NCBI GenBank assembly: GCA_033439255.1 | Contig: CM065890.1 | Span: forward strand, 1,860,001-1,924,000 | Source: Hericium rajendrae | Taxonomy: Eukaryota > Basidiomycota > Agaricomycetes > Russulales > Hericiaceae | DNA length: 64,000 bases | Direction: 5' to 3' | Shown: piece after piece, positions 1 to 64,000 of the stretch | How positions within the stretch are numbered: position 1 is the stretch's first letter | How the letters are laid out: every line of letters starts with the position of its first letter | Made by a program: the position numbers and the translations under genes | Notes under the pieces: model-generated | The model's database searches: none | What the model saw: the letters and a program-made list of their open reading frames with translations, nothing else | Told to the model about the DNA's origin: nothing

Positions 1-401
1 TTTGATGCGCTTGTCCGCGATCTTCGGAATTCAGCTCACTGAAGTTTACGCGAAGTGATGTGTCAAGCCACTTACTCTCATTCGCCTGGTCGATTATGAC
101 GTTAATATGTGGCTTGCCCTTGGGATGGTCGTTCGGCTTATATTTTTGGCACTCCCACGGTCCAGTTTACCGAGCTCATTCCAGCTGCCTCCGTTTCAAC
201 TCCTCTGTTTCAAACTCTGGTACTAATCATATTGGGCGAGCCGCCGGGCAAATTTCCGTCCGTATTCAGAATAACCTCTCCCGATGAATGATCACGGCGA
301 TATGATACTGCGTGGAGATAACTGCTAGCACCTTGAAACGGCGCTTCACGTCATGTCTCTCGGACCAAGCATTTGCGGCGCCATGCTGCATCTGCCTGCA
401 G

Positions 402-408
402 TATAAAA
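402..408 (+). promoter_or_regulatory. TATA box of tyrosinase gene
   Basis: TATAAAA lies about 65 bases upstream of the tyrosinase ATG at 473, a normal spacing for a fungal core promoter. Bases 1-401 hold no gene I can support; the short open frames there have no recognisable product. Confidence 0.55.
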
Positions 409-472
409 TGTCGACCAGTTTCACGTCGACAGCCTGCAACCAATTTGCAAGCCCTTCCATCATCGAACAATC

Positions 473-2571
473 ATGTCTCGTTTCATCATCACTGGTGCCG
501 TTGGAGGCTCTACCCAGGGCGCGCTGGCTCCGAACCGTCTTGAGATCAATGACTTCGTCAAGGTCGAGGATCAGTGGTCTCTCTATGTTCAAGCCCTTCG
601 TACGCATCGTTTGTCTGAGCAGTGATGGTGTCGCTGACCGGATGCAGATGCCATTTCCACGGTTTCCCAGAGCGATCTCACTTCGTTCTTCCAAATCGGC
701 GGTATTCATGGTCTGCCGTACGTTCCTTGGGATGGCTCGGATGAACAGCCAGTGTCTACTCAAGGTTGGGAAGGCTACTGCACCCATGGCTCGGTGCTGT
801 TCCCGACTTGGCACAGGCCCTATATGATGCTTTACGAGGTTCGTTTTCTTCGTCTTCATGGATCCAACTTTTCCGCTCACTCAGATAAATCATGATAGCA
901 AGTTCTTCAGAGTCACGCCAAAGATATTGCGAAGAAATATACCATTGATCAGGGCCGCTGGGCACAGGCTGCAGCTAATCTTCGCCAACCCTACTGGGAC
1001 TGGGCCAGCAACGCTGTTCCTCCTCCGGAAGTCATTTCGGAGCAGCAAGTCACGATTGTCGGATTCGACGGCAAGAAGATCAAGGTCGACAATCCCTTGA
1101 TTCGATACAAGTTCCATCCCATCGACCCATCATTCCCATCGCCATACAGCGATTGGCAAACGACTCTCAGACATCCGACCAGTTCGTCTCCCGATGCGAA
1201 GGACGATATCAACGAAATGAAGAGGTAAGAGTCTATTAATGTTGGATATCGCTTCGTGCATTCCTGACTACTGGGAAATAGTGTTCTGCAGAGCGCTCAA
1301 TCAGACATCACGACGAAGATTTACAATCTTTTGACTCGGGTCCACACATGGCCAGCATTCAGCAACCATACGCCGGACGACGGTGGAAGCTCTAGCAACA
1401 GTTTGGAGGCCATTCATGATGGCATTCACAACGATGTCGGCGGTGGTGGTCAAATGGCTGACCCTTCTGTTGCCGGTTCGTGTTCTTAAGCTCGTTTTCA
1501 TGTCCATTGCCGCACTAACGCCTTTCAATCGAAGGCTTTGACCCGATTTTTTTCTTGCATCATGCCAACGTTGACCGCATGCTGTCCCTCTGGGCTGCTC
1601 TTAACCCCAGCGTGTGGGTGACGTCAGGCCCAGCAGAGGACGGGACGTGGACTATCCCGCCGGACTCCACCATTGATAAGGCGACTGGTAGGCATGTCTG
1701 TGTCCAAAGCATCCTATCTATGCTCACAACCATCGCTTTAGCACTTACTCCATTTTGGGATAGCAGTGCCGGCTACTGGGCTTCAAATGAGGTCAACATC
1801 ACGAGCAAGCTGGGGTACAGCTATCCTGAGTTCAATGGACTGGATATGGGTAACCCCTCCGCAGTCCGTACGGCCATCGCACGGATCGTGAACCGGCTGT
1901 ATGGTGGACCTATCATGAACACGTTCTCCTCTGCGGCGCCCTCTTCTCAGCAGGCGCTCCGCGAGCATAAGCCTGCTCCTGATCAGACGCCATCAGGCGC
2001 CGCGAGCGCGCACCAGCCCAACAACGTCATCTGGGACTGGACGGCCCGCATTCACGTGAAGAAGTACGAGGTCGGCGGCAGCTTTTCCGTGCTGCTCTTC
2101 CTCGGAAACGTCCCCGACGACCCGCGCGCCTGGCGCACGAGCCCCAACTTCGTCGGCGCACACCACGCCTTCGTGAACAGCATGCCAGACCACTGCGCGA
2201 ATTGCCGCAGACAGCACGATCTCATCATCGAGGGCTTCGTCCATCTCAACGAGGCCATCGCGAAGCACTCAAACTTGGGCACGTTCGCACCGGACGCGGT
2301 CAGGCCGTACTTGAAACGCGAGCTTCACTGGCGTGTGCAGAAGGCAAGCTTCACATTCGAACCTTTTCGGGTGAACGTTGGCTGAGTGCGACTTCGTGAT
2401 CAGACGAATGGCGAGGTCGTTCCTTTGGAGGATGTCAAATCGCTCGAGGTCACTGTCATAGCTACGCCTCTGATCTTGGAGCCGGGAGAGGAGTTCCCTG
2501 TTCCTGGTGAAGGCGTGCACCACCACGACATCACGCATGGCCGCCAGGGAGGCTCTCGTCACTCCGCCTAA
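473..2571 (+). CDS. Tyrosinase (polyphenol oxidase), intact, 7 exons
   Basis: Type-3 copper enzyme that hydroxylates monophenols and oxidises o-diphenols to quinones for melanin. Exons inferred as 473-599, 648-838, 911-1224, 1282-1475, 1535-1687, 1742-2343 and 2404-2571; they sum to 583 codons including the stop (582 aa). CuA is visible as [25 protein letters not shown] and the following helix; CuB as [10 protein letters not shown] and [15 protein letters not shown]. An Ig-like tyrosinase C-terminal domain follows ([19 protein letters not shown], then [13 protein letters not shown]). There is no signal peptide, as in mushroom cytosolic tyrosinases. The last intron (2344-2403) is GC-AG rather than GT-AG; using it keeps phase 0 and restores the family C-terminus, while reading through gives a stop at 2383. 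Total length is close to the mushroom latent enzyme, so a C-terminal activation domain is probably present. Confidence 0.93.
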
Positions 2572-4415
2572 GGAGCATGATTAACTCTTCGTGCGTTTGA
2601 ACTACCTCCTTCTATCTCTAGCTCTCGCAGCTCCCCTCCAATATGCATACTCTGGACAGTCGATTTGCCTCCTTGAATGATTCTTTATCGGATACACCAG
2701 CCGAACTGGTATATGGTAATCCGATTTTGTAGTTTAATGTATCCAAACGCTGTCTTGTCTGTACCACTTCACATTCGCCTCGACCATATTGGGATTTTAC
2801 GCCAGACGATCATTGTTTTCACGGCTCGGCAGGCCAGGTCGCTCGGCCATCAAATGGTATGGTGGAATTGGATAGAGTTCGACGCCAATGTGTGTGAATA
2901 ACGTGCGCTGTTTCGAGGTCGGGTCTCTGGCCGGCGCCATTGCCAGATGCTATCATATATTTGCAAGATTGGAAGAGAAGGTGGAGGTTCGGAACTAAAG
3001 CGCGCGCATCCAGAAGCAAGCTTTTCGGCGAAGACAGCTGAATAGAGACTTTTCGCAACCGACCGACTCGGACTCGGACTCGACTAGTGGAGTGCCGAGT
3101 CCGACGGAGATGCAGCTATAAGCTGGCGTGGATGGCAGGGTGGAGCGACTTATGGAGCCTGTGGCTCGACTGGTTGGGTTCGAGTCGGAGGGTTGCGAAA
3201 AGTCTCTAATACAACAGCCGCAGGACGTCGACTGTGGCCTTTACGAGGGTGCCTACTGACGATGAAGCGGTACATCACTCTGAAGACAATTTAACGATGG
3301 GATAATTCGCTCTGTCGATGATCACTGCATGCGGACTATAGTCATTGGCTTCGGTTAGCCCCTCGGTCTGTCGCAAGGAAACTATACATTACATCCTATC
3401 GCAGTATTCAAAGACACACATGAATCAATATATAGCCTTTTCTCGACCCCACATCCTCGCTGAAGCTCATGTTTACTATCAGATATGATGTTGAATTAAT
3501 AATGGATCAACTTGGCGGAGGCTTTCCTGAACCTGGTTTGCTCGCTTTACCGCGCGGCCGAAATGGAGGCGGAGTCGCCCTGCGAAAAATAATTAGATTG
3601 AGAACCGCATGCTGATACGACATGAATCATACTGCACAGAGGTCGGCGCCGACCTGGGGAATCAGACTGATCAGTCGACTAGCTCGATGACGGCGTAACG
3701 GTACCTACTCGGCCGCTGGAGCAGGTATGTTTTGCTCTGCTTGATGCTGTGCGATCTCGGCATCCGATCTACAAAATAAAAGCCGTCATTGGTCTGTACA
3801 GCCTCGAAGCCAATTGGGAACATACTTCTCTGGGTTTACGCCCACATGATGATGGTCATCGTCGGGTTTGTGAGTTTGGTTGTCGTCGCGTTCGGACATC
3901 GATGTTGAAGATGATGAGCAGGATGTGGTGGTGATGGATCTGGGTGAAAAGAGCTCTTAAATACTGTATGGTATTCTTATCGCGAATGACGCCTACACTT
4001 GTCAGGAGATGGGCGCCTTAGAGGACGCTCGGCCCTCTTCGACATCATCGTGCTCCTCCAGGCCTCCACGGTCAATGGATAGATCGATACACGTCATGTT
4101 TGCACGGAGTCTGCCGAACCACGTTTCACGCCGACCGCGCAGACCGCCAACAGCGAGATGTCGATGCGTCCATATCTCGAGGCCTACGAACGGTGAGGGG
4201 TCCTTTGCAACATAGCGATGCATGCAATTCGCCTATATAGTATATCGAAGTTTCTCACAACAGGTGAACTAGCGCCCTTTATCATCTGACTTATCAGATT
4301 CGACGTGCTGTATTCTGCAAGACGAAGAATTGTTTGGCATTGTAGTAAGTATGGGCCAAGTGAGCGCAGTGAAAGCTTTCCTGGGATCTAGTTCTTCTGG
4401 GATCCATATCTTCGT
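2572..4415. other. Intergenic, no gene supported
   Basis: Apart from the small terminal-inverted-repeat element at 3045-3206 and the conserved duplicated stretch beginning at 4269, I see no coding region with recognisable domains. Short open frames on both strands lack splice or family support. Confidence 0.5.
3045..3206. mobile_element. MITE-like TIR element, copy 1 (162 bp)
   Basis: The left end GAGACTTTTCGCAACC is the exact reverse complement of the right end, and pairing continues imperfectly for about 25 more bases (GACTCGG-rich). A TA dinucleotide flanks each side (3043-3044 and 3207-3208), as expected for a Tc1/mariner-type TA target duplication. It has no coding capacity and is a non-autonomous DNA transposon. 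A second, longer member of the same family lies at 44035-44434 inside the diterpene cluster. Confidence 0.8.
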
Positions 4416-4500
4416 ATGCACCCTATCATCCGTTTCTTCATCCAGAGGGTCCTGCTGACCCTCACTAGACTTGCGAAGAATGCACGTCGAGTATGGCTGG
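4269..4500. repeat. Diverged duplicated segment, copy 1
   Basis: Two blocks are shared with 9476-9712: one around CATCTGACTTATC near 4280, and a longer one around CTTCGTATGCAC through CATCCAGAGG to ACCCTCAC at about 4408-4470. Spacing between blocks is similar in both copies. In copy 1 the segment spans the 5' end of the WW-domain gene. On the minus strand both copies can be read as an acidic peptide (DPLDEETD here, DPLDDETD in the other), so the ancestral coding strand is uncertain. Confidence 0.6.
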
Positions 4501-7500
4501 CAATTTGGCAAGTGCACTTGGGCCGTCGACGATGCAAACCGTCCATCAAAGGACAGGAGGCACGAGAGATCGTCACAGCCTTTCCACCCATATCTCCAGT
4601 TGTTGCCGAGAATCGACCCTCCGCTGCCATGAGTCCCAGCCAATTGCCACCATCCGCTAGCCATCCTAGACTCACGAAGACCGATTCCCATCCGTCGCTC
4701 GTCTCATTCGCATCTCCTTCGACACATAGCCTTACACCTTCTTCGTTGGACGGTACTAGTTCGCCGAGGTCACACCTGGAAGTCCAAATGACGCGTAGCG
4801 CAGCACGTAGCGTGGACACGTTGAGCTCAGCAAGTCACCGGTTGGCGGCTATTCAGGCAGATGCGAGACGATCTTCAGATGCGTTTCCGACGACGCCGCT
4901 GCACATCTCGTCCAGGGCTTCTCAGAGGTTCTTTACCGGCAATCGGGCACGCACGCTTTCCACAAGATCGCTTCGAGCTCCGTCTCGATCAGGCTCGCCT
5001 GCTCATTCAGCAGGTCCATTTCAATATCTGGATAGTGATACGGTTTCCATCCCTCCCAAACATACCCATGGCACATCGCGCATTGCAGCATCCGCCCCAG
5101 ATGTACAGATTGAAATGCCATCTGAAGGGTCATCTCCGACTGATGCAGGTGGTTCTTCGACTATGACGAAGGCTACAACGTGGCTGCAAATCTTGTTACC
5201 GGATCCGCCAGAAGGTCGTTGGCGAATGCCCCTCCATACGGATAATCTTAGACGATACGAGAGGAAATACAAGATGTGAGTCCGGAATTGTCATTATATA
5301 TCTTTGTCACGTTAATCATCTGCTTTATTCAGACCTAAACAGAACACAATTTCTGTCATCCCGCCTATGACGACACATTTCCCTCAGTATGTCTTCGACC
5401 TATGGCTCTCTAGAGTGGCAGCGCTAAGATTAGTGCAGTTCAACAGAGAGCGGATGCGGTAACTGGGTTCCCGTCACGCATCCGGAGGGTGGCCTCTATT
5501 TCTACGACTCCGAGCGGGTACGTGAATCGCCGAACATTCAGCGTTGGATAATGATGTCTCCTTTGACAGCACATCTTCACCGACGCCTACGTCTACGATC
5601 CACTCATAGCCGATGAAGCAGAGCAATTCATCACTCATCTCGACAAGATCTTCAAGCTGTATTCGAAGTCGCTGCCGCCAAATTACGAGCTCGTATTAGA
5701 GATTGAGCCTTGGGACGATGGCGAATTTCAGTTAATGTGGGGTTACTATTACATCGATCACGACACTCGCAGTCAGTTTTGGCTAGAAGAGTTCGAGAGT
5801 GCCGATTTAATCTGGGAGCTGGACGGAGTATCAACTTTTTCGCATATTGGTATGTTGTGCCCTTCCGCGTGCTTGAAACGCTCATGACATATATATTCCA
5901 GGGCATGCTGTCGAGAGTCAATATTGGTAACTCCCCTCCGTTCTCTCTTGTAGCTGTTCCTGATACGGACCTATATTCCTGCGGTGAAGGCTTCACTGGG
6001 CATTTTTTCCCATCGGACCCCGCCCATTTCCTGTAGAAATATCTGAAGAGCTATTGGGTATCTTGACACACAACGCCATAGGTAAATTTCTGCTCGTTTT
6101 TCCTGAATTAGATGTGTAACATACGGAGCAGATACGTTAACGTCAACCACATCAACGGCAATCTACGACACTGACAAGCTCTTCCAAATGATATCTCTCG
6201 TCAAGGAGTGTAGCAGTAAGACGGCATCCCTTTTGTCCAGTGTCACATTCCGGGCTGAATAACTATTATTCTGCAGTAGATGGCCCCGCACGCGGGTACC
6301 TTGTCTGTGGTATCTGTGCGTTCATAAATTGTTTTCAGATGGACTAATTTTTCTGACTAGTATGCTCGACAGCAAGACTCATGAGCAACTTCTGTGAGTA
6401 TCAAAATGGTGTGTCCGTTTTCTGGATACTGAAAAGTTCTCCAGGCCATGGGCGATTCGTAAATTATCATGGACAAAGAGGTGCCCGACTGAATAGGAAT
6501 GCGAGCGTACATGGTGACAGGCAACCCCGCACATTTCTCATCAAGCTTCTCTCGCCCATGCTCTTTTTGGCTCCGGAGGCCCATCTCTTCGACATTGAAC
6601 AACTCTGGACATTTCTCATCAAGCTTCTCTCGCCCATGCTCTTTTTGGCTCCAAAGGCCCATCTCTTCAACATTGAACAACTCTGGATAGATGAACTCCT
6701 CCATCACGCAACATGGAAGAGTTTCGTATCCAAGCTGCAAACAGAATGGAGCGAATTCATAGCCTATGTGCGTTGTTCTCATCTGAACCTTGAGACCCAT
6801 CTATAAGTGACGTACCGTGCATAAGGCAAGTATCTTACTTGCTGCGAATGTTGCCTTCCTCGCTATCCTGACTGTTACGCCCCAAGATGGTTCTCCTGGA
6901 GAGTCGCGACCATCCCAAATAGCGAGTGCGTTATCAATCGCGTGTAGTGTAGGCAGCATTATTCTGGGCCTGCTGTTGATACGTCAACATCGAAGCAAGA
7001 AGCTCATGGGCCCTGGGCCAGAACCTGTAAGTATAACCCATAAACGTGTTTGTCATCTCGCTGACAGAGTTTCAGGTGAGCTTCCTGATGAACCGTAGTC
7101 AATCCAAGATGGGATTGGAACCTCTCGCCATCATTCACAGTCTTCCGTATGCATTGCTCATGTGGGCGTATGTCTAATTAGATTATATTCCTTCGACTCC
7201 GCAAAACTGACATCGCATTTAGAATGGTCACGTATCTCGTGGCGTTCTTAATGTTTTGTTTCTGGGAGACAAATCTTACTGCCCGTTTACCTGTCGGCAT
7301 GGTTTCTTCTGCCATTCTATCGCTCATTGTATGGTGTATTCTGTCTGCACAGCATGTGTCAGATGAGACCGGCAGGACGTGGTTCATTGACATTGCACAG
7401 TCAATGAGGTATCATCTAGAGACATTGTGCCATTTCTACAAGCATCTTCAAAGCCGCGTTCGCGCCAAAGCAGCCGTCGAGGATGTTCCGGTTGAGCTTA

Positions 7501-7550
7501 CGAGCCATCGAACTAGTCATGCAGGACTTGTTCCCGAAGCCCAAGTCTGA
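4416..7550 (+). CDS. WW-domain multi-pass membrane protein (Agaricomycete-type, unknown function)
   Basis: A large multi-exon gene. The first exon (4416-5279) has a hydrophobic/basic N-terminus, then a Ser/Pro-rich disordered stretch, ending PPEGRWRMPLHTDNLRRYER. After about 5430 comes a WW-like module (NWVPVTHPEGGLYFYDSER), then FTDAYVYDP, an acidic region (LEIEPWDDGEF) and the conserved YYYIDHDTRSQFWLEEF. The 3' exons carry FVNYHGQRGARL, then three predicted membrane segments (around 6835, 6940 and 7210-7350) and a polar tail ending at the TGA 7548-7550. I recall this layout from many mushroom genomes, usually annotated as a hypothetical protein; no function is established. Several introns in 5280-6380 and 6800-7220 are clear from GT/AG and frame changes, but not every boundary was fixed. 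An in-frame 78-bp duplication sits at 6531-6686. Confidence 0.72.
6531..6686 (+). repeat. 78-bp in-frame tandem duplication in WW-domain gene
   Basis: Bases 6531-6608 and 6609-6686 are near-identical. Each encodes 26 residues starting TFLIKLLSPMLFLAP and ending IEQLW; copies differ by E/K and D/N substitutions only. In relatives as I recall them, this hydrophobic segment occurs once, so this looks like a recent in-frame duplication. Confidence 0.9.
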
Positions 7551-7677
7551 ATTACCCTTCTTTATATTTCAATACCGCTCCAACATTTTCTTCCATCACT
7601 CTCTTTGACATATCCATCTAGTCTGCTCAAATGAGTACATTGCTTGTAAGATCGGTGATATCGTAACACTGGACATA

Positions 7678-7929
7678 TCACTTGTTACCGTCCTCCGCCT
7701 CTACAGATTTTACTTCCGCCGTCTTCTCTACTATAGACTGAGCACCGTCCACGGTGCTCGTACTAGACGAGCTCGAGCCTTCTGTCTGCGGATAGGGAGC
7801 TGTTCTCGTTGCGATGAGCGCCGTCGCTTTCATCCGTGGGGCCAACTTGGGGCGCTTCCGAGTCGGTCCGGGTCCACCTTGAGTTCCAGTGTCATTGTTA
7901 TTACCCCTTGGTGTGCGCCTCCGTTTCAA
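7678..7929 (-). CDS. Small basic hypothetical protein or terminal exon
   Basis: An open frame of about 83 codons on the minus strand begins just after a good acceptor (TTTGTCAG at about 7931-7938), so it may be a 3' exon rather than a whole gene. It has a basic start (KRRRTPRG), a nuclear-localisation-like RKRPKLAPR, then a Ser/Thr-rich acidic tail. No family recognised; it lies tail-to-tail with the WW-domain gene. Upstream exons were not found. Confidence 0.25.
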   Translation of the reverse strand: MKRRRTPRGNNNDTGTQGGPGPTRKRPKLAPRMKATALIATRTAPYPQTEGSSSSSTSTVDGAQSIVEKTAEVKSVEAEDGNK

Positions 7930-8184
7930 CCTGACAAATGTAAGCTCGAATCATTAGCTCCGTGATATGGCGAGATTGTTTACTGGAGGGATTTAAAATC
8001 CAAGTCATCTGACTCTCTATCACTGGGAGATCTTGCAGTCAATTAAATTTCACCTCATTCTCGTAGCCTTAAGGTGCCTACTCGGTCTTCAAAGGTTCTG
8101 TTCTCTGTGACGTAGCAAGGTTAATGTTGGCAGGATTGACTGACACGATAGTTTCGCTGCGAAATCGTATCAGTCAAGGGCCCG

Positions 8185-8532
8185 ATGAAAAGGAAACAGT
8201 CGTACACTCCGGTGCCCGATACCGCAACGACTAGTGCCTCTCCGAATGGACAGGAGGAGATATACGACTTCTCGGTAGCGCTGCGAGACGATGCGAATCA
8301 GTCTCAGAGATCCTATCTTACAGGAATCACTCACGTCAGGGTGGCTTGCTCGACATCGTCAACTTCTGTCGCGCGCGAGCCCACGGGGGATAGCATGGAT
8401 ATGGGAAAGAAAAGGGAGCAAGAGCATTTACGATGGTATCGAATCAGTTATCTGCCGATCGTCAGCGCTTGTCCTGGCATCATCACGACGAAGCAAACCA
8501 GACCTAAGGCTGGACAACTGGCATCTACATAG
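8185..8532 (+). CDS. Hypothetical short ORF
   Basis: A 115-codon frame from an ATG, starting MKRKQSYTPVPDTATTSA. Nothing in it is recognisable, and composition beyond the first 40 codons is not clearly coding. It could be a first exon or chance. Confidence 0.18.
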   Translation: MKRKQSYTPVPDTATTSASPNGQEEIYDFSVALRDDANQSQRSYLTGITHVRVACSTSSTSVAREPTGDSMDMGKKREQEHLRWYRISYLPIVSACPGIITTKQTRPKAGQLAST

Positions 8533-9475
8533 CCTGCTGTATTGTAACCTTTCATCCACGGTCTGACAACCCACCTGATGCTCAACCATCAGCATAACTT
8601 CCGATCCATGTCTCTCCAGATTCGGTGCTCAGCAGCCTTTTTTCGATTCAGTAGACTAGTGTGCAGACGGACATTGTTAGTAGGGGAACAAGCTCATGCA
8701 AAGCATCTGTACACGCGAACAGCCTTGCCGTGATGTGCGCATGGTTTTTTCACATTCTAAAGCATCCGCGTCTACGCAATCCAAGGACATCGCCATCATG
8801 AGCACGCACATGGACATCGAAGACGGAAGCCGATACTCACATGCGTCAGATCTTATTAGTTAACACGTGTTTCTAACAATAAGCAAAGCGAAGCCACGTC
8901 GAGAGACGAAGTCAGACTGTCCATGGTGAGAGAAGAGAGTCGGAAATCACTAGATAAGGATACGCACTGCAATGTTGAGACCATTTGGACACCTGCGCGC
9001 CATTTCTTCAGCACTGACCTCCTGAAATAAGCCATAGAAACTGTATGGCAAGAGAGAAGTCACGGTCGAGGGCCTCTTCCGAGCGCTAGATCCTCGGAGT
9101 CGTCAACGGTGTACTGCGGAGAACCGAGACTCCGTCCGGTTTCCCTTCTATGGGCCTGCAGAATAAGGCCAGAGTAATTTATTAAAGCCTTTCAAACATA
9201 TTGAGGCCTAGAGGATTCGTTCTTGCATTGATAAGTACACCATGGGGTGCGGCTGTACTCAGCCTGAGAGACGCGTGTGAGGAATATTTGATTGGAGTCT
9301 GCCGATGCAGCAGAAGGAAGGTCGACTCTGATCGACCGTGCGCGAGATATCTCGCGACGAATAGTCGTTCAAGATCGTCATTGCCATCATGCACTCATGT
9401 GAATGTCAGGCCCTCCGATTCAGGGATTTCTATCTTCCCGTCAAAGCGATGGTTGTATAGCACGGATCTACAAGG

Positions 9476-9712
9476 ATAGCGCCCGTTATCATCTGACTTA
9501 TCGGATTCGACGCTCTGGTCGGCGAAGAAGCATTCAAGCGACTTGTTGTTACAGGCATGGCCAGGATATAACTCAGCCTGTCTGCGAGTTCGATAAAAGT
9601 AGTATAGTATCCCGTCTTCCTGCGCTCGACATCTTCGTATGCACACTACCATCCGTCTCATCGTCCAGAGGATCGTACTGACCCTCACCAGATCCGGATC
9701 CATATGGCTGGA
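9476..9712. repeat. Diverged duplicated segment, copy 2
   Basis: Homologous to 4269-4500 in the same orientation, including CATCTGACTTATC, CATCTTCGTATGCAC and ACCCTCACCAGA. Here it is not followed by the WW-domain gene, so it is a detached copy of that gene's 5' region or part of a shared older sequence. Confidence 0.6.
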
Positions 9713-10222
9713 CATGCACCTGCATAACTGATCTCGAGACGGTAAAGAAAAGTACCGATGTCCTGCTAGGGAATGCGTATGCCAGATGCCCTGAATACGA
9801 GGAAAACTACCATACTCACGAGGCGGTGACTTTGTATAACACACACCAGATAAGTAGCTGACAGGCGCTTGACATAGCGCAGACTAGAATTTGATCATCT
9901 CCGGAACGAAGAACATATCGTCCCTCAATGCTGACGGGCTGGAGTCGACATGGATAGAGCAGTAAAAGAAATGACCACTGCAACTTATGAGTAGATCACT
10001 AAGAGAAGACGAGCGGACCCTCTGTTGAGGAAAAGTATGTAATTAGAAGCTGCTGTCTGCGCTATAAGACCACTGATACTGTCATTCTTATATTTACGAA
10101 GGATAGTTAGGCTTACATCCTGCGTTGAGCCTGCAAGCCTGCTGTCAGTGGTCTGTGGATCTGAAGACGCCATGGTGACAAGCTGATTATTACTGATACG
10201 GTCCATTTTACACGGTGAGGCA

Positions 10223-11943
10223 TTAAAATCACCGCCCATAGCATCCTCGTCATCCAGCTCTCCTTCCTGGATCTCCTTCGCCAGCTCCTTCTCGCGCTCG
10301 CGGGCGCCTTCCGCAGCAGCCAACTCCTTGCGATGCGCATTGAGAGGATACCGCATAGCCTAGCGCACACCAGTGAGCCGTGCACACAAAACAAGCCATA
10401 ACGCAGAAACCGACCTTGACACTCTCGTTGTGCAGCTCCAAGCAGTACCCGATCCGCCGCGCGAACATCTCGCTCACCTCGGGCCCGTACCCGCTCTTCT
10501 GCCCGCCGCACTCCATCCAGCCCTTCTCGTGCACGATGCGGCCCTCGATGACGCCGTCGCGGATCGCCTTGCCGACGATGTACTCCGCGTCCTCCTCCGA
10601 GTCGAGGTGCAGCTTCACGCAGATGTCGCGCAGCGAGATGCGCGAGTACGAGAGCGAGAGCCGGCGGATGCCCGTCTTGATCACGTTCTGCCGCAGGCGC
10701 ACGATGAGCGTGTACGTCTTGTCGGCTTCGAAGGTCGCGGCGTGGCGCGAGAGCGTGGACTGGAACTGGGAGAGCGAGCCCGCGCGGACGGCTGATCGCG
10801 CACGAGACGTCAGTTTGATTCGTCCTCTATGAGGTAGGCAGAGGGCTGACCTTGGACGATGTCAAAGTATCCGCGCAGCGCCTTCTCCAAAACAGGATGC
10901 CGGAACGTGCTTCGCTCTGGGATGTCTCCCATCAGCAACTCGACTACAACACAAAGCTTGTGCACGGCCTGGTAGAACCCGGGGCCGTCTTCGGCGGCGC
11001 TGCGCGCCGGATGGCATTCAGCAAGTTGTTGTGCGCGTCCGTGTAGTTCAGCTGTACGGCACGGATGCGACCTAGGTAGTAGTGGTAGCGGGTATACTGT
11101 GGGTTGGCCGCCGACACGGGGAACTTGTCTTGGAGACGAGCTTGTCGGCCTGGTCGTACAGGCTGTAATTCAGGTAGCTTCGGAGGAGCTGGTTGATGAG
11201 GGCGGCTTGCGTTTCGTCATCGTGGCGCAAGGACGCCGTGCGTTGGGCTGCCAGGAATAAACTAGATTTATGACGTGAGACAAATGTTGGGGTATGAGAT
11301 GAAGAGCACTCACGGTCGCGCGTCCGAAAGTTCTCCACCGAGTTCGTACGCACGCATCACGGCAAACCAGACCTTCGCGGCGATGGGATCCATACTTCGG
11401 CGGTTCAGGGCGTGGATCTTCTGGACCGTCTCTTGGGCGAGCTGAAGTGCCTTGCCATAGGTATCCTTGGATGTCAAGAGGTGGTGCAAGACCAGAAGAC
11501 GGAGGTAGACCTCGACTTCTGGGACAGGCTCTGCGGAGGGAGCCTTTGCAGGAGCAGCATCGATAGAGTCGATCTCCATAGACTGGTCCTCTGAAGAGGC
11601 ATCAGGAAGCCATGAAAGTAGAGATGCCTTCGCAGCCGAGTCTGCGAAGAGATGGTTATTACAGCTCTCGAACGCGAGGATAAGCATATGCACCTTTCGG
11701 GAATATTTCGTTCACAGCGTCGCGCAGTACTTTATCATTCAGACGCTTGCGGAGAGCGGCCAACGAGCGAAGAACGCGGTGCATGAATCGAGGCTCGATG
11801 TTTGCGACGGCCTTCTCGATGAGGGCCGCATTGGACTTGATTTCTGCGACGGGGGTGGGTGGTTCGGGTTTGTTCTTCTCCGCGTTCTTCGTTTCTTCCT
11901 TCTTCGCCTTGTCGTCTGCTGGCTTCATTTCAACGTCGGCCAT
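10223..11943 (-). CDS. RPN3: 26S proteasome regulatory subunit RPN3 (PSMD3)
   Basis: Lid subunit of the 19S regulatory particle, with TPR-like and PCI domains. It starts [12 protein letters not shown] with a Lys/Glu-rich tail, then [20 protein letters not shown] as in PSMD3, and later [38 protein letters not shown] (PCI winged helix) and a charged end [20 protein letters not shown]. Introns lie near 11640-11691, 11265-11315, 10800-10850 and 10355-10410. As written, the frame is broken by single missing bases near 11126 (after LVSKT) and near 10980 (before FYQAVHKL), and the expected stop after GGDF at about 10223 is also one T short; otherwise the frame runs on to 9985. RPN3 is essential and normally single-copy, so these look like sequence errors rather than a dead gene. 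Confidence 0.88.
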
Positions 11944-12073
11944 GTTGGACAAATTGCAGGATGTGGTGCGAAGCAGGGGGTACGTGAATGAGTTACAGAG
12001 GTGACGCGTCTTCCACACGCGTTTCGAGATTGGATAAACACCACATGGTATTAACTGGCTTAGCAATAATAAT

Positions 12074-12147
12074 GACTCCATAGCTCAGTGGTTTAGAGCA
12101 TGCGATTGCAGATCGCGAGGTCCCGTGTTCAAACCACGGTGGGGTCT
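12074..12147 (+). tRNA. tRNA-Cys: tRNA-Cys (GCA)
   Basis: Cloverleaf folded by eye. Acceptor GACTCCA pairs with TGGGGTC, D-arm GCTC/GAGC, anticodon stem TGCGA/TCGCG with loop TTGCAGA (anticodon GCA), T-arm CCGTG-TTCAAAC-CACGG. The discriminator is T, as expected for cysteine tRNA. No intron. It sits upstream of and opposite to RPN3. Confidence 0.92.
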
Positions 12148-12298
12148 CATTTATTTTCCCAGAATCTGATGAATCTTTGGACAGTATTTTTCGAGCATGT
12201 CATCTTTTTTGCCTCTGTATCAGTTTTCTGATATATTTGTGACGAATTTTCTCATTATGTAAACTTATGATGAGTTTATTTTATCAAAAAATATGTTT

Positions 12299-12349
12299 GA
12301 CTCCATAGCTCAGTGGTTCAACATGCCAGCATCTTGTCGGTGGGGAGTC
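12299..12349 (+). pseudogene. tRNA-Cys-derived relic
   Basis: The first 20 bases (GACTCCATAGCTCAGTGGTT) are identical to the start of the tRNA-Cys 225 bases upstream. The sequence then diverges and shrinks to about 51 bases, ending GGGGAGTC, which can still pair with the acceptor 5' strand. There is no T-arm and no normal anticodon arm, so it is most likely a decayed partial copy. Confidence 0.6.
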
Positions 12350-12545
12350 GAAATAATTTTTTTATTATGTCCGTTCTATGTTGGAGAAAACACCAGGCTT
12401 GCCAGTGAGCATCTTACAAGAATTTCAGAAACAACGGAGAAACAGGCTCGATGAGAACTGAAATAGAATTCACGTGACGGGCATCTACGTGTAAGGTCGC
12501 GGGGAAGGGGATGAGTCGAGGACCACCACCAAACCTTTCGCGTCC

Positions 12546-13540
12546 ATGGGCCCTCTATTCCGTTTCCTTCTGCCTCTCCTGGCCGTCGGTCTTGCCAATG
12601 CAGCCCGGTTGACCCTCCAGTCTCCTCGCTTCACCGTTCTCTCGCCAAAGGGCGACCAGCTTCGCTCCGAACCGTACGCGCTCGAATACGGCTATCCCGT
12701 AGAGTCCGCTAATGACCAGTATTCCCCAGGATTTCCCTTGCGCACATCCCAGAGAAACCTGTGGAGCTTGGCGCGAGCGACTCATTAAGACTCTCGTTCA
12801 CTGTCTTGGAGAAGGAGACAGGCGCAGGCGTGCAGCCTCACCAGACCTTCCTCCGGTTCTATGACGAGACTACGGGCGAGGAGGGCATCCAGCCCATCAA
12901 AGTCGGCCCTTCAGGAAAAGCCAAGTTCGAACTGGTATGCTCTATTTCCCATCCGCACTCACACTGTACCCACATAACACGCAGAACATGGCGCGCCCGC
13001 CGCCGTCCCTCCCGCCGTCCGGCGACGCGCCCCTCAAAGTCACCCTGATCCTCGGCTCCTTCGTCCACAGCCCCGCCAAGTACGAGCTCTTCGACCTCCG
13101 CGTCCCGCCGTCCGCGCCGCCGGCGCAGCACGCCGACGAGCCGCGCTTCCACCCGCTCCCCGAGATCCAGCACACGTTCCAGCCGCCGCAGAAGGTGCCC
13201 ATGAAGTGGGTGTCCATGGCCTTCCTCTGGGTCGTGCTCTCGCCCTGGCTCGCGCTGCTCTATCTCGTGCGTGCTCCCCGCGCTCCTGTATATCGTAGAC
13301 TAAGGCTGACGCGTCGCTTAGTGGGGCACCGTGAGCCCGCGCCTGCCGCACCTCTTCTCCGCGAGCACGCTCCCCTTCACGCTCTCGGTCGTGCTGCTTG
13401 AGCTACTTATCATGTGGTACTGGGTCGAGCTCACGCTCGGCGACATTTTGCTGTACGGCTTTGGCGCAGCGATTCTGGCTGCGCTGACGGGCAAGCAGGC
13501 GCTGGCCGGGATCGCCGAGCGCAGGCTCAAGCACGCGTAG
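12546..13540 (+). CDS. SWP1: Oligosaccharyltransferase subunit SWP1 / ribophorin II family
   Basis: ER membrane subunit of the complex that transfers the lipid-linked oligosaccharide to Asn. Exons 12546-12698, 12755-12934, 12985-13266 and 13322-13540 are all phase 0 and give 277 aa. An N-terminal signal peptide (LFRFLLPLLAVGLANA) precedes a lumenal beta-rich domain (LSFTVLEKETGAGVQPHQTF, KVTLILGSFVHSPAKYELF). The motif HTFQPPQKVPMKWVSMAF leads into three membrane segments, as in the C-terminal ribophorin II region. It ends in a Lys/His-rich tail. Length matches fungal SWP1. Confidence 0.85.
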
Positions 13541-14392
13541 ATGGCAGGCGTGGTGGATAAGATGCGTGTGCTGCTGGCTGACAAGGACGGTGTTGTAGCA
13601 GATATTTATACTTGAAAATGAACCCATGCTGTTCGGACGCTTCTGTCGCGGGATCTTGAGATGGTGTATTGACAGGTAAGGAAGAAATCTAGGGGTTTAT
13701 GTCTCCCGACGGCCACTTCAAATGATACCCTCTTCTAACGAATCCAGTGGTTTGTGAGAAAGAGTCCAAATCCTTCATAGCCCGCAAAGTCAACGGAATA
13801 CATGGTGCACCACCAGACCCTGCACCGGCCGCACCAGCCCAGAAACCCCTTGGCCTGAACATACAGTAGTCGGGAACGGCCGCCCCACATTCGGATGCAC
13901 CGGCCACGCAGGCGAGCGCTTCTTTATCTCTTTGAATAATTAACTCATCTCTGATTCTTTCAAATAAGCTCAGCACTCGTCATAGCAAGTGGAGGGAGGG
14001 GGATGCTGATGGCCCACAGTTGTCTGGGTGCGGCCATTTGCCTGCGCATTCGGGCGAGATGCAGTTGACGCAAGCTCCTGTTTGCAGAAGGCGGATGGTG
14101 GTGCTGGGGGCCATCGTCTTTGATATGAGGAAATTGTGTACTTGCCAGGTGTATATCCCACCATATTATTATACATCCTTCCTTCCTCCCAAATGCAACG
14201 ATAAGCCAACGATAACCACCATAACACGAATGTCAACTCGGACCATACGAGTTCAGTATGCCAGGTCTGCAGATATGGTGCACAATGCAAAAGCACAGAA
14301 AGGAGCTGTTGGACACTGTCTAACATTACATTGTGCAAGGCGATGTTTGTATCTAGAACCAACACTTGAAACATACAATAGGACTCCACATT
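13541..14392. other. Intergenic between convergent SWP1 and GH47 genes
   Basis: A 95-codon minus-strand frame (13689-13976, starting MLSLFERIRDEL) has a Cys/Gly-rich middle, but no domain or splice partner is visible. I do not call it a gene. Confidence 0.4.
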
Positions 14393-16848
14393 CTACAACC
14401 CCATGCTCTTCACACCAGCGGGATGCAGATCGGGGCTGACCGCGGGGCGCGGACCCGTCTGTACAGTCGTAGGCGCAACGGGCCCTGCGGGGTTGATGCC
14501 GGTGCCGTACACCGGCTTGGCCGGGGGCGCGATGAAGGGATGACCCTCTGTGTTGAAGACCCCTGTACGAAAGTGCTTCAGCGTATGCGCACAAGACGAC
14601 ATGAGCATGAGACATACACTCATCGAGGCTGATGGTTTCCGGGTCGTCAAAGGTGAGGTACAGGTACTTCAGCACCTCCGCGAACCAGAAGCTCTCCGTA
14701 TCGTCGATCAGCGTCGTATTCACGTTGTTCACATCGTTGATCCCCACGAACCCGGTGGGTGTCGAGAGGAACTTCTGGAAGCTCGCGACGGCGCTCGCCG
14801 CGCGCTCGACGTACTTCGCGTCGCCTGTGACGCGCCACGCGTAGAAGTTGCTCTCGAGAACCTCTGGGCGCTGGATGTAGTCCGAGCTCGTGATGTAGTA
14901 CCCGTGCTCGTTGTAGAACGCGAGCTGGTCTGCGGAGATGCCACCGCCACCGGTGAAATTGCCGTCGGATGAGATGAAGGCGAATCCTTCGGGGCCGATG
15001 CCTGTACTGTGGGGTTGTGAGACAGGTCGGATAATGAGAGCCAAGAAGTACGGACGCATCGCCTGCGTAGGTGTTCCAGCAGGCATCGTTCAGTTCGAGA
15101 GCGATGTCGACAATCGTTTGGTTGTTGGTCAATTTTCCACCTGCAATGAGATATGGGAAACTGCACACATCTAGGCATTCGTATATCACTTACCCATCAA
15201 CCAATTGCCGGCGTAGAAACAAGCCAGGTGAGAGCCGACGTGACGGATAGTACGACTCTCATCGAAATCGGCGAGGTAGAGGTGGTTTCCCACCGTGGAG
15301 GTCTGCATGTGAGGCGTGGCTCAGAAGTAGTATGTCAAATGCACAAACGGCCTACTTTGAGCAAAGTCTTGATGGACGAATCGACGGCGGTCCTCCATGT
15401 GTTTGCAAAAGTGTTGTCGGCTGTGTTCGACAGACGTGCATACTTGATGAGGTACTCGAAGTAGCTATCTGAACCTCCGCCCCATGTCTGTGATGAGGAG
15501 AAAGCGTCAGCTATAGCATCATCGAATGAGATTTCAAAGATGGAACAATACTGACAACATATGGGTCAACGACCGTGCCACTTGCGGGATTTATTACTTG
15601 TCCAGGCAGACCTGCGCACAACATTCACAAGTTTGATTTGAAAGGGCTGCTGATGATGCATAGCATACCTGGCAGCGGGTCAGGCTGTCGATAGGCGCAT
15701 TAGCCTCGCGAAGCTGAAACAGAGTTAAGAAAAATACCTGAGCTGCAATCTGCTTGACGGATCCTTCCGTCAATTTCCGATAAGTATCGTTGCCTGTATA
15801 CTCGCTGATAATCGATAAAGAGTCAATCTGGTCCGTTACTTGACAGATTACCTGACTGACCTAAGCCTCGACCATTCCAAGGTAAGCTATTGGAACGTCA
15901 GCAACGAAGCGCTCGAAAGCAACCGAAGTACTGACCGTTCCGGCTTCTGCTATATTGGACTGAAAGGATTCTCAGTACATTCACCACACGTGAAAGGAAA
16001 GGATATCACTTACAGTCGTCTCGGTAGGAAAGTTCTCCGAGAAATCAACAAATCCGAAAGGCATGGCATTGTTCTGTGGGCGCGTTGAGAAATCGACGTC
16101 TCCGGTCACAAAATCGCACACTCACGCCGACCCAGGCGAAAGCCAGCTTATCGGCAAGTTGCTTTGCCTTCTCCACCAGGAAGAAATTCTGCGGCTGCCT
16201 TCCGCTGAGCTCCCACGCACTGATAAGCCCTCCGACGTAACGAATCGAGCTCTCGAAGACGCTGAGTGAAGGTGGACGGTGTTAGGGATATGGGAAGGAC
16301 TTCTAGATTGTACGTCTCACCTGACGGTGTCCGGTGTGTTTGATTGGTTGAAATTGATGCTCCTGGAGAAGTTGACTCCTTCGTTGAAGAAATCCTGTGA
16401 TGATTTGATTGACGCCTCGCTCGAGAAGGCCGAGCAACGTGATGGGACGTACAGTGAGCCCCATGATATGCTGGGGAGAATTATGAATTCAGTCGAGTGT
16501 ACGAGCCGCGGACTTCTACAAACATACCATGGTAGACAGACCATCGACGATGCTTGCACCCCAGCCATTGCGAGGGTCGGAGAATGACTGGCTTATAGGA
16601 GATACCTCGTCATGGCCAAAAGCGAACTTTCTGCCATTAAAAGTGAGATGTCAAGGCGCGTGGAGCAGGGGACACTGTTTATATCACCTGTAGGCCTGAT
16701 AGCTTTCGATAAAGATATCCTTCGTGGCCTGCTTGTGAGCTGCCGCATCACTGGGCAATTTGATCCCCGACTTCTGAATATTCGCTCCGAGCGCGAGGGA
16801 AGGCCAGAGCAGCGCTACGCCTACGGCGCGCAAGCGTTGAAATCTCAT
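14393..16848 (-). CDS. GH47 alpha-1,2-mannosidase (class I), secreted/ER
   Basis: Trims alpha-1,2-mannose from Man9-type N-glycans. The start at 16848 gives a signal peptide (MRFQRLRAVGVALLWPSLAL) followed by SDAAAHKQATKDIFIESYQA. Conserved GH47 blocks follow in order over many small exons: FGHDEVSPISQSFSDPRNGW with GASIVDGLSTM, VFESSIRYVGGLISAWELSG, LADKLAFAW, GSDSYFEYLIKYARL, GGKLTNNQTIVDIALELNDACWN (read across one exon), GIGPEGFAF, RPEVLESNFYAWRVTGD and LIDDTESFWFAEVLKYLYL. It ends VFNTEGHPF plus a Pro-rich tail. Acidic catalytic residues in these blocks look intact. It belongs to the same glycoprotein-processing route as its neighbour SWP1, but they do not share a promoter. Around a dozen introns; exact boundaries were not all fixed. 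Confidence 0.86.
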
Positions 16849-17683
16849 CGTTCAGCACCAAGGTCAACTGCTGGCGAGGGCGATTTGGACGGCAGGCGAG
16901 ATCAGGCAGCCTACAAACCCGACGGTTTGCCAAGCTCATATTAATAGTCAAAGGTCGCTAAAAATGTTCCCCAAATGAAGCACGTCGTCCTAGAATTCTG
17001 TTCAATGCATGCTTCCAAGACGCAAGGCAAGATCAATTCCAGTGCCTGAGCGGATGGACGGGCTTTAGGACTGGTCACAGGATATGCAGCCGACGAAAAG
17101 AGCAGTATGCGTACCGAACGAAGCTCATTATTCTGATATTGCTGGCAAGTCCGCTGTAGTGTGCAGCACCTCTGTCGACGACGCTGATTGGAGGTGTGTT
17201 AGTATGGCCAGTGCGATCACCGCGATAACGCCGCATGCCTGCCCAACTTGGCGACAACGAAAGAAGGCCGGCGATAGTCTGGAACGTCAAATAAGAGACC
17301 ACTATATCAGTCCCATACACTCGAGAAGCTGACGACCCTTGTTCCAACTGGGGTTGATAGCATGCCGCTACCAACATTTACCATATTCGGCGGTTCTTCG
17401 GCGGCATCAAGGCCAAAAACAGCCATCAGCCCAGCGCTTTCAATAGCAAAATTTCTAGATTTCAAGAAGCTGGCATTCAGATATGAGTAGAAAAAGATCT
17501 CCCACGACAGATATTACATCTGCGGGCTTTCGCCTTCCACGGCTATCGATTCATCCCGCCGCACAACCCACGCTCTTCAGATGGCTGCTTCTGCCTGCTC
17601 TGCGTGGGTGGCCGCGGTAGGGTCTCGGTAAAAGTCCTCGTCGCCCATACGTACAATTCCATGTCTAGAATGATGGACATGGA
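16849..17683. other. Intergenic, nothing recognised
   Basis: Upstream region of the GH47 gene and downstream region of the F-box gene. No open frame with family support, RNA gene or repeat was found. Confidence 0.45.
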
Positions 17684-20284
17684 TCAGCGGCGCGTCCGAC
17701 CGAACGGACCCATCACGTACTTGCTCTTAACATGAGAGATCATCCCGTCCAAGCTCATGAGGTTGGTCTTGGTGCTGCTGGCAGTCGTTGACGACGTGTG
17801 GTCCGCTGCACATGTGACACCCGCATCGTCGGCTGGCGCATGCGTGGTCTTACCATGATTCGAGCAATGCCGACATAAGAATGTCTTAGACGCGCGGACT
17901 TCCTTAGCCTTGGGAACTGAGCTCGTCCATTCGGCGAATGACCCGCGGTTATATCCATAAGTGAGCGGGTTCATTTGCTCCGGGAATAAGAGGGCAAGTT
18001 GCATGCTTTCGTGACGCTTGCTGTGGCCGGCCTGGAAGAGGAACTGGTGATCAGATGCCACAGCACAGGTGAGTGAATGAACACGCACAAGTCGGGTGTA
18101 GTCCATCATAATAGGTGACGGGCATGACTTGCAGAGGAAGGCAGGCCCAAGAAGCCCAAGTCGGTGCTCGGTAATATCATCCTCTGCATCCGTCTTACTG
18201 AGCACGAAAGCTTGGGAGAAAACGTCGATAGCCTGGGGATATGAGGGTCCATACAAGGCGGCGGTCAATATTCGTGGGATCGCTCGCGTGGCAGCTCAAT
18301 ACATACCTTCTGATCAGGGACGAACTGGTCGGGACTCCATGCGCTCGACTTCTTCCTCTGGTCTTTCTTCGAGAGGCCGACGCATTCGTGCCTGCAGGCA
18401 CCCACGAAGTCCAGCGAGCCCTCGTTCGCATATTTTTGGGATATCCCATTGCATCTGGTGCAAATAAAGCGCGCGGTCAAGCGGTGAACGGGATGTACGA
18501 CCTTGCGGGAAGGATTGCTCCAATTGGGAAAACCCATGACCTTTGCCAGCTCACCCTTCGCCGTTGCAGTCCACTTCATCAGATCGCTCCATAGCAGATC
18601 CATTATAGCGGGCTGCTTCAACTCGGTCCGAAGACCCTCTGAGGCGGACGTTTCTTTGTCGCGCAGAAGTACCATGACGGGCAAGCGGCGGAATTCGGTA
18701 AGAGAAGGGATAACGACGTCGTGCTTGACAAGTTCGTCCGGGTTTGACAGCAGCCTCTGATAATAGTGTCCTATGTCCTGACGCCTTTTCTGAGAGCCTT
18801 GCTCCTTGGACCGACGTTCTCGATGGATATATATGTCCCTGACTTCCAGCTGAACTTGAGATTCAATCGCATCCCAATCTAAGAAATATGGCTCAGTGTT
18901 AGACGATGGTCAGATCATGGTGGAAGGGAGTCAGAACTGACCTCTCATAGATAGTGGTTCCAGACTATTGCAGCATGCCCTGAACAAGGAGCCGAAGGAA
19001 GGCGTGTCCATGAGATCCTTCGGAGTCCATCCAGCGGCACTGGCTCTTGCCTTTCCGCTACAAGGCATACAGATCAGGATCACGAATGCAATGGGCGATG
19101 AGAACGATATCGACTAACAAATTGCCATTCTCGACTTTGACAGTAGCGTAGAGAATTTCCCAATTTTTCCGCCAGGCAACGAGGCGCCTGCAAAGCTGAA
19201 AACGATCATGAATCAATGAACGCAACAGTTGAATAGCTGGTCCAGACTCTCACCATCATCAGTGGTTCCAACCGACGTTGCTCCTCATGATGTCGCTGCC
19301 AGAGACAAGATCAGCGGCTGTTGTAAGAATTGTGGGAAGTAGGCTTAAGGAATACCTTCCGATACTCAGCGAGATCTTCTCCTATCCGGATGACTTTGTT
19401 GTACTCGTCAATAGCGCTGAGCCAGGCGGCCGCGCGATCTGCAACCCTGATGAGACCAAGGTACATGTATACACCGATACCGTTGACACGCACATTTTCC
19501 TAACCTGAGAGAAGACATCGGGGCTAGATGTTGTTAGAGTACAGATTATTCTACGAAAAAAATCACATTGACTGCACATACATAGGTCGTTGTTTTCTAA
19601 TTGTGGAAGCCATTTCTGGATGTGTTCTTCAGCTTTATTAAAAGTTCCGTGCATGAGCGTCCCGCTTCTGACAAGATCATAAATATGCAGTTAGCCCAGG
19701 ATAAACATATACGTACTTGGTTAAATTTGTACTACACGAAGACTGTGGCAATAAAACGTCTAGATGCCCGTTCTCCTGTAATTGGCAGAGAGAACAAAGG
19801 GACGCACGTTTCCACAGAGGCGGAGCCGGAGGGCGAAGGACGCGTACATCTTCTTCGTCCACTTCTTGCAAATCTTAACAACGGGCACCATTCACCGATT
19901 CATCGGAGTGAGGAGAGACAACGCAGCACGTACCTCGCACGGCCCCCCATCGAACACGAACGCAGCGAATGCAGGCTCGCTCATCCACGGCGGCGGATCG
20001 GGCAATGGACCAGAGATACATTCCTTTCTCGCATTGCGCCATATCCAAACATTTGCTGGGTTGACGAGGGTAGCACAAAGATGTTTGTTGCAGCGCGCAA
20101 CTGCGAGGACATCCTTCGGCGATCGAGCGTATGAGAGGATCGTTGCGAGAAGTTCAACCGGCAGACGGTCAAGATACGACGGTTTTGGAAGACGTCCATC
20201 CCCTGATCCGCGACCCTTCCCTTTCTTGCGCTTCTTCGCTATATGGGAGGCGCATGTAGTAGATGCATTGGCTGAGCTCGACAT
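17684..20284 (-). CDS. F-box protein with Cys-rich region
   Basis: Starts MSSSANASTTCASHIAKKRK at 20284. After a basic linker comes an F-box (YLDRLPVELLATILSYARSP, then VARCNKHLCATLVNP with VWIWRNARKE), which would bind SKP1 in an SCF ubiquitin ligase. Then KICKKWTKKMYASFALRLRL (about 19805-19870), a Trp-rich alpha-helical region and several Cys pairs (ICTRCNG near 18455, FLCKSC near 18135, FLCRHC near 17875) that may bind zinc. Multi-exon, ending KSKYVMGPFGRTRR. Related F-box proteins are abundant and poorly characterised in Agaricomycetes; the target is unknown. Internal exon boundaries are approximate. Confidence 0.7.
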
Positions 20285-22045
20285 AACGCGTCAAACGACT
20301 GTCAAACGATGAACACCTGTGATTAGGGGAGAATGGCGGAGCTCCAATCGCTATCGTCTTCAATATATGTAGCAATTGCGTACGAGTTGCACGACAGTAG
20401 CGATGAGGGAAATGACAGGAGAAGAGGGGACGATGGAAACGATGCCAGGAGCCTGGCTTTGGCAGACAGTCGCCGCGGCCGAGATAAGCGCCCAAGTGGC
20501 GCCCATGTCACACGGCGGTCGTTGTCACTTCAAGTGACGCTCTTCTCGGAGGTGCGTCAGTGTCTCGTCGCACGCCGCCGCCGACTCGCAATTGAAATTT
20601 GCGTTTGCACCTTCAGCACAACTCGAATTCAACAGTGATTCAACGGGACTCTGTTTACAGACACTACTGAATATTCTTCAAAGAGACCTCCATGAAGAAG
20701 GTATGAATTTTCCAAAAATTATCAAGTCGAGAGAAGGCGGATTGCGCTGTTTCGCGTCCGTCGCGAAGACAAGACTGCGAACCACGAGACAAGCCCGCGG
20801 CCAGCACCACATCCCTCTTCTCCATCACCATTCCCCTCGTACAAGTTCTCCAGCGCGGCAGAATCGTCATGCCTCCCACTCTCAGCTCCTCAGCACGTAC
20901 AGCAACGCGCGCCTTGTGTGACACGGCCATACGACGCGCTCGGGCCCAAGGCCTCTGCGCGATTTGTCGGTCTTCGCCCAATCCCTGACACTTTTGGTCT
21001 TCCTTCGGTAACGGATGCGTGCGCAGCTGCTGTACAATGCAGACAGACTTTAGCTGTGGTCGCGCGACCTGAAGCGTTCGACGGGCGACCAGCGTATAAG
21101 CCCATGGTCTTCGCCCTCAGTCGGCTTCGACTGCGCTCGTTTCCGGGCATGGTAGCCCACGTCGTGTACCATCATCTGAGGGGTACTTCAGATGGGGCCG
21201 CCGCCAGGGTGATGACGGCGGTAACACTGCGTGGTGGTGCAGTGGGGATCTCTGCCTGAGTGAAGGCAGTAGGCGATGCTGTCCCGTGTTGTCGGGTTGT
21301 GTGCTACGATACAGCTGCCGTGCTGTCGGGGTATTGACAGCGGGAGACCGTCTAGCGGTGCATGCAGACCGAAGTCCGCGACGGCAAGTAGTCGACGCAA
21401 GCGCCAACCCTTTACCGCGCTGCTCCTAGAGCAGCCCTGCTGAGGAAATCCGAGCGGAACTTCGAGCTCCTGGAGTAGAACTCAAAGCTCCCGCAATATT
21501 GTACGTGGTGTGGGGTGCGCTGAGACCGGAGGTAACGAGGCCCTCGGCCATCGACAGACGGAAATGCGACAGGGAAAGGTGATGAAAGGGAGATGGACAC
21601 TAGCCACGACTGACGACCATGCAAGCATGGCGCGGATCCGCCGCAACAAGCTCGCAAAGGGAGACCCAGAAGGATCTTGTGCATGACGAGCGACGTGGTC
21701 TTCGACCTGGATGATGGTAGCAGGATGGCTTGATGGAAGAACTTTTAAACCCTCGGTGAAGAGGTCTGTGCGTGAGATATCTATTGTCTTTGTGCACAAC
21801 GCAGGCTGAAGCATGCGCCGCGGCCACATGTTGCAAAGAGATAATCGTGATCGTGATGATGAGCATCGCGGTCGCGTCTCGTGCCTGTACATAACCAACG
21901 TCGACGTTGTGATCAGAGTTGACTTGCAACCACTTACTGTGGCAATAACTGTTCTCTCAGAGCGACACTATCATATTGGAACGGACTGGCCATGTAGGAC
22001 CGCGACGACCACAATAAAATATTCCTTTAAGATCATCATAATTCA
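20285..22045. other. Intergenic/unresolved 1.8 kb
   Basis: Several overlapping open frames occur but none has a domain. A possible 5' exon at 20870 (MPPTLSSSARTATRALCDTA) is divergent from the F-box gene and arginine-rich like a mitochondrial presequence, but I could not connect it to downstream exons. Left unannotated. Confidence 0.35.
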
Positions 22046-23368
22046 TCATAGACCGTACCAGGGCATCAGTATCTGGCTCTCTCGGCATCTCCAAAGCGGT
22101 CTCTGCGGGCAAAGGCATTGAGCAGTCTCCGAGAATGTCACGTCGCCCAAAACTTGTTCGAGAGAATCCGAAATATGGCCGACGGCTTTGTCGTCTGTCT
22201 CTGCCGACGCCGTCACAGCGTTCAGCCCTTGACTGACAATCTTTGAGCCGCTTGAAGCCATCATTGCTGCCGCCGACACCGAGGTTGCCGCGGCTGCCAC
22301 CACAGAAGACGCAGATGGTGAAAAGCTGCCCGCCTCCGCCCTAATCAGCGCACCCATCATGCCCTTCCCAGTCCCACCACCCATATTCGGTAAGAACCGC
22401 GTCCACCAGAACGCAATCCTGACGCCACGGTCGAAGATGCGCTGCTTGAGGATGAAAAGCACAACGACAATGAAGAACGCGAGCGCGGCGAGGATCAGCA
22501 GGCGGTCGAGCCAGTCGGACTTCTCAAGCGCGGTGATGAGGTGCTTCGAGGTACCGAGCATGCCGGTGAGAACATCGTGGGTTGTGGACGTCGAGGACAG
22601 CGTCTTGGTGGAGGATTCTGCGGCGGGTAAGATTTGTAGTATACCGACAGAAAATAGAGAGCACGTACCTAGCATTTGCACTGAGAGGACGGAGCGCTCT
22701 AGTTCTCCCTGCATGAGGCCCATGGTCCGATGCAAAGTATCCGTTACGTCGTTATTCGCTTTCATTAACGCATCCTCCCTTTGAAGAGGCGTCGGCTTCA
22801 TAAAAAGTCAAGAATTCAGTCTGAAGGCAGACTTACGCCGTCTTCTCTCCGGAAGTCTGTTTGGTCTTCATGACAGACGATCGAAGCAGCTCCTCTCGTT
22901 TGGACGCATTCTGCGTGTCAATGGCGCGTTTAGACGCGAGCAAAGCAGAGCGCGAGTCTTTGCGCAAGACTGTGAATCACAGAAGTCTTCAGCATTTCAT
23001 AAGATTGAAGCAATGCATCACACGTACTTCGCCAGCTTGGTCCTGAACTCCTCCACCACGCCTCTGAGATCTCGCCTTGCCCTCGCTCCTCGCTGTTCCT
23101 CTACAGCCTCTTCTAAAGCCTACTGGCACGGAATGCACTCAGCCATCATCATTATGCGTTTCATCTCAAGCCAGCTCACCTCGATAGCATGCGTCAATGA
23201 ATCCAAGTCTTCACGAATCTCCGCTGCATACTGCTGCTGCACGGTTAGCGACTCGCGACACGCGCGCAGACGCGGAATCTGGAAGTCTGCAAGGTCAATC
23301 TGACGTCTTTCTACGGAGGATATTGACGCCACGGTCGCCGAGTCAAAAGTAGAGGGGAGAGGGGGCAT
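22046..23368 (-). CDS. SEC20: SEC20-like SNARE (Golgi-to-ER retrograde transport)
   Basis: Tail-anchored Q/b-type SNARE acting at the ER in the Dsl1/Use1/Ufe1 complex. It starts MPPLPSTFDSATVASISSVE at 23368, followed by coiled-coil segments (IPRLRACRESLTVQQQYAAE) and basic helices. The SNARE helix includes LMKANNDVTDTLHRTMGLMQ, then GELERSVLSVQML and, after an intron, SSTSTTHDVLTGMLGTSKHL. The single membrane anchor is LLILAALAFFIVVVLFILK, followed by RIFDRGVRIAFWW. An Ala/Ser-rich C-terminal extension after the anchor is longer than I expect for SEC20. About four introns. Confidence 0.78.
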
Positions 23369-23736
23369 TGTGGTTGTTGGAAAGGTGCTGGACAGCGCGG
23401 CGTAGTGAGCGTTGTAGTAAACGCCTCGCGAGTGATGCCAGGTCCGGGATTGGACGGGCCGGTTATTTCATTTCTTATGTTTTTCTAACAAGTTTGCACG
23501 AAGTGAAGAATGCGTCGAACGGACTGGCCAATACAGCAGATAGATGGTTACTAACAGTCTGAAAGACTAATCACAGAGGCACAACGGGAAATAAAGGAAT
23601 AACATTAAATTGCATCGATCCATGGCCATATTACGACAAATGTTGCTAGCGCAGATATCCAACGAGGGAGAAATAGAGGAAGGGATGTACACTAAATTGT
23701 CCCAGGGATTAGGTTCGAATTCGCGAAGATCAACCC
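23369..23736. other. Short intergenic between SEC20 and GMC genes
   Basis: Upstream region of SEC20 and 3' flank of the GMC oxidoreductase. No feature recognised. Confidence 0.4.
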
Positions 23737-26046
23737 TCAATGCGAGCCCTTGATTAAGTCTGCGGCCCTCTCAGCGATAGCGTAGATGGGAATCTGAGTA
23801 TGCAGAGACGGGATCTCCGGCTGGTAAGAATGAGAAAGCACTTTTGTAACAAGAAGGGAAATGCTTACGAAGACTGAGGCATCGACGACCCGCAGACCCT
23901 GCACATTCTTGACGCGGAAGTCAGGGTCAACGACACCCCACCGGGCGCCCTTAGGCGACATCTTTGCAGTGCCAGTCTCACGCCAGCCGGCAGTGGCCTG
24001 CGTGCGGATGTACGACTCCAGCGCAGTGGTGTTGACGCTGCCATCGAGAGGGATGCCTGCATCAAGCCCACTTGCTGGTGCGATAACGTAATTGTCCCAT
24101 GCAGACGCGGACAAGAATTTCCTCGCGGCGAGGATGCCCTGCTCCAGGACGAAAACATCGAAGGGGCTGGTCAAGATGCCAGCATCGACGACAGGTGGAC
24201 CGAGGGGGTCAGTGGCGTTGAGAGTGACAGAGCCGCCTATGATCACGATTTAGAGGAGTAAATCTGCGAGGATGAGAACGACTTGCGAGAAAGCGGGGTA
24301 ACTACGAAGTTTTCCATACTAATCGAGTTTCCACTGCCCAGTCCACCCTCCTGAAAATCTCATTTAGTGCAGACTCGATTGCTTGAAGCAAAATGGCACG
24401 TACCACGAACTGCAGCGTGATGTGAGGAGCTTTGTCCGAAGACGACGGGATCGCCATACTGCTTCAGCATTTGCTGAACCTCTGGGTCTGTCTCGTTCAG
24501 CCGGAGATTGAACATGTGGTTGCTGACGCCATTGGAGAAAGGGCCAGTGTGGGACGCGGTCCATTGAGCAAGGGAATTGTTCGCGAAAGTCTCGTTCTTG
24601 GTAATGAGATCATATAAGGTCGTGGTTGAGTTGACGCTCCAGGTCAAAATGACCGTGCTGTAGTCGGTCAGATTCTTGCCCACATCAGGAACGTGAGCGA
24701 TGGGAGTAACGTTGTAGCTGGCCAAGGTGCTGTTGTCGCCAATGCCGGAGTTCAGCAGGAGATGGGGCGTGCCGAAAGTGCCAGCAGAAACAATGACCTC
24801 CTTGTTTGCAGTCGCATGGAGAGTAGAACCTAGCTTCTTGTTAGATTGGAGCAACATTTTAAGAATGCTGATGCGAACGCACCAGTGCCATTCGACAGGT
24901 GGTATTCTACGCCATTCACGGGACCACCGCTCTTTGACTGAACGACGCGGTCAACAGTCGCGTTTACCAACGCGTGCAGGTTCGATCGTCCCAGGAACTT
25001 GTCTGCAAGATAAGAGGTTGCTGCGTCCTCGCGACTGCCATTGCGCATAGTGTATTGGAACCAAGCTGTGACATCTGGTGAGCCAATGCGTAGCAATCAA
25101 AAATGCACTTACCAACACCCAGAGGAGACCCATTGTTGAAGTCGAGGATAGGCGAATAAGGCCCACCAAGCTCGTTCAAGGCGGAGATGATGAGAGGATC
25201 TGTCTCGTACGACCAGTTGGGAGAACTGGTAGCGACGATGCCCTGCTTTCCGTGAATCGATGGGTCCAGTTCGCCGGTTGTGTTGCGGCCGCCAACAGAA
25301 GGAGTAAGGACCTCGCTCTTAAATCGCACGTCAGTCCGAGACCCCAACAGTCGGTTGACAAACTTCCTCACCTTGATAAAGTACGGGTAGATCTTATCCC
25401 AAGACCACCCAGAGTCACCCGTAATAGCTGCCATCCTATCCCAGTCAGATGACGGGCCGCGGGAGTAGTACATTCCATCTAACGCAAGATGAGACTATGC
25501 GTGACAAGACCCGACGAATATGCTCACTGATCATGCTTGTCCCACCAAGCACACGGCCTGCAGGGTATACCAGAACGCGATCGGCAGCTGTGTCTTGACT
25601 ATCGGGAAATGAGATGCAAACGCAAGATGAAAAGGTAGAATACTCACGGCAGCACCGAGATGTTCCAGTTCCACAAGGGGTCATGGGGCCCGTAAAGATT
25701 ATAGAACGGAATCTCGAGTTCGAGGACACCTTGGCCACTGATGATGCGTTATTACAGAGGAAAGCGGATTAGGGAACGCGCGGGACTTACGATGGACCGC
25801 CCTCCAATACGAGCACCTGAGTTTTAGGGTCCTCCGTCAGTCGGTTCGCGAGTACACTGCCAGCGGTTCCACCTGCTCCATCGTCAACGATGATTCAAAG
25901 AACACAACGGCCGAACACGGCTTACCACCAACGACGATATAGTCGTAAGATGTCGAAGGAAGCTTCTTCGCATCGTCGTAGAGGACTGCGCTGCAAGAAA
26001 CAGCCACAGACAAAAGCGCCGCCAGACGGGCTTTGAGGAAAGCCAT
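23737..26046 (-). CDS. GMC oxidoreductase (aryl-alcohol-oxidase-like) lacking the usual first active-site His
   Basis: Secreted FAD-dependent alcohol oxidase/dehydrogenase family. The start at 26046 gives a signal peptide (MAFLKARLAALLSVAVSCSA). The FAD motif YDYIVVGG continues after an intron, followed by VLANRLTEDPKTQVLVLEGG, then PAGRVLGGTSMI (GMC signature 1), YSRGPSSDWDRMAA, GWSWDKIYPYF and VIVSAGTFGTPHLLLNSGIG (signature 2). C-terminus: MSPKGARWGVVDPDFRV, LRVVDASV and LHTQIPIYAIAERAADLIKG. In aryl-alcohol oxidases the first catalytic histidine sits in a FHPVGT motif; here it reads WRETGT, with Arg (codon at 23980-23982). The second histidine (LHTQ) is kept. About 12 exons. It is the nearest gene to the diterpene cluster on the left, in the same orientation as the first P450, so it could be an extra tailoring enzyme or an unrelated lignocellulose gene. 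Confidence 0.85.
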
Positions 26047-27818
26047 GGCCGAGTAGAAAACCGGATGATACACATGACGAACATCGCAGTATTTAAATCT
26101 ATACCAACAGGGTCCCATGGTCCCAGCGAACTATGACCGAGCGCTGGCTTGTGGTGGTGCCTCCATTCGTAAGTCAACGATCACGTCTGGGATCGATATT
26201 ATTAGCTGTGTCCGCACATCCAGGCGAACCGGATGATCGGATTGACGTCCAACATTGTTGGAGGAAACAAGGAACAGAGACTACATTTGAATAACTCACG
26301 GGTCCTGTTAACACGAAAGCGTACCAGCCGGATTCATGTCCAAGCGCCGCCCAGTATACTTACCCCAAGGGACCTGCATGTGCACGGCACAGCGGTGCGA
26401 TGCACCGCCTACGCCTGAGCCTGATGGGAGCAGTCCTGACACAGAGGGCGTGGGTTTCGCAGATGCGTGAAGTGCAATAAGATCATATAGCGTGCATTTT
26501 CCGAGTCGCCAGCTGCTGTAACCACGACGAAAGAAAACAAAGTGCGCGTGTATCGTGATTGGAATATTTGCTGCTCGAGCGGAGTTTCAAATGGAATGAA
26601 AGCTGTTAGGCGCCGGATGGCAGGAACTGTCAGATGTTGATCACGTCCCTTCTGGTGAACATGAAACGGTACTCAACGTCGGTATCTCGGGTTTTAAGTA
26701 GACCCAACGAGTTCCAGTCTGTCGAGGAACATCCGCCGACCCCTGCTGGAGCGCAAGATCTCACACGTACGTCTTGCGCTGCATTCGCATTCTACTTCAT
26801 CCGCGAAGGTTAATCCGATCGTCACATCACGAAAAGTTAGGATCGACCTTCCAGGCAGCTGCATGCTTATGCGACGGTAGGTAGCTGGGAATAATATGAT
26901 TCCAGGACATGTAAGCCATCGGAGCTTTCAGTCGCAGCGCCCAAGCGCTGAGATCTCATCGCTTTGCCTGGGCGACGTGATGATCCCGCCAAAGCACACG
27001 TTTTTCCAGGCTGATCCGTTGCTGTCTCTTCGCCTATTGCATAGGTAATAGCGTAGCCGCATCGCGAATGACCGTCATTGACGGAGGGGCCTGATCGTGT
27101 TCACTTGTCCACGTTGTTCCAACTTCCCAGATGTCGATACGCGACGCCACGGACAATATTGAAGCTGTACTCTCATAGAATTATTTCCCAGTTATTCAAG
27201 GAGTAGAAGCTTGTTCGTTTAACAGGGCCCTAGACTTACAGGTTGCCTGTTCCGCGGGAGCAAGCTCAAGTCCTGCGATTTGTTCAGACGTATGTATTGG
27301 CGTTCTACTTCTACGACATGCAATGATTGCCAGTGCGTTTGACCTGCCGGTCGCTGCGATGATGGTACAGCTCATCAAAGGATGGATTGCACCATCTGAG
27401 CTCGTGCCTGACCTGGAGACTGGAAAACGTTTGGTTTGTCCCACCATAGTAACCTGTCAGGCGTCGGGACCACCTAAATCAATGGGTTGCATGCGCCGGT
27501 CTCGTCGCATTTATTTATATCCTGCTCGAAAATTGGTGGTCACGTTTATCGACTGTGCCGTCTGGATGTTGTGAATGTATTTTCCGTTTGATGTACGTAT
27601 ATTCTTGTCCTCACTTTACACATCAGTCTTCCGGTTATGATATCTTTTTTCCCGTCCTTGTCGCCCAGGCGAGAGATACAGGCAATCTTCATAATCGGCC
27701 TCATTATCATTTTATCCAAATATCGCTGATTTATTGAGTATATGAGAGTAAGAAAAAATGACACGAACAATATAACAAATAGCCCACACTACATCTACAG
27801 AACCCAGAGAGTCACTCT
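26047..27818. other. Intergenic 1.8 kb left of the diterpene cluster
   Basis: Contains the GMC promoter (AT-rich TTTAAATA near 26090) and the 3' flank of the first P450. Small open frames at 27196-27447 (minus) and 27323-27574 (plus) overlap and have no recognisable product. Confidence 0.4.
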
Positions 27819-29891
27819 CTATGCTTCGTTCAAGCCGTTCCGCACAAGCGCCTCGGCGGCCTTGCTCCTCAATTTGAATGTGCAGTCGAAGTAGGGTGGA
27901 CGACTGTGAAAAGCACCCTCTATCAGCCATCCACTGATCCAACAGGACAGGACAAAACGGAACGTACCTGGACATCGAATTCGAGTATTCGATGGAGGCC
28001 GGGTCCAGCGGCTTGCCCTCCTTATCGACGGGATTCGCGATATCGAAAGTTGCCAAGATGGAAGCGGACGTGATCCACAGCGTGTCGCGTCCCATGGCTA
28101 ACCGCCCCTCGTCAGAGACACAACTTCGTCAAAAAAGCACACTCACTTCGTCCCGGACAGATCCTCCGTCCAAAGCCAAAAGCGATCTCGCTATCCGGAA
28201 TATCATTCCGCTTCCCGTCCTTCGTCAAAAACCGCTCAGGCCGGAACTCGTCCACGTCCTCGCCGTACACCGCCCGGTCGTGCAAGATGGCCCACACGTT
28301 TGACGAGATGAACGTGCCCTTCGGCACGAGGTAGCCCTCGTAGATGTCGTCCTTGTTTGAGGAGTGGAAGAGGCCAAGCGGCGCACCGGGGTGCCAGCGC
28401 AAAACCTCGTTAAGAAGCGCGTCCATGTAGGGGATGTTGCCGAAGTCGGTGAAGTCAGGGAGGCGCTCGCCATGTAGGGCCTCGTCGATCGCGGCCTGCG
28501 CGCGCTTCTGCACGTCGGGGTTCAGTGCCATAGCGAGAGTGAATGTGCATAGGGTGCCGACGGTCTGCAGAAGATGGAGATGTCAGCTATGTGCTTAAGC
28601 AAGGTCTGCAAGAAGTAACTTACAGCACCAGCACCGCCCAAATAAGCCTCCGCAAGGATGTTCTGCATGAACTCCTTAGATTCGTTGGTGCTCTCATCGT
28701 CGTCCTGGTGAGCAGCGAGGAAGTGCGAGGCTATGGAGGGAGGAGCAGTGCCATTCGCCTGAAAATGCATTAGAATTTCGCAAACTAAAGCCTAAATAAT
28801 CAATTCTACGAACAAGCTGCTCCTTGACGTGGTTGAACGGCACCGAGCGCGCGGTTACGCCAAGTCCTTTCCACTCGTCCGCTTGTTTTTTGAATCCTCC
28901 ACCAGGGAACCACCTTGGAATCCACCTCATGGGCGGGATGAGATCGACTATACGTCTATCAGCAAAGAAATGCATGATTTGAGAAATCTGACTGACCAAG
29001 GAATCCACCGCCAGCGACGACGGCGAGGGCACCGACAAGGCCCTCGGCGAGCTTGATGAAGTAGTCGTCTTCCGACTTTGGTGTGATGCCGTACGTCGCA
29101 GATAAGATCATGTCACCAGTCGTCCTGCATCGCATCATGTGTTAAATAGATCTCGACAAAAAAACGCTTATGACGAACAGCTGCATGTCCCGCGCGTAAT
29201 TCACGTTGCTGTTCAAGAGACGCTGGAGCAGACGCCGCGCCGCGTTCTGCGCGTGCATCCGCACAGCTGTTGACCCTTCAAACTCGCGGTGGAATAGCCT
29301 ACGGTGCTCTGTCGATCCAAAGATTATTATGTGACATAAGTGGTTTAACGGGAAGGGCTTACGCTTCCATGCGTCACCGTACTGCATAAGTCCAAACACC
29401 CACGACATTCCCATCAAATCGCTCAGCATGATGGATTGTGGCCTATCAACGTCTCATTTGAACGCGATTAACCACTGAGAACATGCAGGAGCCGTACCTG
29501 TCGGAATAGATAGTAGAGCGTTTGACCAGCAAGTCTGTTGCGGCCTTCATTGTGTTGAGGACGAGAATGCCGTTTCCGCCGGGGAGACGCAGGTACATCA
29601 AGTCCGAATCTACAAACTGCTAAGCTCCCAGGACACATTGTCCAAAACCACGGCACGCACTATTATCACGACACCATTTATCGTATATCTTCCATGGATG
29701 CGTCGTTGGAATACTCAGCATGTTGCCGAGAATCGGGAGGGGCGCGGGCCCGGGGGCGTCCTGGCCTTCTTGCCTCCGGAGAAGAGCCATGCAAACGCGA
29801 TGACGGCGCCGACGCCGATAAGACTGAGGTCAACGACGCCCAGCTGCGACGCGCGGTCATTCCAAAGGGTCAGAAGTTGAGAGGTGTCCAT
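27819..29891 (-). CDS. eriA: Cytochrome P450, eriA-like (diterpene oxidation)
   Basis: ER-anchored monooxygenase, first gene of the cluster. The start at 29891 (MDTSQLLTLWNDRASQLGVV) is followed by a membrane anchor (SLIGVGAVIAFAWLFSG) and a Pro-rich hinge (PPGPAPLPILGNML). Later motifs are HRRLFHREFEG (C-helix), EVLRW (ExxR), YEGYLVPKGT, FRPERFL and heme loop FGFGRRICPGR. The last exon restores the P450 C-terminus and ends NGLNEA at the TAG 27819-27821. The I-helix reads AYLGGAGA, an intron, then TVGTL: the Asp and first Thr of the usual GADTT are Gly and Ala. About ten exons. The symbol is assigned because family and gene order match eriA of the erinacine cluster; the reaction catalysed is not deducible here. 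Confidence 0.85.
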
Positions 29892-30888
29892 GATAGAGTT
29901 GTACCTGGGAGGATTCAGAGACGGAGCGCGACTTACTTGCGCACCTTGATCAAGGAAATCGGGTCGTGGCTATGCATGGTTTAGTATCGGGCGGGACCCA
30001 TGCATCGGTCGCGTATGCATCCGTTTGGAGCGGAGGCACGGTCTACTTGCGAGCAGGAGCGAGACGACGAGGCGGGCCGCGGTAGTCGGAGGCGACTGAT
30101 AGTGCCAGCTGCAGGCAGACTCCGATCTTCTCGTCGGGTCCGGGAGCATTACAAACTGCAAGAATGAAGTTATGATACTGGTCTAGGAGATCTGCGAGAA
30201 ATCACAGGACAACGAACACGTACATCAAACCCGGTCGATCGCGGAGGTTAACGGGCGTCGCGGTGTAATGGCAGTATTTACAATACCAGGGAACTTACCG
30301 GACAGACGCGTAGCGGATTCTGCTGGTGTTCTGTCTGGATTTCTCTGGCGCTCTTCGAGTCTCCATGAGGCTGGTGTTCGTCCATGCCAGTGTTCTGACT
30401 GTCCATTCACTTCAAAGTTCAAGGTCCAAAGGCTGCGCTCGAAATTCGAGCGCTTCAGGTCGGCATGCGTGGGAAACACGATCATCCACGACAATGAATG
30501 AAGTCAACAAATTTGAATCCAACGAATTCTTTGCTCTGTCCATTGAAAAGCGCCATGCTACGCTTATTCCGTCAAGGGTTTGTGACTCGTAATTTTGGGT
30601 TATTCTACGCTATGGGAGGTCCACTGGAATGAACATCAGCCCGATGCGTTGAGCAAGCGCTCGGCATACAGATTCGTCACTTGAGCGGCATCTGTGCTTC
30701 CCATGGACTTCGGACGTTATGAACCAAGGTGCGTCTTATAAATTGTACTCAGAACCACCAAGGTGCGCGTCTCTATCAATCTCCAATTCGACCTTTTCCC
30801 CGTTAACACCTTCTTCAAGGCAAGGCCAAGCGCTGATCAGAATCTAGCCTCCCCACGCCGTACCGGTCCCTGAATCCCTACTATCACC
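29892..30888. promoter_or_regulatory. Divergent intergenic region eriA/eriB
   Basis: The two genes read away from each other with about 1 kb between start codons, so they may share upstream control. A TATA box on the eriB side is listed separately. No binding-site motif could be assigned with confidence. Confidence 0.5.
30737..30742 (+). promoter_or_regulatory. TATA box upstream of eriB-like SDR
   Basis: TATAAA about 147 bases before the ATG at 30889; the spacing implies a leader of roughly 110 bases. Confidence 0.4.
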
Positions 30889-32196
30889 ATGGGCAACGCG
30901 CTTGCTGTCTACAAAGATACGTTTCCCCCGAGCCCGACATATAGCGTCGACGACGTGCCCGACCTCACTGGGAAGGTCATCATCGTTACTGGAGGTAACA
31001 CGGGTCTGGGAAAGGAGACGATCAAGGTATGAAGTCCGCCAGTTTGCGATCCGTAAACAAGATCCATGGTTGTGCAGGTGCTCCTCCAACACAATGCCAC
31101 TGTATATCTCGCCGCGCGCAGTCCGAGCAAGGCCAAGGCGGCAATTGACGAGCTCCGGGATGTGACCGGGAAGGAGGCACTCTTCCTCCAACTTGACCTC
31201 TCCGACTTGAATCCATCAAAGAGTCTGCGAGACATTTCCTTGAGTGAGTACTCGTTTGCGCGGGCAAACTCTTTCCCACAACTCCTTCCGATATTAGAAA
31301 AGAGAAGAAACTGGATGTTCTCCTCAACAACGCGTGCGTATCTCCACATCTTTGACGCAATGAAAACTGAGACTCCATCAGAGGTGTTATGATGAGTCCA
31401 ATCGAGCAGCTCACAAAAGATGGTGCGCGAGTGCTGTCTCTTTGTGGTGATTGAGCTTGTCTGACATCGAACCATAGGTTACGACCTGCAATTTGGCACC
31501 AATGTTCTTGGTAAGGAAATGAAGGTCGCGTAATTATCCTAACTCTCCTGCTCAGGTCATTTCTACTTCACAAAGCTCCTCCTCCTCTCCTTCTGTCTAC
31601 CGCAAAAACAACAGGTGAAGCACGCATCGTGACGCTGTCGTCCGGGGCCGGACTTATGGTCGACGAGATCGACTTCAACACCCTCAAAGACAGTCCCGCG
31701 CGCAAAAAGCTCGGAACGACGAAGCTGTATATGCAGAGCAAGCTCGGCAACATGGTCTTCTCGCTGGAGCTGGCGCGCCGATATGCCGACCAGGGCATCA
31801 TATCCACGTCGATTAATCCTGGAACGCTCAAGTCGGACTTAGCACGCTATGTCGACAGTCTGATATACAAACTGATATTGGTATGTGTATAAGGGAAGAA
31901 AACTTGCCATTGTTGTTGCTTATCTTGGTACAGAAAATTATCAGTTATCCGGTGCCAATGGGCACACTTATCGTCGCTGTACGCCGCGACGCATCCGGAT
32001 GGGAAGAGCCTCAATGGAAAGGTAAGAATCCTTCAAACTGCTTTCCTACAGCGTATGCTCACGATCACCGGCAGTATCTGAAGCCTTGGGCACGGGAAGG
32101 CGAGCTCAGCAAGACCGCGACTGATCCAGAGCTCGGAAGGAGCTCTGGACGTGGATGGAGGAGCAGGTTGCGCCATTCGAGTCGAACGCGTCGTGA
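30889..32196 (+). CDS. eriB: Short-chain dehydrogenase/reductase, eriB-like
   Basis: NAD(P)-dependent alcohol/ketone oxidoreductase of the retinol-dehydrogenase-like SDR type. Starts [20 protein letters not shown]. The Rossmann motif TGGNTGLG follows KVIIV, then [31 protein letters not shown] (read across an intron) and catalytic Ser in IVTLSSGAG. The catalytic YMQSK is followed by [18 protein letters not shown] and the [11 protein letters not shown] motif. About seven exons. Near 32137 the family frame ([19 protein letters not shown], stop at 32194-32196) is reached only if one base is added to GGAAGG. As written, the frame continues to 32305 with an unrelated Arg-rich tail. In the erinacine pathway two SDRs act on hydroxylated cyathanes; which step this one does cannot be read from the sequence. 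Confidence 0.85.
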
Positions 32197-32962
32197 ACGG
32201 GCTAGTCTCTGTCAGCGGAAGCTAGATTGCGCCTCGGTTGGTGTTGCTTCGGATAGCCCTAGTTCTTTTGAGAAGTTTCTGGACAGTATACCATATTCAT
32301 GCTGATGTATTTTGGGATGCGTCTGTGCTTGCCACATGCAACCGAATTATTTGGGCCTCTCATAGAGTGTGACCTTGCGCAGCTATTGGGGTAAGCCCAT
32401 GATATCGAACAACAGAAGCAAGAGCGCCAGAACGGTGCATCTGATGGTCCTGCGTGGCAGGAGCAAAAGTAAGTGATTGTGGACTGTGGAGTGGTCGGAT
32501 CTCCGCGCGGGGCATGAGCGAAAAGTGCGCATGCCAAGGAATGCAGCGAATGGATGCCCCTGAGCGCCTTTGTGGTGGGAACTGGTGGGAATGGGGATAT
32601 CTGAGCCAGATCTACGGGCCCGGCGACGCCAATCTTTGGCGCGGAACCGATATCTGGTCACCCCGATGGCATCTAGATCCGGAGATGTATCGGGAAAACA
32701 ATATCGCCCCGACGCGTTCATCAGCATCGCGGTCGACGGACACGACAGCTTACCTTTCCACCACAGCATGCCGCCCATCAGTTACATTTGACCAAGATAC
32801 TATGCAATCAAGAAGGACGATTTATCATATTTGGAGATAGCAGCATGGTTGCATTACCTGCGACTTCGCCGGCGCCGTGTTCTAGCCTTGAAAACTGTAG
32901 AACAAATACGAGCGCGAACGCCTCGCTCACCGCACCTCCATCTAATCTTTTTTCCAGAAATC
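32197..32962. other. Intergenic eriB/eriC, eriC promoter
   Basis: Contains TGGTCACCCCGAT at about 32655-32667, also found upstream of eriD. No gene recognised. Confidence 0.35.
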
Positions 32963-35105
32963 ATGGTGCTCGCAGACTTCATCTCGATACCGACTGTTAG
33001 TATTGCCTGCCTCGCAGTGCTCGGCATCGCGTATCATCGTCACCAGTCCAACAAGAACACAAGACGTCCGCCTGGCCCGAAGGGATATCCTTTCATCGGG
33101 AACTTGCTGGAGCTCGTCAGCGCCGAACGCCCTCACCTTCTCTTCCCACTGTGGATTAAGCAATATGGTCAGTTTCGCTTCCATTGTCCGTGTTGACTGA
33201 CGCTAAAATCTCACTTCGCCAGGCGACATCGTCCGCTTCACGGTTTTTGGTGTTGAAAACATCCTCATCAGCAAGTTCTCCACCGCCATCGAACTGCTAG
33301 AGAAGCGTGGGGCTATCTACTCGGACAGACCTCACATGGTTCTGGAAAACGAGATGTAAGCGACGACGTTCATGGTTCGCACCTCGTATAACGACTTCCA
33401 CGTGTCTTTAGCCTTGGATGGGACGCCGCGATGCCGACCATGCGGTATGGCGCACAATTCCGGAAGCACAGAAAGCTTTCAAACGCGCTGCTGAACCCCA
33501 ACGCTGCGCGGGGGTACATCGCGATCCACGAAGAAGTCTCCTTACGCTTACTCTCTGCTCTCGCGTCGCAACCGGACCAGTTCTACCACCATATTCTCAT
33601 GTGCGCATATCTCAGTTTTATGTTATTGATCCGCCTCATTCTTGATTCGCATTGTAGTTACGCGACGTCGACCATTTTCCGGATTTTATGACATTGATAT
33701 AACCGATGATAAGCACGATCTTGTCCGGTTGGGTAAGTAGATCAGTCTTTCCTAGAGCGCACTTGCTAAGCCTTGCACCTCAGCGAATGGTGCTGTTAGA
33801 AAATCCGCCGAGGCATACCAGGCGTCTGGTGCGCTGGTAGACGTGTTCCCGTCATTGAAGTAAGCAACATCCGTATTCAAATCCCTATGGTGCTCACCTC
33901 TTCCTCGTAGATGGCTTTACAACTCGTATCCCACAACCGCTCCTTTTTCAGGGTACAGGAAGGTCATTGAAGACATCAAAGGAGAGGTCGTGCAAGCAAA
34001 CAATATCCCTTACGAGATGGCCAAGGAGAAAATGGTAAGCGCTCGGATAATAATTCATATGGATAATGATCTGACGTGGCGAAGAGGGATGGAAGTGCAA
34101 CCCGATCGCTGGTCAGCGATGCTATTACCGGTTTGGGTGGCCTTGACGCTATCTCCCCGGCGGATGAGCATGACATCCGCGGTCTCGCTGGCATTCTCTA
34201 CGGTGGTTGTTACATCTTTACATATTTTCTTATTCAGTGCTCTATCTAATCGTCCCTCGTTCTAGCCGGACAGGAGACTGTCAGTATAACGCAGTAGTCA
34301 TGTCTATTGACCATAACTGACTCACGATCTACAGACGATGGTGACTATAACCAACACAATCCTGGCCATGATCCACCACCCCGAAGTTCAGCGCAAGGCT
34401 CAAGCCGAGATCGACGCCGTCGTGCCTCTTGATCGCCTCCCCACTCTTGATGACAGGGCTAACATCCCATATCTCGAGGCCTTCGTCAAGGAAGCATACC
34501 GGTACGCTGTATTGCCTCCCTGCAATCAACACACCAAGACTGACACGGACGCGAAGCTGGGCCTGCCCCCTCATTATCGCTATCCCGCACACTGTCATCC
34601 AAGATGACGTTTACGAAGGCTACTTCATTCCCAAGGGCACCAGCATCATCGCCAGTATCTAGTACGCCCCCTCTCCTCCTCCGTGCTTCCCCAGTCAGCT
34701 GACCCCGCCTCCGACAGCGACATGCTCAATCAGTGCCCGAACGCCGCCGCATTCAACCCGGACCGCTTCATCGACGGCACCGACCTCGGCGATGTGCCCC
34801 CCGACCCGCGCGACGTCGTTTTCGGCTTCGGGCGCCGGCGCTGCCCCGGGCTGCACGTCGCGGACAACTCGGTGTGGGCCGCGCTCGCGCAGCTGCTCGC
34901 GTCGTTCGAGTTCCTCCCCGAGCTCGTCGACGGCAAGGAGGTGCTCCCGCCGCTCAAGTGGGGCAAGGAGATGGCCAGGTGCGTGTGCTCCGGATCCGTG
35001 GCGCGGGTGTGGGCAGTGGGCTGATACCTGGTTGATAGGCACCCGCAGCCATACCGCTGCCGCATTGTGCCGAGGGAGAACCGCAAACATTGTTATGCGG
35101 CTTAA
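32963..35105 (+). CDS. eriC: Cytochrome P450, eriC-like
   Basis: Start MVLADFISIPTVSIACLAVL gives the membrane anchor, then RRPPGPKGYPFIGNLLEL. Further motifs are QFRKHRKLSNALLNP (C-helix), the I-helix AGQETT formed across an intron near 34270-34335 (acid-Thr pair present), EAYRW (ExxR), YEGYFIPKGT, FNPDRFI and heme loop FGFGRRRCPGL. The last exon ends RENRKHCYAA at TAA 35103-35105. About ten exons. Around 33683-33690 the frame ATSTIFRI runs into a stop unless one T of TTTT is removed, after which YDIDITDDKHDLVRL continues in frame; this is probably a sequence error. Its position between an SDR and the ABC transporter matches eriC of the erinacine cluster. Confidence 0.84.
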
Positions 35106-35952
35106 GATCTTAAGACCCGGTGGACGCGCATGCCCGCGGCGTTGTTCTATCCTTTTCGATACAGGAGGACTTTACAAAAGGGGCGGTATGTGGTATGATA
35201 GTTGTTCCGTTATGTGAGCTGGTAGCTTTGGGGTACGTTAGCCATCTAGAGTTAGTCTAGAGCATCGTAGATGTATGGATCCGAATTTATTTATGCTGAA
35301 AGAACAAGCGGTCGTATTTTGAGTCCGGCTGGAGTACAGCACTTCCATTCTTCGGCGTGATGTGGGTGGGTGTGGGTACCGCTGCGGATGGCCCGCTGAG
35401 TTCAATTCTGAGGGTATGACTGGACGGCAAATTTTGCCCTTGGAGTGAATGGAGTGTATCTGCAACCGGATTGTCCACAGCCACGTTCTTTGCAGTTGGA
35501 GCGCGGATTTGGCTGGGCTCTTTGCGAAATTGGAGCACCATTTCTATCAACGATATCCCGCATTATCTAGTTGCAGTTACACTGTAACGTCCGATCGGAA
35601 TATGACAACCACCTCATTAGACAGAGCCAAACCACCTGAGACATCTAACTCTTGTCTTCAACGACGCAGTTGGTGCGCCGTCGAAGTTGGAGCCTCCAAA
35701 CCTTGTTAAGAATGCAATATGCCCCTGCTGAGGCCGGTCGCTCATGATCAGAGTCATGTTATTGTCGGGCACTGTGCCACGCAATGGAGGGTATACGACT
35801 ATAGACAATTGTCCTATTTCTAAGTATCCATGACGGCGTTACGCGATATGACGATGAGACGGAATAATTAACAGCGAAAGGGAAAGCAACTAGACCAAAA
35901 TGTGGTATCGTAACACAGCGTAGATATCAGCAGCCACAAGCCCTCGACCCAT
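35106..35952. other. Intergenic between convergent eriC and eriD
   Basis: Shared 3' flank of two convergent genes. No further gene, RNA or repeat recognised. Confidence 0.4.
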
Positions 35953-38900
35953 TTACTTCTGCTTCTTCACGCGGCTGCCCTTGGGCACGCGCGCGAGCCA
36001 GTAGAAGAACACGGCCATACCGATGTTGAACAGGATGAATACCCACAGGAAGCCGAAGTTCCGCCACCGGTGCGAGTACGCGGAGTGGATCCCGGTCAGG
36101 AAGCTGTTCGTCGTCGTCTGCTCGCAGAACTGGCAGTCCGCCGTTGCGTTCGGGTTCGCGAGGAAGCCATCGTTGACGGACATGTACTGCTGCAGGTATT
36201 GCCCGCACGTCTCGCCGCTCGGCGGCTCGAAATGCCGGACCTCGATGTCGGAACAGTAGGCGGGCGCGTTGGCGACGCCGACGGAGACCATGGCTTCGAC
36301 CAGGTACGTGAACGGCGAGAGGCGGTACATGAAAATCTGGAAAGGAATTAAGCCATTGAAGCTAAGAAGGGAAGGAAGGGACGTACCCAGAAGCGGGGGA
36401 AGGCGTTGGGGCCGCTAGGCCCGGCGAGCACACCACAGAACAGGAACGTCAAACTGAACAGCAAGCTCGCAATGTTTCCGCCGGTGACATCCGAGTCAAC
36501 ACCAGCAATAAGCATGTGTGCGAACGTGGATGTGAACAGCATGAATTGCCAAATCTATCAGCGCAAGTGGTCAGCGTCAAGTTCGTTGTGCTGCAATCTA
36601 GCCGGACACGTACCAGGAGGAACATAAGGCCACCGCGCTCCGTGACCGCGTGCGTCACCTCCGCATTCCGGTACATGCCAACGGGGTAGTACCAGCAGAA
36701 GAAGAGCACGACACCAGCCAAAGTGTTCCACGGAAGCCTAAACAGGAAACATCGGTAAATGCACGAATGATGACAGGGAACTGTACTCACTCTCCAAGCA
36801 CATTGGACAACATGAAGACGACCCAGGAGTACGCCCTGCTTGGACGCTCACGGACTTCGTAGAGCGAGCGCTGCGTAACGAAGTGCGGCATGATCTGGTT
36901 GACGAGATTGCCGAAGACAGTCAGGACCCATGAACACGGAGTACATCTGGTTCTGAAGGCCTTGGATCGTGTTCTGCGCATTGAAGAACGAGAAACCGAT
37001 GAGGAGGTTGCTACCGGCGACGAGAAAGATCTTGCTGTACTGTATACCGCAATGCATCAGACCGACCGCAACAGAATGAGAGACTGCTTTGACTTACGAT
37101 GTACGAGGGTGTGCGGTAGAGCTGCTGGTAGAAACGGAATGTGACGTGGAAGAGCTGGACGTGGAACGGCGCAGCGTAGACGCGGAGCGCATCGGTACTC
37201 TCTTGTGAAATCGGCTTCGGATTCTCCCTCATCTGGCGGAGCTCTTCCTTGACGGCGCGGTACGCTTCGCTTCCACGCCAGGCCTCGTAGTAGTCCCGCT
37301 TGGCCACCGCACCAGGTGCAGCACCGATGACAGAAAGCATCCCTGGAACATCCATCAGCATCCAGGCATAATCATTGTTAGATGAAACACTCACATTCCG
37401 CAGGATTCGCAGAGTGGGGGCACGGGTCCGCACCCTGGCCCTCGAAGTAGTCGATGATCGTCCGGGAGTTCTCGCCAATGTCGCCGAAGTACACTGTCTG
37501 GCCACCGCGCTGGAGCAGCAGCAGCCGGTCGAAGGATTGGAAGAGCATGGCGCTGGGCTGATGGATCGTGCACAGAATGGCTTGGCCGTTGTTCGCGAGC
37601 TTGCGGAGGAGCGTGCAGATCGACCAGGCGGTCTGACTGTCCAGACCCGACGTCGGCTCGTCCAGGAAGAGGAGCAGCTGCGGCTTGGCGACGAGTTCAA
37701 CACCGATAGTCAGACGTTTGCGCTGTTCGACGTTGAGACCTTCACCAGGCACACCGACGATGGCGTCCGCGTATTTCTTTAATAGTCATCAGCAAGAGAG
37801 CTACCACCAGGAAGCGAAAAAACATACCTGCATTTCCAGCAGATGGATGACTTCCTCAACGTATGCGGCTTTTTCGGCGTCCGGCACGGTGTGAGGCTGG
37901 CGCAAACGAGCGCTGAACAGCATTGCCTCACGGACAGTTGACGTCTGCAGGTGCAAGTCCTGCTGCTGCACGTAACCAGTGTTGCGCTGGAAGGAGCTGT
38001 CACGATCGTGGCCGTCAACCTGCATCTTGCCGTCAACAACACCCATTGTCACACGGTTCGCAAGCGTATCCAAGAGCGTAGTCTGTAGAATTTGTCTCAG
38101 TACTCGTAATTAGAAAAAGAGAGGAAGACTACCTTTCCAGCACCGGATGCACCCATGAGCGCGGTGAGAGTTCCAGGGCGGACCCATCCATCAACGTGAT
38201 CCAGGATACGGCGAGGCTGGCCTTTGATCTGCAGACGCGCATCAGGGGTGGTGACAGGCTAGGGACAGACCACGGCATACCTTGATATCATAGATAACGT
38301 CTTCCCAATGGAACGTCGCGACCTGCCTCTGGATCCCAGCAATGTTCCCATCCTTGTCGACCGGCTCGTCCTGCGTCCGCGTGCCCGTGCTGCCCGTCCC
38401 GGCCTCTTCGTCCTTCGACGCGCCCTCCTTCTTGAGGGGAACACGCCTGCGGCGGAACACGAGCACTTCGCCCTTGCTCTTGCTCGCGGCGATGAACTCC
38501 GTCGCAAAGAGGTACGTGCACGCGAAGAACGCGATGAAGCCGAACAGGATGCCCAGGTTGCGCCACTTGTGCTGTGGGAAGTACTCATAGGCGGTCGCGA
38601 TATACGCCGCGCCCTCGACGACGTCCGAGCCGAACACCGCGCCTGCGGACGCGCACACGCGCGAGGTTGCGGGGACGTCGGTGTATCCGGGCCCGGTGGG
38701 GATGAACGAGCCGCAGGCGTATTCGCGCCCGTCGAACTCGTTGACCATGATGGACTCGAAGGCGTAGCCGATCGGGTTGATGTAGTTGATCCAGCGCGAC
38801 CAGCCGAGCATGTCGCGCGTCGGGATCGTGAAGCCAGTGAAGATGACAAGGGCAAGTAGGATGACCGAGGACGGCGCCATGGCTTGCGAGATCGTCTTGG

Positions 38901-41101
38901 AAGTCGCACCGATCGTACGGAAGATCATGCTCATGACAAGGATACACCTGAGAATCATGATATTAGTAGATGGCCATCGAAACGATGATGGGTCTTACAT
39001 CAGAGAGAACAAGTAGAACGTGAAGAATGCTCCAGGAGTCCGACGGAGGTTCGTCATGAAGTAAAGCACCAAGTTGAATGCAAAGGACGCGATGACTTTT
39101 CCGGGTAGATCACATAGCACCGATGCTATAGCATCGGCATACGGATGATACAGGGCCATGCGTTTATGCTTCTCGACAATCGGACGTTGCTCGTAGATCT
39201 GCAGAATTTCCAGGGACGACGCGAAAGCGTTCATAAGAATAGCGAAGAAAAGGAGTGCACCGCGACTGTAAAAGGAGAGCGTGTTCTGCGGCAGGTTGTA
39301 GAAGATACTCGAGATGATGAGCGCCAGGATGAAGTTGCCGATGACCGAAGTGAGGAAGTTGCTCGTGTCCGCCATGAATCGCTGCCACGCGCGCTTGAGG
39401 CACAGGCGGATCTGCATCGGCGTCGAAAGCGTGTACGGCGACTGCGAGCCCTTCGCCTGAATGAGCTTGCGCGCCTTCTTGAACTTCTCGAGGTGCTCGC
39501 CGTCCTCGGGAAACTCGCCGTTGAAGCGCTCGATCTCCTGGAGCAGCTCCTGGTGGTCGCGGCTGTTGCGCCACGCGGCGGCGAACTCGTCGGCTGTGCG
39601 TGGGACGCGGCCTTCGAAACCGGGACGAGGGAGGCACTCGCCTGGGTTAGTGAGCGACGTGAGGAAGTCGGCAGTCGTCTGACGCGGCGGGCACTCGAAG
39701 CCCATGTCGATGAAGAACTGCTTCGCCTTGTCGGCGCGGCCAAAGTAGATCTGCTGGCCTTCGTAGAGAACAACGACCTTGTCGAACAGCTGCGACAAAT
39801 CTGTCAGCCTTCGAGTACGGAAATAAGGCTCGATATCCGACTTACATCGTAAATCGCCTGAGACGCCTGGTAGATAGCAACGACGGCGGTGGCGCCAGCG
39901 TACTTGCTAGACAGTCGAAGCGACTTGACGAACTCTAATGCCGTGGCACTGTCCAGACCACGCGTGCTGTTGTCCCAGCACTGCAGAGGACTGCCGCTGA
40001 GGGCCACTTCGGCAATGGACACACGCTTGCGCTCTCCACCAGAGACACCACGGACGAAGTCATTGCCGACCTTCGTGTTGACAGTGTGGGTCAGGCCGAA
40101 GATGGACATTACAACATCCTTCATGTGCTCTGCCCACTGGCTGCGAGAAACACCGGGCAGACGTGTGCGAGGCGTGCGGGCCTCTGCGGCAAAACGCAAT
40201 GTTTGGCCGACAGTCTAAGATGCAGGTGAACTTCTGCTGAGACTTTTGCATGAAAGGTACCGTACCATGTTAGGAAAGTGGACATCGTTCTCAGCGTTGT
40301 AGATAACTTCGCCACGGAATTGCTTATGCATCCGCTTGAAAGAGATACCTGAAGGACACCTCAGCCTGATGTGTCAAAAAAGAGAAAGGCGCAAACCCTC
40401 ACCCTGGTAATTGATGTGGGAATTATCAGTGATCCAAAAACCGTGGGTCTCTCCGGCGATGGTCTTGAGGAGAGTCGTGCATCCCGACCCAGGACGGCCA
40501 AGGACGACAAGCATCTCAGACTCGCGAATCACGCTGCCAATTAATGAGCAAAACGCCAAATAAATCAGAAAGCCAACAAAACTCACCCTTCGAAGTTTCT
40601 CAAGATGTCGATCCTCTGACCTTTCCTGCCGAGAATATCACGCGCAAGACCAGGAATGTCGAGGAAATAGTTCCCAACCGTCTTCTGATGATCGGTGGGC
40701 CTACCATAACCGTAGACACTGAGGTTCGAGAAGCTGACGGCGGCGGTATGGTGAGGGTAGCCCTCGGGGTCGCTCGACTGAAGCTGGAGAATGGCCTTCG
40801 TCCATCGCTCAGGTTCGAACTTGCCCGACAACGGGTCCATGCGCGGGTCGTCCGTGCCCAAGAACGGGTTGGTGCCGTCCGGCTTCTCCGGACTGTAGAC
40901 AGAGCTGCGAGAGGCGTTGGTCATAGTGCGCGCGAGGGCGGCGACCTCGGTATCGGCCGTCGAGGGACTGGGCGGCAGAGCGCCGCCATAGGTGACCTTC
41001 TCGTTCTCAGCCATGGCGGAGAAGGAATGGCGGGCGTTGTGGTGGGAGGAAGAGAGAATGGAGGAAAGGGCGCTTGAGACATCGTGCTTTTGTGAGGCCA
41101 T
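35953..41101 (-). CDS. eriD: PDR-type ABC transporter (ABCG full-length), eriD-like
   Basis: Plasma-membrane multidrug exporter with (NBD-TMD)x2 order. The N-terminus ([20 protein letters not shown]) has ABC-transporter-N segments. NBD1: Walker [13 protein letters not shown], signature [10 protein letters not shown] and degenerate Walker B ([11 protein letters not shown]), as is usual for fungal PDR proteins. Six-helix domain 1 ends near 38480. NBD2: Walker A GASGAGKTTLLD, signature [12 protein letters not shown] and Walker [16 protein letters not shown]. Domain 2 includes [20 protein letters not shown], the large loop with paired Cys (CSDIEV, CGQYL, CQFCEQ) and a final helix before KGSRVKKQK. 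More than ten exons, around 1,450 aa. Near 36927-36929 the frame needs one base less in a CCC run to join NQMYSVFM to [10 protein letters not shown]. It probably exports or detoxifies the cluster product. Confidence 0.9.
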
Positions 41102-42292
41102 CTAAATGGGGCGAAGACTACGGCCATGTTCATCACCCGCCTGCACTGACGCGGACGGCCGGCATGATAGGATTGGGCAAGGGAAGCTCTGCTTCGATAC
41201 ACAGCACGACGACTCTCCACGATTGCGCCCATGGTGCTCGGAACTTCCGCGTAACCTTGAGCATCATCAACCGACCGTTTGCCAATGTCAATCCTATGTG
41301 AAGAGACTCGCGAAAACAGGGATCTTCATGTCGATATTGCTTTGAGCGCTCGGCGGACACAGGTTCCAAGACCAGAGCCAAGAAGCGCCGAACACGTGAG
41401 TGGGTGTGTGAAAGAACATGTTGAACAGAAAATGATATGTGTAGCTGAGCGTGCGAAGTCCTCGGGCCATCCATCGCCGCCGATCTCTTGGTCACCCCGA
41501 TCTATCTCACCTCAGCAGGTCCCGAAGAATTTCCCTTGGAACCGGCGTTCGTCCGGGGGTTTGGCTGGTGTTTTCCTCCGAGGCGTGACCGAGCGCCGGC
41601 CAGCGCCGGAGCAATCTTCTCACTGCAAATCAATCATCTCTCCCAGCGCGCAGAGCCACATTGATTTTTCTGCCCCATGCAAACATATGCACGCTTGGTA
41701 TGCTCCAATCAAAGTGATTTATTCAGATCTAACAGTGGCTTATGCTCTAAAACAGTTGCGTTGGGCACTGCCATGATCGCGTTGGCAGCTTCACGCCAAG
41801 TTGACGAGTTACATATCACTGGTCCAGATATTGCGTCGCTAACAGTTCACCCAGCCATCGCTTCCGAATGCGACCGGCGTTTGACAACGAACCCTAACTC
41901 TGCGGGTATCCGGTTGGATGTCCGTATACGCTATTGTCGCTGACTTGTCAGCCCTTGTCGCTAAACTTGTAATCCAAAACGAGGCTGCTCGCATGAAATC
42001 CACCAATCGTGCCTCATGGCAAGTCTGATAACATGTAAGCGCTGCCTAACTGGGATACTTAGGGACAGCACTTGCAACGGAGGATTCCCCCAACCATACA
42101 GTAGTTACGCCCATCAACGGACCACAGAAGCTTATCCGCGCGAGGTACATCTGTGTAATCCACCGACGCGCTCTCGTTATGAATCCTTTATATAATTTCT
42201 TCTCGTCGGTCTTTTCTAGCATTACCAACTTCTTTTCTGTACTTCTTTCCCCTCACTCTCGTCCCGCTCCCTCATCCAGCAGTTTCTTCGCC
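41102..42292. promoter_or_regulatory. Divergent intergenic region eriD/eriE
   Basis: About 1.2 kb between divergent start codons. On the eriD side is TGGTCACCCCGAT (about 41490-41502), identical to a 13-mer 300 bp upstream of eriC. CGG/CCG-rich inverted triplets near 41596-41612 resemble, loosely, zinc-cluster regulator sites. No coding region seen. Confidence 0.4.
42189..42195 (+). promoter_or_regulatory. TATA box of eriE (GGPP synthase)
   Basis: TATATAA about 100 bases before the ATG at 42293. An in-frame ATG at 42179 lies upstream of this TATA box, so it should not be in the transcript; this decides the start at 42293. Confidence 0.55.
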
Positions 42293-43580
42293 ATGTCTGC
42301 ACCCATCAACGGTACCGTCGAGAAGTCTTACGTTCCCGGCGAAGAGCTTTGGTGTCAAGAAGACGAGACCGTACGTCTTTTATTTGTGAGCATTGGCACG
42401 TACTGACGTCCTTTCTTACACAGGCCATCACCGAGCCTTACACCTATGTCAACTCCATGCCCGGAAAGGATGTCCGTGGCCGCTTCATTGAAGCTGCTAA
42501 CCACTGGTTGCACGTCGAGCCAGAGCCGCTCGCTGTCATCTGCAAAATCGTCGCAATGCTGCACAACGCGAGTTTGGTGTACGTACCATCTAATTTGTTT
42601 AAAGTCGCTTTGTCACCAACGTCGCATCTGTAGAATCGACGACATTGAGGACAACTCCCAGCTGCGCCGCGGTCAGCCCGTTGCGCACAAGATCTACGGT
42701 CTCGCGCAGGCGATCAACAGCGCCAACTACGTGTATTTCCTCGCCTTGAAGGAGGCGGATCAGCTCAAGCCGTACCAGCGCGAGGGCTACAACTCGCACG
42801 AGATTATCCTCGGTGCGTGTACTTCTGTCGGTGACTTCGCTCCTCTGGCTTATTTTATTCTCTCTTTTCAGACGAGCTTGTTAACCTTCACCGCGGCCAG
42901 GGTCTCGAGCTCGTATGGCGAGACTCGCTGCGCTGCCCAACAGAGGAGCAGTACATCGACATGGTCAACAAGAGTGGGTCTTACTTCACAGATCGTCTGC
43001 GTCGATCACTGACCGGCTCCACAGAAACGGGCGGCCTTTTCCGCCTTGCGATCAAGCTTCTGACGGCGTGCTCATCAGAGCCATCAACCATGTAAGCGTC
43101 TTTCCTGCGTGTGCCGCCCGCCCGCCGCTCACCCGCGTGCACAGCGACTACGTCCCCCTCTTCAACCTCTTCGGCGTGTTCTTCCAGATCCGCGACGATC
43201 TTATGAACCTCGACGACAACGAGTACGAGAAGAACAAGGGCTTCGCGGAGGACCTCACCGAGGGCAAGTTCTCGTTCCCCGTCATCCACGGCATCACCGC
43301 GCAGAAGGACAACAGCGTCCTCATCAGTGCGTTTTGTTTTCCCACCCCTTGCCCTGCGCCCGTTATTAACGCGCCCCCCGCAGACGTGCTGCAGAAGCGC
43401 CCGACGACACCGCCGCTCAAGCTGCACGCGATCCACCACCTCCGGAATAACACTGGCTCGTTCAAGTACACCGAGACGATCCTCAATTCACTCGAGACGC
43501 GGCTGCGCGGCGAGATCGATGCGCTCGGCGGCAACCCCGGGCTGCTCAAGCTCGTGGACCTGCTCTCAGTGCGCAAGTGA
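42293..43580 (+). CDS. eriE: Geranylgeranyl diphosphate synthase, eriE-like
   Basis: Trans-prenyltransferase that condenses isopentenyl diphosphate with allylic diphosphates to the C20 precursor GGPP. Starts [20 protein letters not shown], then [18 protein letters not shown]. The first Asp-rich motif is [17 protein letters not shown], built across an intron. Middle part: [18 protein letters not shown], then [17 protein letters not shown] and [17 protein letters not shown]. The second Asp-rich motif is [14 protein letters not shown], followed by [17 protein letters not shown]. It ends [12 protein letters not shown]. About seven exons. Aromatic/bulky residues before the first motif fit a C20 product, but chain length is inferred. 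It supplies substrate to the UbiA-type cyclase encoded downstream and matches eriE in order. Confidence 0.93.
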
Positions 43581-45486
43581 GGGGTTGTTTTCATGATTCC
43601 ACTACCATCCGGACACTATTGTTGTAGATTGTATCAGTATATTTGCCGCAGTCTCTTTTTCAGTCATTTTCACATACGTGGTTCATCATCCGTCCTGTCA
43701 AATAAAATACCTATTTATAGAGCCATATGAGAATCCTTTTTGAGTTGGACTCGGAACTTGAAAGCTAAAGTGACTGATTCAGTTAAGTAAGATTAAAGGC
43801 GCCACTGGCGTATGCTGTTGGAGTGGCGCGGCGTATGTCCGATATGATTCAACTAGCCTAGTACCGGCGGGCAGAAGTCGCGGGCGGGGCGCCTCTGTCT
43901 ACGGAAGAATTCGAAGCGCAACCTTCGGTCTGACGTGGGTTTTCTGTCAGCGCTTGAACATCCACACGTGTATTGACAGCTTCCGTGCAGGTCCAGGAAG
44001 GCAGAGTTGACTTGAAGGACATTAGAGAGTTTTTGCAACGGGTTGAACTCGGACTTGGAATCGACTGGTGGAGCGCCAAGTCGAACTGATCTCCCGACGC
44101 TCGACTGGGATCTTTGAATTGGAGCGGCGCCGGTCCTTGACATAATCGGCTTGCCAGTCACTCTACCTGCAATGCGTACCCTCCCTCGCACTGTCGGCGG
44201 CGCGAGCGCACTGTGAACCTGCGGGACGTTCCCTTAAGACGATGTCTGAGAGGTCTGACGAGTTTCGTGGAGGTCCTTGAAGATTGGCAGTGGCCAGTGA
44301 AGCTTAAAGTTACAGATGTTCTTGCAGCTCACAGCGGGATCTTGGATGCTCCGAGCTCGAGCCGTGCTAGGGTTTGACTGTGGAGCGGTTGGGTTCGCGG
44401 TGGCTGTCAGTTGGAATGGGTTGCAAAAACTCTCTATTCACGTCGGGCCGTGCGCGCGTGGTTGTGCTATTCGTAGTCTAGGTGTGTTTCCCACGCTGAT
44501 TCCATTGGCCGTCGCGCGCATCACCGTGATACTGACAACGGCATTGCGCTAGAGTGCTCCGCGCTATGATGCGAATCCGACACCATCGCTAGAATTATAT
44601 GAGGTGCAAATCATACGGTAGACAATTTACGAACAGATCAAGGGAGATCAGAAAAGATCGTCGCGGTATCTAGTAATCCGGTGGATCGCGCTGCCTTTTG
44701 CTAACGCAAAGCTGTATCCAGGTTTCCCTATCTTCATAGCTGACCTCACACCGAAGACTTTCATTCGGTCTAATGAAAGGTTTCTCCACTAGGACGCATC
44801 TACAGCGCCCATGCTATCCGGTAGGGTCTTCAGGAGCTAACATCGCCGTGCTCCGTATGCTCGCAGATCACTGTAAGATCGCTTCTAGTTGATGGCCGCG
44901 TCTTGTCGATGAATGCAAGGCTCTCCTTGGAGTCAATGAATGGGTCTCCGATGCCATGTGCTCTCGCACTTGTGACAATCCCGCAGCCTAGCCTTATAAA
45001 TGCAGATGAGACGCTTACGCAGTGGTCAAACATCGGGATCGTCTCGTCCAACCGGCAACCAATGGTGGAAGGCGCCGCTCGTCAATTGTCCTGTCCAATG
45101 GTAAGCAAGTGCTCCACAATGAATTTGATCGCGTCGCAGCCCAAAATCAAGTTTCAGATCAGAGAAAAACAAATAGCTAGGGATTTCATAGGTACGAAAC
45201 CATTCAGAGAACTACGTCTGTCATCCAATGACAGCTCGTACCGCGGTATCGTGCGGTGCGCCAACGCATAGAAGAACAAGATCACGGGTTCTTGCGTCTA
45301 CAACTTCTCCATGGTCTGCATTACCTAGCCCATCATTACGCCTCGCCCTTTCACCGTGAAACAGAACACTATGCTGGCACTTTAGGGTCCCCTCTGATGT
45401 CGTAACTCTATCAGATACCATTCAACATCTAGAATTCCTTCAGATCGAAGCCTTGGTCGCAACTTGAAGCAGCGCAGGCGGCTGAT
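43581..45486. other. Intergenic between convergent eriE and eriF
   Basis: Contains the 400-bp TIR element at 44035-44434. No coding region recognised in the remaining 1.5 kb. Confidence 0.45.
44035..44434. mobile_element. MITE-like TIR element, copy 2 (400 bp)
   Basis: Ends GAGAGTTTTTGCAAC and its reverse complement, flanked by TA on both sides (44033-44034, 44435-44436). The sub-terminal sequence GAACTCGGACTTGGAATCGAC resembles that of the 162-bp copy at 3045-3206. No transposase frame. The element has inserted between the convergent GGPP synthase and first UbiA gene. Confidence 0.75.
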
Positions 45487-46417
45487 TCAGAGAAGCCCGT
45501 GACTGTCCAGCGAACAAAGCACTAGGATGAAACAGAAAATGTACGTGTAGAACTGACAGGGAATTAGACTCAGGACCGGTGAAACACCAACAAAAGCAAT
45601 GCCAAGATAGACCCACCATGTACGTCTTGTGGTCGTAACGCTGGCCGCCCTGGCGCAGGACGCGGTATCCCAGGATGGCGTGAAGTGCACCGAGCGTAAT
45701 GGAGGCAAGTCGGAAGATGCCCCCGAGGGAGAGCACCCAGCACGCCGTGGGAAGAGCGAGGAACGTGATAATGAGCCGACTGCCCATGTCCCCAAAGACA
45801 AGCGGGAGCGTCTTGCGCCCGACCGCCGCGTCGCCCTCTATGTCCCGTAGGTCCTGGATGTGCATGGTGAAGGCGGCACAGATGGCCAAGGCATACACCC
45901 GCGCGTCTGACGTCGGCGTCGCGGGGGCGATCGCCTTCCACGAGACCCCGAGCATCGCCCAGCCCTCCATGGCCATTCCAATGCAGTTTTTGCCGAACCA
46001 ATGGTTCCCATATGACGTTCGACACAAGAAGGCCGTCGTCGCAATCCAGCTGAGCGTCTGTGGGAGGAATGACGGCTCATAGAGAGCGATGCTGACGAAG
46101 GCCGAGATTGCTGCGACCCAGCGGCGTTGCGCCCCCTGGAGGGTGACCTTGCCCGAAGGAATCGGCCGGTCGGGCTTGTTGATCTTGTCTTCGTCGATAC
46201 CGGTGATTTGGTTCGAGAGGTTGAAGAAGTAGAGGTACAGCGTCAACCAGCAGACGAGGAGGAGATAGCGGGCGACGAGTGTCGTGGGCGGGACTTCACT
46301 GGCAGCTATCGCGCCGATGGCGAATATCGAGCCAGGAATTATGGTCGCCGACCAATCTCGCCGGGAGAAACTGAAAAAGATGTCGAATTCGTGGGCAACT
46401 CGCGCAAAGACGGGCAT
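45487..46417 (-). CDS. eriF: UbiA-type prenyltransferase/terpene-cyclase paralogue 1, eriF-like, short C-terminus
   Basis: Polytopic membrane protein, two exons (46417-45617 and 45552-45487), 288 aa. The ATG at 46417 (MPVFARVAHEFDIFFSF) aligns with the start of its neighbour. First Asp-rich site: NQITGIDEDKINKPDRP; second: DLRDIEGDAAVGRKTLP; both keep the Mg-binding acidic residues. It is closely similar to the gene at 47305-48284 over its whole length until the last exon. That exon ends LDSHGLL, about 19 residues short of the neighbour; sequence homologous to the missing tail is still visible after the stop but is out of frame. Third-position GC is visibly lower than in the neighbour. In the erinacine literature EriG, not EriF, is the cyathane cyclase; the role of this copy is unknown. 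Confidence 0.82.
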
Positions 46418-47304
46418 TATGGTGGTAGGCAGTGGCAAGGTGGTGGTGCCAAGTCATCGCAGGCGGGGCGACGTGAATATGCGACAGCTGTCCACTGGGC
46501 TTTCAACCGAATTTGCATCTGACGTTTCCATCTCCTACATCGTGAGCTTCAGACAAGCATGATCAAATCGAAGAGAGGTACTCAGTGCGAAAATGGATAG
46601 CGGGGCACCCTTTTAAATTTCCTGTGGACGAAAGCGGCGGGGGAGCCTCCATGTGCGTTGCATTCCTTGAAAGTACATTTGCCCAATCTTGGTGGACAAA
46701 CACGAGAAATCCCAGCTCCGTGGGTTCCGACTATGCCTACGTATCGTGCGTGCCCTTTGCAGGGTCCGACTTTCGCACAGTGACCACCGCACCATAAACT
46801 GCGACAACCACGTTGCGCCGTGCCGCAGCCTGTCTCTTCGTAGGCAGAATCTGGGCGGGGAGAAGGGTATGAGATTATAGGAAGCAGATCGCAACAGATT
46901 GTGTCCTATCCTGTCAATCGCGTTGCCTTCCGCTAGTGCACGGCCTTATCGAGGTTCCCCACCTCCACATGTAGAGCGCGCATCTGTCAAATACAATTTC
47001 CACCTGACAGTGATGCCACTTCGTACATCAGACGCACGCCTTGCGACGTCAAAGGGAAAGAGAGCGCAAGGATTGCATGTGTACGAGTCCAAGTCGAAAT
47101 TATGGCTGTACATTGTCTATACAGATAATTATCGCGGTATTTGCATAGCGCGCCAGCGCCCAGGAAAAGAGAGGTCTACGTAATTCACCAGCCGAATCAT
47201 CCAGCCATCCGTTACACGCGCCCTTCCACCGCGGAATACAACACAGCACCTCACCGCACCTCAGGCACCCGCTTCATATCGCAACTCAACCCGACGCCAT
47301 CAAT
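46418..47304. other. Intergenic between tandem UbiA genes
   Basis: About 890 bases holding the 3' flank of eriG and the promoter of eriF. An AT-rich TTTAAA lies at about 46611-46616. No other gene seen. Confidence 0.4.
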
Positions 47305-48284
47305 CTAGAGCTCCTTGAGGCTGACGCCCGTGGTCGCGAGCAGAGCGCGCAAGCTCTCGGCGTTAATCTTGAGCCCGAGGCCGTCCAGCGCGCAGAACGC
47401 GAGGATGAGGCAGAAGATGTACGTGTAGAACTGCCACGAAGACAACATCAGCACCTCGCGGTATCACATACAGCACAACAGCGACTCACCATGTACGTCT
47501 TGTGGTCGTAGCGCGGGCCGCCCTGGCGCAGGACGCGGTACCCGAGGATGGTGTGCAGCGCGCCGAGCGTGACGGGCGCGAGCTGGAAGATGCCCGCGAG
47601 GGAGAGCACCCAGCACGCGGCGGGCAGCGCGAAGAACGTGATGATCAGGCGGCTGCCCATGTCGCCGAACACGAGCGGGAGCGTCTTGCGCCCGACGGCC
47701 TTGTCGCCCTCCACGTCGCGCAGGTCCTGGATGTGCGTGATGAGCCCCGCCCACACGCTCACCGCGTACACCCACGCGTCGCTCGTCGGCGTCGCCGGCG
47801 CGATCGCCTTCCACGAGGCGCTGAGCAGCGCCCATGTCCCCGTGGTCATCGCGACGCAGTTCTTCCCGAACCAGTGGTCCCCGTACGACGTGAGGCAGAG
47901 GAAGGCGACGGTCGCGATCCAGCAGAGGGTTTCGGGGAGGAAGTCGGGCTGGTAGAGGGCGATGCCGAGGAAGGTGGAGAAGGCGGCGATCCAGCGGCGC
48001 TGTGCGCCCTGGAGGGTGACCTTGCCCGAGGGGATAGGCCGGTCGGGCTTGTTAATCTTGTCCTCGTCAACACCTGTGATCTGATTCGAGAGGTTGAAGA
48101 AGTAGATGTAGGGCGTGAGCCAGGTGACGAGGAAGAGGTAGTTCTTAACGAGCGTTGCGGGCGGGAGATCGCGCATCGCGCCGACGGCGAAGATGGAGCC
48201 GGGGATGATGGTCGTCGACCAGTCTCTCCATGAGAAACCGAAGAAGATGTCGAGCTCGCGGGCGATGGGCGCGAAGACAGACAT
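47305..48284 (-). CDS. eriG: UbiA-type diterpene cyclase (cyathane synthase candidate), eriG-like
   Basis: Two exons (48284-47490 and 47430-47305), 306 aa, with about eight to nine membrane helices. Asp-rich sites NQITGVDEDKINKPDRP and DLRDVEGDKAVGRKTLP bind the diphosphate through Mg. UbiA proteins usually transfer prenyl groups to aromatic acceptors, but EriG of the erinacine pathway, a UbiA-family member, cyclises GGPP to the 5-6-7 tricyclic cyathadiene. Adjacent GGPP synthase, P450s and glycosyltransferase, and the absence of any aromatic-acceptor biosynthesis gene or classical terpene synthase, support cyclase activity here. The C-terminus continues GLKINAESLRALLATTG and ends LKEL. GC-rich codon use. 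A TATA-like site lies about 50 bases upstream. Confidence 0.88.
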
Positions 48285-48332
48285 GGCGCACTAGTGGTTG
48301 TGGTGAGTTTTGCAGAATGGTCTAGGGCGTGG

Positions 48333-48340
48333 AGTTATAT
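48333..48340 (-). promoter_or_regulatory. TATA-like site of eriG
   Basis: Reads ATATAACT on the minus strand, about 50 bases upstream of the ATG at 48284. Confidence 0.4.
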
Positions 48341-50660
48341 CCAGCAGAAGAAAGTTCCTGATTGCTGATACGCTCCGGGCGAGCAGTGCAAGCACCAGGA
48401 TCTTTGTTGTGCGGAGCACTTACCTTCGAGGCCGTATTGCGCGGATGGAATAAGCAGTCCCCTCGCCAGAAGCGTTTCCCAACTGGGATACAGCCATAGA
48501 GGGCATCGCCAGGGGTAATCGAGTTGTAGATGTGATTATACAACTAACGGAGGGAGGCCGGCAGGTTAAGAGGCGGGTATTCCGGCTCGATGATCTGATT
48601 GAGACGCGCGGTCCGCACGGCCATCCGAGAGAAACGACGCAGATTTCTGAACAACGATAACCGTTCACCACCTTATTCGCCACCCTCAAGAATGCCATGG
48701 CGAGACCTGCATCTGATGGTTAGCCAAATAGCATCGAGGCACAGACCCGAACCTATGGCCTCCAAGCACCTTGTATAATTTCAACGAGATGGATACGCTT
48801 ACCGCGGAAAGTAGATTTGCGAACATGACAGCGCTCCCGACACAAGCGCTCCGGCGTATCCTTGCACAACACTGATGCAGAGGCATAGTGATAAGCTTAG
48901 TGAGGTGCGCGAGATCGTCAAGTTGAGCACATTCCACGAGTTTCAGGGTTTCCCTACGAAATCACAAGAGATCAGCAGTGCGATCACTCGCGATAAGTGC
49001 CCAGATTTGTCATAACACGGAGGATGAACGTGCGACAAAGCCATCCGGATAGAAAGTGAAAAATGAACACAACTGGCACCGTTCACTTGCAGAAGAGAAG
49101 CAGGTCGAGACATGCAAACGCCCAGGGCGAATGTGTGCAACTGGGCAAAACGGCATAGGCATGAGCGCCTGGGATTGAGCAAACCTGCGCGGGGGCGCCG
49201 GTAGCCGACGGATGAGAGCGGGATGGGAGCCTCGAGGCTTCCCCGAGGGCCTGCGTAAGTCCGCGATGCGCGCCGACGAAGACGAGGTGACATCAGGACC
49301 AAGCCTCGCGAGCGCCTGGGGATGAAGTTATGACGCGGTGCACGCTGCAGCTCAAGTTGGCATGGTCGCTTACAGCCATGGTGGAGGTTGGTTGACATGC
49401 ATGATGCTGCGTAGCTCTGGAGTGATAGTCCTGAAGGATTGGACATCGATCCGCGATGGCCGGCCATACGTCATGGCTCGACATCATGGAGGTCGCCTAC
49501 CGCGCGGTGATCCATTTTTTGCAATCAGGGTGCATCCTTGAGGCCCGAGGTGGCGACGAGCGCTGTATGCAATCAAAGGCGGTCGGAGGGCGCGTTCTGA
49601 TCGAGGTGATGCCAATAACACCGCTCGCCCTGGAATTTGCAGCATGGAGGTCGAGTTGGGCAGAATATAAGAGCCTAACGAGCGTCCGAGAGGCATTGAT
49701 ATATCGTACACGCTTCGTTTTTCTCGAATGGAAGAGAAGGAGGGAGAGGCAGGCCGGGTGGCTCTGGATATCTGGACTGCAGGGGAAGATTGTGCAGGTG
49801 GGCAGAGCCAGGCCGAGCCGCCCGCCGGCGTGACAGCAACACCGCTCGGCTACCCTCGACACGGCGAATTCCACTTTCAGGGTGGGAAAGGGCCCGAGCC
49901 ACACACCCGGTAGAGCCTGAGATGAGCAAGATCTTTCCAGCAACCCCTCTGTTATCTATCAGGTATTGAAGCCTTAGCAGGTCGATCTTTCACTTACTTT
50001 TACGGAGCTTGAGGGTGCCTTCATGTGGAATAGCCTCGAATACAAGGCTTTATGGGGATTTTTTTTTTAACAACGGGACGGGCTCTATGGTGGCCACAAA
50101 ACTGGCTCTCGGACGGATCGCGATACGGGCGGCCTGTTACCGATCTGTCGGGGAACCGCCGACAGCGGTGCATGACTTGCTCTTTGCAATCTGACAGATT
50201 CTGGCTGGCTTCTGACGGTCGAACTTCTCCAGTGCGCTTCACGACCAGACAGATCTAGTCAGATCTTGACAGATCACAGCAGATCAACAATCTATCTTTC
50301 TTGTCCTGCAACTGTCCAACTTTGCATTCATTTCAATCCATTCACTATGCCGAGTGGAATAGTCGCTGCTCAGTAGACGTCTCAGAATCCGAAATTATTG
50401 CGCTCACTAGATTTCGGCTAAATGAAAGCCATAAACATCCATCTCGCAAAATCACCAGAGAAGAACATGCATATCTCGAACGCACATGCCGATTGTTGGA
50501 GTCTGCCTGCGATCCTGACAAGACCACAAAACCGAGATGCCAACTAAGCCACAGCCGCCGATTTTCCCGTGGTTTTTCCAGCCTTCCTACCCTCCTACTC
50601 TGCTTATTCTTTACTTTCACGTTTTGCATTCGAATATTTTATCATATTGGACATCGCGGT

Positions 50661-50800
50661 AACGCAGCAGAGAAGAGCTCAATTGAGAAGTGAACCCAAG
50701 ACATACGCTTCAACGCAGCAGAAAGGGCTCGACCGGGAATTGAACCCGGGACATCAACGCAACAAGAAAAAAGGGCTCAATCGGGAATTGAACCCGAGAC
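50661..50800 (-). repeat. Three tandem tRNA-Pro 3'-half copies
   Basis: Units begin at 50661, 50712 and 50756, each opening AACGCA(G/A)CA(G/A) followed by an acceptor/T-arm sequence: GAGCTCAATTGAGAAGTGAA, GGGCTCGACCGGGAATTGAA, then GGGCTCAATCGGGAATTGAA. The last unit is the 3' end of the real tRNA-Pro gene; the other two are increasingly diverged partial copies without an anticodon arm. Confidence 0.8.
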
Positions 50801-50871
50801 CACTCACAAGAACCGGTAATCCGGTGGGAATTCCTCCCGAAGCGAGTATCATACTACTAGACCATTGAGCC
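50773..50871 (-). tRNA. tRNA-Pro: tRNA-Pro (CGG) with intron
   Basis: On the minus strand the acceptor GGCTCAA pairs with TTGAGCC, with discriminator C. D-arm GGTCTAGTAGTATGATA; anticodon stem CTCGC/GTGAG with loop starting TTCGGG (anticodon CGG). An intron of about 26 bases follows the position after the anticodon, and the T-arm is TCGGG-TTCAATT-CCCGA. Intron-containing proline tRNA genes are common in fungi. Confidence 0.87.
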
Positions 50872-51109
50872 GATAAGAATTAAAGTCCACAAAAGAAACA
50901 AGTAGACAAAATCGCACACACTATCAATGTCAGACTCAGATGCCAGTGTCCACGGATGATTCTGGCACTAATATTTGCTCACATCTACACTCAGGTACCA
51001 TGGTTGGATAGATGTGAGACCCGGAAGAAATGCATTATTTTAAATAAAAGATGTACATCAACAACAGCAGATACTACGCGTCCATACAATGGGATACACA
51101 AATACAGTC

Positions 51110-52076
51110 TTAGATGTTCAGTCTGCCTCCATCAATCATGATCTGAGAGTGCATTCAGAAAGTGATCTAGAGCGTAGAAAAGGAGACGCACCGTCTGGCC
51201 CGTGATGAAGCGCGACTCTTTCGACGCGAGGAAAGACACCAGCGCGGCAATGTCCTCGGGCGTGCCGTTGTCGTTGACCGCGCATGTCGCCTTCTGCGAG
51301 TCGAGAAACTCTTGGCCGTAGTTTCCAATGGCTGTGCGTGCGTGAGCATTGTGAGCAGTAGCGCGCAGGCGGAAGACGTACTAAGAGGAGTCGCGACGAT
51401 TCCCGGCGCGTAGCTGTTCGCAGTGATACCGTTGGGGCCGAGCTCGCGCGCTGAACAAGGTGTCATTAGCTGTGTGCATACTCGTGGAAAACCATGCGTA
51501 CCAGCACTATGCGTGAGCGCACGCATGCCGGCCTTGCTGGCAGCATATGCGCTGCCCATGGGGAGACCAGAAAAGCCACCGAGGGAGCCACCGCCAATGA
51601 GGCGGCCGGGGCGGCCCTGCGCGAGCATCTGCTTGCCGGCGTGCTTGAAGCAAAGGAATACGCCACGGAGGTTAACCGCCTGCGTCGTGTCCCACTGCTC
51701 GACGGAGGTGGCCACAATGGGCGACAGCTCGCAGATGCCGGCGTTGGCAACCATCTATTACGAGGGCGTAAGTGAGAGCTGGAGTATTAATGCAGTGAGA
51801 GAGGGTGCTTACGACGTCGACGCCGCCGAGTTGCTCGACAGTGTCTGCGACAATCTTCTCCACGACGGCCTCCTGCGAGATGTCGCCGGGGACGAGGATC
51901 GCCTTGCGGCCAGTCGCGCGGATTTCTTCAGCGAGCTCAGTGAGCTTCGCGACCTGCGCGTCGTTTGGCAGGTCGTTCACGGCGACGTCGAAGCCGTCGG
52001 CGGCGAGACGGACAACGATGGCGCGTCCGATACCCTGGGCAGCACCGGTGATAATGGCGACTCCTTTGGCGGACAT
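51110..52076 (-). CDS. eriH: Short-chain dehydrogenase/reductase, eriH-like
   Basis: Classical SDR of about 260 aa. Starts MSAKGVAIITGAAQGIGRAI (NAD(P)-binding TGAAQGIG), then NDLPNDAQ, VPGDIS and NAGI. The catalytic Ser is in GGGSLGGFSG, and the Tyr/Lys pair in YAASK; then ELGPNGITANSYAPGIVATP. The last short exon begins after a GT-AG intron at about 51144-51190 and gives the classical end IDGGRLNI with TAA at 51110-51112. About five introns. In type it resembles diacetyl/acetoin-type or other ketone reductases; here it probably oxidises or reduces a cyathane alcohol/ketone. It is divergent from the P450 at 52579 and shares its promoter region. Confidence 0.87.
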
Positions 52077-52578
52077 AGTGATTGTAAGTTGGGTGGGTGA
52101 GATGGGGTTCTGGATGGGGTGTGGATGAGCTAGACTGCGATAAGACGAGTTGAATTCTGGAGCGGCCGCGAATGCGCGACTTTAAGAATGCAGGTCCTCT
52201 CGCTTGAACAACGCGTTGCGCTCGCCATGACGAAGCCGGATAGACAAGGACTCGAGCATTTCGATCATATCGCGGTCGTGGAGAAAGACGCGTCGCTGAC
52301 CTCTGCGCCGGTGCCCACGGCACATTGCCGTGTAAGGCAGGAGATCCACATCGCGATTACGGGATCTTGTCCGATCGGCGTCAAAACCGCACATTGGCGC
52401 CCGCATTGCGCCTCTGATAGCACCCCGAGCTTGATTGACGTTCCTGCGAGATTCGCGTACCGAATTCGATATGCGTCCTGCCCGGACACAACTCTATCAG
52501 CCGCCATGACAAACGCAGCGGCCATGGGACCATACATAAGTTACCGCCCTGCTGTACGATCGTGTTCGTAACTACACC
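52077..52578. promoter_or_regulatory. Divergent intergenic region eriH/eriI
   Basis: About 500 bases between divergent start codons, the shortest of the three divergent promoters in the cluster. No clear TATA box; GC-rich GCGGCCGCGAATGCGCGA lies close to eriH. Confidence 0.45.
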
Positions 52579-54874
52579 ATGTCGCTGCATCTTTCCCAGG
52601 ACTTTGCGCTCAAGGCTTCTGCAGCCGTCGCCGTGCTGCTTTTAGCGGCATGGGTACGTCTCAGGAGGCGCATCCAGTCGAAGATCAGCAATATCCCGGG
52701 TCCGAAGCCGACTTCGCTTCTTGGTGAGTACAACACAGTTCCTCGAGAAGATGGTCATTGATCGTGTGCCATAGGTAATTATTCGCAGTTGCACAGTGCG
52801 GAGAAGGGATGGGAGTTCTTCGATGAGATCCACGCTAAATGTAAGTGCTTCCAGACCTTGCATGTGCTTTGCGCTGAACGTGCTTCAAGACGGCAATGTG
52901 TGCAGAATATCGACACCAGTTGGCGTGAGTCTCAGCGCGCTTGACCTCCCGGACACATCGACTGATCACATTCCAGTGCAACGACATCATATACCTGGCC
53001 GATCCTCTTGCTCTCAACCATATGAACCGCAGAGTGCGTATTCCTCAATTCCGCATACCACTTGCATGCACTGACTTGTCTTCATTTGCAGGATGAGGCT
53101 AAATTCGACGATCCCCACGAGATTCACATGTGAGTTGTTTACCCTCATTCGCATCGTCTTATGCTGATCTGGCTTTGCGAACAGCATGCTGCAGATGGTC
53201 TTGGGCAACAAAGGACTGGGGGCAACAAGCGGCGCCGAGCACCACCGTCAGCGCAAATACCTCAACCCGGTATTCGGACCCTCGTACCTCCGTCACATGC
53301 CCCCACTCTTCTACGAAGTGACGCACCGCGTACGCCCACACTTCTCCATCTCGCTTTGACAGCAGCTGACCAGCTTCTAGTTCCTCGACGCGATGCGGAT
53401 CCTCTGCGCCGACGGGCAGCGCGAGATCGACATGAGCCACTGGGGCACACGCGTCTCACTCGAGTTCGTCGGCAAGGGCGCGATTGGCTTCGAGCTCGAC
53501 TCGCTCGCGATCGACTCGAAGCCGAACCTCTACGGCGAGGACATGAAGCAGGGATTCGTTGCGCTCTCGACACCCGCCGCGCGTCTCGCAATGAAGTACT
53601 TCCTCCCACGCATCGCGAGTCTCCACACACCCGCGTTCAACCGCTGGCTGCTCAATCTCGTTCCATCGCCGCTTGTCACGATCGTGAAGAACTTCGTGTG
53701 GGAGCTCGATGCGAACTCGCACACGATGTTCCAGCAGAAGAAGGAAGCGCTACTGAAGGGCGGCGATGCACTCACCGAGCAGAGCTCGAAGGGCAAGGAT
53801 CTCATGACTGCACTTAGTTCGTATCTTCGCTCCCTTGTCCACACAATTCGGCTGATGTGCGTTTGCTCCTGCAGTCCGTGAACATGTACTGGTTGACAGG
53901 GCCGACAAGGTCGACGAGGAAGAGGCCACATCGCACGTACGTCTGCTGTTGTCCTTGAGGATACCTCCACCTGACCCACCCGCCAGTTCCGCACGCTCCT
54001 CTTCGCTGCGACCGACACGTCCTCCTCTGCGATTCTGCGTACCATCCAGACCCTCGCAGAGCATCCCGACGTGCAAACGCGCCTCCGCGAGGAGATCGTC
54101 GCAGCAAAGGCAGACGCCGACGGTGACCTCTCGTATGAGAAGCTCCTCGCGCTGCCGCTCCTTGATGCCGTCTACCGCGAGACGCTACGCCTCTACCCGC
54201 CCGCCTCCTATATCGACCGCGTGTACGCCCACCACTTTTCCTTATTCCCCGTCCACAGCCTAACTCATACATCCGCAGCGCGCACGAAGACGTCGTGCTC
54301 CCCTCGCGTTCCCTATCACCGGCGTCGACGGCACGCAGATGTCGGAGCTCGTCGTGCCGAAGGGCACGGTCGTCACGATGTCGATCGTCGGCGTGAACCG
54401 CAGCACCGCGATCTGGGGCCCTGACGCGCTCGTGTGGAACCCTGACCGTTGGCTCGCGCCGCTGCCAGAGACGGTCAAGAGTTCGAAGATGCCCGGGATA
54501 ACCTCGTCGATGTGCGTGCTTCGTTCGTTGTGCTGGGGATGTGAGACTGATGGATTGGGTGCAGCATGACCTTCTTGGACGGAAAGCGCCACTGCTTGTG
54601 AGTTCGCGTTCTGTCTTGTGTTCACGGACGTCAATTGACAGCGATGTACAGGGGCTACCGCTACGTGCAAATGGAACTTAGTGCGCCTCGCCTCCTTTCT
54701 CTGCTCTACGCATGCTAACAATGGCCCGCAGAGATCCTGATCAGTGAGATTGTGTGCACCCTCGCGTTCGCGCCGACCGAGAAGCACGCGAAGATCGAGT
54801 GGCCGATGGGCCTCACGCTCTCGCCGTTCGTCGATGGCAAGATGTCAATGCCGCTGAAGGTGTCGCTGGCGTGA
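52579..54874 (+). CDS. eriI: Cytochrome P450, eriI-like
   Basis: Starts MSLHLSQDFALKASAAVAVL (membrane anchor), then NIPGPKPTSLLG. Motifs: HHRQRKYLNPVFGPSYLRHM (C-helix), the I-helix FAATDTSSSAI with the acid-Thr pair, ETLRLYPP (ExxR), FPITGVDG, WNPDRWL and heme loop FLDGKRHCLG, which keeps Cys but has Leu-Asp where FGxG is common. About 12 exons; first intron boundaries give LLGNYSQLHSAEKGWEFF. At 54300-54303 the run CCCC is one base short of the frame joining AHEDVVLP to LAFPITGVDG. As written the frame leaves the P450 sequence here, most likely a sequence error. Its sequence type differs from the other two P450s in the cluster. Ends MPLKVSLA at TGA 54872-54874. Confidence 0.84.
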
Positions 54875-56435
54875 GCTGGCGTGAGCTGGTCCGCATCAGC
54901 GGGGGTGTGCGTTGGTAGAATGAATTCATGGACCCGTCAGATAGATGCTACGCTCGTTTCCTGTACTGCAATTTGTCCACTATACTCTTGTCATCATTTT
55001 CTTGTCATGTGTTGTCACTTATATATTATTCTGGGAATGCTAGCAATATCCTCACTCATATGTGTTCCGGCGTAACGAAGGTACTCAAAGAAACCAAGTG
55101 ATAGGAAGAAAAAAAGCGCCTTGATGATCTGCCAAGTATCGCAGGGCGGCTTTGTACGACAATGGGCTTACGTAGATGCAATTTAGTCGATATGTATCCA
55201 TACCATTCTTGCAACTAACGAAATCTATCTATTATGCAGCATCTTTGTCTGAAGAACGCAGCGCATACCCCCGAGCCGCGGCGATCATTACAAGAGAGGG
55301 CCAAGGCCTACACTCAGTAAAGAACCATTTTGCACGGAGGAACGCTCTGATGTTCTGATATTTCAGTGGAAGAGACGTATCCGGGGAAAGCTTGTATGGC
55401 GTCAAGATGCCCAGTCCGCCTTCCACGGTTGCTGTCGTGTACTTGGACAATTACTTTATATGTTCAAGTTGTCCATATACTGTACAGTAGGTCGAAGCTT
55501 AGATGGCCTACGCCCGGCCATATCCTATCTAGCTTTCACAACACTAGAATCAAAGTCTATAGTTTGAGCAAACAAGGGGCCCCAATAGGTTCTCGCATTC
55601 GCATGCAGCGCGTCTGCACCGTCGCCATCTGGATGGCTTCCAGTCCGTCGACGCATGTGCGACCATGAGGGCGCTCCCGCGGATGATAGATTTCAGCTTC
55701 CGAGCCAAGCGACTGGCGCACTCGATCCGGATCTGCCTCCGAGTGGTCGCGGTCCCGGGCTCTGTGCCTGGCCCGATCTCCTTTGAGCTGTCCACCATGC
55801 GTCCAAGCCATCGATATCACCGAAGCGAGACTTTGTGAAGTCACCAACCGAGGCAGCGCGCAGACGCGTCTACATACCTTCTCCTTCCGGCCAGAGAAGA
55901 TCAAAGGGTCTGGGGCGCCCTGCCGATGATCCCATCAGGTTAATCTGGCCGTCCGACATGACCGTTGATGACATCCATCGTGGAGAGTTACTTCATGAAG
56001 TGCTTGGTGCGCCCTGCATCGTCGCATCTCTGCGCGCGCTGGCTGACTGTTGTTCTCTTAGCTCGGGTCTCTAAGGGATCTTATGGTTTTCAAGTCTGAT
56101 TGAAGATCAAGCACTTATCGACGGCACGGCAAACATTATTTTCACTTGTCATTGTTTTGTTTCATGGAGTTACATGGAATTTATAGCGTAACATCCAGTA
56201 AGCACTGTAAGCATCGTGAACTTTGTAAACGGAGCACTGATCGCCTTTACGCCGACTCGACCATACCTGCCGCACAGCTGACGCCTCGCTTATCCCACTT
56301 CCCAACGACCTGAGTTATCGGACCTGCGCCCTGCGCGGGCGTTCCTCAGTCGGCGGGCACGCTCCCGAATAAAAGCAGCCCAGCCCCGGACTCGGCCCAC
56401 ACGAACCAATCACGCCCGCCGCCCATCCTCCCGCC
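54875..56435. other. Intergenic between eriI and eriJ
   Basis: 1.56 kb. A 10-base direct repeat (GTGAGCTGGC) overlaps and follows the eriI stop. Overlapping short frames at 55550-55904 have no recognisable product. Confidence 0.4.
56368..56375 (+). promoter_or_regulatory. TATA-like site of eriJ
   Basis: AATAAAAG about 60 bases before the ATG at 56436. Confidence 0.4.
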
Positions 56436-58232
56436 ATGTCCACGCAAAGCTACCACATTGTTGCGGTCCCGCCCAACGAGTGGGGCCACATGCGCCCCAT
56501 GATCGCGTTCCTTGCGCGCCTCGTCGCGGTGTCGCTCAGTAGTGTCGATGTTACTGTTACGCTCATCATTGCCGAGTCCGCGGTCGCGAAGGCGCGCACT
56601 GAGCTCTCCATCCAGCTCGCGGGCGAAGGTATCCAGTCTGCGGAGAGCCGATTTGAGTGCGTCGCGTCTGCTGTATCGCTCGGTGCAAGCAGGACTCATC
56701 TTTGGATATGATCAGGGTTGTGCCGACGGCCGTGCACATGTTCTGGCCTGCGGATTCATACCTACCCGCCCTGAAAGCGACCTACGCCGAGGTCATCAAG
56801 ACGAAAGAGCCCGACTTCGCTCTGCTCGAGGTTCGCATCTTTCCTGGTACACCTTGCGATCGTCGGCTGAGAATATAACGACAGTCCATGATCCACCCCT
56901 TCTTCGACGTCGTCCGCTCGTCGGCGACGAAGCCTGTCAAAGTCGGGGCATGGCTCCCCGTCGCGCTGCCGTCCTGGACGAGCATGGCGCCCATCTGTTA
57001 CATCCGCGACGACCCTCAGGCGTACGTGAAGCAGGTCGAGACCACCATGGCGGAGAAGGGCCTCGGATACATGGAGGCTGCGAGCGACGTCAGTGCCCTC
57101 GCCAATTTTCTTTTGGTCGAGCACAACTGACGGTGGACCGCAGGCCTACCTATCACACGTCAACGGCCGCGTGCTCCGCATCCCCGGGTTCCCCGAAATG
57201 ACCGACTACGAGGGCTTCCCGCAGGAGGTACGCCGCCCACAAGCCCGCCGCACCACCACTAACGCGCCCACAGCCCCCCGTCCTCCTCCCCGTCGCGATG
57301 GTCGTCGACTGGGTCTTCGGCATCCGCGACGCCGACATCCTCGTCACGAGCACCGCGCAGGCGCTCGAGCGCCAGGGCCTGCAGGTGTTCAGCACGTGGC
57401 TCAAGGAGCAGCCGAAGCACAGCGACATCCTCGCCGTCGGCCCGCTCACGTCGCAGCGCACGCCCGAGGTCGCGCGCAAGGAGAAGGAGGAGGCGGACGC
57501 GGGTGGCTTCACCGCCTTCCTCGACGCCTGGGCCGCGAAGAAGGGCCCCAAGTCCGTGCTCTACGTGCGCCCCCCTCCCTCCCTCCCTCCCCTTCCCTGG
57601 CGTACAGCTGATGGAGAGACGCGCAGATCTGCTTCGGCTCGGTGCTACTCCCCGCGGAGATCGAGCACCTCTACGCAGTGATGCGCGTGCTCCTCGAGCT
57701 CCAAATCCCCTTCATCATGGTCCTCTCCGACCCCGCGCGCGCCGCGCTCCCGCCCGACCTAGCCACCGCCGTGCGCGACAGCGGCCTCGCGCAGCTCACG
57801 CCCTGGGCGCCGCAGCAGTACATCCTCGCGCACGCGGCCGTCGGGTGGTTCCTCTCGCACTGCGGGATCAACGGCACGCTCGAGAGCCTGTGCCTGCGCG
57901 TGCCGATGGTGTGCTGGCCGCTGTTCGCGGACCAGCCCGTGCTGAGCATCCTCGTCGCGCAGGTGTACGGGTGCGGGTACGAGCTTGGCGAGGTAAGGAA
58001 GGGGTTCGGGCTTAAGTACCGCGCGAGCACGGGCAAGACGCCGGGGGGGACGGTGGAGGATGTGACGCGGGAGGCGAGGGAGGTTTTCAGCAAGGCGTTC
58101 TTCAATAAGGAGGAGCGCGCGAAGGTGGATGCGAATTTGGAGAAGATGGCGACGGAGCTCAATGCGGCTTGGGATCAGGAGGGTGATGCGCGTGCGAGTG
58201 CGCTGGCGCTGCTGGATTTCATTCGCAAATAG
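56436..58232 (+). CDS. eriJ: UDP-glycosyltransferase (GT1), eriJ-like
   Basis: Transfers a sugar from a UDP donor to a terpenoid hydroxyl; in the erinacine pathway EriJ makes cyathane xylosides. Start MSTQSYHIVAVPPNEWGHMR places the family catalytic His in the WGHMRPM motif (residue 18). N-terminal acceptor domain: HPFFDVVRSSATKPVKVGAW, LPSWTSMAP and YLSHVNGRVLRIPGFPEM. C-terminal donor domain: SVLYICFGS across an intron, then the PSPG-like box WAPQQYILAHAAVGWFLSHC, continuing GINGTLESL and PMVCWPLFADQ. It ends LALLDFIRK. About seven exons; the boundary after ESRFEC (near 56660-56690) is uncertain. The box ends with ADQ rather than the xylose- or glucose-diagnostic residues known from plants, so the donor cannot be read directly. 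Last gene of the cluster on this side. Confidence 0.88.
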
Positions 58233-58500
58233 ACGACAAGACATGAGTGTACGTTTAGAATAGGTATTTATAATGGGCAATGGTGTATATGAGCATACTC
58301 ATGTTGAAGACGATCCTTGTGCGGGCAAGACTCTCAATTCATGCAACCGTTCGAACGTCATATTAAACAAAGTGTGGTATAACTTGACGTGTGGGTATCA
58401 ATCCATAGTATATAGTACAACACGAGACAGAATCCATCAAACAGGTCATCACAGGCATAATGGTATACAGCAGTCCAGAAACAAAGAGAAACGGTGGCGC

Positions 58501-60295
58501 TCACGCCTCAGGCGGGATATGGACCGCCGGCGGCGCGTCCGCGCGCAGCGTGGGCGGGGTCACCGTCACATCCGGCAAAGGCACGACTGGGCCCAAGACG
58601 GGCGGACCGGGAGCAGGCTCGACGGGCGTCGGCACCGTCACCGGCGGGCTGGGCGTCGGTGCAGGCGATGCAGCCTCATCTTTGCCTGTCTCCGTCTCCG
58701 GCTTCGGGGGCGGCGGTGGCGGGAAGTCCCACGGGCGCGGAACCTACGGGTCAAAGTGAGAAATGCATATCATCCAGCATATAATGGGCGTACCAGTGCG
58801 GCGGGCATGATCCTGGCCATATGAACTAGATATGAGCCTGGTATCGAAGATAGAGCAGAAATGAAGGTGCATACCATGTCGCGGCGCAAACAACCCCCTT
58901 GCCCATATTCTGCGCCTTGATGGTGCCGTACTCGAACTCGATGTACTGCGAGATGTAGCGCACGAAGGGCAGGATCTCGCGCACGCCGCCGTTGATGACG
59001 CCGAGAGCGGTCAGGAAGTTCATGACCGCGTGCGAGATGGACTTGGCTTTCTGTGAGGCGGAGGGGGTCAGTGGGGCACAAGTGAGGGAACTGCGGAGGG
59101 GGACGCACGTCAAGGTACTGGAGGGTTGGAGGGGGGAGCACGATTTCGAGGCCCCACCAGTCTGCGTGATGGGCGTTAGCATATTGGCTGGATGTGCGCG
59201 ACTGGAAACTTACAGGTCAACACGGATATCCTATCGGTGGGTGGATACACGCCTGTTCGAAAAAGTTCACCATCGACGCCGAAAGACGCGTCGCGTGGGG
59301 ACTAACCTGTGTGGTCCGGAAGAATAGCCTTCCCCGTGGCATAACCCAACGACATGAGCTGCGGCGTGATTTGCACAATCCCATCTATCACCGTCTCCGC
59401 GGTGGGCACGGCCCCAGCCAGCAGACCAGGTCCGTCGCCAGGCTGCCCGAGCCCCAGATCCGGCGTCGTGATCAGACTCACGATGCCCATGTCCTTGAAA
59501 GCCTCCGTCAGACTATCGATGCTCGCCGTCGCGACGCTCGGCAGCCGGACCGCCTCGAGCTGGCTCTCGATGTCGCGCACGGCACCCGCGAGCGACGCCT
59601 CCGCGTCGTCCCGCAGGCGGCTGAACGTCCGCGTGTCCGCCTCGTCCTCGCAGTACTGCAGACACACGGCATGGATGGGCATGCCCGCGGGCAGCGCCTT
59701 GCCCTTCGGCACCGTGCTCGCGGGCGCGGCGCCGTCGACGGCGGGCAGCGCGCGCAGCTGCGTGATGATCCTGCCCGCGCCCTTCGGCTGCAGGAGCTGG
59801 GTCTTCACCTTGTTCAGCTGGCTGCGCGTGATTGCAGTCGTGGGCTTCGCTTTGCCGGGCGCGGCGTCGGCGCCGACCATGAGCGAGCGCACGACGAGCG
59901 CGGACTGTCGCGCCTTGCGCTCTGAGTTGGGGAAGGCAGGTCTGAGCCGCGTGAGGGTATATGCGTCTGCGACGCGGCGGCGTTTATCGCGCTCTAGGTC
60001 GGTGGACACTACGGGCTTGTTCGGGTCGTGGGGCGGGTTGAAGTAGGCGAGGACATGGCGCCAGTAGGGGAGCAGGCGTTTGGTATCTGCCTCATCGGAG
60101 GTCGAGGTACGCGACGACGACGGCGCGGGCGGTGGGGCAGTGCCTGCGCAGATATTAGACATGCGGACAATAAGCTTAAGAAAGAATATTACCTGCAACT
60201 TCCTCTACTTTACCCATCGTCGCGTCCGCCTTCTTCTCGAGAGGCAGCGCGTCGGCGGACTTGGGCGCGAGAGTGTGTTTCTCGAGCACGCTCAT
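58501..60295 (-). CDS. Conserved hypothetical protein with Pro-rich tail
   Basis: Starts MSVLEKHTLAPKSADALPLE at 60295, then after an intron APPPAPSSSRTS and LLPYWRHVLAYFNPPHDPNK. Next is an Arg/Lys-rich helical region (ITRSQLNKVKTQLLQPK), a long helix (TFSRLRDDAEASLAGAVRDI) and GIVSLITTPDLGLGQPGD. The next exons hold WWGLEIVLPPPTLQYLD and VMNFLTALGVINGGVREILP. The last exon is a Pro/Thr/Val-rich tail ending VHIPPEA. No catalytic motif is visible. It is convergent with the glycosyltransferase and its terminus lies only about 270 bases from eriJ. I do not recognise the family and cannot say whether it belongs to the cluster. Confidence 0.65.
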
Positions 60296-61502
60296 GGTCA
60301 GAAAGGAAAGGAGAGAAGTGCTCGGATCTGTAACACTCCCCTCAGGCTATAAAGGACTGGTAGAAGGCAGAAGGCAGAGGGAGCCTGTCCCAGTCGTGCG
60401 AGCAACGGTGCTTGTGCTTCGAATTCCCGCCAACGGCACCGCCGGCCCGGCGCTGTCCACAGTGTTGTTGCAGAACTCAACGACGCCGGCTCTGAACTCG
60501 ACAAAAGCGACCCCACTTGGCTGCGTCAGGCGAGGGACAAACGATTTCTATCGTCGCGAAACGGCGACGGCACTCAGTATGTACCCATGTTTTTTCATAC
60601 AATTCTCATCACACATCCAAGTGTACTCAAGGCTGTCCAGTGTCGAAGGAAACCCGGCAGAAATTAGAACTGCCTCAGCATGTCCCTCGTAGACTTCACA
60701 CAGTGCTCTTGACTTCACAAAGAGGTGCATCCGAGAAACACGAAAGGAACACGAAAGGAAGCGTGCCATCTAACACTGCTTGCCATGCTACTTCCATTTC
60801 CACTTTTCGATGGGAACGGATTCGACATTGAACGCCGTTACTTTGCCTCGTGTTGCAGAAAGGCCCATTTCGAACACTTACTATTTTCTCTAGATGATCA
60901 CTGGCTAGACACGATAAGTGGCGTTCTCCGAGCATACCTTGCGCTTGTACATTGGTCACCGATGGTGATGGTGCGTAGACAACACGCACTGGTATGCGTG
61001 GTCAAGTCTATTGCAACAGCTGTCGGCGAAAGGTATTCTAACGCCATCCAATCCACGGAGATCTCACCCTCTTCACCGTTAATTGCATTCATTATGGCAT
61101 CGCGGCCTCTTCCTTGAGCTCTTTTTTGGTCTGGAATTGAATCGCGGTCGGCAATGGCGTCAGAGTTCGACAACGAGGCTTGCCATGTGTTGTTATCTAG
61201 ACAACGAACCAAAGGATCTGCACTTGAATGTTTTGGAACAGCTCGTTACGGAGGTAGATATAACGCCCCACTCATGAGCAATCTAATTCTCAGCTCGAGA
61301 TTTTCCACTCATCCCGTTCGTCCCGTAGCTTGTAGGCTCCCAAAAGGGTTTTATCACCAGCGGGCTATGCCCAGGACGCACTCTTCGAAAGAAGGCACCC
61401 TTCGTTTCGGCACGCCGTACCCTCAGGTCGCACAACAACGAGACAGGATCAGGAGCGGATACCGTCTCGCGAAGAGAGCCGCCGCTTCAAATATTGTAAT
61501 CA
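60296..61502. other. Intergenic, unresolved
   Basis: Upstream regions of the hypothetical gene and the first RING gene. Open frames at 60725-61117 (plus) and 60898-61212 (minus) overlap; neither shows a domain. Confidence 0.35.
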
Positions 61503-62526
61503 TGCCGAAACCAGCCCCGGTGCCCATTGAAATATCCTCGGACGAGGAGACGAATACCCGCACGCCGTGTCGTCGTAGAAACACCGCACCCCACAGGTCG
61601 AAGCCCGAAGCCATCGCGATCTCGTCGGACGATGAGGATGGCGGGCGTGGCCCGTTCCGTTTCAGATACGTCGGGTCCACGGAAGGGCATCCACCAAAGA
61701 ACGGGAGACGGAGTGCTGTGGGGAACGAAGGGCTCATCCGCGATGACTCCGAGGTACATGTCGGAAAGGTCTCTTTGCGCATTTGTATCATCTCAACTCT
61801 TATGTCTAGGACATCGCCATGTACGAAGCAAGGCTCGAGAGTTACGAGCTCGAAGTAGCAAAGCTCCGTCAGCGCAAGGAAGAGCTCGCAGAAACTGCAT
61901 CCCAGGCGGCAGCGACGAGATTCAGGATGGAGGAAGAGGTTCTACAGCTGAAGGCAGAGTTGGGCATGCAAAAGGCCGCAACGCACGACGAAGTCAGTTC
62001 TTTCCCATCCCTGAGATGGTCCGACAAACTTATCGCATTTTGAATCGGCCATCAGTGCCGCCTCTTCCAGGTCCTCTCCGACATCACGTCCTGCGACATC
62101 TGCAGCGAACGCATGTCCAAGCCCGTCACGTACGTACCCGTCCTCCTCCTCCCAACAGAACCTAAATGCAGCGCTAGACTCGACTGTGGCCACACCTTCT
62201 GCGAGCCTTGCGTCTCGCGCTGGTTCCGCACCATCGAAGAGCAGCACAAAGACCTCTACCCGCAGTACGACCCCGCCACATCCGTGCCCGCCCCGGACGC
62301 CGCACTCCTCATGCACCTGAGCCCATCCAACCGTGTCCTGCTCACCGAGATAGCGGAGGAGAATCCGTGCCCGCCGTATACGTGTCCGAACTGCCGCAAG
62401 GCGGTCGGCAGGCCGGTGGAGTGCTTTAAGCTGAGGGCGGTGGTGGATGCGGTTGCAGAAGCGGCTGCACAGACGAAATCGGGGTCCAAGTCCGGTTCAG
62501 GGATGGGGCCCGTACATGAGCTGTAG
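61503..62526 (+). CDS. RING-finger protein with SUMO-interaction-like motifs (tandem copy 1)
   Basis: Probable E3 ubiquitin ligase. The start at 61503 (MPKPAPVPIEISSDEETNTR) contains IEISSDEE, and about 40 residues on AIAISSDDED: hydrophobic-acidic patches matching SUMO-interacting motifs. After an intron at 61762-61809, a coiled coil follows (LESYELEVAKLRQRKEELAE). After a second intron, a RING begins at CDICSERMSKPV, continues LDCGHTFCEPCVSRWF, and closes after an unusually long loop at YTCPNCRKAVGRPVECF. An intron is placed inside the RING between VT and LDCGH near 62130-62175. A SIM plus RING layout is that of SUMO-targeted ubiquitin ligases, but this is inference. Ends GMGPVHEL. Confidence 0.75.
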
Positions 62527-63180
62527 TCTCTTGGTTTGGTTCGTGGATAAGGCAGGACGGGGAACGGCCGTGGTACATGAACTGTATAAGACTTCGTTGA
62601 CGCTTGAGTGCGGATGTATGTAGGCCGCATTGTGTATTGGTTTGCAGTTAAATAATGCTTATACTTAAAGGACGGCCAGGTGAAATCGGATTTCGTGAAA
62701 GCCCAGATCATAGTCTCCCTAAGGCAGAGTAGACGAATACTCAACCATCGTGCCTCAGGGTCGTTTCATCTGACCCAGATCACACCGTCGAATGCTGCCA
62801 CAGAAATCTTCGAGACCAGGAGTAACGGGCAGATATAACGAATGACGAGCGATGAAGGAGCTCTTTAACTTGTTAGAGGTGGCCGAGAGCGCACATGACA
62901 AGAGCAGAAGACGACGGTGAAGACACTGAGTTAAGAGCTCGAGAGAGAGCGAGCGAAGACCCGGTACGTATATACATAAACGGAAGAAAACGTACTAACC
63001 TCGCCAGATCCGCTGAATGCCCACGTTGTCATCGACGACAGCTGACGCTCTGTCCATCAGACAGCCTCTCGTCTCCGGACACCCTCACAAAGAACCTCAC
63101 AGCATGAGGAAGCTGTTTATTCGTCGAGACAGGCAAGGTTCATGCCGACGCAGTCGCCGCTTCCCTAGTAATCCTAGGAT
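62527..63180. other. Intergenic between the tandem RING genes
   Basis: About 650 bases; no gene recognised. The second duplicate's homology to the first becomes clear only from about 63220. Confidence 0.4.
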
Positions 63181-64000
63181 ATGCATAAGGCAGTGGGCGG
63201 GCATAGGCCATCTTGTTCCAGACACGTCGGGTCCACTGAGCGACGTCCACCAAAGAACGGGAGACATAACTCTATGGAGAACGAAAGACTCATCAACGAC
63301 GACTCCGAGGTATAGTCGTGTTCTCTTCGCACATTCGGCTCATCTCAACTTTGCAAGTAGGACATCGCCATGTACGAAGCGAGGCTCGAGAGCTACGAGC
63401 TCGAAGTAGCAAAGCTCCGTCAGCACAAGGAAGAGCTTGCAGAAGCCGCATCCCAGGCAGCAGCGACGCGATTCAGGATGGAGGATGAAGTTCTACAGCT
63501 GAAGGCAGAGCTAGACATGCAGAAGGCTGCAACACACGACGAGGTTCTACAGCTGAAGGCAGAGCTGAACATGCAAAAGGCCGCAACGCACGATGAAGTC
63601 AGTCCTCTCCTATCCCCGCAACTGTCTACCAAACTTTCCGCATGTTGAATCAAAAACTAGTGCCGCCTCTTCCAGGTTCTCGCCGACATCACGTCCTGCA
63701 ATATCTGCAGCGAACACATGTCGAAGCCCGTCACGTACGTCCCCGTCCTCCCACTCCCAACCGAGCCTAAACACACCCACAGACTCGACTGCGGCCACAC
63801 CTTCTGCGAGCCCTGCATCGCCAGCTGGTTCTGCACCATCGAAGAACAGCACAAAGGCCTTCACCCGCTCTACCACCCCGCCTCCGCCGTGCCCGCCCCG
63901 GACCCCGCACTCCTCCGGCACCTGAGCTCGCGCCACCGTGTTATGCTCACCGAGATAGCGGAGGAGAATCCGTGCCCGCCGTATACGTGTCCGAACTGCC
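63181..64000 (+). CDS. RING-finger protein, tandem copy 2 (cut by window end)
   Basis: Duplicate of the preceding gene. An in-frame ATG at 63181 follows an in-frame stop at 63175-63177 and gives MHKAVGGHRPSCSRHVGSTE, joining sequence parallel to copy 1 (VGSTEGHPPKN there). The SUMO-interaction-like N-terminus of copy 1 is absent. Coiled coil LESYELEVAKLRQHKEELAE is extended by an 18-residue duplication (63490-63597). RING: CNICSEHMSKPV, LDCGHTFCEPCIASWFCTIE and YTCPNC, reaching the end of the window. Continues beyond 64000. Confidence 0.7.
63490..63597 (+). repeat. 54-bp in-frame tandem duplication in RING copy 2
   Basis: 63490-63543 and 63544-63597 each encode VLQLKAEL(D/N)MQKAATHDE, 18 residues. 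Copy 1 of the gene has a single unit, so the duplication is younger than the gene duplication. Confidence 0.9.

Follow-up and report, generated by a model that had tools for sequence, protein, structure and literature searches.

Within the window, by which we mean the whole 64,000-nucleotide stretch of DNA that was analysed (GC content approximately 54%), ten genes at 27819-58232 encoded, in order, a P450, an SDR, a second P450, a PDR transporter, a GGPP synthase, two UbiA proteins, a second SDR, a third P450 and a GT1 glycosyltransferase. A GMC oxidoreductase gene next to the first P450 extended the cluster leftwards beyond 27819. The slot names EriA to EriJ used here were assigned by gene order and protein family. 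The features were as follows.

23737..26046, minus strand: GMC (FAD) oxidoreductase, probable EriK; 597 aa, 11 exons, one GC-AG intron, open model
27819..29891, minus strand: cytochrome P450, EriA slot; Pfam p450 1.1e-54 on the main piece
30889..~32200 (3' end approximate), plus strand: short-chain dehydrogenase, EriB slot; adh_short 7.7e-21 on the first piece
32963..35105, plus strand: cytochrome P450, EriC slot; Pfam p450 2.1e-42 and 7.5e-12 on two pieces
35953..41101, minus strand: PDR-type full ABC transporter, EriD slot; 1471 aa, 15 exons
42293..43580, plus strand: geranylgeranyl diphosphate synthase, EriE slot; 319 aa, 7 exons, polyprenyl_synt 1.2e-64
45487..46417, minus strand: UbiA-type cyclase paralogue, EriF slot; 288 aa, Pfam UbiA 4.5e-27
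47305..48284, minus strand: UbiA-type diterpene cyclase, EriG slot; 306 aa, Pfam UbiA 3.6e-25
50773..50871, minus strand: tRNA gene, between the EriG and EriH slots
51110..52076, minus strand: short-chain dehydrogenase, EriH slot; 252 aa, adh_short_C2 7e-60
52579..54874, plus strand: cytochrome P450, EriI slot; 548 aa, 13 exons, Pfam p450 1.1e-50
56436..58232, plus strand: GT1 UDP-glycosyltransferase, EriJ slot; 506 aa, 6 exons, UDPGT 8.6e-15

Spliced models were curated by hand, with introns of 43-67 nt bordered by GT..AG, and replaced those of an automatic gene finder which had overlooked the SDR at 30.9-32.2 kb, we think because of its frame changes. Pfam backed the family of each of the ten cluster genes on these models, and the family order claimed in an earlier sequence-only reading was thereby confirmed, as were its edges, the first gene having its 3' end at 27819 and the last its stop codon at 58232. 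The EriD-slot transporter matched ABC2_membrane (1.1e-76), PDR_CDR (2.3e-35), ABC_tran and ABC_trans_N. The EriE-slot protein carried the motifs DDIED and DDLMN; in the PDB it matched best the entry 6v0k and its variants, which bear the name 'Terpene synthase' (6e-89), followed by GGPP synthases from 5e-86. TGAAQGIG, NAG and YAASK were present in the EriH-slot SDR, and the EriJ-slot protein matched PDB glycosyltransferases of GT1 type with E-values down to 1.9e-26. That same reading had held that no unrelated protein gene lay within the row; this agreed with a scan of four of the ten gaps (that left of the first P450 included), which held 56 stop-free stretches of at least 70 aa, some overlapping genes, and from which ten stretches among the longest (104-175 aa) gave no Pfam match at E<=0.1. 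It is the tRNA gene, which encodes no protein, that interrupts the row.

The description of the cluster as complete was too strong, as it omitted the GMC gene at the left, and a scan of the gene models plus 20 stop-free stretches from the window turned up neither EriL (acetyltransferase) nor EriM (oxidase). Both are described as required for erinacines Q and A in the cited work. Two pieces of the GMC gene matched GMC_oxred_N (3e-38) and GMC_oxred_C (7.5e-32); a frame change suspected within it disappeared once the GC-AG intron was recognised. The eleven-gene H. erinaceus list given in PMC5579188 includes a 'pyranose dehydrogenase', and EriK is termed an FAD-dependent oxidase in the text of PMC12843870. 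These two and the gene at 23737-26046 are probably one and the same, the agreement of the window gene with EriK being at the level of family. Its placement beside the A slot is one narrow value of the locus.

With respect to known clusters, the families and the order A-B-C-D-E-F-G-H-I-J were those of the Hericium erinacine (eri) cluster, as the sequence-only reading had proposed. Table 6 of PMC11508549 gives the same order for H. coralloides chromosome 13 in ten rows (P450, NADP-binding, P450, ABC, GGPPS, cyclase, UbiA, NAD-binding, P450, UGT; IDs Her011457-Her011467, one ID printed twice); this table begins at the first P450 and is printed without sequences, so that a GMC neighbour falls outside its range. 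For H. erinaceus, if slot A is taken as the P450 Her1A5908, the gene numbers in PMC5579188 of Her1A5910 (P450), Her1A5912 (GGPPS) and Her1A5915 (butanediol dehydrogenase) fit slots C, E and H in three of three cases. The eleven H. erinaceus genes as described in PMC5579188, PMC12843870 and PMC11969743 have the same content, namely a GGPPS, two UbiA proteins, three P450s, two SDRs, a UGT, an ABC transporter and an FAD oxidase, and the present assembly differs from that cluster in the frame changes of its A, B and C slots. An eri-like cluster is also described for the erinacine maker Hericium rajendrae in PMC10608310, with at least 67% protein identity among three Hericium clusters; as printed there, the GGPPS g9677 and a tailoring gene g1840 stand apart from g9579-g9587. 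The Col cluster of Cyathus olla, according to its description in PMC11186289, shares a UbiA-type cyclase, a GGPPS, three P450s, two SDRs and a transporter, with close lengths for the cyclase (306 aa in the window versus 304), the GGPPS (319 versus 315) and the second SDR (252 versus 250) and a longer I-slot P450 in the window (548 versus 516 aa). In contrast, that description gives another gene order, one UbiA gene, an extra flavin monooxygenase and no EriJ homologue, and the two adjacent UbiA genes and the GT1 gene of the window were therefore counted in favour of the eri cluster. P450 and cyclase identities to EriA, EriC, EriI and EriG are 65-75% for the Cyathus proteins.

We conclude with high confidence that the locus is the erinacine cluster of a Hericium species or a near relative, comprising eleven genes from the GMC oxidoreductase (probable EriK) to the EriJ-slot glycosyltransferase. 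Gene order, the tandem UbiA pair and the GT1 gene suggest Hericium or the Hericiaceae as the source, for which the GC content is not diagnostic. A cluster of this type is already known, having been in print since 2017 (PMC5579188), and as a whole the locus recapitulates an established route to diterpenes that induce nerve growth factor; the main remaining point of interest is the uncharacterised second, twin cyclase gene. Observed here were gene order, families and motifs and, for the cyclase, its place in the tree and its fold, while the reactions are those of H. erinaceus papers and by analogy would be the same in the source strain. The EriE-slot polyprenyl synthase would make GGPP, which the intramembrane EriG-slot cyclase would ionise with Mg held by two Asp motifs and convert to cyatha-3,12-diene. 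The I-slot P450 would hydroxylate C14, the C-slot P450 C15 and the A-slot P450 C11, and the J-slot glycosyltransferase would place xylose on the C14 oxygen. The SDRs and the FAD enzyme may adjust oxidation state and the PDR pump may export the product, which on this reading would be a cyathane xyloside.

Apparent frame changes were read by eye in the genes of slots A to C (one, three and one), with no intron-sized gap at any of them. The EriA-slot P450 was modelled in two parts, 29742-29891 and 27819-29739, the frame changing near 29740 at a proline-rich hinge. In the EriB-slot SDR, where the changes lay near 31585, 31975 and 32128, the alignment to PDB 3rd5 crossed the first joint, marked X in the model, reached the second near the end of the alignment and stopped before the third, and the later piece scored below the Pfam curated cut-off. 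The SDR retained the motif YMQSK; an NNAC motif seen at first look became NNAG with correct intron placement. The EriC-slot P450 changed frame, apparently, near 33683; the alignments examined, to two PDB P450s, ran through the joint marked X, and both ExxR (EAYR) and the heme motif FGFGRRRCPG were present. Five apparent frame changes thus fell within approximately 4.1 kb of A-C coding sequence (the length of B being estimated) versus none in approximately 11.1 kb of D-J, in which the transporter alone contributed 4416 nt. By a post hoc binomial comparison of these hand counts P was 0.0014, or 0.0066 when the truncated C-terminus of F was included in the count.

Such a skew, with three changes in the B slot alone, could mean that in this strain the left arm, from slot A to slot C, is undergoing decay, in which case the pathway would end early, for example with a C14-hydroxylated cyathane or the xyloside of that compound. 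The absence of frame changes from the GMC gene and, by eye and in part, from the flanking genes for tyrosinase, ribophorin II and GH47 also indicates that errors are not everywhere in the assembly. However, all three of these left-arm genes carry their catalytic motifs, and the housekeeping gene Rpn3 (10-12 kb) has one frame change of the same kind, across which human PSMD3 aligns with only the X unmatched. Rpn3 is essential in yeast. Because this gene also shows a frame change, the assembly does contain errors of this sort, and assembly error is the likelier, if unproven, source of those in A-C; we consider decay of the left arm unlikely.

Both UbiA proteins carried motif I of UbiA-type terpene cyclases, NXXX(G/A)XXXD (PMC9835599), as NQITGVDED and NQITGIDED, and motif II, QDXXDXXXD, as QDLRDVEGD and QDLRDIEGD (aa 69-77 and 188-196 in the EriF slot, 67-75 and 186-194 in the EriG slot). 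Neither conformed to the first prenyltransferase motif NDXXDXXXD, since Gln and Gly replaced its first two Asp in both. Asp stood at the fifth motif position in 63 of 82 compared proteins. In a tree from which two of the 82 were dropped as short, and which contains no known ubiquinone or heme transferase, fungal ones included, and no characterised cyclase, the F and G proteins grouped with 17 bacterial homologues that lack this Asp, separated by a 100/100 branch from 61 homologues labelled as having it. One bacterial row in the latter group (L014, motif GQIHSLKED) was so labelled because the pattern missed its motif, and for this reason the tree label shows two changes rather than one. A polyprenyl synthetase gene adjoined the UbiA gene in both bacterial relatives with annotated records (L001 and L002); this evidence was drawn from annotated pairs and a stricter search, a looser pattern search having given false positives and been set aside. 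A first scan of genome contigs with two window proteins found no relative. The AlphaFold model of exon 1 of the EriG-slot gene (265 of 306 aa; mean pLDDT 80, weaker in the last third) matched UbiA enzymes in the PDB, with the best E-value for 6m31 and a TM-score of 0.71 for 4tq3.

The two copies shared 77% protein identity, and over 286 codons dN was 0.139 and dS 0.707, giving a dN/dS of 0.20 which speaks for long purifying selection. The locus documents an old tandem cyclase duplication with the cyclase motifs kept in both copies. H. erinaceus is reported to make a neoverrucosane skeleton (PMC10489798). Rather than a spare copy, the EriF-slot protein might be another diterpene cyclase, differing from G in specificity, that supplies this skeleton, a proposal we regard as unlikely. 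Retention of both motifs and the dN/dS value speak for it, as does the attribution of neoverrucosan-5beta-ol in E. coli to Yang 2017, while the C-terminus of the F copy has lost approximately 20 residues relative to G, and the G copy could yield the verrucosane as a by-product. If true, one tandem cyclase pair would feed two skeletons into one tailoring set. The EriF-slot gene is a testable candidate for this unexplained Hericium chemistry. It is improbable that the whole locus is a related UbiA-type diterpene cluster for another carbon skeleton, for example of verrucosane type, rather than for a cyathane. The cyclase motifs leave the product undecided, and PMC10489798, on the formation of neoverrucosan-5beta-ol in engineered E. 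coli, cites Yang 2017, the founding paper on the UbiA-type cyclase family; however, the eri gene order is reproduced here, the tandem UbiA pair and GT1 included, and H. erinaceus and H. coralloides, the two species compared for order, are reported erinacine makers (PMC5579188, PMC11508549, PMC12251483).

The sequence-only reading had named grouping of the UbiA proteins with ubiquinone or heme-type transferases as evidence that would count against it, and the comparison, made in part, did not show such grouping, the tree placing both with cyclase-motif homologues and the NCBIfam scores lying far below cut-off. No heme-O model was among the NCBIfam matches, and a 4-hydroxybenzoate-octaprenyltransferase model matched the G copy only, at 17.6 bits (cut-off 364). 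It is very improbable that the pair belong to the ordinary prenyltransferases of the ubiquinone, heme O or ether-lipid type, in a cluster making something else: by sequence they do come closest, in NCBIfam and the PDB alike, to (di)geranylgeranylglyceryl phosphate and chlorophyll synthases, and the H. erinaceus pair is annotated in PMC5579188 as digeranylgeranylglyceryl phosphate synthases, but the top-ranked NCBIfam models (geranylgeranylglycerol-phosphate and chlorophyll synthases) scored 40-58 bits against cut-offs of 212-353, the first motif has Gln and Gly at positions held by Asp in transferases, and the tree splits the pair at 100/100 from the homologues labelled as having Asp at the fifth position.

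Gene models for the window were built with a small gene finder that produced spliced models, and these were then curated by hand. The genes require numerous short introns, so the window is eukaryotic-looking. Eleven genes were modeled between 23.7 and 58.2 kb, each family being supported by Pfam, and are given below from left to right. Slots A to J are the positions of EriA to EriJ in the erinacine (eri) cluster, assigned by family and order.

23.7-26.0 kb, (-), GMC oxidoreductase (leftmost)
27819-29891, (-), P450, slot A
30889-~32200, (+), SDR, slot B
32963-35105, (+), P450, slot C
(-), PDR transporter, slot D
(+), GGPP synthase, slot E
45487-46417, (-), UbiA, slot F, 288 aa (F copy)
47305-48284, (-), UbiA, slot G, 306 aa (G copy)
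(-), SDR, slot H
(+), P450, slot I
(+), GT1 glycosyltransferase, slot J (rightmost)

The sequence-only reading had described an eriA-to-eriJ cluster at 27819-58232, and the spliced models and Pfam confirmed all ten genes, the order in which they lie and the coordinates at either end. Its claim that a classical terpene synthase is absent also held, with no such family seen in the gene models or in 20 stop-free stretches scanned. The best PDB match of the GGPP synthase was a chain named 'Terpene synthase' (6v0k), ranking above chains named GGPP synthase; by contrast, its Pfam family and its motifs (DDIED, DDLMN) are typical of chain-building synthases. The four larger of the ten intergenic gaps contained 56 stop-free stretches of at least 70 aa, some overlapping genes. 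Ten stretches, among the longest of the 56, had no Pfam match at E<=0.1. Within the stretches scanned, the proposal that no unrelated protein gene lies between the cluster genes was therefore upheld; the row is nevertheless interrupted by one tRNA gene (50773-50871, (-)) between the G copy and the slot H SDR, which was found by Rfam and missed by ARAGORN. By eye, it carries a Pro-like anticodon and an insert, and is adjoined by short tandem copies, apparently of its own 3' half, reaching ~50661.

The GMC family, to which the leftmost gene belongs, includes pyranose dehydrogenase. With respect to published clusters, the order of slots A to J is the same as that in H. coralloides (PMC11508549, Table 6). 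For H. erinaceus, section 9 of PMC5579188 gives two P450s (Her1A5908 and 5910), a GGPPS (5912) and a butanediol dehydrogenase (5915); taking 5908 for slot A places the remaining three in slots C, E and H. A pyranose dehydrogenase also appears in that section and fits the GMC gene at the family level. In Cyathus olla (PMC11186289, Table 3), the cluster has a different order, a single UbiA and no EriJ, whereas the window has two UbiA genes and a GT1 in the EriJ slot. The earlier identification of an eri cluster was right in substance, as judged by families and by order in the H. coralloides table and the H. erinaceus section, and the kind of cluster, its gene order and its chemistry are already published. 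In the review PMC12843870, EriI, EriC and EriA are assigned to C14, C15 and C11, respectively, and EriL to acetylation, EriJ to xylosylation and EriM to oxidation, with EriL placed outside the eri cluster. No acetyltransferase and no second family of FAD oxidases turned up in the gene models or in the 20 stop-free stretches scanned.

Both UbiA proteins contain NQITG[VI]DED and QDLRD[VI]EGD. Their best NCBIfam matches, geranylgeranylglycerol-phosphate and chlorophyll synthases, scored 40-58 bits, the cut-offs being 212-353; no heme-O synthase model was among the matches of either protein, and a 4-hydroxybenzoate octaprenyltransferase model matched the G copy only (17.6 bits). For the G copy, the structure predicted from exon 1 (265 aa; mean pLDDT 80, with weaker confidence over the final third) matched UbiA structures.

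The two UbiA proteins were aligned with two plasmid-borne relatives, and a scan of prokaryote genomes with this alignment as query returned 78 loci. The resulting tree held 80 proteins (two of 82 were too short and were dropped), with some long branches and a midpoint root for drawing only; it includes no characterized cyclase, and none of its members is known to us as a ubiquinone/heme transferase. A 100/100 branch parted the two fungal and 17 bacterial proteins from 61 archaeal and bacterial proteins whose motif carries Asp at position five. On the cyclase-motif side 18 of 19 proteins have Gly, Ala or Ser there, and the nineteenth, L014 (GQIHSLKED), likewise has Ser. Annotated records were available for two of the 17 bacterial genes, and a polyprenyl synthetase gene adjoins in both:

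L001, 4712-6708, Streptomyces plasmid, UbiA gene with cyclase-type motif and polyprenyl synthetase
L002, 2809-4828, Bacillus-labeled plasmid, UbiA gene with cyclase-type motif and polyprenyl synthetase

A motif search of raw loci found a polyprenyl synthetase gene in 5/17 cyclase-side loci (L001, L002, L003, L006, L019) and in 1/63 Asp-type loci (L077). In the tree, the UbiA proteins of L002 and Brevibacterium oceani (L019) are identical; the Bacillus record may thus reflect mislabeling, contamination or recent transfer.

The F and G copies share 77% identity in both protein and DNA, and an intron position. Over 286 codons dN was 0.139 and dS 0.707 (NG86), which speaks for long purifying selection on the pair. 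The last ~70 nt of the F copy are in a frame different from that of the G copy, and its C-terminus is ~20 residues shorter. EriF is named in one paper that also mentions Hericium, and the review PMC12843870 writes 'EriG/F'; the passages considered from these two give EriF no product of its own. Neoverrucosane has been reported from H. erinaceus (PMC10489798, which cites Yang 2017 for neoverrucosan-5beta-ol made by engineered E. coli). We infer that the conserved, cyclase-type F copy may, at low probability, be linked to this chemistry in Hericium.

Inspection by eye revealed apparent frame changes without room for an intron in slots A (one), B (three) and C (one), and none in D, E, G, H, I, J or the GMC gene. 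The alignment to solved P450s is continuous through the C joint; the one to a solved SDR spans the first B joint, has the second close to its end and terminates before the third. As a control, the proteasome subunit gene Rpn3/PSMD3 (10062-12084, (-)) showed one apparent frame change near 10980, through which human PSMD3 aligns with X alone unmatched. Rpn3 is essential in yeast. Since an essential gene shows the same kind of change, residual assembly error is the likelier explanation for slots A to C. Local decay, which is less likely, would account for the uneven count (five in ~4.1 kb versus none in ~11.1 kb; binomial P 0.0014, hand-counted and post hoc), for the three changes within slot B alone and for the lack of such changes, by eye only, in the tyrosinase, ribophorin II and part of the GH47 gene.

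The flanking genes or pieces are, in order, tyrosinase (1454-2385), ribophorin II/Swp1 (12546-13540), GH47 mannosidase (14393-15059), F-box (19898-20290) and Sec20 (22052-22807), which could serve as markers of synteny. A direct duplication covers a RING-finger gene (61640-62232 and 63196-63837, ~1.6 kb apart) in three blocks of 78-91% identity, the RING-finger family being assigned by Pfam from the first copy.
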